Position numbers and translations under genes: made by a program. The notes below the pieces were generated by a model. That model was not told where the DNA came from. It made no database searches and worked only from the letters and a program-made list of their open reading frames with translations. From the NCBI GenBank assembly GCA_001825315.1, contig MHVR01000004.1:12469-52176 (forward strand): a stretch of 39,708 bases of DNA, written 5' to 3'. The stretch is from Candidatus Zambryskibacteria bacterium RIFCSPHIGHO2_02_FULL_43_14 (GTDB lineage Bacteria; Patescibacteriota; Minisyncoccia; Phycocordibacterales; Zambryskibacteraceae). Positions within the stretch are counted from its first letter, which is position 1; each line of letters begins with the position of its first letter. Shown piece after piece: positions 1 through 39,708 of the stretch.

Positions 1-1289
1 CTACCTTTCTCTGCCCTTGACCACTCGATACGGTTACCATGGCCGTTTTCAAACTGATTAAAACTTGATTCTATGTCATGGAGAATACTGGACGCTTCCG
101 CTTCGGTAGCGGCTGAGGTTACAACCCTGATATTAAGAGAAATGAGGGGACTCTTGAGTTTGCGAGTAAACTGTTCCAAAGATGTTTGATCGACTACTCC
201 AGCCCGTTTAACCTTTTCCTCTTTCTCTTTCTCGACTTTCTTCTGGCTCTTAAACATACCGAAGATTTCTTTGGCTACGAATGAACCGACTGACCGTTCA
301 ATTTCTTCCAAAGCGTCTCCGATTTTTTCTCCCTTTTTGATTTTTTCAATAGACTTTTCAGAAGCTTTAACGAGCTCATCTTGGCGCGCGCCAATAATAA
401 ACTGAACAGCTGCACCTTCGCCTTCTCGATCTATCTTCGAAAAGCTGTTGAGAATTGCTCCAAGAGGGTCGACGTCAAAAGTCTCATATGGTTTTAAAGG
501 ATAGAGAAAATGCTTCGATAATTTAGCATAAGAAGCGACAGAAGCTCCCGTATAATTAAAAATATTGTAGTCATCCTTATGTTCGTGGACATGGGCGTTT
601 GGAAAAATAGCGAGAATCTGTTTTTCAAACAACTCTTTACGTGCGGTGGGTATTGAAACATAAAAGATGAATTCGTCGCTACCGTTTGAATTAGCGATTT
701 CGACGGAGAACCAGCCGGGATCTTTTTTGTCCGCCGAAATGGAAAGCATGCCGGAATAAAATTGCTCCATGCCGGAGATGAGTTCCTTGAGCTGTTTATT
801 TTTTTCCTCTTCGGAAACTTCAGGTAAACTGACTTCAAAAAGAGTCATGTGAAGTGGTTTCCAGAGCTCACTTTTTTCTTTCAAATCGGAAATCGAATAT
901 CCTGAAGCAATAAATTGAACAAGAAAACGGTGGAAGTCGTCGAGGAGATGCGGATTGTTGAGTCTTTCAATAACCGTCATGGCATTTCTGATACCCTTTT
1001 TCTGAAGAATATCGATAAAAGGTTCCAGATCGCGATCATGGGTTTCTGGCGAGAGTTCGAGCACAATAGCTTCCACTTCTTTATCTTTGACGAGATACTC
1101 TGGATGGAGCACTTCCTGAGGTTTTGTCGTGACGTATTGCTTAACTGTTTCCTGGGTCGCCTGACGCGGGGTCATTTCTATACCACTTTCTTTAGCTTGT
1201 TCCGTCCGTAGAATGGTAGATTCGCGAAGACGAGTTAATTCTTCTTGCGGACTGGTAATCTGTGAGCCTTCAAGGCCGGTTTTTTCCAT
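1..1289 (-). CDS. N-terminal part of a large conjugation/type IV secretion-like ATPase (partial)
   Basis: An open frame of 429 codons runs from ATG at 1289 off the left edge; it is absent from the ORF track because it has no stop in the window. The visible protein is hydrophilic, with no signal peptide. It has a Lys/Glu-rich helical stretch (KKVEKEKEEKVKR) around residue 360 and then a segment (SLNIRVVTSAATEAEASSIL) that resembles the region preceding the ATPase domain in CPR proteins annotated as type IV secretion DNA-binding/TraD-like. The Walker motifs would lie beyond the edge, so the ATPase call is inference from family memory. The start is supported by a TATAAT box 7 nt upstream and no SD. 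It could be another CPR hypothetical family. Confidence 0.6.
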   Translation of the reverse strand, partial: MEKTGLEGSQITSPQEELTRLRESTILRTEQAKESGIEMTPRQATQETVKQYVTTKPQEVLHPEYLVKDKEVEAIVLELSPETHDRDLEPFIDILQKKGIRNAMTVIERLNNPHLLDDFHRFLVQFIASGYSISDLKEKSELWKPLHMTLFEVSLPEVSEEEKNKQLKELISGMEQFYSGMLSISADKKDPGWFSVEIANSNGSDEFIFYVSIPTARKELFEKQILAIFPNAHVHEHKDDYNIFNYTGASVASYAKLSKHFLYPLKPYETFDVDPLGAILNSFSKIDREGEGAAVQFIIGARQDELVKASEKSIEKIKKGEKIGDALEEIERSVGSFVAKEIFGMFKSQKKVEKEKEEKVKRAGVVDQTSLEQFTRKLKSPLISLNIRVVTSAATEAEASSILHDIESSFNQFENGHGNRIEWSRAEKG

Positions 1290-1296
1290 ATGTCAA

Positions 1297-1302
1297 ATTA
1301 TA
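1297..1302 (-). promoter_or_regulatory. -10 box for a leaderless start of the 1..1289 gene
   Basis: On the minus strand TATAAT is followed by 7 nt (TTGACAT) and then ATG. A polymerase using this box would start at or next to the A of the start codon, leaving no room for an SD. Confidence 0.6.
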
Positions 1303-1353
1303 CATGATTTTGCGCTCACTTCCGACCAAGTTTCAATTTGTGGCCCATTATAC

Positions 1354-1382
1354 TGCCTGCCCGCCGAGCCCGGCAGGCGGGG
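1354..1382. repeat. GC-rich palindromic repeat (REP-like)
   Basis: CCTGCC and GGCAGG arms flank a GC-rich centre in otherwise AT-rich spacer. This CCTGCC...GGCAGG type of hairpin occurs as a dispersed intergenic element in many CPR assemblies (from memory). The rest of 1383-1531 is AT-rich, with only a weak GTCTT/AAGAC hairpin and no gene that I can see. Confidence 0.5.
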
Positions 1383-1531
1383 ATTTCTAAACTCATAAAC
1401 TAGAGGGATTATATAAGAATCAGTCTTGTAGAATTAAGACCTCTAATTGTTGTATAAAGTCTATACCCTTTAAGTGTCGTTTTATAGTATTTAAAATTGA
1501 AAATTTCGGGAAACATTGAAGTTCACAGAGT

Positions 1532-1654
1532 TCACAAGTTCTTTATAAAATTCTTTAGCATACTTTTGAGTTGCTGGCGACCATAACCACTTTTCAAATA
1601 CTTTTCTCTCGCTCGTGCATCAGCATTATTCACAAATGCATAGACGTAATTCAT
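1532..1654 (-). pseudogene. C-terminal remnant of a GIY-YIG nuclease
   Basis: A 40-codon frame too short for the ORF track ends with AREKYLKSGYGRQQLKSMLK. This matches the conserved tail of small UvrC-like GIY-YIG endonucleases (EREKYLKSGxGR...KxxLKNY). The N-terminal GIY and YIG strands and the catalytic Arg/Glu part are missing. The upstream sequence goes straight into hairpins and tRNA-Glu, so this is most likely a decayed fragment and not an expressed gene. Full-length members are about 80-95 residues. Confidence 0.6.
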
Positions 1655-1665
1655 TTGGATTGATG

Positions 1666-1701
1666 AGGACGTCGAACGTCCTACATCGCGTTTAACGCGA
1701 T
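1666..1701 (-). terminator. Two tandem hairpins directly downstream of tRNA-Glu
   Basis: AGGACGT-CGA-ACGTCCT (7-bp stem) and ATCGCG-TTTAA-CGCGAT (6-bp stem) lie back to back. The second touches the last base of the tRNA. Neither has a good T-tract, so they may act in 3' processing or stability of the tRNA precursor instead of classical termination. Confidence 0.4.
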
Positions 1702-1772
1702 GACCCTACGGAGAATCGAACTCCGCTTCCAGCCTTGAGAAGGCTGTGTCCTAGCCGATAGACGATAGGGCC
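1701..1772 (-). tRNA. tRNA-Glu (anticodon CTC)
   Basis: The minus strand folds as a cloverleaf. The acceptor stem is GGCCCTA/TAGGGTC with one G-U pair, the D-arm is like E. coli tRNA-Glu (GTCT...AGGA), the anticodon stem CAGCC/GGCTG encloses loop TTCTCAA (anticodon CTC), and the T-arm is CGGAG-TTCGATT-CTCCG. The discriminator is A and CCA is not encoded (TCATCG follows), so a CCA-adding enzyme is needed. A possible promoter lies upstream (TTGATT, 17 nt, TATTCT). The GluRS in this same window lacks the anticodon-reading domain. Confidence 0.93.
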
Positions 1773-1881
1773 CTTCGACATTGCTCAGGGCAAGCCGTAA
1801 GAACAAGAATAATAGAAAATAGACGAGTAATCAAGAACGGATTTGTAGACAAAAATTATCCACAGTCAAGTGTTTTTGCTC

Positions 1882-1910
1882 TTGATTTAAAAAATGATAG
1901 GGGGTAATAT
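1882..1910 (+). promoter_or_regulatory. Promoter of the 1916-2098 RNA
   Basis: TTGATT and TAATAT are separated by exactly 17 nt. The expected start point falls at about 1916-1918, which is also where the first strong stem of the downstream RNA begins. Confidence 0.6.
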
Positions 1911-1915
1911 GAGTG

Positions 1916-2098
1916 CGTGAGTTGAGGTTGGAACAGTTCGGTCGGGATGCGACATCGCTCCCAACTAGACATTCCACCCTCGACCCACGGTCGTTCTTTC
2001 CGCCATCGTTCTCGTAACGATGGCACCAGCTCCCGGATAGATGTCTATCCACCAGTTCCCAAAAAAGCGGCCCTCCACCTAGGTGGCGGGGCTTTTTT
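1916..2098 (+). ncRNA. Candidate structured non-coding RNA, family not recognised
   Basis: The transcript unit has a -35/-10 promoter ending at 1910, about 180 nt without a convincing ORF, and a terminator. Predicted stems: P1 is long and interrupted, 1916-1933 with 1972-1989, including a G-U pair and matching single-base bulges. P2, 1944-1952/1955-1962 (GGGA.GCGA/TCGCTCCC), lies inside P1. P3, 2002-2010/2016-2024, has 9 perfect pairs (GCCATCGTT). P4 is 2035-2040/2045-2050 (GGATAG/CTATCC). P4 is flanked by near-identical CACCAGCTCCC and CACCAGTTCCC. I checked for SRP RNA (no GGAA loop motif), tmRNA, 6S, RNase P, 5S and T-box features and found no match. The minus-strand ORF 1831..2052 across it looks spurious. 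Confidence 0.6.
2067..2098 (+). terminator. Rho-independent terminator, probably bidirectional
   Basis: The stem is GCCC-x-CCACCT / AGGTGG-xx-GGGC followed by TTTTTT on the plus strand. On the minus strand the same hairpin is followed by CGCTTTTTT, so it can also end the copper operon coming from the right. Confidence 0.8.
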
Positions 2099-2111
2099 CA
2101 TATAGATAATA

Positions 2112-2498
2112 CTACTGAAATTCTATCTCGAACGGATACATTCCCATACCGCACATGCCTTGAAGGGTTAGAACTTGCTGACTGCCGATTTCTATATCTG
2201 TCGTATCTGACTGTGGTAAAACCTTGTTTATACCCAAGCTCGGAATACGGACTGATGATGAACAGTCAAATGTGCCGTTTGTATTGAAACGTATAACTGT
2301 AGGAATACCAGCCTTGGCAATACTTCTTCGCGGTTGATATCCGCCCTTGGCTCGTATTTCTATTACCTGTTTACCATCGACAACGCTGACATTATTGGCC
2401 GGTATTGAGTCGGCTGGCGAGACACCTCCTCTGGCAAGTACCAAAGCGCTGCCTATTAGGACTATTGCCACGGTAATTGAAATAACAGTTGCTTTCAT
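2112..2498 (-). CDS. Membrane-anchored cupredoxin-like copper-binding protein
   Basis: The protein is 128 aa from ATG 2498. One N-terminal hydrophobic segment (KATVISITVAIVLIGSALVLA) should act as signal peptide or anchor. A Greek-key style domain follows, with FDCSSS and the C-terminal CGMGMYPFEIEF typical of type-1 copper (cupredoxin_1) proteins, where Cys, Met and His/Cys side chains bind Cu. The probable role is extracytoplasmic copper binding or hand-off. It is the last gene of the copper cluster. I chose residue 16 of the track ORF as the start because TATAAT sits 7 nt before it (2506-2511), immediately after the upstream stop; the longer version would overlap the previous gene and add non-signal sequence. 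The terminator at 2067-2098 follows. Confidence 0.75.
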   Translation of the reverse strand: MKATVISITVAIVLIGSALVLARGGVSPADSIPANNVSVVDGKQVIEIRAKGGYQPRRSIAKAGIPTVIRFNTNGTFDCSSSVRIPSLGINKVLPQSDTTDIEIGSQQVLTLQGMCGMGMYPFEIEFQ

Positions 2499-2505
2499 AA
2501 ATGGA

Positions 2506-2511
2506 ATTATA
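2506..2511 (-). promoter_or_regulatory. Internal -10 box for leaderless cupredoxin transcript
   Basis: TATAAT begins right after the stop of the HMA-TauE gene and is followed by TCCATTT and then ATG. The cupredoxin may therefore be expressed independently of the CsoR-controlled operon. Confidence 0.55.
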
Positions 2512-3534
2512 TTAGAAATTAAACACCGGAGGCATGATGCCAATAATTACCATGCTATTGATGATGTTGAAGAGAGCGAACATAATCACGACGAGCCCGG
2601 CGGTTTTGAAGAAGATTCCCATCTTTGAACTCTGGTGAATACTGAATGAACTGAAGCTGATAAGCGCAAGTACAGGTAACGTGCCAAGGGCAAATGCCAG
2701 CATGGTTAATCCTCCTTGGAGGAAACTGCCGGTTGTGAGTGTGTATAACTGCATTGACTGGGTGAATCCGCACGGTAGGAAAAAAGTTGCCACGCCCACA
2801 AGAATTGGCGTGAATGTATGATTAAATTTCGACACTCCGCGCGCGTGCTTGGCAATGAATTTTGGCATCGACGGCTGGAACTTTTTCGCCCAATGAAATA
2901 CACCAAGCAGATTGATACCGAGAATAAGCATCACGATGCCGATAATCAAACTCAAGGCAAATGTTGCAGAGATATTTAAGGTAAAGGCTGAACCTATCGC
3001 ACCGATCACCCCGCCGAGAATGAAAAACGAGATAATGCGGCCGCTATGGAACATGAGCTGGGGTCTTACTTGGTCGCCCTCTTTGGCAAATGTTGCCGAC
3101 ATCGATAAGACTAAACTGCCAACCACTGCCATGCATGTCGAAAGCGATGCAATGATCCCAATTATGAATGCCGTGCTATAGGTGACATGATCAACATTTA
3201 CCAAGTTAACGATTCCCATTTTTTGGAGAAGCACGAACAAAACGGCAAAGGCCAGCGCTATCGGCAGTGCAATTTTGAAGTCGGACCATTTAGCTATATG
3301 TTTCTGTCTCTCGATAGAGAGCGTGTAGCCGTGCAGTTTTAGTACTTCGCTTAAGTCCCGTGCAACGTGTTCCGGCTCTTTGTCGCCAAAGTTGCCGGAT
3401 ACTTCAACATTAAGATGTTTAAGTGATGCTCTTACGTGAGAGATTTCTGATACATCGTTAAGTTCACTTTCTATCAGCACCACACACGCATGACAATGCA
3501 TACCGTTGACGTGGAATGTGTAGGTTTGTCGCAT
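2512..3534 (-). CDS. HMA domain fused to a TauE/UreH-type membrane transporter
   Basis: The protein is 340 aa from ATG 3534. Residues ~1-70 form a heavy-metal-associated domain with the motif GMHCHAC (CxxC). The rest carries about six to seven hydrophobic segments typical of the sulfite exporter TauE/SafE, UreH and DsbD_2 superfamily, with Cys in membrane positions (STCMAVV, FFLPCGFTQ). This fusion accompanies copper ATPases in many bacteria, and a role in copper or thiol movement across the membrane is inferred. The start is ambiguous: a GTG at 3558 gives 8 more residues. The ATG at 3534 places the HMA strand at the N-terminus as usual and has TATGGT 6 nt upstream. The gene is co-directional with all copper-cluster genes. 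Confidence 0.75.
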   Translation of the reverse strand: MRQTYTFHVNGMHCHACVVLIESELNDVSEISHVRASLKHLNVEVSGNFGDKEPEHVARDLSEVLKLHGYTLSIERQKHIAKWSDFKIALPIALAFAVLFVLLQKMGIVNLVNVDHVTYSTAFIIGIIASLSTCMAVVGSLVLSMSATFAKEGDQVRPQLMFHSGRIISFFILGGVIGAIGSAFTLNISATFALSLIIGIVMLILGINLLGVFHWAKKFQPSMPKFIAKHARGVSKFNHTFTPILVGVATFFLPCGFTQSMQLYTLTTGSFLQGGLTMLAFALGTLPVLALISFSSFSIHQSSKMGIFFKTAGLVVIMFALFNIINSMVIIGIMPPVFNF

Positions 3535-3580
3535 TATTCCACCATACAACATTTTCACAACAATTCATAATTATTAATTT

Positions 3581-4513
3581 TTAAATTCCGCACCCGCCCT
3601 GCTGCCGCTGCGGCGCGACTGTTTCTCCAGTACTAACCCCGCAACCGCTTCCGCTTCTTTGCTGTTGCGGTTCTGTGACTTGAGCAGCAATCTTTGCATA
3701 TCCCTGCGCGCTTGAGTAATTCATGCCAAGCATTTCCTGCGGATCCACATCTTTCCATTCAACACCTTTTCCTTTCATGTAAGAAGCAATTGTAAGATAG
3801 GTATCCGGAAACCAGTACGAATTCACGGCTAGGGCCGTTTTCCACATCTCTTGTTCGCTTACTCCCTGCGATGCCATGAGTTCCAAGAGTCCAAGCATAG
3901 CCATTCCGTGATTGCAGTCCGGAAAGTGGGTGGAATTGCCGCAACATGGCCTGTATATACCCCTCGACACTTTATCTACAAGCACCTGTTGTTCGGCAGT
4001 CAAATCAAAGAATATATGACGGCTGTAATGATCCATGGCATTGCCTTCGGCGATTGTCCAACCGCCTGTCGAGGCAAAGTTCCCGGCGCCTCCATATTTT
4101 GGATCTGTCATTTCACCTTGTTCTAAGATTTTGTTTTTACTGGCGAGACCCAAAGCCCAGAACAAATTAAGAAGGTACCCGGCGTTATCTTCGGTAAGCG
4201 TAAGTTTCCCGTTGTCTGTTCCGGACAATAAGTTTTCGTATTCATCAGTAAATTGCCCTCGCCCTTGGTAAAGAGCTCTGAATTTTTCTCCATCAATGGC
4301 TCCGACACTGACAAGTTTCGATCCGAGATCACCCCATGTGACGGGTAAAACTACATGCGCTCTTGGCAGAACGGCCTCCTCAAGCGCCGAAACGTAAGCA
4401 TTTTGTACTGCCGCTGTTTTATTTGGAGAGTCTTGCGGACCATAGAATATAGCTCCAGAAAGCATGGTCCCTGCTATGATAATGGCTAACGGTATAAGAT
4501 TTTTGTTTTCCAT
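3581..4513 (-). CDS. Conserved extracytoplasmic protein with CCGN...DCNHG motif, unknown function
   Basis: The protein is 310 aa. One N-terminal transmembrane segment (residues ~7-25) is followed by a large outer domain. The striking part is RPCCGNSTHFPDCNHGMAML near residue 190: three Cys and two His plus Met within 20 residues, followed by helical LLELMASQG. Upstream is an aromatic, acidic segment (GGWTIAEGNAMDHYSRH) with further His. The tail is Gly/Cys rich (GSGCGV and final GGCGI). These look like soft-metal ligands, and the gene sits between a small CC-tailed membrane protein and the HMA-TauE gene in a CsoR-headed operon. I do not recognise an enzymatic family. A role as an outer copper chaperone, store or oxidase-like factor is inference. 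Confidence 0.75.
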   Translation of the reverse strand: MENKNLIPLAIIIAGTMLSGAIFYGPQDSPNKTAAVQNAYVSALEEAVLPRAHVVLPVTWGDLGSKLVSVGAIDGEKFRALYQGRGQFTDEYENLLSGTDNGKLTLTEDNAGYLLNLFWALGLASKNKILEQGEMTDPKYGGAGNFASTGGWTIAEGNAMDHYSRHIFFDLTAEQQVLVDKVSRGIYRPCCGNSTHFPDCNHGMAMLGLLELMASQGVSEQEMWKTALAVNSYWFPDTYLTIASYMKGKGVEWKDVDPQEMLGMNYSSAQGYAKIAAQVTEPQQQRSGSGCGVSTGETVAPQRQQGGCGI

Positions 4514-4523
4514 ATTTTAAGTT

Positions 4524-4898
4524 TTAGCAACATTGCTTCATCTGTTCTTCAAGCTCGTGTACATGTTCTTTACTATCACTACTATCACTATTATCTTTAT
4601 GAACGAAGAGCTTGTAGGCAATGATGAGCAATACGATTAATTCAATTAAGATGGTAATTTTGGTGAGATTGGTAATCAGCACAAACGCAGCCGGCATGCC
4701 GATTGCAATTGTCGTAATTTTCCATCGGAGCGAATGGCGTTGGTAAGCAATGCCCACCACACTGCCGCCCATGAGAAGCGCGATAGGAAGTTGCAAGACT
4801 TCAAACGGCACGAGATGCCACGCGACAAGAGCGCTCATAACAAGCCAAAGGCCGCTTATCGTTACGCAGACCCAGCAGATTTTTAAGTGAGTAGTCAT
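4524..4898 (-). CDS. Small membrane protein of the copper cluster, C-terminal Cys pair
   Basis: The protein is 124 aa with three to four hydrophobic helices (residues ~7-30, 35-52, 60-80, 82-98). An acidic, Ser/His-containing tail (KDNSDSSDSKEHVHELEEQ) ends in MKQCC. Two further Cys lie in the first helix (CWVC). The function is not recognised; the terminal vicinal Cys and the His in the tail suggest metal or thiol chemistry. The next gene starts 10 nt downstream. TAATCT lies 8 nt before the ATG but may be incidental, because the ccdA-like stop is 11 nt upstream. Confidence 0.7.
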   Translation of the reverse strand: MTTHLKICWVCVTISGLWLVMSALVAWHLVPFEVLQLPIALLMGGSVVGIAYQRHSLRWKITTIAIGMPAAFVLITNLTKITILIELIVLLIIAYKLFVHKDNSDSSDSKEHVHELEEQMKQCC

Positions 4899-4909
4899 GG
4901 ATTAACAGA

Positions 4910-5689
4910 TTAGATGAATAATACGAGAATTCCCATAACAATCATGGCTATACCAGCCCACAACCGGACACTCTGGATTCTGGCTGTCTTCCATTCTTGC
5001 ATCTTGTCTACGACCAGCTTATCCGAGGTAATCCAGAGCACCGCCGCGAGGGGTATTATCAGAATGAGGTTGTAGAGGAAGAGATACCCAAATCCGGATA
5101 GATACGTCACTTGGTCTCTCAATAGTCCTATCACCATTAGATACGGACCGCCCATACAAGGGAACTGGCAGAGTCCTACCAAGAGCCCCAATCCGAATGC
5201 AGCGGGCAACGATACCTTCTCCATAAGCCTGCCCATCCACTTATGGGAGATAGCCGGTATCTTGAGTTTAATGGGGAAGTTCGGAAAGAATCTATTAAGG
5301 AGATTTAACAAACCGAATGTAATCAAGAGACCTGCTCCAAGCTTGCCCATGAAGTGCGGAGTGTTGAAGATGTGTAAGATTCTAAGGATTCCCAGTCCAA
5401 TTAGAAGATAAGCGGCAAATATTCCCGCAATGTAAGTGCCCCCAATCTGGATGATTTTCTTTCGGGTCATTTGCAGACCAAAAAGGAAAGCGACGGTTAT
5501 GAGGAGAATGGAGAATGAGCACGGGTGCACGCTATCGAGAATCGCCGCGATGAGCACGAGCGGTAGGAGCCATACACCCTGGTTACTTAAGTTCCAGATA
5601 AGTGGGGCGGTTACCGAGCTGTTTTTGAGTACTACAAGTCCGATAATGACGGCAACAACTACGGAAAGAATCGCTAGTATTCTTTTCAT
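4910..5689 (-). CDS. ccdA: CcdA/DsbD-type thiol-disulfide transmembrane transporter
   Basis: The protein is 259 aa with about seven hydrophobic segments. The two diagnostic Cys sites of the DsbD/CcdA membrane domain are present: DSVHPCSFSILL near residue 57 and GLCQFPCMGGPY near residue 170. The family moves reducing equivalents from cytoplasmic thioredoxin to outer thiol proteins. In this operon it would keep Cys ligands of the neighbouring outer proteins (DUF1573, CCGN protein, cupredoxin) reduced; that link is inference. It starts 5 nt after the DUF1573 stop, so it is translated from the same message. No soluble thioredoxin-like domain is attached. Confidence 0.8.
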   Translation of the reverse strand: MKRILAILSVVVAVIIGLVVLKNSSVTAPLIWNLSNQGVWLLPLVLIAAILDSVHPCSFSILLITVAFLFGLQMTRKKIIQIGGTYIAGIFAAYLLIGLGILRILHIFNTPHFMGKLGAGLLITFGLLNLLNRFFPNFPIKLKIPAISHKWMGRLMEKVSLPAAFGLGLLVGLCQFPCMGGPYLMVIGLLRDQVTYLSGFGYLFLYNLILIIPLAAVLWITSDKLVVDKMQEWKTARIQSVRLWAGIAMIVMGILVLFI

Positions 5690-5694
5690 AGGAA

Positions 5695-6195
5695 CTATGG
5701 AGTCACTATCGCTCTTATCTCAAACTGAAGCGTGCTACCCGACGCATCAGTAAGATAAATAAACCGATCAATTGCCCCGACACCAGCCGGTCCGTGAGCA
5801 TTCGGGTCGTATACGACCCTTATATCCCGCGACTCTCCGGCCTTGATAGTTTCGTTGGCGGGTGGAACATAGTTCATACCCTCCATACCGAACGGCCCCT
5901 TTTTTCCGTTGGCACTTTCTATATACGCGCTAGTACACATGCATGAAGTACTGATCTTTTTCACGTAGATATCCTTGTCCGAGGAATTGGTGACTTTAAA
6001 CACGTGGTCAACCAGCCCATTCCTCATGGATATTGTTCCGAAATCATACAAGGTTTCTAATGCTTGAAGAGCGTTGGCAGAAAGATTTGAGTTTGGGTTT
6101 GCCGAAACTCTATTCTGGGCCGAGCGACCCCACCACACGAGCCCTGCAATTCCAAGAATGACAATGAGAATACTGACAATCGTTTTGCTTTTCAT
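5695..6195 (-). CDS. Membrane-anchored DUF1573-domain protein
   Basis: The protein is 166 aa. An N-terminal anchor (residues ~5-23) precedes an Ig-like beta domain. YDFGTISMRNGLVDHVFKVTN is the canonical DUF1573 opening strand pair, and STSCMCTSA matches the conserved CxC-containing loop. DUF1573 proteins are outer or periplasmic with unknown biochemical role and often lie next to thiol-redox genes, as here with ccdA 5 nt downstream. The CxC in the loop is a plausible metal or redox site. No SD is visible. The 83-nt gap to the upstream gene holds no obvious terminator. Confidence 0.82.
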   Translation of the reverse strand: MKSKTIVSILIVILGIAGLVWWGRSAQNRVSANPNSNLSANALQALETLYDFGTISMRNGLVDHVFKVTNSSDKDIYVKKISTSCMCTSAYIESANGKKGPFGMEGMNYVPPANETIKAGESRDIRVVYDPNAHGPAGVGAIDRFIYLTDASGSTLQFEIRAIVTP

Positions 6196-6278
6196 TTGAT
6201 TTAGTTAATAGCACTAATAATGGACCTGAATAGGAATGGAGATGGCACGAAAGAAAGCTTGACTTTCAAACGCGCTTG

Positions 6279-6680
6279 CTAGATTGAGGGGCTATGTTCG
6301 AAAAGTGATAACCAGGAGATAAGTCGGTACTTGGTTAAATTAAATTCAGATCTATATTCTCTAAGTCGCTCTGTAATAAACTGACTATATAAAAATAAGA
6401 ACTTGAAAAGATAGGCAAAGCCTATTAGAGAAACTGTAACCAAAAGGATTGCGAAAATGACGAATGTGTTTATTGGAACATTAAATAGTGATTGGATAGC
6501 TGAAACATGGTGCTCCATAATGTTTTCAATACTTGTTGGGCAAGGAGCATTTGACATCAGCGAAACTGCGCAGTTTGACTGCTGATGGCCCATACCGTGA
6601 TCCAATGCTGTTAAGCCAAAAACAGCAATGAAGAGAAGACCTATTATAAGGAACGAAGAGGTGGTTGCTTTCATGTTCAT
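6279..6680 (-). CDS. Small Cys/His membrane protein of the copper cluster, unknown function
   Basis: The protein is 133 aa. The first helix (residues ~8-26) is followed by a short outer loop with HGMGHQQSNCAVSLMSNAPCP: two His, several Met and two Cys, a potential Cu(I) site. A second helix (residues ~68-95) leads to a basic cytoplasmic tail. No family is recognised by me. Similar short proteins with His/Met/Cys loops accompany copper or mercury genes in CPR genomes (from memory, low certainty). The start may also be the Met at codon 3. TATGCT lies 9 nt upstream of the ATG, so it may have its own promoter inside the operon. Confidence 0.65.
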   Translation of the reverse strand: MNMKATTSSFLIIGLLFIAVFGLTALDHGMGHQQSNCAVSLMSNAPCPTSIENIMEHHVSAIQSLFNVPINTFVIFAILLVTVSLIGFAYLFKFLFLYSQFITERLREYRSEFNLTKYRLISWLSLFEHSPSI

Positions 6681-6696
6681 GCGTATACTAGCATAT

Positions 6697-9033
6697 TTAC
6701 AACTTTTTTGCTTTTAGACGAAGGGAATTACCAACCACCGAAACGCTGGAGAACGCCATGGCCAGCCCGGCAAACACAGGCGAAAGCAGCCAGCCGAAAA
6801 CGGGGTAGAAAATCCCACTTGCCAACGGAATACCGACGATATTATAGATGAACGCCCAGAAAAGATTCTGCTTGATGCCGCGCATTGTTATTTTGGAAAG
6901 CGAAATCGCTTTAACGAGCTTCGAAATATCGCCGTGGAGGAGTGTGATGCCGGCAGTCTCAATAGCCACGTCCGTACCGGTTGCCATAGCAATACCGACA
7001 TCAGCCTGAGCAAGCGCTGGTGCGTCGTTCACGCCGTCGCCAGCCATAGCTACTACTTTCCCCTCCGATTGCAGTTCTTTTATTTTCTTGAGCTTGTCGT
7101 CGGGAAGCACTTCGGCCACCACGTCGTCTATACCGACTTGTTTTGCTATAGAGAGAGCCGTGTTTTTATCATCTCCGGTGAGCATCACGATTTTAATGCC
7201 GAGCTTGTGAAGATTTTTTACCGCCTCCACTGCTTCCGGCTTGATGGCATCCGCGACCATAAATACGCCAAAAACTTTTCCTTCAGTCGCTAGAATAACC
7301 GGCGTTTTCCCTTCGGTAGTTTCTTTTCGAAGTTCTTCTTTGCCAAAAGCGATATCCAAGTCGGCAATAAGCTTTATATTGCCGGCAAAGTATTCTACAC
7401 CGGAAACAGTCCCTTTGAGCCCTTTGCCCTTTATGATTTCAAAACTATCCACTTTAACGAGTTCTATGCCTTTTTGTTTGGCATATTCCGTGACAGCATG
7501 AGCAATCGGATGTTCAGACTTGTTTTCAAGTGAAGCTAAGATTGAGATTATTTCCTTTTCATTTTTTGATGAATAATTTTTGATACTTACCAATTCCGGC
7601 TTTCCTCGGGTCAAGGTGCCTGTTTTATCCACTACCACCACATTCACCTTGTGAAGCTTTTCAAGCGTGGCCGCATCCTTGACCAATATGCCTTCGCCCG
7701 CACCTTTGCCAACTCCAACGATAATCGCTGTAGGCGTGGCAAGACCGAGCGCGCACGGGCAGGCAATGACCAAGACTCCGACAAAAGAAACCAGACCGTA
7801 TGAGAGCGCCTGCGCAAATCCGAAATATTGAGAGCCGACAAGAAACCAGAGCCCGAGTGAAAGAAAGGCGATTACTAAAACTATTGGCACAAACATACCT
7901 GAAATCTTATCAGCCAAAGCTTGTATTGGCGCCTTACTGCCTTGCGCTTCTTCTACCATCTTTATAATGTTCGCGAGCAAAGTCTCAGAACCGACTTTTG
8001 TTGCCTTAAAAGTGAACGAGCCGCTTGTATTAAGCGTGCCGGCGACAACCGTATCTCCTATCTTTTTGTCTACCGGCATCGGCTCGCCTGTTACCATAGC
8101 TTCATCAATAAAAGACTGGCCTTCCACAATGACACCGTCAACCGGAATTTTGCCGGCCGGTTTTACGATAATCAAATCTCCATGCACGACTTCGGCAATA
8201 GGCACCTCCATTTCTTTGCCATCGCGAATGACAAGCGCGGTTTTGGCTTGCAGGTTTAAAAGTTTTTCAATAGCATCACCGGTTTTCAGTTTGGAGCGTA
8301 TTTCAAGATACTTGCCGAGCGTAATAAAAACAATAACGATTATCGTTACATCATAGTAAGACTGCTCAACATTAATAAAGGGCCGAAGAGTTTCTTCGAA
8401 AGCGGTAACGGCAAAACTGTAAAGAAAAGCGGCAGACGTGCCCAGTCCTATGAGGGTGTCCATATTGGCTTTACCGTAGCGGAGAAAACGATAGAATCCG
8501 AGAAGATAGGGTTTACCGACTACAAAAAGCATATATGTCGCCATTACAGGCAATATATGATGGAAAAATTCTTCCCAAACATACGGCACGGCTGGCACTA
8601 TCTTAAATTGCGCAAAAATATCCCAACTTAAAATAACCACGCTTAAAACGGCAAGCGGAATAGCTGACATGACTTTCCATTTCATATCTCTAAGTTCGGC
8701 GAGTTTCTCACTTTTTGTCTGATTAAGCCCGAGGTGCGCCGCGTGCTCATCTTCTGACATTCCCATTTCACTTGCACTAAGCGGAGTCGAGGTGAGAGCT
8801 GTTGGTATGAGTAATGAATATCCAAGTGGTTCAATATGTTTGGAAAGGACCTGGGGATTTGTTTTTGAAAGGTCGAAAGAAACCTTGGCTTTTTCAGTAC
8901 CATAGTTTACCTCCACAGAATGGACACCTTCCGCTTTTTTCAAAGTCTTTTCAATGATACTGGCGCAGGAAGCGCAGTGCATGCCTTTTATCTTAAATGT
9001 TCTTGCTTCGGTCATATTATTTATAGTGAGCAC
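6697..9033 (-). CDS. copA: Copper-exporting P1B-type ATPase
   Basis: The protein is 778 aa. There is one N-terminal HMA domain (GMHCASC, residues 17-23), an A-domain TGEP motif, the membrane metal site CPCALGLATP near residue 424, phosphorylation motif DKTGTLT near 471, HPIAHAV in the N-domain and GDGVNDAP near 664. The last helices carry YN and MAFSS, the residues that with CPC mark Cu(I)-selective P1B-1 pumps. It exports Cu(I) from the cytoplasm. It follows csoR by 6 nt. The start is GTG at 9033 or ATG at 9015; the HMA alignment allows both. Confidence 0.95.
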   Translation of the reverse strand: MLTINNMTEARTFKIKGMHCASCASIIEKTLKKAEGVHSVEVNYGTEKAKVSFDLSKTNPQVLSKHIEPLGYSLLIPTALTSTPLSASEMGMSEDEHAAHLGLNQTKSEKLAELRDMKWKVMSAIPLAVLSVVILSWDIFAQFKIVPAVPYVWEEFFHHILPVMATYMLFVVGKPYLLGFYRFLRYGKANMDTLIGLGTSAAFLYSFAVTAFEETLRPFINVEQSYYDVTIIVIVFITLGKYLEIRSKLKTGDAIEKLLNLQAKTALVIRDGKEMEVPIAEVVHGDLIIVKPAGKIPVDGVIVEGQSFIDEAMVTGEPMPVDKKIGDTVVAGTLNTSGSFTFKATKVGSETLLANIIKMVEEAQGSKAPIQALADKISGMFVPIVLVIAFLSLGLWFLVGSQYFGFAQALSYGLVSFVGVLVIACPCALGLATPTAIIVGVGKGAGEGILVKDAATLEKLHKVNVVVVDKTGTLTRGKPELVSIKNYSSKNEKEIISILASLENKSEHPIAHAVTEYAKQKGIELVKVDSFEIIKGKGLKGTVSGVEYFAGNIKLIADLDIAFGKEELRKETTEGKTPVILATEGKVFGVFMVADAIKPEAVEAVKNLHKLGIKIVMLTGDDKNTALSIAKQVGIDDVVAEVLPDDKLKKIKELQSEGKVVAMAGDGVNDAPALAQADVGIAMATGTDVAIETAGITLLHGDISKLVKAISLSKITMRGIKQNLFWAFIYNIVGIPLASGIFYPVFGWLLSPVFAGLAMAFSSVSVVGNSLRLKAKKL

Positions 9034-9039
9034 GTCGAA

Positions 9040-9300
9040 CTATTTTCGTTTAAGCCTGTAAACTTTCAATATCTCCTCCGTGGCCTTATCCTTTTTGCCA
9101 CTTTGGATTTGAGCCACCAAACAATGACTCAAGTGATGTTCAAGAAGCAGGTCTTCCATATTCGACAACGCCTGCTTTGCCGCTGATGTTTGGGTTATAA
9201 CATCTATACAGTACTTATCTTGACCCACCATCTCTTGCAGACCACGAATCTGACCTTCAATTATCTTCAACCTTCTGATTAATGACTTTTTCTTATCCAC
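9040..9300 (-). CDS. csoR: CsoR-family copper-sensing repressor
   Basis: The protein is 86 aa, all-helical (DUF156). The Cu(I) fingerprint is exact: Cys31, His56 and Cys60 with the 25- and 4-residue spacing of M. tuberculosis Cys36/His61/Cys65. The Cys-only pattern of CstR and the HCHH pattern of nickel RcnR are absent. It binds DNA without copper and releases on Cu(I). It is the first gene of the copper operon and autoregulated through the palindrome at 9309-9328. The start is GTG 6 nt after the -10 box. The GGAGG just before the GTG is only 1 nt away, too close to be an SD, so a leaderless start is more likely. Confidence 0.92.
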   Translation of the reverse strand: MDKKKSLIRRLKIIEGQIRGLQEMVGQDKYCIDVITQTSAAKQALSNMEDLLLEHHLSHCLVAQIQSGKKDKATEEILKVYRLKRK

Positions 9301-9306
9301 GCCTCC

Positions 9307-9334
9307 AGTATACCCCCTAGGGGGTATATGTCAA
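9307..9334 (-). promoter_or_regulatory. CsoR operator overlapping the copper-operon promoter
   Basis: The -35 TTGACA (9329-9334), a 16-nt spacer and -10 TATACT (9307-9312) are seen on the minus strand. The perfect 20-bp palindrome TATACCCCCTAGGGGGTATA (9309-9328) fills the spacer and enters the -10. This is the GC-centred TACCCC..GGGGTA type of CsoR site, so bound repressor would block polymerase directly. Confidence 0.92.
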
Positions 9335-9343
9335 CTGTGGATA

Positions 9344-9880
9344 TTAATACGACGGTGATAATTCTTTTTCCTCCCCATCTTCCTTGGCAGTATAACGTGC
9401 AAGGACATACAATAGACTTGAAAGACGATTGAGATATATACGAGTTTGGGAAGAGACTTTTCGTATTAAGTGCGCATCCAGAACTCTGCGTTCAGCTCTG
9501 CGTGACACAGACCGAGCATAGTCAAATAGTGCTGAAAGTTCCGTGGTTCCAGCAATCACAAACGCGTGGGGATTTTCAATCAACATTTCAAACTTTTCTA
9601 TAGTGCTTTCCAGTTCCGTTATATGTTCAGGTAAAATGGATTTTGGCGCCCCCGCAAGTTCTGCCTGGATAATAAAGAGTCGCTCTTGAATATTCTTAAT
9701 TTCATCAGCTACGGCAATATTATCCTTGTCATGAGAGGAGTGCGCGCGGCAGACACCAAGTAGGGAATTGAGCTCATCAAGGGTGCCTAGCGCATCATAG
9801 ACAGGGCTGTTCTTGGGGAAACGTTCCTTGGTACCGAGAAGTCCAGATGTTCCATCATCTCCCTTGCGGGTATAAAGCAT
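9344..9880 (-). CDS. pduO: PduO-type cob(I)alamin adenosyltransferase
   Basis: The protein is 178 aa from ATG 9880. The N-terminal MLYTRKGDDGTSGLL contains the ATP-binding TRxGDxG signature, and the SRRAERR and NRLSSLLYVLAR helices are the cobalamin-side motifs of the PduO/MMAB family. It makes adenosylcobalamin from ATP and reduced cobalamin. It starts 7 nt after the stop of the B12-dependent ribonucleotide reductase, so its job is evidently to supply that enzyme. I use the ATG and not the TTG of the track (9904), which would overlap nrdJ and add nonconserved residues. Confidence 0.9.
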   Translation of the reverse strand: MLYTRKGDDGTSGLLGTKERFPKNSPVYDALGTLDELNSLLGVCRAHSSHDKDNIAVADEIKNIQERLFIIQAELAGAPKSILPEHITELESTIEKFEMLIENPHAFVIAGTTELSALFDYARSVSRRAERRVLDAHLIRKVSSQTRIYLNRLSSLLYVLARYTAKEDGEEKELSPSY

Positions 9881-9887
9881 GTTTTTG

Positions 9888-12188
9888 CTAAGAAGTTGCT
9901 TCAATCTGTACCACCATGTCGTCTATTTCACAGACTCCCCCAACACACGCAAGCTCTTTTGCGCCCGTAGTCATATCCTCCTGCTCATAAAGTACCAGTT
10001 TGGAGAAATCCAGACTGTTAAGCTCTTTAACACGCCTTTCATATTCTTCCTTAGTTATTTCCTCATACGGCGCCAGACGGTAAACGTGGTTATCGCGTGG
10101 TAAGAAAGAGAGACCGCCTACAATATCCCAGTTCTTATAGACAAAATTGGCCACAGAAACCCATTCGTCATCTCCAACATAAATCGTGACGGAAGGATTA
10201 TGTTCGGTGAAATTAATTTTCAATCTCTTCCATTCTTCGAGCATTTCCAAAGCAGTGATATCTTTATTTACTAAGGCGCCTTGAGGAGCTTTGCACGGGA
10301 ACTCCATCACCATAGTTGTGGCATTAGCAGTCGAATAACCCACTTCTGGGAAGATGGGCACTCCCTGACTTTTAGCAACCTTCAATAACGGGTCATTGAC
10401 TGAAATGCGCACTCGACGGATATAGTAATGAGAGTACCAAGTGTGCATACCAGAACCAACGCCCAGTAATTGACCTGAATTACCATGCGGTTTGACGCAG
10501 GTGATGGCGGTAGATTCTTTTTTGCCAAATCGCTTGGCATATTTTTTATTTGTTCTAATTGCTTCCTCTCGCAAAGTTTGCAAATTTTGGTCATCTCGCA
10601 CAAGTTTATTGTCGTAATAACCAGTAATGGATACGCCTAGTAATTGCTCCTTTTCGCAATTCTTCTTCCATTCTTTGGAAAGATAACTGAAATCGGTAAG
10701 CGTTGCTTGATAAGTACCAAGAAGAGTAGCCAGATGTATTTTTCTTTTTAAATTTTCCATATCGTCTCTAGGCCTGACAACAATAGACGTTAGATTGCAG
10801 AATTGTTTGGATTGCAGATAAATTTCTCCGCAAGGATTTACTCCCGGTTGTTTTGTATGCTTAAGTACTTCCCAGCGTCTTTTGGGCACCTGGAATTGTA
10901 AACCTGAGCGATTGAAGATGCCCCGTTCACCGGAACGAGAAGTGACGAGAGCGGTCCACTCTTGTAAAAATTCTTCGGCAGAAGGCTTGGCCTCATAAAC
11001 AGCCGAGTTGTTTGCCATTGAGCGCTGGCCTTCTGTTTGCCAGAAAGCACCCTTCTTCGCATCTCGCACATCATCATCATCAAGAGATGATAGGGAAATA
11101 AGCGCCGATCGGCGAACACCGCCTGCCACTACAATTAGGCCAATCTGGCAAATAATATCGTGCATGTCGATGGTCGTAAGTCTGCGGCCCTGTTTGGCTA
11201 ACATTTTACGCCTGGTAAACTGCATTAGTTCTTGAAGTGGAGCCGGACCGGAAGCGCGACCTCCCATAGTTTCAAGTTTTGCTCCTGCTGGCCGGATAAG
11301 AGAGTAATCAATTTCAACATCTTTACCTTGTTCCCACACAGTACAAGCATCCACAAATCCCTTGCACCAACCTTCCTTGTCATCCTCAATAATTATTTTC
11401 GGCGCCATCTGACCTTTTTGTTTTTGAATCTGCGGAAATTTGCCTACGTTCTCCGGTTCGACGGAAAATCCGCAACCCGCGCCGCACATCGAGACATACA
11501 TTATTTCTGACAGGTCTCTCCATGAAGTCGGAGCGATGTAGGCACAATTGTAAGCGCAGACATTCGTCTTACTGCAAGCTTTACCGGCTGACCACAACAG
11601 GCGCATTGAGGGACATATTTCTTGATTCAAGATACCGTCTCTTACTTCTGAATATTCGTCCTCGGTAAGTTTGCTTCCAAGATTTTCTTTCATGTAGTCC
11701 ATGAAGCGGTCAATGGCTTCTATCCAAGTTTCTCGGCGACCAAGCTCTTTTCTCCATCTTGAATAAAACTGATAAAAAATAAATTCTTGATATGGAGATT
11801 TGAAGTATTTGCTGCTTTCGTTAATTTTGTCCTTGATTTCTTGCGGAACCGCAATGCTCTGTTCTCTAATTTTATTCCGCTCTGCTCGATACAGAATGTA
11901 AGCTTTGGCCGAAGCGGTAAATTTTTGGAGCATTAACTCCATTTCAACAAGATCTTGAACACCTTCAACTGTCGGCATGAATTTCTTATCGTATGATTTT
12001 CTAAGAGAAAGCTTTCTGACAACAGCATTTGTGACTTTTTCCGCCACACTGGGACGATATTCTTTCGCTTCGCGTAGAGCTTTGTTGACCGCGTTAGTAA
12101 TTTTGTTTGGATTGAATGGAACCGTCGAACCGTCACGTTTAATGATAAACTTTAACGACTCTTCTTTGATGACGGTTCTGGTTTTCAT
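9888..12188 (-). CDS. nrdJ: Adenosylcobalamin-dependent (class II) ribonucleotide reductase
   Basis: The protein is 766 aa. Residues ~10-100 form an ATP-cone (IIKRDGSTVPFNPNKI). The catalytic barrel follows, with CAYNCAYIAP, MCGAGCGFSVE, NPCGEIYLQSKQFCNL near residue 450 (the conserved NPCGE) and a Cys-containing C-terminus (LACVGGVCEIDD) for re-reduction. No separate small radical subunit is present nearby and the adenosyltransferase follows, both fitting class II. It resembles the monomeric RTPR-like type. It makes deoxynucleotides with no need for iron or oxygen. No SD is present, and no cobalamin riboswitch is seen upstream. Confidence 0.93.
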   Translation of the reverse strand: MKTRTVIKEESLKFIIKRDGSTVPFNPNKITNAVNKALREAKEYRPSVAEKVTNAVVRKLSLRKSYDKKFMPTVEGVQDLVEMELMLQKFTASAKAYILYRAERNKIREQSIAVPQEIKDKINESSKYFKSPYQEFIFYQFYSRWRKELGRRETWIEAIDRFMDYMKENLGSKLTEDEYSEVRDGILNQEICPSMRLLWSAGKACSKTNVCAYNCAYIAPTSWRDLSEIMYVSMCGAGCGFSVEPENVGKFPQIQKQKGQMAPKIIIEDDKEGWCKGFVDACTVWEQGKDVEIDYSLIRPAGAKLETMGGRASGPAPLQELMQFTRRKMLAKQGRRLTTIDMHDIICQIGLIVVAGGVRRSALISLSSLDDDDVRDAKKGAFWQTEGQRSMANNSAVYEAKPSAEEFLQEWTALVTSRSGERGIFNRSGLQFQVPKRRWEVLKHTKQPGVNPCGEIYLQSKQFCNLTSIVVRPRDDMENLKRKIHLATLLGTYQATLTDFSYLSKEWKKNCEKEQLLGVSITGYYDNKLVRDDQNLQTLREEAIRTNKKYAKRFGKKESTAITCVKPHGNSGQLLGVGSGMHTWYSHYYIRRVRISVNDPLLKVAKSQGVPIFPEVGYSTANATTMVMEFPCKAPQGALVNKDITALEMLEEWKRLKINFTEHNPSVTIYVGDDEWVSVANFVYKNWDIVGGLSFLPRDNHVYRLAPYEEITKEEYERRVKELNSLDFSKLVLYEQEDMTTGAKELACVGGVCEIDDMVVQIEATS

Positions 12189-12321
12189 TTAGAGTACTTT
12201 AATTAATAATTTGTCCGTTAATTTTAATACAGATTTACCGTTTCAGAATATAAAAAATCTGGGGAAAAGTCAGTATGGGACAAAAAAGGGAAAGGGGCAA
12301 GAGGATAGAAAGTACTTTTGG

Positions 12322-12353
12322 CAAAAAAGGGGTAAGCGCGCACGCGCTTACCC
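12322..12353 (-). terminator. Rho-independent terminator after the 65-aa gene
   Basis: GGGTAAGCGCG and its complement form an 11-bp stem followed on the minus strand by CTTTTTTG. The spacer 12189-12321 between it and nrdJ is AT-rich, with no gene that I can see. Confidence 0.85.
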
Positions 12354-12368
12354 TCTCTCTGGATTTCT

Positions 12369-12566
12369 CTAGTCGTCCCGTTCGCCGGAGGCCCGATCCT
12401 TGCCACTGAATGCCTGCAAATGAACAGGTAATTGGTGGAACGGGGTCACAACAATCGGGAATTTCGCAGGCGGACCAAGAGGTTTGCGCTTCGGTGTGCT
12501 TTTCTTCTTTCGAAAAATCCTCCGATACCTCCCATGGCCAATCGGAACATACCTGATCTGCGCCAT
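12369..12566 (-). CDS. Small basic protein with strong SD, unknown
   Basis: The protein is 65 aa. A strongly basic first half (GRYRRIFRKKKSTPKRK) is followed by a Pro-rich segment (PLGPPAKFPIVVTPFHQLP) and an acidic end. It is not recognised. Translation is supported by AGGAGG 5 nt before the ATG, one of only three strong SDs in the window, and by a perfect terminator just after the stop. It starts 23 nt after the yqeY stop; TTGACA...CAGTAT (17 nt apart) inside the yqeY end could give its own promoter. Higher GC than its neighbours and the unusual SD hint at different expression demands or a different origin. Confidence 0.65.
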   Translation of the reverse strand: MAQIRYVPIGHGRYRRIFRKKKSTPKRKPLGPPAKFPIVVTPFHQLPVHLQAFSGKDRASGERDD

Positions 12567-12589
12567 TCACACCTCCTTACACAATACTG

Positions 12590-13051
12590 TCACGAAACTA
12601 GTTCTGTGTCAATCACTTCTTTAACTACAGCTCCATCTGCTTTGCCTTTTAATTCTTTCATTATTGTACCCACAAATTGACCTGATTTAGATTTGTCTAA
12701 AGCCGAGCTTTGGACAGCGAGCTTTTCTCTAACATAGACTACCACTTCCTCTCGAGACATTTGAGCGGGAAGATAAGTTTCGAGTATCTTCAATTCTACC
12801 TTTTCCACTTCGGCCAAATCTACCCTGCCGCCCTTTTCAAACTGTTCTATAGAATCTTTTCTCTGTTTGACCGCACGAACGACAACCGAGAGAGCTTCAT
12901 CGTCCGAGAGTTCTTCATCTGGTTTTCTCTTCTTAATAATCGCCTCGTTGGTAAAGGATGACAAAAGTCCGCGTATTACATTGAGCCGCACCGCATCGCG
13001 CGCCTTCATAGCTTCTTTCATTTGTTCTCGGATATCTTGATGCAGTGACAT
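12590..13051 (-). CDS. yqeY: GatB/YqeY domain protein
   Basis: The protein is 153 aa. The helical YqeY domain is recognisable from MSLHQDIREQMKEAMKARDAVRLNVIRGLLSS and the C-terminal half with ALDKSKSGQFVGTIMKELKG. The family matches the tail domain of the GatB amidotransferase subunit and is thought to touch tRNA; its precise role is unsettled. It is divergent from rmuC with only 14 bp between the two start codons. TAAGAT 6 nt before the ATG indicates a leaderless transcript. Confidence 0.88.
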   Translation of the reverse strand: MSLHQDIREQMKEAMKARDAVRLNVIRGLLSSFTNEAIIKKRKPDEELSDDEALSVVVRAVKQRKDSIEQFEKGGRVDLAEVEKVELKILETYLPAQMSREEVVVYVREKLAVQSSALDKSKSGQFVGTIMKELKGKADGAVVKEVIDTELVS

Positions 13052-13053
13052 GT

Positions 13054-13063
13054 TATAATCTTA
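13054..13063. promoter_or_regulatory. Overlapping divergent -10 boxes of yqeY and rmuC
   Basis: Plus-strand TATAAT (13054-13059) ends 6 nt before the rmuC ATG, and minus-strand TAAGAT (13058-13063) ends 6 nt before the yqeY ATG. The two boxes share 2 bp, so only one polymerase can open this site at a time. Confidence 0.65.
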
Positions 13064-13065
13064 TC

Positions 13066-14052
13066 ATGAATTGGATTTTAATCATTCTTTTGGTGTTAGT
13101 GGCATTGAACGCCGTATTGATTATTATTTTGGCGCGCAAAAGAGATGATGAAAAAGAAGAAAGTAAAACCGATGGACTTATATTACTTCAAAATCAAATG
13201 AAAGATCTCAATAAAACGGTCAATGATAATATCAAGGAGATCATAGAGAAGGTTACTAGAGTAGACGAGACTGGTAAACAGATGATTTCTTTTGCCGATC
13301 AATTGCAGTCGCTCCAAGATATTTTGAAAAACCCAAAACAGCGTGGCGTACTCGGCGAATATTATCTCGAGACTCTGTTAAAAAATGTTTTACCTCCGGG
13401 TTCTTATCAGATGCAATACGCCTTTCCAGATGGCACTATCGTAGATGCGGTAGTGTTTGTGAAAGATAAAATTATTCCTGTCGATTCAAAATTTTCCTTG
13501 GAGAATTACAACCGCATCGTCGAGGAAAAAAATGAAGTGGAGAAAGAAAAGCTAGAAAAAACGTTTGTAGCCGATCTTAAAAGCCGTATTACGGAAACTT
13601 CTAAATATATTCAGCCGTCGCAAGGCACAATGGATTTTGCTTTCATGTTCATTCCGCATGAGGCGATCTATTACGATTTAATTATCAATAAAATCGGCGC
13701 GCTTAAAGAAGATTCGGAGACCTTAATCCAACGCGCTGCTTCCAAATATCATGTTCTGATAGTTTCGCCTACTTCTTTTCTTGCATATCTTCAGACAGTA
13801 CTCCAAGGTCTAAATGCGCTTCATATTGAAGAGAAAGCAGTAGAGATTATCAAGAGGGTAGAGGAACTTGGCCGACATCTCAAGAGTTATGAGGAGTATT
13901 ATGTCAAACTCGGCAACTCTCTCTCAACTACCGTCAATCATTACAATTCTGGCTACAAAGAATTTGGCAAGGTAGATAAAGATGTGTTACGTATCACTGG
14001 CACTGGAGCGGGTCTTGAGCCATTGACTTTAAATAAACCTTCAGTAGAATAG
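13066..14052 (+). CDS. rmuC: RmuC family DNA recombination protein
   Basis: The protein is 328 aa from ATG 13066. One N-terminal transmembrane helix (residues ~2-22) and a coiled coil (~30-90) precede the RmuC nuclease-like domain, recognised by GVLGEYYLETLLKNVLPPG, the FPDGTIVDAVVF...IPVDSKFSLENY motif and FAFMFIPHEAIY. The family limits inversion/recombination at repeats and has a PD-(D/E)XK-like fold. The track start (13045) is upstream of the -10 box, so ATG 13066, 6 nt after TATAAT, is preferred. It is followed by rplU after 7 nt. Confidence 0.9.
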   Translation: MNWILIILLVLVALNAVLIIILARKRDDEKEESKTDGLILLQNQMKDLNKTVNDNIKEIIEKVTRVDETGKQMISFADQLQSLQDILKNPKQRGVLGEYYLETLLKNVLPPGSYQMQYAFPDGTIVDAVVFVKDKIIPVDSKFSLENYNRIVEEKNEVEKEKLEKTFVADLKSRITETSKYIQPSQGTMDFAFMFIPHEAIYYDLIINKIGALKEDSETLIQRAASKYHVLIVSPTSFLAYLQTVLQGLNALHIEEKAVEIIKRVEELGRHLKSYEEYYVKLGNSLSTTVNHYNSGYKEFGKVDKDVLRITGTGAGLEPLTLNKPSVE

Positions 14053-14059
14053 TTCTCCT

Positions 14060-14464
14060 ATGACCGAAGCCACAACTACTCAAAAAAAAACCCCTGTATC
14101 TAAAGCTAAAAGCCAAGAGCTAACAGCTAAAAGCTCTGATTCTATCCTATACGCTGTCTTTGCCACTGGAGGCAAACAGTATCGCGTGGCGGTAGGGGAT
14201 TTGGTCAAGATTGAGAAACTTACCGATACCCATAAAGAAGGGGACAAACTTATTTTCGATAAAGTGCTTCTGGTAGATGATGGGTCAACGGAGGCCACCA
14301 TCGGTACACCGTTTATAAAAGGCGCGGAAGTAAATGCCACTTTAAATAAAATTGCTAGATACAAGACCATCGATGTTATTAAATACAAACAAAAGTCCCG
14401 TTATTTCAAAAAATACGGACATCGCCAACCTTATTTTGAAATCAAAATAGATTCGATTAAATAG
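14060..14464 (+). CDS. rplU: 50S ribosomal protein L21
   Basis: The protein is 134 aa. The L21 beta-barrel starts at ILYAVFATGGKQYRVAVGDLVKIEKL and ends with the basic YKQKSRYFKKYGHRQPYFEIKI. An extra ~28-residue N-terminal tail (KKTPVSKAKSQELTAKSSDS) is encoded by a low-complexity AAAGCTAAAAGCC-type repeat and is not part of normal L21. TAGAAT lies 9 nt before the ATG, inside the rmuC stop region, and there is no SD. The usual partner rpmA is about 5 kb away. It ends 1 nt before the convergent recR. Confidence 0.93.
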   Translation: MTEATTTQKKTPVSKAKSQELTAKSSDSILYAVFATGGKQYRVAVGDLVKIEKLTDTHKEGDKLIFDKVLLVDDGSTEATIGTPFIKGAEVNATLNKIARYKTIDVIKYKQKSRYFKKYGHRQPYFEIKIDSIK

Positions 14465-14465
14465 A

Positions 14466-15074
14466 TTACTTAGTCCTGTGCAGAAAGGCATTTTTGAGGG
14501 TTTCAGGGTCAGCGTATTCGAGTTCGGCGCCAGTTGAAAGCCCTCGACCGAGAGTAGAAAATGTCAAGGTTGAACCATGATATTTCTGCTTGATGAATTC
14601 GGCGGTATTCTCGCCGTCAAGATTGGCATTCATGGCAAGAATAATCTCTTTCAGTCCTTTCTTTTTCCCCTCTTGAATCCTAAATTCTAAATCTTTAATC
14701 CTTATTCTTTTCTCCGGCTCTTTTTCAAGAATTGGCACTACACCGCCTAAGATAAAATAATAACCCTTGTAACTGCCGCTTCTCTCCACCGCTTCGAAGT
14801 CAATATCTCGGGGCACAATCATAAGCATTGAGTTGTCTCTAGTATCATCCGCGCAGATTGAACAAAGTTTTGAATCATATCCATTTTTTGCATAATACCT
14901 CATACATTCTGAGCACTGGATAATTTCTTTCTTAAGATCTTGAACGGCTTTCACCAATTCGCCGGAGTAGTCACCATTTCTGGAAAGGAGAAAATAGACA
15001 AAACGCTTGGCCTGTCTCGGTCCAATGCCTGGAAAACGGGCAAAGATTTCCGAAAGCTTATCGATAGAATTCAT
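14466..15074 (-). CDS. recR: Recombination mediator RecR
   Basis: The protein is 202 aa, the usual length. An N-terminal helix-hairpin-helix (FARFPGIGPRQAKRFVYFL), a C4 zinc finger (CSECMRYYAKNGYDSKLCSIC) and a Toprim core (LAMNANLDGENTAEFI) are in canonical order. It loads RecA at gaps with RecO/RecF. It shares ATGA with the end of dnaB, so it is translationally coupled. The segment RIKDLEFRIQ is encoded by an 18-nt sequence also found at the ftsW-murG junction. Confidence 0.95.
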   Translation of the reverse strand: MNSIDKLSEIFARFPGIGPRQAKRFVYFLLSRNGDYSGELVKAVQDLKKEIIQCSECMRYYAKNGYDSKLCSICADDTRDNSMLMIVPRDIDFEAVERSGSYKGYYFILGGVVPILEKEPEKRIRIKDLEFRIQEGKKKGLKEIILAMNANLDGENTAEFIKQKYHGSTLTFSTLGRGLSTGAELEYADPETLKNAFLHRTK

Positions 15075-16489
15075 AGACTTTTAAACTCTTCTTCCGCCTT
15101 GCCGTAATTTGAATAATCTATTTCAACAAAAGTGTTGAAACGAGTGTGATAGTCGAGTATGGCGTTACCCAGTGGACCATTCCTATGTTTGGCGATAATA
15201 AGTTCTTTCCTTTGAATCTCTTTCATTTTGCCATTTTCATCGCGAATATCATCTTCGTTGGAATGGATAAAGATAACCAAATCGGCATCCTGTTCAATCG
15301 AGCCGGAGTCTCGAAGATCGGAGAGTTTGGGTTTGCCACCGCGAGTCTCAACTGCACGCGAGAGCTGGGAAAGAGCAACAACAGGAATATTGAGCTCGCG
15401 AGCCAGATGTTTGAGCGAGCGAGATATTTCGGTAACCTGTTGGACCATCGAATCGTTGGTGCGCGCGCTTGAAGGTGCCATAAGTTGAAGATAGTCAACG
15501 ATTAAAAGTTTAAGTCCTTTCTCGATCTTGAGTTTGCGCGCTGCTGAACGCATCTTCATGATAGTGTTGCCCGGTTGGTCATCAATGTAAATGGGAGTGC
15601 GCGAGAGCTCATCGAGCGAATCGCGAATGTTTTTAAAAACATCATCACGCCAAGTGCCTTTCTGAATTCTAATACCTTTTCTGATAATAGAAGAATCAGT
15701 GCGTGACTGGGCAGCCACAATACGATCAACAAGTTGGTCCGCGCTCATCTCGAGAGAAAATATACCCACGGGAGTCTGATAGATGTTTGCAGTGCGTCTC
15801 GCAATATCGAGCGCTAAGGCAGTTTTGCCAACCGAAGGACGGGCGGCAATAATGATAAGGTCGGAATTTTGGAACCCGCCCAAAATGTCATCGAGTGATT
15901 TATATCCGGTATGCACGCCACGTAGTTCGTGTTCCGCGCTAGAGAGTTTCTCGAAACGCTCGAAGGCTTCGTGGAGCAGAGGAACAAGATCTTTGAAACG
16001 GGTTGAACCAGCGAAATGCTCGGTGATGTCGAAAACTTTTTTCTCCGCTTGGTCTAAGATCTCCTCGAGATCACCTGCTTCGTTGAAACCAAGATGAGAA
16101 AGATGTTCAGAAGCTTCTATAAGCTGACGCATCATATACTTCTTCATCACAATTTCGGCATAGTGTTTAGCATTGGCCGAAGAGGGAACAGCAGAAGATA
16201 GTTCGGTGAGGAAGGTAACTCCACCAATACGTTCAAGCAGTTCTTTCTCCTTCAGTCTTGAGGAAAGGGAAAGGATATCTATCGGCTGATGCTTACCGAA
16301 GAGTTCAAGCATCGTCTCAAAAATAGTTTTATGTTTCTCAAAATAAAAAGAGGCCGGAATAACAATATCGAGCACTTCGTAGATAGCGTCGGGACGAAGC
16401 ATGATGGAACCAAGCAACGCCATCTCCGCCTCAAGACTATGTGGTGGAACGCGCAGACCAGTTTTTTCATCAAGAGTCAGGATATGCAT
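15071..16489 (-). CDS. dnaB: Replicative DNA helicase DnaB
   Basis: The protein is 472 aa. The N-terminal collar domain (PPHSLEAEMALLGSIML) is followed by the RecA-like motor with Walker A ARPSVGKTALA near residue 220, Walker B LLIVDYLQLM and the SQLSRAVE / LRDSGSIEQDAD motifs. It unwinds DNA at the fork as a hexamer. No intein is present. The ATG is 6 nt after TAGCAT (16496-16501), so it is leaderless. It overlaps recR by 4 nt. Confidence 0.96.
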   Translation of the reverse strand: MHILTLDEKTGLRVPPHSLEAEMALLGSIMLRPDAIYEVLDIVIPASFYFEKHKTIFETMLELFGKHQPIDILSLSSRLKEKELLERIGGVTFLTELSSAVPSSANAKHYAEIVMKKYMMRQLIEASEHLSHLGFNEAGDLEEILDQAEKKVFDITEHFAGSTRFKDLVPLLHEAFERFEKLSSAEHELRGVHTGYKSLDDILGGFQNSDLIIIAARPSVGKTALALDIARRTANIYQTPVGIFSLEMSADQLVDRIVAAQSRTDSSIIRKGIRIQKGTWRDDVFKNIRDSLDELSRTPIYIDDQPGNTIMKMRSAARKLKIEKGLKLLIVDYLQLMAPSSARTNDSMVQQVTEISRSLKHLARELNIPVVALSQLSRAVETRGGKPKLSDLRDSGSIEQDADLVIFIHSNEDDIRDENGKMKEIQRKELIIAKHRNGPLGNAILDYHTRFNTFVEIDYSNYGKAEEEFKSL

Positions 16490-16568
16490 AACACTATGCT
16501 ACCAGTCCGTATGAAGTTGGCAATCTGGAAATTGGTGAAAAACTAGTGTGCAAGTTGGGGAGAACGGA

Positions 16569-17975
16569 TTATAACTTTGAAATTTTTTGGCCTGAAGCCG
16601 TATCTTCAACCACAAACCCGAGATTTTTGATTTGCTCACGGAGTTTATCGGCTTTTTGGTAGTCACCGGTTGCACGAACAGATTCTCGTTTATTTATCAA
16701 CTTCTGAACTTCTTCTGGAATATCTTTAATTTCAAATTCATTATGTTCCAAATCAAGTCCGAGCACTTTGTCAAAATTGAGAAGTGTGGCGTATTTGTCG
16801 GCAGGGGAGATCGACTCATCTTTAACAAGCTTCCAAACCACCGCAAGTGCCTCTGGTGTATTGAGATCATTTTCAAGAGTGTCAGTAAATTCTTTGACAT
16901 ACATAAGAGAGAGCTCAACAGAAGTCGTGTCAACGTGGTATGTCGACACGGTCTCTTTCAATTTGCGATAAGCATTTTGAGCGGCTTCAAGAGCCTCCCA
17001 AGAAAAAATAACTGGAGTTCGGTAATGAGCCATGAGTAAGAGGTAACGATAGGCAAGAGGATTAAAGCCCTTTTCGACTAGAATCTTAAGAGTAATTTGA
17101 TTACCTTTCGACTTAGCCATTTTATCTACCCCGCGAAGCTTTAGCGAAGTAGGGGCATCTGCTACATTTACAAACTCGTTATGGAGCCAGTAATGAGCAA
17201 GTTCGCATCCGCAGGCACTCTCTGATTGGGCAATCTCATTGTTGTGATGAATAGACGCCAGATCTATGCCGCCGGTGTGAATGTCAAAAGTGTTACCGAG
17301 ATATTTGGTGGACATGACCGAGCACTCAAGATGCCAGCCGGGAAAACCCTGACCCCACGGGCTAGGAAAACCAAGATTGGAATTAAATTTCCAGAGAGCG
17401 AAGTCTTGAGAATTTCGCTTCTCCAAATTTTGTTCGATTCTAGACTCTCCATCCTTACTTATCCGGCCCAATTTCCCGTAATGCTTATCCCTTGAGGTGT
17501 CGAAATATATGCCGTCAGAAGTTTTGTAAGTGAAGTCTTTTCCTTCGAGAATTTTTATGAGCTCAATTTGTTCGGGTATATGCTCGCTGGCTTTCGGCAA
17601 CACATGCGGCATTTCTATATTAAGTTTGACAATATCTTCTTTGAAACGTTCGGTGTAAAAATCGCCAAGCTCTTTCATAGACTTCATGCTCACAGTCTTA
17701 CCCTCACGCTTGAGCCCTTTGATTATCTTGTCTTCTCCTTCGTCATTGTTACCGCCGATACCGACGTCGGTAATATTCATCACTTGTCTGACTTCGAATT
17801 CGAAAAACTCAAACGCTCTGCGGATAATATCAGCCAGAAGAAAGGATCGAAGGTTGCCTATATGGACGTAGTCATAAACCGTTGGACCGCAGTGATACAT
17901 CCACACCTCTCTGGGTCTGATAGGTTTAAATTCTTCAAGCCCGTCTGTCAAGGTGTTATAAAGTTTTATAGTCAC
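16569..17975 (-). CDS. cysS: Cysteinyl-tRNA synthetase
   Basis: The protein is 468 aa, full length. Zn ligand Cys29 in MYHCGPTVYD, class I motif HIGN (38-41), Zn site residues in GWHLECSVMS and NEIAQSESA, and KMAKSKGNQ near residue 285 (the KMSKS loop with Ala) are present. A DALR-like anticodon region closes the protein. The start is GTG: TATAAT (17982-17987) lies 6 nt upstream, so the message begins at the start codon. It is divergent from ctpA with 28 bp between. Confidence 0.96.
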   Translation of the reverse strand: MTIKLYNTLTDGLEEFKPIRPREVWMYHCGPTVYDYVHIGNLRSFLLADIIRRAFEFFEFEVRQVMNITDVGIGGNNDEGEDKIIKGLKREGKTVSMKSMKELGDFYTERFKEDIVKLNIEMPHVLPKASEHIPEQIELIKILEGKDFTYKTSDGIYFDTSRDKHYGKLGRISKDGESRIEQNLEKRNSQDFALWKFNSNLGFPSPWGQGFPGWHLECSVMSTKYLGNTFDIHTGGIDLASIHHNNEIAQSESACGCELAHYWLHNEFVNVADAPTSLKLRGVDKMAKSKGNQITLKILVEKGFNPLAYRYLLLMAHYRTPVIFSWEALEAAQNAYRKLKETVSTYHVDTTSVELSLMYVKEFTDTLENDLNTPEALAVVWKLVKDESISPADKYATLLNFDKVLGLDLEHNEFEIKDIPEEVQKLINKRESVRATGDYQKADKLREQIKNLGFVVEDTASGQKISKL

Positions 17976-17981
17976 GTATGT

Positions 17982-17996
17982 ATTATATGATAGAAT
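17982..17996. promoter_or_regulatory. Divergent leaderless promoters of cysS and ctpA
   Basis: Minus TATAAT 17982-17987 is 6 nt from the cysS GTG. Plus TAGAAT 17991-17996 is 7 nt from the ctpA ATG. The -35 region of each lies in or near the other gene. Confidence 0.62.
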
Positions 17997-18003
17997 ACTG
18001 GAA

Positions 18004-19224
18004 ATGGAATTTTTAAGAAGACACGCCGCACTTTTCGTACTTGGAGTGATTATCGCTTTTGGTTCTTACAATCTAGGACTCAACTCCGGGACAAAGAATG
18101 TATCTGCAACGATAACCAGAGTGGAAAACGCGACGGAAGAGGGATTATCCGATGTTGACTTCGCGCCTTTTTGGAGAGCTTGGAATCTTATCAATGAAAA
18201 ATATGTGCCGGCGAGCACCACGGCCAAAACGGTAGATAATCAAGAAAAAGTTTGGGGAGCTATCGGGGGATTAGCGGAATCGCTTGGTGACCCTTACACA
18301 GTATTTTTTCCGCCAGTGGAATCAAAACTTTTTGAAGATGATATCCGCGGTAATTTCGAGGGAGTGGGCATGGAGGTAGTAGCTCAGGAAGGCGCTATCA
18401 CTGTCATCGCGCCGCTGAAAAATTCTCCGGCATCGCGAGCCGGTATTATAGCCGGTGATAGAATTATTAAAATTGGTAGTAAAGAAACAGTTAATCTCTC
18501 TACTGAAGATGCCGTGCAACTTATCCGCGGACCGAAAGGTACTCAAGTAACTCTGACGATCTTCAGAAACGGCACTAAAGAACCGTTTGAGATGAAGGTC
18601 ACTAGGGACGTGATAGATATACCGACTATCGACACTCGAGAATTGCCCGGAGGTATCTTCGTTATAGAACTCTACAGTTTCTCTGCTTCATCCCCAAACC
18701 TTTTCCGCGCGGCTTTGCGAGAATTCATTCTTTCCGGCAACGATAAGCTTATTCTTGATCTCCGAGGCAATCCCGGAGGTTATTTGGAAGCGGCAATAGA
18801 CATGGCTAGCTGGTTTTTACCCTCAAGCGCTGTGGTAGTGAAAGAAGACTTCAGCATAAATAGGGACGAGAAAGTTTATCGAAGCAAGGGTTATGATATA
18901 TTTAGAGATGACTTAAAATTCGTGATATTGGTGGATGGAGGTTCTGCTTCCGCTTCGGAAATATTGGCGGGCGCTCTCTCGGAACACGGTAGAGCAATTT
19001 TGGTGGGGGATAAAACTTTCGGCAAGGGATCTGTTCAGGAATTAGTGGACATCACTCCGGAGACTTCTCTCAAAATTACTATTGCTCGTTGGCTCACTCC
19101 CAACGGTCTCTCCATCTCTCAAGATGGTATTGAACCGAAGTTTGTTGTTAAATACAGTGTGGCGGACAGAGAAGCTAACCGCGACCCCCAGCTCGATAAA
19201 GCTATTGAAATTTTATCAAAATAA
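18004..19224 (+). CDS. ctpA: S41 family carboxy-terminal processing protease
   Basis: The protein is 406 aa. An N-terminal membrane anchor (residues ~8-26) leads into the N-terminal helical region, a PDZ domain (FEGVGMEVVAQEGAITVIAPL...RAGIIAGDRIIKIG) and the S41 core with catalytic Ser in GGSASASEILAG (~residue 314) and Lys in KTFGKGSVQ (~338). It cleaves C-termini of outer proteins or cell-wall enzymes. TAGAAT is 7 nt before the ATG, so it is leaderless. rplI starts 1 nt after its stop, an unusual pairing that implies co-transcription. Confidence 0.94.
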   Translation: MEFLRRHAALFVLGVIIAFGSYNLGLNSGTKNVSATITRVENATEEGLSDVDFAPFWRAWNLINEKYVPASTTAKTVDNQEKVWGAIGGLAESLGDPYTVFFPPVESKLFEDDIRGNFEGVGMEVVAQEGAITVIAPLKNSPASRAGIIAGDRIIKIGSKETVNLSTEDAVQLIRGPKGTQVTLTIFRNGTKEPFEMKVTRDVIDIPTIDTRELPGGIFVIELYSFSASSPNLFRAALREFILSGNDKLILDLRGNPGGYLEAAIDMASWFLPSSAVVVKEDFSINRDEKVYRSKGYDIFRDDLKFVILVDGGSASASEILAGALSEHGRAILVGDKTFGKGSVQELVDITPETSLKITIARWLTPNGLSISQDGIEPKFVVKYSVADREANRDPQLDKAIEILSK

Positions 19225-19225
19225 A

Positions 19226-19534
19226 ATGAAAGTTATCTTACTCAAAGATATAAAAGGGGTAGGGAAGAGATTTGAAGAAAAGAATGTTTCTGATGGCTAT
19301 GCCAACAATTTTTTAATCACAAAAAATCTCGCGGTGCCTGTAAATCCAACTTCTTTAAACATGGTCAAACAAATGAAGGAGCGGGGAGAGAAAAAGAAAG
19401 AAGAGGAGGAGAAAGAAATAAACGAAAAATTATCGAAGCGTCATGAGAAACACGAAGCGCTTGAGAAATTCAGACAGACCTCTGCCATGTCAAAACAAAC
19501 TACGTCCTTAGGGGGGCAGGAACAACGTGCATGA
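19226..19534 (+). CDS. rplI: 50S ribosomal protein L9, N-terminal domain only
   Basis: The protein is 102 aa from ATG 19226; the track ORF starts wrongly inside ctpA. The first ~50 residues are a good L9 N-domain ([20 protein letters not shown]...GYANNFLI), which binds 23S rRNA. A charged helix ([14 protein letters not shown]) follows, then a low-complexity tail. The normal ~148-residue protein has a globular C-domain, which is absent. The last 35 bp run antisense through the end of rpmA, so the tail sequence is constrained by the other gene. No frameshifted C-domain is seen downstream, because rpmA occupies the space. Confidence 0.85.
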
Positions 19535-19790
19535 CCTTCTTCTTTATAACTTTATTGTCGAAATGGATCAAACGTTTGTAGTTGAGAACCACTAAACCAT
19601 CTCTGAGAGCCATGAGAGTATGGTCTTTACCCATCAAGACATTTTTACCTGGGAGCACATCGGAGCCGCGCTGACGCACCAAGATAGAGCCGACTTTAGC
19701 GAAGCCGCCCGGGGTAACCTTGATTCCTAGATATTTTGGATTAGAATCTCGGCCATTTCTAGTTGTACCTGCTGATTTCTTGTGTGCCAT
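19500..19790 (-). CDS. rpmA: 50S ribosomal protein L27
   Basis: The protein is 96 aa. [24 protein letters not shown] is the classical L27 start, with the N-terminal tail that reaches the peptidyl transferase centre and no cleavable Firmicutes-type extension. [15 protein letters not shown] follows in the core. It is convergent with rplI (35-bp overlap) and divergent from the next gene (17 bp between starts). Its -10 is unclear (TCTAAT 7 nt upstream is the best candidate). It is separated from rplU, although the two are neighbours in most bacteria. Confidence 0.96.
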
Positions 19791-19793
19791 ATG

Positions 19794-19799
19794 TATAAT
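19794..19799 (+). promoter_or_regulatory. -10 box for the Ada-like/ABC exporter operon
   Basis: TATAAT ends 8 nt before ATG 19808. No SD is present in the 8 nt (TAGACCTT). Confidence 0.55.
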
Positions 19800-19807
19800 T
19801 AGACCTT

Positions 19808-20212
19808 ATGAATATAGCAGAGACAGTCTCTTATGACAAGGATGGCCATATTGAACGTTTTCCGCTCTTTCGGAAGCTATTTTTATCGCTCGTTATTATA
19901 TTAGTCGCTTTGCTTTCATTCGGCATTGGCCAATTATCTGTGACTGGAGATAGGGAACCAATAAAAATCGAGTATGACCAGAGTCTTACGGAACAAACTG
20001 CAACAGTTGTAAATGCAGTCCAAGCAGTGCCTGCACCGCGTAATTCTATCCAACAGAGCGAAGTGGTGGTATCCAAAAACAGCACTAAATATCATTACTC
20101 TCATTGTTCTGGCGCCAAGCAAATCAAAGAGGAGAACAAGATTATTTTTGCCACGCCGACAGCAGCAGAAGCAGCCGGCTACACTCTGGCCGCCAATTGT
20201 AAACCAAAATAA
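19808..20212 (+). CDS. Single-pass membrane protein with Ada-type metal-binding-like domain
   Basis: The protein is 134 aa. A cytoplasmic N-terminus, one helix (residues ~24-46), a linker, and a C-terminal ~50-residue module follow. The module reads [20 protein letters not shown]...[11 protein letters not shown], the pattern of the Ada Zn-binding domain (HxxxC ... AxxxGYxPCxxC) but with only two Cys (HCSGA and NC), so zinc binding is doubtful. The orientation predicts the module outside the cell. It overlaps the ABC permease by 1 nt (TAATG), so it likely works with the exporter. The function is unknown. Confidence 0.7.
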
Positions 20213-21489
20213 TGCAGACTTTACAGACACGAGCCACGGAATTGAAAAGGTCTCTTTCTTTGGGGCTGTTTCTTGCCTATAGACAAATCAGGAGGTCAAA
20301 TATTTGGACTACTGTATTGATTGTCTTTGTGATGACTCTCACTTTCCTAAACTTGGTGGTAGTGAGAGGGATACTGGTTGGCTTGATTCAAGGGTCAACA
20401 GATGTTTATAAGAAATACTACGCCGGAGATATCATTATTTCTACTTTGCCGAAAAAAGGTTTTATAGAAAATAGTCCAAATATTATCAATATCATTGATA
20501 ATATGCCGTGGGTAGAAAGTTATTCTCCCAGATATATTGAGAGTGGTCGGGTAGAGGCAGAGTATAAAACAAAATTGAGAGAAACGGATGCCGCCAATGA
20601 AGCAGGAGGCATCGTTGCCGGCATTAATCCCATGAAGGAGGAAGAGACTACGCAACTCTCATCTAAGGTCGTGGAGGGAACATATCTTTCTTCATCCGAT
20701 ACCGATAGCATACTCTTAGGATCAAATTTGTTAAAAAAATATACTCCCGTAGAGGCGCCGGGACTACTTCTTCTTGAACGCGTTGAGATAGGAGATAGGA
20801 TACGTCTGACAGTCGCCGAGAACGTCCGCGAATTTACTGTGAAAGGTATCGTTCAGTCGAAAACGGAGTTGGACCAACGCATTATTATGCTAGACTCCAC
20901 TCTCCGCAACCTTATTGGTAGAGGTGATTACAATGTGGATGAGATAGCGATTAAATTGATACCTAGCGCGGATGTCTCCGTAGTCAAAGAAGCTCTTTTG
21001 AAAAGCGGGGTGGGAGAAAGGGCGAAAGTCCAAACTGCGGACGAAGCTCTGCCGAGCTTCCTGATTGATATTAAAAATACTTTCGCTTTACTTGGCAATG
21101 TTGTTGGTTCCATCGGATTGATAGTGGCTTCCATCACTATCTTTATCGTCATCTTCATTAACGCTATCACTAGACGTAAATATATCGGCATTCTCAAAGG
21201 TATCGGGATAAATTCCACTGCCATAGAATTCGCTTACGTTATTCAATCTATTTTCTATGCAGTGTTGGGTATTATATGCGGTATGACTATTCTTTATACC
21301 ATCCTAGTGCCTTATATTGCCGCTCATCCGATTAGATTTCCATTCTCTGATGGTATTCTGGTCGCCGAACTCTCAGCGACATTGATACGCGCCGGACTTT
21401 TACTCTTTGCCACACTTATCGCTGGTTACATTCCAGCGCACATCGTGGTCAAGCAGAACACTTTAGATGCCATCCTTGGCAAAACATAA
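20212..21489 (+). CDS. FtsX/MacB-type ABC transporter permease
   Basis: The protein is 425 aa. The topology is of the MacB/LolE/FtsX class: first helix (~residues 30-52), a large outer domain (~60-285), then three helices, with the conserved ITRRKYIGILKGIGINSTAIE loop after the second helix. With the ATPase (6 nt downstream) and the adaptor it makes a tripartite-like exporter. The substrate is unknown; lipoprotein, peptide or antimicrobial export are the usual roles. No MacB-style fused ATPase is present. Confidence 0.88.
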   Translation: MQTLQTRATELKRSLSLGLFLAYRQIRRSNIWTTVLIVFVMTLTFLNLVVVRGILVGLIQGSTDVYKKYYAGDIIISTLPKKGFIENSPNIINIIDNMPWVESYSPRYIESGRVEAEYKTKLRETDAANEAGGIVAGINPMKEEETTQLSSKVVEGTYLSSSDTDSILLGSNLLKKYTPVEAPGLLLLERVEIGDRIRLTVAENVREFTVKGIVQSKTELDQRIIMLDSTLRNLIGRGDYNVDEIAIKLIPSADVSVVKEALLKSGVGERAKVQTADEALPSFLIDIKNTFALLGNVVGSIGLIVASITIFIVIFINAITRRKYIGILKGIGINSTAIEFAYVIQSIFYAVLGIICGMTILYTILVPYIAAHPIRFPFSDGILVAELSATLIRAGLLLFATLIAGYIPAHIVVKQNTLDAILGKT

Positions 21490-21495
21490 AAAAAT

Positions 21496-22176
21496 ATGAT
21501 CGAAGCTAAAAATCTTTCAAAAAAATTCGAGAGCGGGGAAGAAACCCTTATCGCTGTTAATGATGTCTCTTTTGTGGTTAAAACTGGAGAATTTGTTACT
21601 ATTACCGGCCGTTCCGGCTCTGGAAAAAGTACTTTAATGTACCAACTTAGCTTACTCGACCATCCCAGTGCCGGGCGTATCTTAATAGACGGACAAGATG
21701 TCACAGACTTATCCGAAGAAGTAAGAACCAACATCAGACTACGTTCTCTCGGCTTTATATTTCAAGATTATGCCCTTATTCCAGAACTCTCCGCTCTTGA
21801 GAATGTACTTATTCCACTTTTAATGCGAGGCATGTTAAAACCTGCGGCGGAAAATCAGGCCAAAAAATCTCTAGAGCGTATAGGATTGGGTGACCGCTTA
21901 AGCCATCTGCCATCGGAACTTTCCGGCGGTCAACAGCAACGCGTCTCTATAGCGAGAGCCATAGCCCATGAGCCAAAGATAATCTTCGCCGACGAACCCA
22001 CGGCCAACCTAGACTCCGAATCATCAAAGCTGGTTATAAAAAATATTTTGGAATTAAATCAAGAAGGGCAGACTATCCTCATGGTTACTCACGAACCAGA
22101 ATATGCTAGGATGGCACACCGAGTCATTACCCTTTTGGATGGCAAAATTTCAAGCGATAAAAGAAATGCTGTATAG
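21496..22176 (+). CDS. LolD/MacB-type ABC transporter ATPase
   Basis: The protein is 226 aa. Walker A (GRSGSGKST), Q-loop (FIFQDYALIPELSALENV), signature LSGGQQQR, Walker B with IIFADEPTANLD and H-loop (MVTHEP) are all intact. It energises the FtsX-like permease just upstream. The adaptor follows, possibly overlapping by 11 nt, giving a co-transcribed transporter operon. Confidence 0.94.
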   Translation: MIEAKNLSKKFESGEETLIAVNDVSFVVKTGEFVTITGRSGSGKSTLMYQLSLLDHPSAGRILIDGQDVTDLSEEVRTNIRLRSLGFIFQDYALIPELSALENVLIPLLMRGMLKPAAENQAKKSLERIGLGDRLSHLPSELSGGQQQRVSIARAIAHEPKIIFADEPTANLDSESSKLVIKNILELNQEGQTILMVTHEPEYARMAHRVITLLDGKISSDKRNAV

Positions 22177-22195
22177 TTACAAAAACATTGTAGAT

Positions 22196-23692
22196 ATGTT
22201 TAAAAAACTCCTGATTAAGACCAAGAGAAGATATGCAGTTTTGACGACCTTGGCTTTGTTTATGATAGTGATATGGTTCAATATATTCGGTTTCCAGAGC
22301 CAAACTGTTATAGTTAAGGCAGAAAGAGGAACGGTGGAAGAAGAAGTGCTTGTCACTGGTAAAACTCGCTCTCGTCAGGAAGTGGACCTCGGTTTCGAAG
22401 TCGGCGGGAAAATTTCGACGCTAAATGTGCAGATTGGTTCGCCGGTAATAAGCGGAGATACGCTTATAAAGTTGGACCAATCAAGTTTTAGAGCAAGTCT
22501 CCGAAAAGCAGAGGCCAAACTTACAGAAGCTCTGGTCGAACTTGAGTCTGCCCAGGGAGAAATCGAGAATGCGTATCAGACACACTCAACTAATGTCAAA
22601 AACGCTTATACGAAAGCAGACGATGCCGTGAGAAATGATGTAGACCAATTTTTCACTAACTCTAGAACATCTCAAGCTATGTTCAATCCTTCCATAGAGG
22701 ATAGCGGTTTGACATATTCAGGAGGTATTAGTCAAACGACTAAGTCAGAATTATCTTGGAAACGAGTAGAAATAGAAAAGCTTCTTACCGAATGGGAATT
22801 ATCTCAAAAAAATTTAGGAAAAGGGGAGAATCTCTCCGACGCCTATCAGCTGGCGCAAAATAATCTACATACTGTGCGTGATTTTTTAGACGATGTGGCT
22901 CTGGCCATTAACTCTCTCGGGTCAATCGGCTTTCAATACGATGCTACCATCCAAGGATACAAAAACACGGTGAGCGAAGCGAGAAACAAAGTCAACATGG
23001 CTCTCTCGGACATGATTGTGTCTAGAGACAAGCTTGGCAGTGCCCCAAAAACCACTTCTGAGACAGAGTACAATAAAGTATTAATAGAGGAAGCGCGAGT
23101 GGAGTCGCTGAGAGCAGATGTTTCGAGTATAGAAGCTGATCTTGCTAAGACTGTTATCCATTCTCCCATCTCTGGGATAGTAACCAAACTTGAAGTAGAA
23201 AAAGGAGAGATAGTCAACTCTGGAGCTATCCTAATTTCTGTCATTTCAGAAAAAGAACTTCAGGTAGAAGCAAACGTCTCGGAAATAAATATCGGCAAAT
23301 TAGCGGTAGGGAACCAGGTGATCATTACTCTGGATGCCTTCCCGTCGGAGACTTATGATGGGGAAATTTTCTATATCGACCCGGGAGAAACCATTATAGA
23401 CAGAGTGCCCACTTATAAAATTTCAGTAAAGTTCAACGACCCTACTAAACCGGAGTTAAGAAGCGGGCTGACAGCCAATCTCAGCATCGTGACACGTAAG
23501 GTTGAGGAAGTTATAAAAGTACCTCTTTATGTTGTTGAGAAACAAGGCGACAAACATTTTGTCAAAATAAAAATAGGAAATGGCGACAATATCGAGAAAA
23601 AAGAGATTATAGTAGGACTACAAGGTAAGGATGGAAGTATAGAAGTTATCTCTGGTCTTTCAGAGGGTGAAGAAATCATAGCTGATTTATAG
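22196..23692 (+). CDS. HlyD/MacA-type membrane fusion (periplasmic adaptor) protein
   Basis: The protein is 498 aa from ATG 22196 (MFKKLLIKTKRRY). One N-terminal helix (~residues 14-34) is followed by the first half of a biotinyl-lipoyl domain (GKTRSRQEVDLGFEVGGKIS), a long helical hairpin (~residues 95-300), the second lipoyl half (HSPISGIVTKLEVEKGEIV) and beta-barrel/MP domains. It is longer than most MacA proteins because of the extended coiled coil. An earlier ATG at 22166 overlaps the ATPase by 11 nt and is an equally possible start; the track start (22103) is not credible. In a monoderm the adaptor would bridge to the cell wall or host side. Confidence 0.85.
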   Translation: MFKKLLIKTKRRYAVLTTLALFMIVIWFNIFGFQSQTVIVKAERGTVEEEVLVTGKTRSRQEVDLGFEVGGKISTLNVQIGSPVISGDTLIKLDQSSFRASLRKAEAKLTEALVELESAQGEIENAYQTHSTNVKNAYTKADDAVRNDVDQFFTNSRTSQAMFNPSIEDSGLTYSGGISQTTKSELSWKRVEIEKLLTEWELSQKNLGKGENLSDAYQLAQNNLHTVRDFLDDVALAINSLGSIGFQYDATIQGYKNTVSEARNKVNMALSDMIVSRDKLGSAPKTTSETEYNKVLIEEARVESLRADVSSIEADLAKTVIHSPISGIVTKLEVEKGEIVNSGAILISVISEKELQVEANVSEINIGKLAVGNQVIITLDAFPSETYDGEIFYIDPGETIIDRVPTYKISVKFNDPTKPELRSGLTANLSIVTRKVEEVIKVPLYVVEKQGDKHFVKIKIGNGDNIEKKEIIVGLQGKDGSIEVISGLSEGEEIIADL

Positions 23693-23743
23693 AAAATACG
23701 GCTCAACAGAGCCATGATGTAATTATTACACAATATAAATTGC

Positions 23744-23833
23744 TTGACAGCAAAGGTCTAATGTGATAGCATACAAGCAAGTCAGCAGGTGCTGGCTTTT
23801 CGTTTAGGGGAGCTCTTACGGATACAGACACCT
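23744..23833 (+). promoter_or_regulatory. Promoter and structured leader of the transglycosylase-like gene
   Basis: TTGACA (23744-23749), 17 nt, TAGCAT (23767-23772). Almost at the start point lies an 8-bp hairpin AAGTCAGC-AGGT-GCTGGCTT (23779-23798) followed by TTTTCGTTT, which looks like an early terminator. Its loop with the next base (AGGTG, 23787-23791) is complementary to CACCT at 23829-23833, allowing a pseudoknot or an alternative antiterminated fold. AGGGGAG at 23806-23812 is purine rich but not followed by a start codon. Region 23693-23743 shows only a weak GGCTC/GAGCC hairpin. Confidence 0.5.
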
Positions 23834-23888
23834 AAAATTAGAAGTTTATCCTAATGTTATTTTACAGCTTACGACGCTTAGCCTTCTC

Positions 23889-24326
23889 TTGAGTTTCTCT
23901 ACTTCTGCTGTCGCCGTATTGCCTGCGATACCTTCGCTCGTAATGCCTACGGCAGAGAAGAGAGAAGTCAAGGCCGCAGATTATCAGCCGATTACAGATC
24001 CGGAGAATGTCGAAAGATTCATTAATGACTATTTCGCCGATATTCCCATCCTTGCCGAAATTGCAAAGTGTGAGTCACGCTACCGCCAATTCAATTCAAA
24101 CGGCGGTGTGCTAAAAGGGAACAAAAATAGCTACGACAGAGGGGTGATGCAGATTAATGTCTTGTATCACGCCGAAATTGCCGAGAAACTTGGGCTAGAT
24201 ATCCATGATCTCGATGACAACGTCGCTTATGCGCGTTATCTCTACGAGAAACAGGGTGCCAAGCCCTGGATGTCCTCTTCATCCTGTTGGGCAAGATTCC
24301 ATCAATCTGAAATCGCTAAGAGATAA
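23889..24326 (+). CDS. Secreted lysozyme-like (SLT) lytic transglycosylase; N-terminus uncertain
   Basis: The track frame begins at TTG 23889. The mature part (ITDPENVERFINDYFADIPI...) carries the SLT/lysozyme-like core: IAKCESRYRQFN with the catalytic Glu, GVMQIN, and the Cys-containing C-terminal SSCWARFH. It would cut peptidoglycan glycan strands outside the cell. The signal peptide is incomplete from TTG. The in-frame upstream codons (VILQLTTLSLLL) are hydrophobic but contain no standard start back to a TAG. An ATG at 23854 opens MLFYSLRRLAF in another frame, which a single-base indel would join to the hydrophobic stretch. This suggests a real or assembly frameshift. It is followed at once by a strong terminator. 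Confidence 0.72.
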   Translation: MSFSTSAVAVLPAIPSLVMPTAEKREVKAADYQPITDPENVERFINDYFADIPILAEIAKCESRYRQFNSNGGVLKGNKNSYDRGVMQINVLYHAEIAEKLGLDIHDLDDNVAYARYLYEKQGAKPWMSSSSCWARFHQSEIAKR

Positions 24327-24330
24327 TCCT

Positions 24331-24363
24331 AAACAAACCCGTCACTTAATGACGGGTTTGTTT
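24331..24363 (+). terminator. Rho-independent terminator after the transglycosylase gene
   Basis: A 14-bp perfect stem AAACAAACCCGTCA/TGACGGGTTTGTTT with a 5-nt loop begins a few bases after the stop codon. Confidence 0.9.
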
Positions 24364-24433
24364 GTATGCAGGGTAGGGGGTTTTTGAGCTTAATTAGGTG
24401 TCGCACAATATATCTTTCACGACATCAGACCTG

Positions 24434-24461
24434 CAAAACAAAGGGCGTCACGAGGACGCCC
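24434..24461 (-). terminator. Rho-independent terminator of the 50-aa gene
   Basis: GGGCGTC-CTCGT-GACGCCC followed by TTTGTTTT on the minus strand. The stop codon TGA lies inside the hairpin. Confidence 0.82.
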
Positions 24462-24600
24462 CCCTTATGGTCTTGTCGGCCGCATATTCTGTGCACAGAG
24501 GCGCGTGACCGTAGCACGGCACTGGCACATCGGAACAGCCGACACACTGTTCCGGAATGTTCACTGGCTTTACTACAATAATTTTTTCTGGCTTGGACAT
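24448..24600 (-). CDS. 50-aa Cys-rich small protein with strong SD
   Basis: Too short for the ORF track. ATG 24600 is preceded by GAGGAGG about 6 nt away. The protein begins MSKPEKIIVVKPVNIPEQ and carries CVGC near residue 19 and PCYGHAPLC near residue 29: four Cys and a His spaced like a small zinc knuckle. No family is recognised. The 5' leader can form CCCC...GGGG, which would hide the bases next to the SD. The upstream region shared with murF holds TATAAT on the minus strand. The terminator coincides with the stop. Everything points to a real, strongly translated unit. Confidence 0.65.
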   Translation of the reverse strand: MSKPEKIIVVKPVNIPEQCVGCSDVPVPCYGHAPLCTEYAADKTIRGASS

Positions 24601-24679
24601 CAATCCCTCCTCCCCTATTGTGTCACGGGGAACTGGTTCTACTTTAATTATATACCAAAATGAATATAATGATAGGTCA

Positions 24680-25852
24680 ATGAATCAAATTGATGAAATT
24701 TGGGACAAACTAGTTGCCAACGGCTTCAAAGTATCTACCGACACTAGAAAAGATGTCTCCGGTTCAATATTTTTTGCCTTGGAAGGGGAGATCTTCGATG
24801 GAAGGACTTTTGTCAAAGATGCATTAGCGAAAGGAGCAATCGGAGTAGTGACTGAAAATACCCTTGATACATTACAAAAATTAGCAAGAAGATATCGCGA
24901 CACATTTAACATTCCTATCATCGCCATCGGCGGGTCGAATGGCAAAACGACTACCAGAGAACTTATGCGCGCTGTTTTAGAAACTAGTTTCAAAGTTCAT
25001 ACAACTAAGAGTAATCTTAATAATCATATTGGCCTCCCCCTTTCGATCTTATCCATGAATAAGTCAACCGAAATAGGTATATTCGAAATAGGTGCCAATC
25101 ATCTAGGAGAACACACTTCCTTGCTTGAAATTCTTAATCCAACTCACGTAATAGTAACGAACAGTGGCTTAGATCACTTGGAAGGCTTCGGTTTACCAGC
25201 CAATGTAGAAAAAGCAAATGAAGAAATTAACGAGTGGGCGAGAAAACACGGGGCTATTATTTTCGCCGGTAGCGACCAAGGACTCAAAATTGTCACTTCC
25301 CTACCCTTAACTTTGACCAAAGATGGAAAAGAATATAAAACACAGATGGTCGGAGATTATAATTTGGAGAATATCAATAGGGCTCTTTCTGTCGGATTAT
25401 TTTTCAAAATTAATATAGAGAGAGCATTGAAGGCAATAAATAAGTACTCTCCCACAGAACAGAGATCACAGTTATTGATTAGAGATGGTATCCATTTCGT
25501 TATCGATTGTTATAACGCTAATCCGACAAGTATGATACTCTCATTAGAGAGCTTCGTTAGGTCTGCGGTAGAACCTCGAGGAATCATACTGGGTGACATG
25601 CTCGAACTCGGATCTTATGCGGATGAAGAACATGAAAGAATAATAAACTTTGTGAACAGGCAAAAACTCGATACGGTAGTTCTTATCGGGAAACAATTCA
25701 AACAAGCCCTAAACGAAAAAAGTTTCAAAAATTTCTGGTTCGAAGATTCTGATTCTGCCCGCGAATGGTTCTCTAAACAAAAATTTACCGGCTACACTTT
25801 CCTTCTCAAAGGTTCAAGAGGTATGAAAGTTGAGAGAATTTTAGAAAAATAA
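24680..25852 (+). CDS. murF: UDP-MurNAc-tripeptide--D-Ala-D-Ala ligase (MurF-like)
   Basis: The protein is 390 aa from ATG 24680, 9 nt after TATAAT (24665-24670). The track start 24557 lies antisense to the Cys-rich gene and is not credible. A short N-domain (STDTRKDVSGSIFFALEG) precedes the Mur ligase ATP loop GGSNGKTTTRE, the NNHIGLPLS motif, NSGLDHLEGF, and the C-domain DCYNANPTSM and LGDMLELG typical of MurF. It is shorter than E. coli MurF (452). It completes the cytoplasmic UDP-MurNAc-pentapeptide, the substrate of MraY encoded further right. Confidence 0.9.
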   Translation: MNQIDEIWDKLVANGFKVSTDTRKDVSGSIFFALEGEIFDGRTFVKDALAKGAIGVVTENTLDTLQKLARRYRDTFNIPIIAIGGSNGKTTTRELMRAVLETSFKVHTTKSNLNNHIGLPLSILSMNKSTEIGIFEIGANHLGEHTSLLEILNPTHVIVTNSGLDHLEGFGLPANVEKANEEINEWARKHGAIIFAGSDQGLKIVTSLPLTLTKDGKEYKTQMVGDYNLENINRALSVGLFFKINIERALKAINKYSPTEQRSQLLIRDGIHFVIDCYNANPTSMILSLESFVRSAVEPRGIILGDMLELGSYADEEHERIINFVNRQKLDTVVLIGKQFKQALNEKSFKNFWFEDSDSAREWFSKQKFTGYTFLLKGSRGMKVERILEK

Positions 25853-25856
25853 ATCA

Positions 25857-25887
25857 GTCCGCGAAACCACTAGGTGGTTTCGCGGAC
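25857..25887 (-). terminator. Terminator hairpin between convergent pyrE and murF
   Basis: A 14-bp perfect stem (GTCCGCGAAACCAC) with loop TAG. The T-rich tail (TGATTTATTTTTC) is on the minus strand, so it serves mainly pyrE, but the stem also faces murF. Confidence 0.85.
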
Positions 25888-25908
25888 TTGATGACCTTAT
25901 CTATTTGT

Positions 25909-26580
25909 TCAATATTCTGCGTTGAGAAGTGCCCAATTCTCACTTTTTGGCAGAAGCGGTTTGGAACCTTGCGGACACAGCAAACACTCTTCTGGAAACC
26001 ACGCAGGCATCGGCCGAACGATGAGAGCGGCGGTCTCTTTACCATTAATGTACTTAAGATCGGATCGGTTCACGATGGCGACAACAAGTGTCAGTACGAT
26101 ACCTCCAGCATTGATGACAGCCGTGGTTGCAAGTTCGACATTGCCGCCGGTAGTAAGCACATCATCGCAAAGCAGAACCGTTTCCCCCGACAAAACCGTA
26201 CGCTTGGGATCACTGAAGATCATACTCTTGTTGCGACCATACTCCACTTCCGCCGGAGAAGCCCATGTGCATGGGTAATTGCGGCGCCCGCCAATTTCAT
26301 CAGAGATGAATTCGGCAAGCTTTGTTGCTCCTGTCTCCGGCCCAACAACGCGGTCAATTTTCCCGATATTGATGCCCGTCTCGATGGAATCGACAAGATC
26401 TGAAGCCGCTTCACGAAGAAGCTGTCCATCTGAAACCACCAACCGACTGTTGAAGAAACCAGTCGAGTGTTTCCCAGATGAAAGTAGAGCATGTGGACGT
26501 TTTGGATTACCATCATGAATCCAGAGCGCACACTTATCTTGATACACTCGAATCCAGTTTTCCTCAGTCCTGAAAGACAT
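25909..26580 (-). CDS. pyrE: Orotate phosphoribosyltransferase-like protein
   Basis: The protein is 223 aa from ATG 26580. LLSSGKHSTGFFNSRLV and the PRPP-binding VLLCDDVLTTGGNVE (~residue 137) identify a type I phosphoribosyltransferase of the OPRT kind; the C-terminus adds ECLLCPQGSKPLLPKSENWA with two Cys. It would convert orotate and PRPP to OMP. The start is fixed by GGAGGTGCTTATG; the track start 12 codons upstream lacks support. The promoter TTGATT-17 nt-TAATGT gives a leader of about 40 nt, in which GCAC/GTGC can form a hairpin with GGAG in its loop. Another nucleobase specificity is possible. Confidence 0.82.
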   Translation of the reverse strand: MSFRTEENWIRVYQDKCALWIHDGNPKRPHALLSSGKHSTGFFNSRLVVSDGQLLREAASDLVDSIETGINIGKIDRVVGPETGATKLAEFISDEIGGRRNYPCTWASPAEVEYGRNKSMIFSDPKRTVLSGETVLLCDDVLTTGGNVELATTAVINAGGIVLTLVVAIVNRSDLKYINGKETAALIVRPMPAWFPEECLLCPQGSKPLLPKSENWALLNAEY

Positions 26581-26644
26581 AAGCACCTCCAAAAGTGCAG
26601 TTTCTATTGATAACATTAGTCGAAACCGAGCGCTAAATCAATCT

Positions 26645-26755
26645 TTATTTATCCAAAAGACCAGACCACCACTTGAAAGTGAAAGTCATCAGAAGATAGA
26701 TAGGCACATAAATCGGCGCCAAGAGAAAGAAGATTATAAATTTAATTATTTTCAT
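26645..26755 (-). CDS. 36-aa single-pass membrane protein
   Basis: Below the track limit. ATG 26753-26755 overlaps the end of the 79-aa gene by 14 nt. The protein MKIIKFIIFFLLAPIYVPIY... has one or two hydrophobic stretches and ends WWSGLLDK. It is not recognised. Overlap with a gene of similar character and a clean Met-Lys-rich start support it modestly. Confidence 0.4.
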   Translation of the reverse strand: MKIIKFIIFFLLAPIYVPIYLLMTFTFKWWSGLLDK

Positions 26756-26981
26756 AGAAATTTAGCGAGAATGGCAGCAGTCCGAGGGTTTTCTGCCAGA
26801 GAATGGTGGCGGGTACTTTGATATACGACCAAGCGGTATCCAGAACCTCTCGAATATAACTAATGGTTTTCCTACCCTGCTCCGAACTGGCCGCATCAAA
26901 AACAGACCAGTCAAAAAAATATTTAAGAGCCGCCAAGGCGATGATAATCAATACAAATTTACCGATAAATCCCCTATTCAT
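26742..26981 (-). CDS. 79-aa membrane protein downstream of the M23 peptidase
   Basis: One N-terminal helix (residues ~6-25, GKFVLIIIALAALKYFFDW) is followed by an amphipathic C-terminal part with a second weakly hydrophobic segment. It starts 12 nt after the M23 peptidase stop, with TAAACT 6 nt before the ATG. No family is recognised; position suggests an accessory of the envelope operon. Confidence 0.62.
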   Translation of the reverse strand: MNRGFIGKFVLIIIALAALKYFFDWSVFDAASSEQGRKTISYIREVLDTAWSYIKVPATILWQKTLGLLPFSLNFYENN

Positions 26982-26993
26982 GAGTCCAGTTTA

Positions 26994-28322
26994 TTAGAGA
27001 GATGGAAGATAAGCAAGCGGGTCGAGATATGCTTTAAGATCAGCAACTGGGACAAATGTGTGTTGACAATGTTTACTGTTGGTAAATTGTCTGATTTGAA
27101 CACCTTGACTGACAAAGAGGCCGAGATGTAAATGCGGTCCTGTCGAGTATCCGGAACCATTGACCCCTGGCGTTCCTCCGGAATAACCAATAATTTCTCC
27201 TGTTTTAACATCTTGACCGGTTTGTACAATAGAAGCCGAGAGGTGCGCATAGACGCTAGTGAGACCGTTGTTGTGTTTTATAAGTATCCATCTGCCATAT
27301 GAACCACAAATTGACTTACCTTCTTTCTTAAGCTTCGCATTCATTTCGTCAGTATTGCCCATACCTTCTATCGTGCCAGAGAGTACGGCCTTAATCGCTG
27401 TGCCCATAGAAGCCCTGAAATCAACACCATTATGCCCCCTGCCATCGTAAGCGCCGGAACGAGCAAACGCCGTATCGCCAAAGGTTTGAGTAACTGTAAC
27501 ACTATTGAGAGGCCAGGCTAAAATACCATGCCTCGGGGCAGGAAATAGAGAGGGATCAAGGGTAATTCTAAGTTCAGACTCCAATCTAAACAGATCTTCT
27601 TCGAACTCTTTCTGACGAGCTAAATTCTCTGATAACATTTTCTGGTATTCGGTTTCTTTATTTTTAGTCTCGGCCAAAAGTTTCTCTTTCGCTTTTTGAT
27701 TTTCTTCAACCACTGATTTCTGCCCGCTCAACTGCCCCTTGAGACTTAACTGTTCTTTCTTCACTTTTTCCTTTTGTTCTTTCTCTTGGTTGAGAATCTT
27801 GCGGGTCTCGCGCAAAGCGTTAATTTCTTCCCCCAACCTGTTGTTGAGACCTGTAAGCTGACTGTTGTCTCTCCAGACATCCGCAAGCCGAACATAAGCA
27901 AGTAGACTAAGCAAGAGTGATTTGGAATCATATTCGGAGAGTGCTGAAAGGGTATCTGCAATCGCTTTCCGATGAGTAATAATCTGTCGTTCCTTCTCAC
28001 CTATAGTGTTTTCGAGTGATTGGATGGTCAGATTGCTAGAAGTGATTTTTGATTGGGTAATATTGATATCTGCTGCAAGTTTTTTTCTTGTCGTATCGAG
28101 AGATTTAACAGCACTGCCAAGAGATCGGCTTTCCTTGTTGACTGCTTCAAGTTCGGCTTGAAGCTTCTTTTGTTCTTCAAGAAGAGCATCACGCTCTTTC
28201 CGAACACTTTCAATTTGTTGTTCTAACTCACTTGGATTAGCGGCACTTGTAGTAGAAATAGGTAGTAAGAAGTAGGTAGTAAGAAGTAGAAGAATTAATA
28301 GACTGGTGAGTTTCCATCTCAT
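26994..28322 (-). CDS. EnvC-like M23 (LytM) peptidase with coiled coil
   Basis: The protein is 442 aa. A signal peptide (LLILLLLTTYFLLPISTTSA), a long coiled coil (residues ~30-250, Lys/Glu/Gln rich) and a LytM domain follow. The domain has GHNGVDFRA, SVYAHLS and GPHLHLGL, giving the H..D / H / HxH zinc ligands, so it should be catalytically active. EnvC-type proteins cut or regulate cutting of peptide cross-links at division. It overlaps gltX by ATGA. The signal-peptide codons contain a 14-bp tandem duplication (28259-28286). Confidence 0.9.
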   Translation of the reverse strand: MRWKLTSLLILLLLTTYFLLPISTTSAANPSELEQQIESVRKERDALLEEQKKLQAELEAVNKESRSLGSAVKSLDTTRKKLAADINITQSKITSSNLTIQSLENTIGEKERQIITHRKAIADTLSALSEYDSKSLLLSLLAYVRLADVWRDNSQLTGLNNRLGEEINALRETRKILNQEKEQKEKVKKEQLSLKGQLSGQKSVVEENQKAKEKLLAETKNKETEYQKMLSENLARQKEFEEDLFRLESELRITLDPSLFPAPRHGILAWPLNSVTVTQTFGDTAFARSGAYDGRGHNGVDFRASMGTAIKAVLSGTIEGMGNTDEMNAKLKKEGKSICGSYGRWILIKHNNGLTSVYAHLSASIVQTGQDVKTGEIIGYSGGTPGVNGSGYSTGPHLHLGLFVSQGVQIRQFTNSKHCQHTFVPVADLKAYLDPLAYLPSL

Positions 28323-29176
28323 TTTTCTCTTAATTTAGCAAGATTAAAGTGTTTTCTCGCCACCCAAGCTAATTTTTTCTCGTCGAATATAGCGCCGCCT
28401 TTATGCACCCGCGAGAAATCAAAAACTTTAATCAATTCCTCGAGTGTAAAAATTTCTTGTTCGGTACCTGGATTCCAGCCTAGAAGCGCCAAATAATTGA
28501 TGATGGCTTTCGCCGAGTATCCTTTGCTACGGTAGTAGTTGAGCGAGACTGACTCGCCATGCTTACGCTTAGAGAGCTTTGAACGATCTTGGGCAAGAAT
28601 AAGCGGTAAATGAACGTAAAGAGGCCTAGCCGCGCCAATCGCCTCTTGGATCAAGATTTGTCGAGGTGTATTAGAAATGTGATCTTCGCCACGAATCACA
28701 TGTGTTATACCAGATTCGAAATCGTCAATTACTACTGCTAGATGATAAAGTGGTTCATCCGCGCTTTTTGCTATAACAAAATCTTTTAATTCTGTTGTAT
28801 CAAATTCAATCTCTCCACGAATTAAGTCGTTAAATTTTACTTTTTTGTTTGGATTTTTAAAACGTATGACCTTGTCGTCAGCTTGATAAATCGAACCGTC
28901 GCTTAGCATTTTCTCTATGTAATTTTTGTATATCTCTCCCCTATCGGACTGTCTGTACAGCTCATCGTAGCCAAGTCCAAGCCAACTTAAACCTTCAATA
29001 ATATCGGTTTCAAATTCTTTTTTTGATCTTTCTTTGTCGGTATCTTCTATTCGTAAAATAAATTTGCCTCCGTGTTTACGAGTATAAAGAAAATTAAATA
29101 AAGCGGTCCTGACGCTGCCGATATGTAATTGACCTGTCGGCGAAGGCGCGAAACGTGTGATAATTTTTTGACTCAT
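28319..29176 (-). CDS. gltX: Glutamyl-tRNA synthetase lacking the anticodon-binding domain
   Basis: The protein is 285 aa. The class I catalytic domain is complete: RFAPSPTGQLHIGSVRTALF (HIGH-type HIGS, residues 18-21), LRIEDTDKERS, HVIRGEDHISNTPRQ and LSKRKHGE (KMSKS-type, ~residue 204). It ends at EKKLAWVARKHFNLAKLREK, where normal ~470-residue GluRS enters the helical anticodon-binding domains. The stop overlaps the start of the M23 gene (ATGA), so no downstream domain remains. GluQ-RS is similarly short, but this sequence keeps the full GluRS stem-contact region and standard motifs. tRNA-Glu(CTC) is in the same window. Confidence 0.88.
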   Translation of the reverse strand: MSQKIITRFAPSPTGQLHIGSVRTALFNFLYTRKHGGKFILRIEDTDKERSKKEFETDIIEGLSWLGLGYDELYRQSDRGEIYKNYIEKMLSDGSIYQADDKVIRFKNPNKKVKFNDLIRGEIEFDTTELKDFVIAKSADEPLYHLAVVIDDFESGITHVIRGEDHISNTPRQILIQEAIGAARPLYVHLPLILAQDRSKLSKRKHGESVSLNYYRSKGYSAKAIINYLALLGWNPGTEQEIFTLEELIKVFDFSRVHKGGAIFDEKKLAWVARKHFNLAKLREK

Positions 29177-30306
29177 TTTTCTATCTCATGCTCTAGAGCA
29201 ATTTTGAGAATCTCTTCGGCCACTTGTCGCGCAGCATCGGGTTTAAAGAACGCTTTGGCCGCCACTTTCATCTTTTCCCGCTCGACTTCGTTCGTAACCA
29301 AACGTTCAATTTCTGCAGAAAGAATGTTAGGGGTAAGATTATTTTCTTCTATCACTTCGCATGCTCCGGCACGAGCATAGGCAAAGGCGTTTGAATGCTG
29401 GTCTCGGCTGACCTTTTCATTGATAGGAATGATTATCGATGGCACTGTCCAGCCAGCAATTTCGAAAATGGTCGAGCCGGCGCGCGAGATAACCACCGAC
29501 GAAACTCCGGCAGCCATGCGAAGAGTTAAGGCGTCTAAATAATCATACACTTTGTATCTATCTTTATGAGTAGAGTTGGTAAGTACCACTTCCGAAGTTG
29601 CTCTAACTTCCACGATATTATTTTTGCCAGCTTGATGGATGATGATGTATTTCTCCACCAGAAGTTTAAGATTTTCAAGAATGACGCTGTTTATCTTTAC
29701 GGCCCCCTGCGAACCGCCAAGAACTAAAACGACAGGCACATTTTCTTCAATCTTAAGAAACTCGCGCGCGCCGGAGGTAATCGGCATGGCGATATCTTTG
29801 CGAATTGGCTGACCAGTGTAGGCCACTGAATTTGCCGGAAAATATTCTGCAGCTTCCTTATAAGAAACGGCGACCCTCTTGGCGAATTTACCGGCCCATA
29901 AATTTACTCTGCCCGGCACAGTATCAGACTCATGAACGACTACCGGTATGCGTAGAATATATGCGGCCAAAAGTACCGGAAAACTGGCATATCCACCTTT
30001 GCCAAAAACGACATCGGGATAAAGTTTATAAACTTGATGAAGTGAAACTAGAGTCCCCCATCCCATTTTGAAAATATCAAAAAAATTTAAAATGGAGAAG
30101 TAATGACGTAATTTGCCAGCACTATTTTTCTTATAAATAATACCGTTTTCAAAAAGAACCCCGGGATTATATGGCGTAGGAGACATATAAAAGAGCTCAA
30201 GCTCAAGAAGCATCTTCTCTTTTGCAAGACTGTTTAATTCTTCGGCCACAGCCACTATGGGATAGAAGTGTCCCCCAGAGCCACCACCAGTGAATAGAAT
30301 ACGCAT
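29173..30306 (-). CDS. murG: UDP-GlcNAc--lipid I GlcNAc transferase MurG
   Basis: The protein is 377 aa. The N-terminal FTGGGSGGHFYPIVAVAEEL glycine-rich loop, VFGKGGYASFPVLLAA, HESDTVPGRVNLW and the C-terminal ISRAGSTIFEIAGWTVPSIIIP sugar-nucleotide site are typical of the GT28 family. It makes lipid II on the inner face of the membrane. It follows ftsW after 17 nt of low-complexity repeat (AATCCTTAATC) and overlaps gltX by 4 nt. Confidence 0.95.
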   Translation of the reverse strand: MRILFTGGGSGGHFYPIVAVAEELNSLAKEKMLLELELFYMSPTPYNPGVLFENGIIYKKNSAGKLRHYFSILNFFDIFKMGWGTLVSLHQVYKLYPDVVFGKGGYASFPVLLAAYILRIPVVVHESDTVPGRVNLWAGKFAKRVAVSYKEAAEYFPANSVAYTGQPIRKDIAMPITSGAREFLKIEENVPVVLVLGGSQGAVKINSVILENLKLLVEKYIIIHQAGKNNIVEVRATSEVVLTNSTHKDRYKVYDYLDALTLRMAAGVSSVVISRAGSTIFEIAGWTVPSIIIPINEKVSRDQHSNAFAYARAGACEVIEENNLTPNILSAEIERLVTNEVEREKMKVAAKAFFKPDAARQVAEEILKIALEHEIEK

Positions 30307-30323
30307 GATTAAGGATTAAAGAT

Positions 30324-31424
30324 TTAGGATTCTCGGGTTTTAGAAACAGAGAGGATAATACCCACTTCAAAAAGGGTAAAAAATAGAGAAGTGCCGCCAT
30401 GACTGACGAAAGGCAGTGTAATACCCGAAAGTGGAATTACTCCAAGCATAGCGCCAATATTGACGAATGCTTGGGAGACAATCATTATAACAATTCCGAC
30501 TACAGTCAGTCTAGCAAAAATATTAGGAGTACGAGAAGCAATTTTAAGGCCACGAGTGGTGAAGAGCACAAAGATTATCAATAAGAACAAACTGCCAACG
30601 AAACCGAACTCTTCAGCCGCTACAGCAAAAATCGAATCTCCGACCGGTTCGGGAAGATAAGTAAATTTTTGGATACTTTGTCCGAATCCGCGACCAAAGA
30701 GTCCGCCTGAACCAATAGCTATGAGAGACTGCTGGATTTGGAAACTTGCTCCTAGAGCATCGACTTGAGGATTAAAGAAAGTGGTAATGCGCTGCATAAC
30801 ATATGGCCGTGTGACAGCCAGAAACGTAATGCCTAAAAGGCCGGCCAATATGATAAAAAGAACGTAACGCCACTTCCCTCCCGCGGCCACAAACATCGCT
30901 GTGCCGGCGATAACCATGAGAATAAGATTGTCAGTATCCGGTTGTTTCAAGAGAAGTAGAGCCGAGATGGTTAAAAGTACTAGGAGTGGCAGAAAACCGA
31001 GACGAAAAGTCTTTATCCCCTCTTTGATCCCGGAGACCCAAGCTGCAAAATAAAGTATGAAAGCCAGTTTCAATACCTCGGAGGTCTGGAATGATATGGT
31101 ACCGATCATAATCCAACGCCGAGCGCCGGCATGTTCGAATCCGATCCCCGGCACGAGTACTAAAATATTGAGAACGATAGCCACAAACAGAAGATAGAAA
31201 GCGGATTTCTTCCAGATTTTGGCATCCAAACGTGAGGCCACTATCATCGCCACAGACCCCAGAAAGAGCCCAAAAACCGTTTGAGAAAAAGCTATACTGG
31301 AATAATTCGAACTCTCTTTAGCTAAGAGACCGAGAGAAGCTGAACTGAAAATAAAAAAACCGCTTATTATCAAAATGATAGAAATAAACAAAAACGGTTT
31401 ATCAACTTTCGCACGACTAGCCAT
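30324..31424 (-). CDS. ftsW: FtsW/RodA-type peptidoglycan glycosyltransferase
   Basis: The protein is 366 aa with about ten hydrophobic helices. SEDS markers include GIGFEHAGARRWI, LKLAFILYFAAWV, LLLKQPDTDNLI (catalytic-site Asp region), FGRGFGQSIQKFTYLPEPVGDSIFAVAAEEFG and SHGGTSLFFTL. The position between mraY and murG argues for FtsW over RodA. TATAAT lies 10 nt before the ATG in the 19-nt gap, a probable extra promoter. Confidence 0.94.
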   Translation of the reverse strand: MASRAKVDKPFLFISIILIISGFFIFSSASLGLLAKESSNYSSIAFSQTVFGLFLGSVAMIVASRLDAKIWKKSAFYLLFVAIVLNILVLVPGIGFEHAGARRWIMIGTISFQTSEVLKLAFILYFAAWVSGIKEGIKTFRLGFLPLLVLLTISALLLLKQPDTDNLILMVIAGTAMFVAAGGKWRYVLFIILAGLLGITFLAVTRPYVMQRITTFFNPQVDALGASFQIQQSLIAIGSGGLFGRGFGQSIQKFTYLPEPVGDSIFAVAAEEFGFVGSLFLLIIFVLFTTRGLKIASRTPNIFARLTVVGIVIMIVSQAFVNIGAMLGVIPLSGITLPFVSHGGTSLFFTLFEVGIILSVSKTRES

Positions 31425-31443
31425 AATTATCCGAATTATAGCA

Positions 31444-32490
31444 TTAACTAATGAGCACTAAGATAACTCCGATAATAGCAGAAATAACGGAAACTACCCA
31501 ATAACGCATAACCACTTTCTCTCTCGGCCAGCCTAAGGCCTGAAAATGATGATGAAGCGGCGCAACTCTAAACACTCTATATCCATGAAAAAATTTATAG
31601 ACATATATTTGAATAATATCCGAAGCGGTAGTAGCCGCCAGAGGCAACGCGATGATGGGTAGAATGAGAACAGAATCGGTAAGAAATGCGATTACTGCAA
31701 GGACGACTGTGAGCGCCATCATCCCTGTCTCACCCATATAGAAACGTGCGGGAGGTATATTGAACCATAGAAAGGCCAATATACCTCCAGCAATAGCGCC
31801 GGAGAGAGCTGATATGTCAATTTGATTATTGATAAAGGCTATGACAGCAAAAGCGGTGAAAACAGACGCCAATACTCCACCGGCCAGACCATCAACGCCA
31901 TCAATGACAGAAGTCGAGAATGTGGCAAGCATCACGATAATGAAAAAAGGAATAAACCACACCCCAAGTTCCCAACTGCCGTTGAAGGGAATATGGACGG
32001 AGCTAAAATCAAGTTTGTAATAAAACCAAAAACTGATTACAAAACCAATAAGCGTAACCAGAAAAATTTTAATCTTGCGGTAAATAAGTGCGTCTTGGGC
32101 AAATTTAGAGTGACCGTAGATATGTAATAGGTCATCCGCCAGTCCTACAAATGCCGCAAAGAAAAAAGTTCCTAGTGGCACCAGAGTTTGACTTCTCGAA
32201 AAGAGATTAAGCTTTAAAGTTACATCCGACGGCCAGATGATCGAGAGAAGATAAATAATGCAGACGGTAAAAAGCACGGAAACCCAAATAATAACTCCCC
32301 CAATTTTTGGAGTGCTAAGTTCATGTTCGGTATTATGAATACTTTTAAAAGCTTCAGAAGTATCCGCGTTAGTCCTTGATGACTTCTTCCACATCTTATA
32401 TCGATAGAAATATCTGGAAAAGAATGGTGTGATAAAAATGCCAATGAAGAAAGTTAGAACTGTTGGAAAAATGATTTTAATAATGTCCAT
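31444..32490 (-). CDS. mraY: Phospho-MurNAc-pentapeptide transferase MraY
   Basis: The protein is 348 aa with about ten helices. STPKIGGVIIW, FVGLADDLLH (catalytic DD), SVIDGVDGLAGG, FYMGETGMMALT and PLHHHFQALGW (the HHH motif) are all in the right order. It makes lipid I. It starts 3 nt after the asnB stop. Some loops are longer than in E. coli MraY. Confidence 0.95.
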   Translation of the reverse strand: MDIIKIIFPTVLTFFIGIFITPFFSRYFYRYKMWKKSSRTNADTSEAFKSIHNTEHELSTPKIGGVIIWVSVLFTVCIIYLLSIIWPSDVTLKLNLFSRSQTLVPLGTFFFAAFVGLADDLLHIYGHSKFAQDALIYRKIKIFLVTLIGFVISFWFYYKLDFSSVHIPFNGSWELGVWFIPFFIIVMLATFSTSVIDGVDGLAGGVLASVFTAFAVIAFINNQIDISALSGAIAGGILAFLWFNIPPARFYMGETGMMALTVVLAVIAFLTDSVLILPIIALPLAATTASDIIQIYVYKFFHGYRVFRVAPLHHHFQALGWPREKVVMRYWVVSVISAIIGVILVLIS

Positions 32491-32493
32491 GTA

Positions 32494-34305
32494 TTAAGGC
32501 CTTTCGCCATCGATAAAAACATTGTACCAGATGGCAAGCATGAGAAGGAGGTAAATTTTTCTTGAATTATCACTCAATTTAGATGTGTGATCATTTATAA
32601 GCTTCCTGATGTAGATAGTATCCATATGCTTCCTGATGTATGAGTTTTCGAGAATAGTATTGTATAACTTGGTTCGGTCGGAGGTAAACCAATCTCTGAT
32701 AGGTGTCGGAAAACCTAGCTTCTTCCTTCGCCATACCGATTCCGGTAAAATTTTTTTGAAAGTTTCTCTCAAAAGATATTTGGTGGCACCATCTCTCCAC
32801 TTAAAGCGATCCGGCAAAGTGGCGGCAAGATTCGCTACTTCAATATCAAGGAACGGCACTCTTAGCTCAAGTGAGTGTGCCATAGTCATTTTATCAGCTT
32901 TGGCTAGAATATCCCCTATCAACCAGGTATTGATATCGATATATTGCATCTTGGTTGAGTCACTCAGACTTGTTGTCTTTTCATATAAACTGTCAAGGGT
33001 CACCCTTGACATATTACCTTTCCATAATCTTCCAACCTCTTTTTTATTGAATACAGAGGCGTTGCCTATGTACCAATCTTCCAACTTTGAAAGTGCTCGT
33101 CCGGCATAGTGTCTACCTCTAAAAGGTAAATCAGCAAGAGTCTGAAGGATAAAGCGCGGCAACCAAGAAATCCAGCGGCGCGCAAACGGTTCAAGATAAA
33201 TGTTATAACCACCGAATAACTCATCTGCACCTTCGCCCGAGAGTACTACTTTGACATGTTTGGCCGCTTCCCGGGCTAGAAAGTAGAGACCAATAGCTGA
33301 TGGATCAGCTATCGGTTCATCGAAATGCCATATGGCTTTAGGCAAAACTTTGAAATACTCTTCGGCACCGACGGAAATTTCGCGATGTAGGGTTTCAAGC
33401 GGCTCGGCAGTTTCTCTGGCCTCCTTGCCCTCGGACAGAGATTCGAAACCGACGGTAAAAGTTTCGATCTTTTTTTCACCCCTGATTTTTTGCATCAAGG
33501 TGGCAATGATACTCGAATCTATACCGCCGGAAAGAAAAGAACCGATCGGTACATCGGCAATCATGTGATGCGTCACCGAATCTTTCATCACTTCGAGGAT
33601 TTTGTTTTTAGTATTTTTTTCATCCAGATTATTGTTTTGTTTAAATTCGAATTGCCAATACTTTTTTATCTCTGCGACGCCTGTTTCTAAGTCCAAAATT
33701 ATGTAGTGAGCAGGTGGAAGTTTAAAAACATTTTTGAAAAACGTTTCTTCAAGTGGATTGTACTGAAAAGAAAGATAATTGAAGACTGCCCGATCATTAA
33801 TCTCCGGTTTGAAATCAGGAAGAGAGAGAAAACTTTTTATTTCGGAAGAAAAAGCGACTATTCGGTCTCCATTTTTTAAATAATATAGCGGTTTAATGCC
33901 AAAGAAGTCCCGAGCTAAAATTAATTTGTGTTTTTCTTTATCATAAATAGCAAACGCAAACATGCCTCGCAGACGCGATAAAACTTTTTCTCCCCACTTT
34001 ACAAATCCAGCTAAAATTACTTCCGTATCGCTATCCGTTTCAAATTTACAATCATCCAGTTCTTTTTTAATCTCTTTATAATTGTAGATTTCTCCGTTAA
34101 AAAAGATTATAAATCGTCCGTCATTTGAGGTTATAGGCTGTTTACCTCGAGCCAGATCAATAATCGAGAGCCGTCTCATACCAAGCGCAAGATACTGGTC
34201 GGTAAAATAACCATTGTCGTCGGGCCCGCGATGACGGATAGCATCCGTCATCTTTTTGATAATTTCTGGCCTTTTTGGATTAATAATGCCTGTTATACCG
34301 CACAT
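32494..34305 (-). CDS. asnB: Asparagine synthase (glutamine-hydrolysing)
   Basis: The protein is 603 aa. Cys2 of MCGITGIIN is the glutaminase nucleophile. RHRGPDDNGYF, FNGEIYNY and the synthetase PP-loop SGGIDSS (~residue 260) with LSGEGADELFGGYN follow. It makes Asn from Asp, Gln and ATP; related enzymes amidate peptidoglycan or other cell-surface acids. Its place between dacA and mraY in the envelope operon makes an envelope role worth considering, but the sequence looks like ordinary AsnB. The start is 4 nt after the dacA stop. Confidence 0.92.
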   Translation of the reverse strand: MCGITGIINPKRPEIIKKMTDAIRHRGPDDNGYFTDQYLALGMRRLSIIDLARGKQPITSNDGRFIIFFNGEIYNYKEIKKELDDCKFETDSDTEVILAGFVKWGEKVLSRLRGMFAFAIYDKEKHKLILARDFFGIKPLYYLKNGDRIVAFSSEIKSFLSLPDFKPEINDRAVFNYLSFQYNPLEETFFKNVFKLPPAHYIILDLETGVAEIKKYWQFEFKQNNNLDEKNTKNKILEVMKDSVTHHMIADVPIGSFLSGGIDSSIIATLMQKIRGEKKIETFTVGFESLSEGKEARETAEPLETLHREISVGAEEYFKVLPKAIWHFDEPIADPSAIGLYFLAREAAKHVKVVLSGEGADELFGGYNIYLEPFARRWISWLPRFILQTLADLPFRGRHYAGRALSKLEDWYIGNASVFNKKEVGRLWKGNMSRVTLDSLYEKTTSLSDSTKMQYIDINTWLIGDILAKADKMTMAHSLELRVPFLDIEVANLAATLPDRFKWRDGATKYLLRETFKKILPESVWRRKKLGFPTPIRDWFTSDRTKLYNTILENSYIRKHMDTIYIRKLINDHTSKLSDNSRKIYLLLMLAIWYNVFIDGERP

Positions 34306-34309
34306 AATC

Positions 34310-35278
34310 TTATTTGGCTTGCCTCGCTGCGGCGGGGTTGCTTATATATTCCATAACTGCGGCAATGAGGATTCGTACATCCTCGAACCTGCCTTCTTCA
34401 GTAGAACCAAGAATGGAGATAATAATCGGCCGGCCAAGCTCCGGGTCAAAGACAATTGTTAAATTACCTCCGGCGATATCGGTAAAGCCGGTTTTAGAAA
34501 TCAAGAGCCCGGGAATTTCAGCAATAAGATCATTGGTATTGGTGGCCATATGCAAACGATTATCGAGAGACTGAAATCTAGTAGTGGCCTCTTTGGTGGC
34601 CGCGAGGAGCGCGGGATGATGTGTGAGAATATATTCCAAAAGTAAACTTATATCTCTAGCAGTACCATAGGCACCGCCTTTAACATCCGATTCATCAAGT
34701 CCGGTTTCATTCCAGAAATATGTGTTCTTGAGGCCTAAAACACCCGCTTTGCGATTTATCTCTCCTACAAAATCATTAATAATCTCCTTGGGACTAATTT
34801 CCGCTTTCGAGAGTGCCCCGAGCGAGAGAGCTACGGCTCGCATACCGTCATTTGAGGATGTTATCAAAGAGAAATCAAGAATATCTTTGAGTGACCACTT
34901 CTCATCTTTGTAGAAACCGCTATCTCCTTCTGCTTGTAGTGCCTCTTCGCTTACCGTGATAGTACTGTATAAGGGACTTAAATCTTCGGCGACCAAGGCT
35001 GACATAACCTTGGCGAGCGATGCTAGTGGCAGGCGAGTATTCTCATTTTTAGCAAACAAGACAGTCTTGGTACGGATATCATAGATGTAAACAGCTTTAG
35101 CTCTAATGATAACTGTTGGAAACAATTCGGAGGCAACTTTTGAAGGCACTGAAATGTCTTCCCTTTTCACTTTCAGACCAAAAATAAAAGATACAATAAG
35201 GAGTAAAGTCAAAACCACAGCTAGGAGTATGAAAAGTCTTATTTCAGAACTGCGGTCAGTGAGGGGATGATTATTCAT
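34310..35278 (-). CDS. dacA: D-alanyl-D-alanine carboxypeptidase (S11 family)
   Basis: The protein is 322 aa from ATG 35278. The N-terminal membrane anchor (FILLAVVLTLLLIVSFIFGL) precedes penicillin-binding motifs SLAKVMS (SxxK, ~residue 89), TSSNDGM (SxN, ~141) and SKTGFTD (KTG, ~261). It trims the terminal D-Ala of pentapeptides, or acts as endopeptidase. The track start 25 codons earlier would overlap scpB much more and push the anchor inwards; ATG 35278 overlaps scpB by 8 nt. Confidence 0.9.
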   Translation of the reverse strand: MNNHPLTDRSSEIRLFILLAVVLTLLLIVSFIFGLKVKREDISVPSKVASELFPTVIIRAKAVYIYDIRTKTVLFAKNENTRLPLASLAKVMSALVAEDLSPLYSTITVSEEALQAEGDSGFYKDEKWSLKDILDFSLITSSNDGMRAVALSLGALSKAEISPKEIINDFVGEINRKAGVLGLKNTYFWNETGLDESDVKGGAYGTARDISLLLEYILTHHPALLAATKEATTRFQSLDNRLHMATNTNDLIAEIPGLLISKTGFTDIAGGNLTIVFDPELGRPIIISILGSTEEGRFEDVRILIAAVMEYISNPAAARQAK

Positions 35279-35831
35279 TTTGTTCTGTCGGGGAGATAGC
35301 CACGAATTCCTCAATCTTCTTGAAAGCATCTTGGTATTGCGGCAAATCTTCACGATGAGTGATACCGAGATATTCTAAGAGTTTTAGTGTTGGCTTGTAA
35401 TTATAGCTCCTGTCTCTGACTTCTTGCCCCGCCGCGACGGGGTCACTACGTTCTACAAGCCCTCTGATTAAGAGAGTGCGTAGGATAAAACTCGAATTAA
35501 CTCCGCGAATATGATCAATTTCGCGGCGGGAAACTGGGCCTTTGTATAACACGATGGCAAGAGTCTCGAGACCGGCCCGGCCAAGCTCACGAGAAAATTC
35601 TTCTTTCTGTAGATTTTCGATAAGACTGCTAACATTCGGATGCGTGCCAAAATTGACATACTCACCGTCCGAGACTATCACTATCCCGCGATTTTTATAA
35701 AAATCCTGCAGATTCGTAAGCGCAATTCTCACGACATCGATTTTCTCTCCCAACAATTTCCCAAGCTCGATTATCGAGACCGGCTCGTTTTTGAAAAAGA
35801 GCATTGATTCAATTTTGGATTCTAAATTCAT
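35271..35831 (-). CDS. scpB: Segregation and condensation protein ScpB
   Basis: The protein is 186 aa. Two winged-helix domains are present: SMLFFKNEPVSIIELGKLLG at the start and AGLETLAIVLYKGPVSRREIDHIRGVNSSFILRTLLIRGLV in the second, the most conserved ScpB segment. With ScpA and SMC it compacts the chromosome. It is separated from scpA by 19 nt made of GAATAAA tandem units; there is no SD. Confidence 0.93.
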   Translation of the reverse strand: MNLESKIESMLFFKNEPVSIIELGKLLGEKIDVVRIALTNLQDFYKNRGIVIVSDGEYVNFGTHPNVSSLIENLQKEEFSRELGRAGLETLAIVLYKGPVSRREIDHIRGVNSSFILRTLLIRGLVERSDPVAAGQEVRDRSYNYKPTLKLLEYLGITHREDLPQYQDAFKKIEEFVAISPTEQNE

Positions 35832-35850
35832 TATTCTTTATTCTTTATTC

Positions 35851-36594
35851 CTAAACATACACCGGTGTGCTGATAATCTCATTTTCTATCTCAATATCTC
35901 CCCGACCCTCTTGTGTTACGCGAATAGCGCCTCGTTTGACAAGCTCAAGCATTGCCAGAAACCCTACGATGATAGAAACTTTTTTCTCATGGGTCATACG
36001 CCCTTTTGTATTATGGAGTTCTTTGAAGTTGAGTTTGCTCGCACAATTTATGCGCTCCGCCAGTTTTTCTATCATTTCTTCCAAACTGATAACCTTTTTG
36101 ACTATCACTTTCGACAATATCTCCTTCTTCGGCAGAGATTCGATGACTCTTTCGAGAGCGAGAAGGAGATTTTTGGTATTAGTTTTTGAATCGGGAGAGA
36201 AAACTATCAACGGATTCTTATTGGGAATCTTCTCAAAAATAATTTGTTTACCGAAAATGTTTTTTAGGCCAACGGCCAATTCTTTAACCCAAGCATAGAG
36301 AACCAAGCGATTTTCCAAGTCATGAATACTCTCTTCCTCTTCGTCCGTAAGTCGAATCTGAGGCAAAAGAGAACGAGACTTAATGAGCATCAAAGTCGAA
36401 GCAACAACGATAAACTCGGCCGATTCTCCCATCGGAAACTCTTCATGCTTCTCGAGATATTGAATAAAATCGTCCGTCACTTGCGAAAGCGAAACATCAT
36501 TAACAAAGAGTTTTCTCTTAGTAACCAGTTCAAGAAGAAGGTCCAAAGGACCTTCGAAAACTTGCGTTTTGACAGTATATGAGCCTTCTTTCAC
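35851..36594 (-). CDS. scpA: Segregation and condensation protein ScpA
   Basis: The protein is 247 aa. The kleisin N-terminus VFEGPLDLLLELVTKRKL and SQVTDDFIQYL are diagnostic, as is the C-terminal winged helix (KVSIIVGFLAMLELVKRGAIRV). It bridges SMC heads. The start is GTG, 6 nt after TATAAT (36601-36606), so it is leaderless. It heads the long minus-strand operon through the cell-wall genes. Confidence 0.93.
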   Translation of the reverse strand: MKEGSYTVKTQVFEGPLDLLLELVTKRKLFVNDVSLSQVTDDFIQYLEKHEEFPMGESAEFIVVASTLMLIKSRSLLPQIRLTDEEEESIHDLENRLVLYAWVKELAVGLKNIFGKQIIFEKIPNKNPLIVFSPDSKTNTKNLLLALERVIESLPKKEILSKVIVKKVISLEEMIEKLAERINCASKLNFKELHNTKGRMTHEKKVSIIVGFLAMLELVKRGAIRVTQEGRGDIEIENEIISTPVYV

Positions 36595-36600
36595 CTCGCT

Positions 36601-36606
36601 ATTATA
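36601..36606 (-). promoter_or_regulatory. -10 box for leaderless scpA
   Basis: TATAAT, then AGCGAG, then GTG. The two palindromes 36633-36655 and 36664-36701 lie just upstream, where an operator or activator site would be expected. Confidence 0.65.
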
Positions 36607-36632
36607 GCTTTTTCACCAAACTCTTTCCAACT

Positions 36633-36655
36633 TGTACAAAATTCGATTTTGTACA
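36633..36655. repeat. Palindrome TGTACAAAAT-TCG-ATTTTGTACA
   Basis: Perfect 10-bp arms with a 3-nt centre, 27 bp upstream of the scpA -10 box. It could be a protein-binding site or the second hairpin after aspS. No T-tract follows on either strand. Confidence 0.65.
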
Positions 36656-36663
36656 GTTGCATA

Positions 36664-36701
36664 ATACATAATAATAATCCTATAGGATTATTATTATGTA
36701 T
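36664..36701. repeat. 38-bp perfect AT-rich palindrome after aspS
   Basis: 19-nt arms (half: ATACATAATAATAATCCTA) with no unpaired centre, 7 bp after the aspS stop. As RNA it would be a long weak hairpin without U-tract; as DNA it could extrude a cruciform or bind a dimeric regulator. Confidence 0.75.
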
Positions 36702-36708
36702 AACCGTA

Positions 36709-37950
36709 TTAGGGATTCAAGCGTTTAACATCGCGAGGGAGATAGGTGGCTTCGCGGACGTTTGGAAGGCCGAGAATTTTCATGATAAAGCGAGCAGGAC
36801 CGATACCAGCGCCACCGTGTGGTGGACAACCATAACGGAAGAAGTTTAGGTAGTCTTTCAATGGTTCGAGATTCATCCCCTTCTCTTTTACTTGCGCCTC
36901 AAGAATTTCTGAACGGTGTTCACGTTGAGCAAGCGTCGTTACTTCAATGCCTCTATAGAGTAAGTCTGCTCTTCGACTTCTATCAGAACCTTCTTCTAAA
37001 CGCATATGATAAAAGGCGCTTTTAGATTTGTGATAATCGATAATAAACACAAACTCATGTTTATATTCCTCGAGCACGTATTCTGAAATAGCCCTTTCCT
37101 CTTCCGGAGATAGATCGTGTTCTTCTTCAGACGCAATACCCAGTCCTGCTAAAATTTTCTTCGCTTCAAGCATTGTAATTCTCGGGAACGGTCTACTTGG
37201 AAGCTCAACTTCCAAGTGAAATTGAGCTTCTTTAAGCGCTTTAAATCCTTCCACAATCATTTCTTCTTCAGCATCCATGACATTATGATGATTCTCTATA
37301 TAGGAAATCTCGAAATCCCAGCCGGTAAATTCGGTCATATGTCTTGTGGTAAATGACTCTTCGGCGCGAAATACTGGTCCTATCATGAAGACTTTCTCAA
37401 ACCCCGCCGCCATGGCCATCTGTTTGTAGAATTGCGGCGATTGTGCAAGGTATGCTTTGCGATCGAAGTAGTTCACCTCAAACACTTCTGCCCCGCTCTC
37501 CGATGGTGTAGACATTAATACTGGCGGATAAAGCTGTATAAAGTTGTTTTCATCCCAATATTTACGCCAACCCTTTTCAAATTCAGTCCAAACTTTAAAA
37601 ATTTTTGTTTTTTCTGGCTTTCTCAAGTCAAGCCAACGATAGTCGAAACGTGTCGGCGCTTCGGTTTCCTCATCATTACCCTTCACCACCACTGGTATCG
37701 GCAACTCCGGATTGGCTTTGCTCAAAACCTCAATTTTCTCCGGATGCATCTCACTCCCACCCGGCGCTTGCGGCGCCTCTTTCATCTCCCCCGTTACCCT
37801 GATAACTGATTCGAGAGACAAGCCTTTCGCGGTCTCAAATTCCGCATTATCGGCAGTGACAACAACCTGCGTCAGACCTTTCAAATTACGCACAATAACG
37901 AAGATAATCTTCGACTGTATCCGCAGAGCATGTACGAATCCTTGGATCAT
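36709..37950 (-). CDS. aspS: Aspartyl-tRNA synthetase, archaeal-type
   Basis: The protein is 413 aa. It has the short archaeal/eukaryal class II layout without the bacterial insertion (GAD) domain: OB fold, then FDYRWLDLRKP (motif 1 region), FRAEESFTTRHMTEFTGWD (motif 2) and GGAGIGPARFIMKILGLPNVREATYLPRD (motif 3). Such enzymes may be discriminating or may also charge tRNA-Asn. The ATG overlaps the trpS stop (ATGA) and an in-frame TAA lies just upstream. The N-terminal helix and first part of the OB fold (about 15-20 residues) found in relatives are therefore missing. AsnRS is less likely given the RDVKRLNP ending. Confidence 0.9.
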   Translation of the reverse strand: MIQGFVHALRIQSKIIFVIVRNLKGLTQVVVTADNAEFETAKGLSLESVIRVTGEMKEAPQAPGGSEMHPEKIEVLSKANPELPIPVVVKGNDEETEAPTRFDYRWLDLRKPEKTKIFKVWTEFEKGWRKYWDENNFIQLYPPVLMSTPSESGAEVFEVNYFDRKAYLAQSPQFYKQMAMAAGFEKVFMIGPVFRAEESFTTRHMTEFTGWDFEISYIENHHNVMDAEEEMIVEGFKALKEAQFHLEVELPSRPFPRITMLEAKKILAGLGIASEEEHDLSPEEERAISEYVLEEYKHEFVFIIDYHKSKSAFYHMRLEEGSDRSRRADLLYRGIEVTTLAQREHRSEILEAQVKEKGMNLEPLKDYLNFFRYGCPPHGGAGIGPARFIMKILGLPNVREATYLPRDVKRLNP

Positions 37951-38897
37951 GATAATTTAAGTCCTACTTTTTCTCTTACTTCTTCCATCTTCTTTTCTGC
38001 CCGAGCACGAGCTTTGTCACTTCCCGCTTTCAATACTTCGAGCACCGATTTTTTATCCTTCGCCAGTTCGACGCGCTTCTCACGCATCGGTGTGATAAAT
38101 TTTTTCAAATCTTCTATCAAAACTTCTTTGAGTTCTTTGTACTGACCTTTCTTTTCTTCATACAACTTATCCAACGACTCTTTATCTTTAAGCAAGGCAT
38201 GGATAGCATAAACATTTTCCGGTTTTTCACCGGAAGAATCAGTCACAATACTCATGACTGATCTACTTATCTCTTCATCAGTAGCAAAAAGTTCAATGGT
38301 ATTACCGTAACTCTTACTCATTTTCCGACCATCAGTACCGGGTATAGTGGCAAGATTTTCGAGAATCAAAGAGTCTGGTAATTTAAAGGTGTCTCCGAAA
38401 GTACTATTAAACTTCTGTGCCATATCACGAGCAATCTCGATATGTTGTTTCTGATCCTGTCCCACCGGCACCACATCGGCATCTTGGATGATGATATCGG
38501 CCGCCATCAAAATTGGATAATCAAATAATCCCACACTCGGTTCTTTGCCATTAGCAATGGCATCTTTGTAAGCATGTGCTCGCGATAGATAAGGCACGGT
38601 CGTAAGACAATTGAGGATCCAAGTGAGCTCCGTCACTTGTGGTACATCTGATTGCTTATAGAGTGTCACCTTCTCTGGATCAAGACCAATAGCAAGATAA
38701 TCAAGTAATACGCCAAGGATATTCTCCCGCAGCTCATCTTTATTTTGGACACTGGTCAAAGCATGCAAATCCGCAATAAAAATATAACTATTGTAAGAAT
38801 CCTGCAACTCCACAAACTGCTTCATGGCGCCAAAGTAGTTCCCAATGTGCGGCCTGCCGGTAGGCTTGACTCCCGAGAGTAGTATTTTCTTGTTCAT
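37947..38897 (-). CDS. trpS: Tryptophanyl-tRNA synthetase
   Basis: The protein is 316 aa. SGVKPTGRPHIGNYFGAM contains HIGN (residues 17-20); VPVGQDQKQHIEIARDMA and KMSKSYGNTIEL (~192) are canonical. TAAAAT lies 13 nt before the ATG, allowing a very short leader. It is co-transcribed with aspS (4-nt overlap). The region 38898-38989 upstream contains one copy of the repeat that also covers the arsR promoter. Confidence 0.96.
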   Translation of the reverse strand: MNKKILLSGVKPTGRPHIGNYFGAMKQFVELQDSYNSYIFIADLHALTSVQNKDELRENILGVLLDYLAIGLDPEKVTLYKQSDVPQVTELTWILNCLTTVPYLSRAHAYKDAIANGKEPSVGLFDYPILMAADIIIQDADVVPVGQDQKQHIEIARDMAQKFNSTFGDTFKLPDSLILENLATIPGTDGRKMSKSYGNTIELFATDEEISRSVMSIVTDSSGEKPENVYAIHALLKDKESLDKLYEEKKGQYKELKEVLIEDLKKFITPMREKRVELAKDKKSVLEVLKAGSDKARARAEKKMEEVREKVGLKLS

Positions 38898-38962
38898 ATT
38901 AATAAAATCTATTTTAGCAGTAATTTAATGATAACTCCATCGCAATTTTAAATACCACCATG

Positions 38963-39000
38963 ATTCGTTCATTCTCACGAATTAGAGAATCATAGACATT
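38963..39000. repeat. Copy A of a repeat flanking arsR
   Basis: It starts ATTCGTTCATTC and ends GAGAAT-CATA-GACATT. It overlaps the arsR stop codon and lies upstream of trpS. It matches copy B (39273-39312) in the same orientation over about 38 bp with a small inner change (TCACGAAT versus GTGAGAAT). Confidence 0.65.
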
Positions 39001-39256
39001 TTATGATGGGAAAGAATATACCCGGGATGGAATCATTTAATCTGTAGAATACTTCCGAGCTTCTCTGTTCTTTATCTAATATCCCCGCCCCGAATAGGAC
39101 GGCAAGATGTCTAGATGTGGATTTGAATGAAAGATGGATAGCCCCAGCAATTTCGCCAACATTCGCTTCTTTATCTTTCTTCAAGAATGAAATAATCACC
39201 AGACGTCTTTTATTGGCCAGGGCTTTTAATATGCGCTCCAAGTCTCTTTCTTTCAT
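38990..39256 (-). CDS. ArsR-family winged-helix regulator
   Basis: The protein is 88 aa. LERILKALANKRRLVIISFL, EIAGAIHLSFKSTSRHLAVLFGAGIL (recognition helix) and the beta-wing SSEVFYRL make a clear ArsR fold. The metal site ELCVCDL of ArsR/SmtB is absent and the only Cys is the next-to-last residue, so it does not look like a metal sensor. TAGAAT is 6 nt before the ATG, so it is leaderless. Copy B of the repeat, with TCATTC-TCAC-GAATGA, lies just upstream of the -10 and could be its own operator. Confidence 0.88.
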   Translation of the reverse strand: MKERDLERILKALANKRRLVIISFLKKDKEANVGEIAGAIHLSFKSTSRHLAVLFGAGILDKEQRSSEVFYRLNDSIPGIFFPIIKCL

Positions 39257-39262
39257 GTATTT

Positions 39263-39268
39263 ATTCTA
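39263..39268 (-). promoter_or_regulatory. -10 box for leaderless arsR
   Basis: TAGAAT, AAATAC, then ATG. The putative operator (39273-39312) begins 4 bp upstream and covers the -35 region. Confidence 0.6.
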
Positions 39269-39272
39269 TCAC

Positions 39273-39312
39273 ATTCGTTCATTCGTGAGAATGAGAGAAT
39301 AATATAGACGTT
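39273..39312. repeat. Copy B of the arsR-flanking repeat; likely operator
   Basis: It starts with the same ATTCGTTCATTC as copy A and ends GAGAAT-AATATA-GACGTT. On the minus strand it contains TCATTC/GAATGA half-sites 4 nt apart, the size of an ArsR-dimer site. Confidence 0.55.
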
Positions 39313-39708
39313 ACAATTTTTTGAATTTTTTATAATCGTCTTCGATCAAACTCAGTTTGATTAGCCGAGAGCGGATACCGCCCGGCTGGCGGCCGAATTT
39401 TACGGCGAGACTTCTGATTGACTCTCCTTTATTAAAACATTCGGCCAATTCTTTCTCTTCACCTTCTCTCCACCGACCGTAAGCGTTGGTGTGCTTCTCT
39501 CGCAATTTTGCCAAGCGACTCCCCTTTTCCAACACCTGACCGATTGAAACAGGTTCCGATTCTGCCTTCTCCGGAAACTTGCCACCGGAGGCGCGGATGA
39601 AATTGTTGTGCATCTTCGCGAGCTCGTCTGGAGCGATTTCCTGAAATTTTTCCATCGCCACCCGCGAGGCATCCCGAAATTCCGAATCTTTTTCAAACAC
39701 GTCCGGAT
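39311..39708 (-). CDS. C-terminal part of a larger protein, possibly a helicase (partial)
   Basis: The frame is open to the right edge, so the GTG at 39700 in the track is probably internal. The last ~55 residues (AYGRWREGEEKELAECFNKGESIRSLAVKFGRQPGGIRSRLIKL) form a helix-turn-helix-like module. It is found at the C-terminus of several superfamily 1 helicases and other DNA-acting proteins (the pattern W..EE...L......S...LA..F.R...GI.SRL). The region before it (FEKDSEFRDASRVAMEKF) would fit a PIF1-like tail, but no catalytic motif is visible here. The identity is inference. Confidence 0.5.
   Translation of the reverse strand, partial: PDVFEKDSEFRDASRVAMEKFQEIAPDELAKMHNNFIRASGGKFPEKAESEPVSIGQVLEKGSRLAKLREKHTNAYGRWREGEEKELAECFNKGESIRSLAVKFGRQPGGIRSRLIKLSLIEDDYKKFKKL

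Follow-up and report, generated by a model that had tools for sequence, protein, structure and literature searches.

Start-codon -10 promoters, loss of the anti-Shine-Dalgarno sequence and probable leaderless initiation in a Zambryskibacteria genome and its relatives

Deinococcus has leaderless genes in which the -10 element lies just upstream of the start codon, and it retains the anti-Shine-Dalgarno (anti-SD) sequence of the 16S rRNA. Deinococcus-Thermus is also named as having a prominent upstream bias (PMC5397173). In Mycobacterium many transcripts start at the start codon (PMC3898074, PMC4633059), and ATG or GTG, not TTG, work at the 5' end (PMC4633059). According to the accessible text on GeneMarkS-2, its leaderless class shows a -10-like signal near gene starts for up to 40% of transcripts and includes 21.6% of bacterial genomes (PMC9581028). 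The accessible part of an anti-SD survey gives 128 taxa without the consensus anti-SD, mostly Bacteroidetes, Tenericutes and Proteobacteria, with Chryseobacterium, Elizabethkingia, Blattabacterium, Mycoplasma and Carsonella as examples, and CPR bacteria are not named in that text (PMC6107228). A partial search of the open literature yielded no paper tying CPR to leaderless mRNA or to anti-SD loss.

The window is the whole stretch of DNA analysed, 39,708 nucleotides, and belongs to a Candidatus Zambryskibacteria genome of 617,965 bp in 23 contigs that is 93.9% complete (G000, the source genome). The whole data set consists of metagenome-assembled genomes with genes from one simple purpose-made caller, which uses coding potential and ignores upstream motifs; it gave 608 usable starts in the source genome. 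The spacer d is the number of nucleotides between the end of the -10 hexamer and the start codon, the relaxed motif is TANNNT and the strict one a match in 5 of 6 positions. The hexamers found before start codons in the window are the following.

1297-1302, minus strand: TATAAT, d=7, before the ATG of the gene starting at 1289
2506-2511, minus strand: TATAAT, d=7, before the ATG of a cupredoxin-like gene starting at 2498
9307-9312, minus strand: TATACT, d=6, before the GTG of a csoR-like gene starting at 9300 (start absent from the caller)
13058-13063, minus strand: TAAGAT with TGn, d=6, before the ATG of yqeY, start 13051
13054-13059, plus strand: TATAAT with TGn, d=6, before the ATG of rmuC, start 13066
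14045-14050, plus strand: TAGAAT, d=9, before the ATG of rplU, start 14060
16496-16501, minus strand: TAGCAT with TGn, d=6, before the ATG of dnaB, start 16489
17982-17987, minus strand: TATAAT, d=6, before the GTG of cysS, start 17975
17991-17996, plus strand: TAGAAT with TGn, d=7, before the ATG of ctpA, start 18004
19794-19799, plus strand: TATAAT, d=8, before the ATG of the gene starting at 19808
24665-24670, plus strand: TATAAT, d=9, before the ATG of murF, start 24680 (the caller chose 24557, which makes the gene longer)
31435-31440, minus strand: TATAAT with TGn, d=10, before the ATG of ftsW, start 31424
36601-36606, minus strand: TATAAT, d=6, before the GTG of scpA, start 36594
39263-39268, minus strand: TAGAAT with TGn, d=6, before the ATG of an arsR-like gene, start 39256

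TANNNT at d=6 or 7 was thus found ten times, against about 2 expected by chance for the approximately 38 starts in the window. An earlier note on this DNA had listed these ten pairs of hexamer and spacer, and all read back from the sequence as it gave them; its near cases (an Ada-like gene at 8, murF and rplU at 9 and ftsW at 10) are likewise present with those spacers. The starts of yqeY, murF and csoR are those chosen in that note; the caller put yqeY and murF elsewhere and left csoR uncalled. The statement that none of these genes has an SD agrees with the lack of SD enrichment in the whole genome but needs a small correction at csoR, where GGAGG occurs inside the spacer, one base before the GTG, and is too near that codon for SD action. 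Elsewhere in the window, at pyrE (26580-26616), a GGAGG stands some 7 nt ahead of the ATG in a lineage without the anti-SD, which may be a relic or chance. Judged from translations only, a metal-handling cluster occupies 2112-9300, with the cupredoxin-like protein, heavy-metal-domain membrane proteins, a copper P-type ATPase and the CsoR-like regulator. A glutamyl-tRNA synthetase-like ORF of just 285 amino acids (28319-29176), presumably shortened relative to the usual enzyme, adjoins a peptidase-like gene (26994-28322).

Across the source genome, TANNNT at d=6 precedes 57 of the 372 genes that are first in their unit (12.3 expected) and 25 closely following genes on the same strand (3.3 expected), with a background taken from the genome itself of about 1.5-3.3% per position. 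At d=5 the counts are at background (14 and 5, respectively), which gives the peak a sharp edge. In the unit-first genes d=3 is also at background and d=4 somewhat raised, while d=7, 8, 9 and 10 have 33, 21, 32 and 19 hexamers. Strict hexamers number 0 at d=5 and 31 at d=6. A count independent of the caller gives TATAATN6ATG 31 times, TATAATN5ATG 7 times and the reversed pattern 5 times, and 150 kb of E. coli run through the same pipeline shows no -10 peak. Start-codon promoters of this kind are supported, on the evidence of sequence, as a conserved and genome-wide feature. Under relaxed criteria 44% of all genes have a start-codon hexamer compared with 17-19% at decoy positions, an excess of about 26%; under stricter criteria the shares are 30% and 7-9%, an excess of about 22%. 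The earlier note's description of leaderless transcription as the default is thus not established, because the demonstrable excess covers only about a quarter of the genes. Its restriction to this genome is too narrow, as the pattern spans the class and the phylum.

The position and composition of the peak indicate a promoter. In sigma-70 promoters the last base of the -10 element is at -7, and +1 therefore falls on the start codon when d is 6. The peak at this spacer and its abrupt end at d=5 are what would be expected if the hexamer spans -12 to -7 and the start codon begins with +1. The extended -10 dinucleotide (T-15 G-14) is found in 38% of the genes with d=6 and in 5% elsewhere (p=1e-14), and this is repeated in the relatives G026 and G017. 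Well-separated genes have 72 extended -10 sites in the 95 nt upstream of them, of which 33 fall at d=6-10 while the remaining ones are thinly scattered. The -35 element is weakly enriched (26% versus 17%), and a pyrimidine at -1, as in an initiator, is suggestive but not significant. The hexamer is also conserved: in 59 ortholog pairs from the source genome and G017 with aligned N-termini, G017 has it for 20 of the 28 source genes that carry it at d=6-10 and for 7 of the 31 that do not (p=2e-4), with no co-occurrence at a control position. For cysS, 14 of the 16 members of the genus have TATAAT exactly 6 nt before the start codon, and for ctpA all 16 have an extended -10 at exactly 7 nt, while the letters of the spacers vary.

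Genomes that do not use SD are known to be biased towards A/T ahead of their starts (PMC5397173), and the source genome encodes an S1-domain protein of 356 amino acids, so the hexamer might instead act in translation, as a stretch that is rich in A/T, unstructured or bound by S1, as proposed for Bacteroidetes, on mRNAs with ordinary leaders. This is very unlikely, since no model of a ribosome-binding site predicts a precise TATAAT hexamer with a one-nucleotide edge and TG at the extended -10. In addition, the start codons of the divergent genes yqeY and rmuC are 14 nt apart and those of the divergent genes cysS and ctpA 28 nt apart; neither gap fits a conventional leader plus promoter, and a leader would put the promoter inside the neighbouring gene. 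It is even less probable that the promoters are near the starts but the starts themselves are mis-called, the mRNAs having short leaders and being translated from an in-frame codon further downstream. Individual genes with uncertain starts (yqeY, murF and csoR) lend themselves to that idea, but in the ortholog pairs that were used the alignment of the N-termini begins with the called codon. It does so across the genus for cysS and ctpA as well, where the spacer leads into ATG or GTG in every one of the 14 cysS and 16 ctpA cases. A promoter whose transcript would begin at or next to the start codon is the reading followed here.

A strict -10 at d=6-8 precedes 17% of the ATG starts, 8% of the GTG starts (4 of 48; the difference from ATG is not significant) and 2% of the TTG starts, which is the RTG pattern of leaderless starts (ATG and GTG, not TTG) with a small count for GTG. 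TATAATN6GTG, counted without annotation, is not enriched in the source genome, so the support for GTG stands on orthologs: those of cysS alternate between ATG and GTG behind an unchanged TATAAT at 6 nt. The inclusion of GTG among the leaderless starts, as the earlier note had it, agrees with these results. SD-like words before starts are not above background in the source genome, G017, G026, G172 or the named loci of the order. In the E. coli control SD words precede 38% of unit-first starts against a background of 7-9%, and the overall range is 38-79% of starts. Neither of the marks of a canonical SD user, enriched SD and a present anti-SD, was found.

The 3' end of the 16S rRNA is on contig C17 at 955-1008 (...AAGTCGTAACAAGGCACGGGTAGCGGAAGCTGCTCGTGGAGTAATTCAATTTGA). 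It follows an insertion at about 375-808 that interrupts the gene near its 3' end, an intron with a LAGLIDADG-type ORF (QNLTPDYIVGLVDGEGSF...). An Rfam search for 16S in the source genome gave no match because the gene is at a contig end and broken by the intron; the pattern of the tail located it. Helix h45 is well formed with its GGAA loop intact, and the tail after it is GGAGTAATTCAATTTGA, with no CCUCC in the approximately 13 nt that follow. In place of the E. coli-type GAUCACCUCCUUA there is GAGUAAUUCAAUU, and the mature 3' end predicted by homology, GGAGUAAUUCAAUU, also has no CCUCC. This loss strongly suggests the adapted initiation mechanism that the earlier note had proposed. The idea that the altered tail pairs with an SD of a new kind is not supported, as 6-mers complementary to this tail are unenriched; complementary 4-5-mers are a little more frequent where genes are closely spaced, probably due to A/T content. 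IF1, IF2, a full-length IF3, the S1-domain protein, LepA and RsmA are present in the source genome. Searches with tblastn found neither Era nor RbfA there, and for YchF the best match was Obg, so that candidate was rejected. Era binds GAUCACCUCC and is missing from most CPR (PMC10582724). As for loss of bS21 as a correlate, matches to PF01165 are weak and scattered, with none at E<=0.001 in the source genome.

CCUCC is missing from the 16S tails of all 23 relatives first read, and is present in G225, a further member of the same order. An exact scan of named genomes placed the tail of the order in Candidatus Zambryskibacteria, Nomurabacteria, Taylorbacteria, Adlerbacteria, Yonathbacteria and Campbellbacteria. 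Going by these names, the lineage falls in Patescibacteria, class Paceibacteria. In a survey of the class Paceibacteria with tails from 121 genomes in 35 sampled families, the anti-SD is lost in 55, partial in 16 and intact in 50. Families f27, f166 and f184 each hold more than one anti-SD state, so the anti-SD has likely been lost repeatedly in the class, to judge from these tails. Most other families of the phylum retain CCUCC or a close variant. Partial degradation also occurs in the phylum outside the class, with the variant tails ACACTTCC, ACATCTCC and ATATCTC in f93 and f82.

Start-codon promoters and anti-SD state are associated in the class survey, where the pooled ratio of TATAATN6ATG to TATAATN5ATG is 2.40 in genomes with a lost, 2.45 with a partial and 1.49 with an intact anti-SD. 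The association has p=7e-4 at the level of genomes and p=0.04 at the level of families, and the family-level statistics are weak. Five anti-SD-lost sets were also compared with seven CPR sets (six intact and G457, presumed intact). Strict hexamers at d=6-8 precede 18.1% of unit-first genes in the lost sets and 9.9% in the comparison sets, 16.7% versus 3.5% of the genes that follow a same-strand neighbour at a distance of 0-25 nt (p=2e-7), and 6% versus 1% of overlapping genes. Only in anti-SD-lost genomes do closely spaced downstream genes match the promoter frequency of unit-first genes; the interaction of anti-SD state with gene position has p=0.012, in a test where the named-order loci and the genomes of one order are non-independent.

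The peak is also present with the anti-SD intact, in relatives within the class and in many families of the phylum (ratios of 2-7.6 in f76, f144, f44, f51, f71 and f40), so anti-SD loss is not required for it. Leaderless use thus probably came first and anti-SD loss after, as far as genome comparisons can order them, and the trait may be ancestral and broader than this clade. These relatives, in which SD use is low too, are what would be expected if CPR bacteria are generally leaderless and the anti-SD simply drifts away in small genomes with little SD use, unrelated to the promoters. That account is a serious one, although we hold it to be the less probable, because anti-SD loss goes along with a larger peak and, above all, with more promoters among closely spaced genes. 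Furthermore, the families without the peak (f53, f43, f95, f168, f178, f174 and f155) have an intact anti-SD wherever the tail was read, except for one-base variants in two f43 genomes. Families f53, f43 and f95 have zero excess of the start-codon -10 and constitute a contrast group for the evolution of initiation. At the other end, TATAATN6ATG occurs 124, 113, 83 and 62 times in the f44 genomes G149, G197, G284 and G292, compared with 10, 14, 4 and 2 for the reversed pattern; by these counts they probably head the phylum sample in leaderless use.

The explanation with promoters at start codons, leaderless mRNAs and an SD route closed by anti-SD loss is, taken as a whole, one in which we have high confidence. 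Housekeeping-sigma promoters with an extended -10 would begin the RNA exactly at the start codon when d is 6 and within about four bases of that point at d=7-10. The ribosome would then bind the leaderless mRNA through its 5'-terminal AUG or GUG with no SD helix, and a 16S rRNA without the anti-SD would leave the SD route closed. Since internal ribosome entry on a polycistronic mRNA would be hard without the anti-SD, downstream genes may have gained start-codon promoters of their own. Closely trailing genes would have theirs inside the upstream gene, and overlapping genes would probably be reached through translational coupling. A wider version, in which a large part of Paceibacteria has dropped SD outright through repeated anti-SD loss, with clusters rewired with start-codon promoters, coupling only for overlaps and leaderless initiation as the main ribosome entry, is put forward tentatively, its chances being a little short of even.

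If it is true, the usual mechanism of start finding has been replaced, with leaderless initiation as the main ribosome entry in free-standing bacterial genomes. The class offers a replicated natural experiment because it allows comparison of relatives whose anti-SD is intact, degraded or lost, even inside the families f27 and f166. This makes it testable whether SD initiation is replaceable by leaderless initiation and whether the polycistronic logic of operons disappears along with the anti-SD. For annotation, gene finders that expect an SD will misplace starts here, and a -10 at 6-10 nt is a better guide.

The pattern resembles that of Mycobacterium in that ATG and GTG are favoured over TTG at leaderless starts (17%, 8% and 2%), but there SD serves the leadered genes, while here SD is unenriched and the 16S tail is without CCUCC. 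As in Deinococcus, a -10 hexamer stands at a fixed distance before the start codon throughout the genome; unlike Deinococcus, the anti-SD is lost and genes within clusters also carry start-codon promoters. The -10-like signal near gene starts is shared with the leaderless class of GeneMarkS-2, for which the accessible text neither names CPR nor makes a tie to anti-SD loss (PMC9581028). The lack of CCUCC after h45 and of SD enrichment is shared with the anti-SD-less bacteria of the earlier survey (PMC6107228), whereas in Paceibacteria the loss is patchy over the 35 sampled families and coupled with sharp leaderless promoters.
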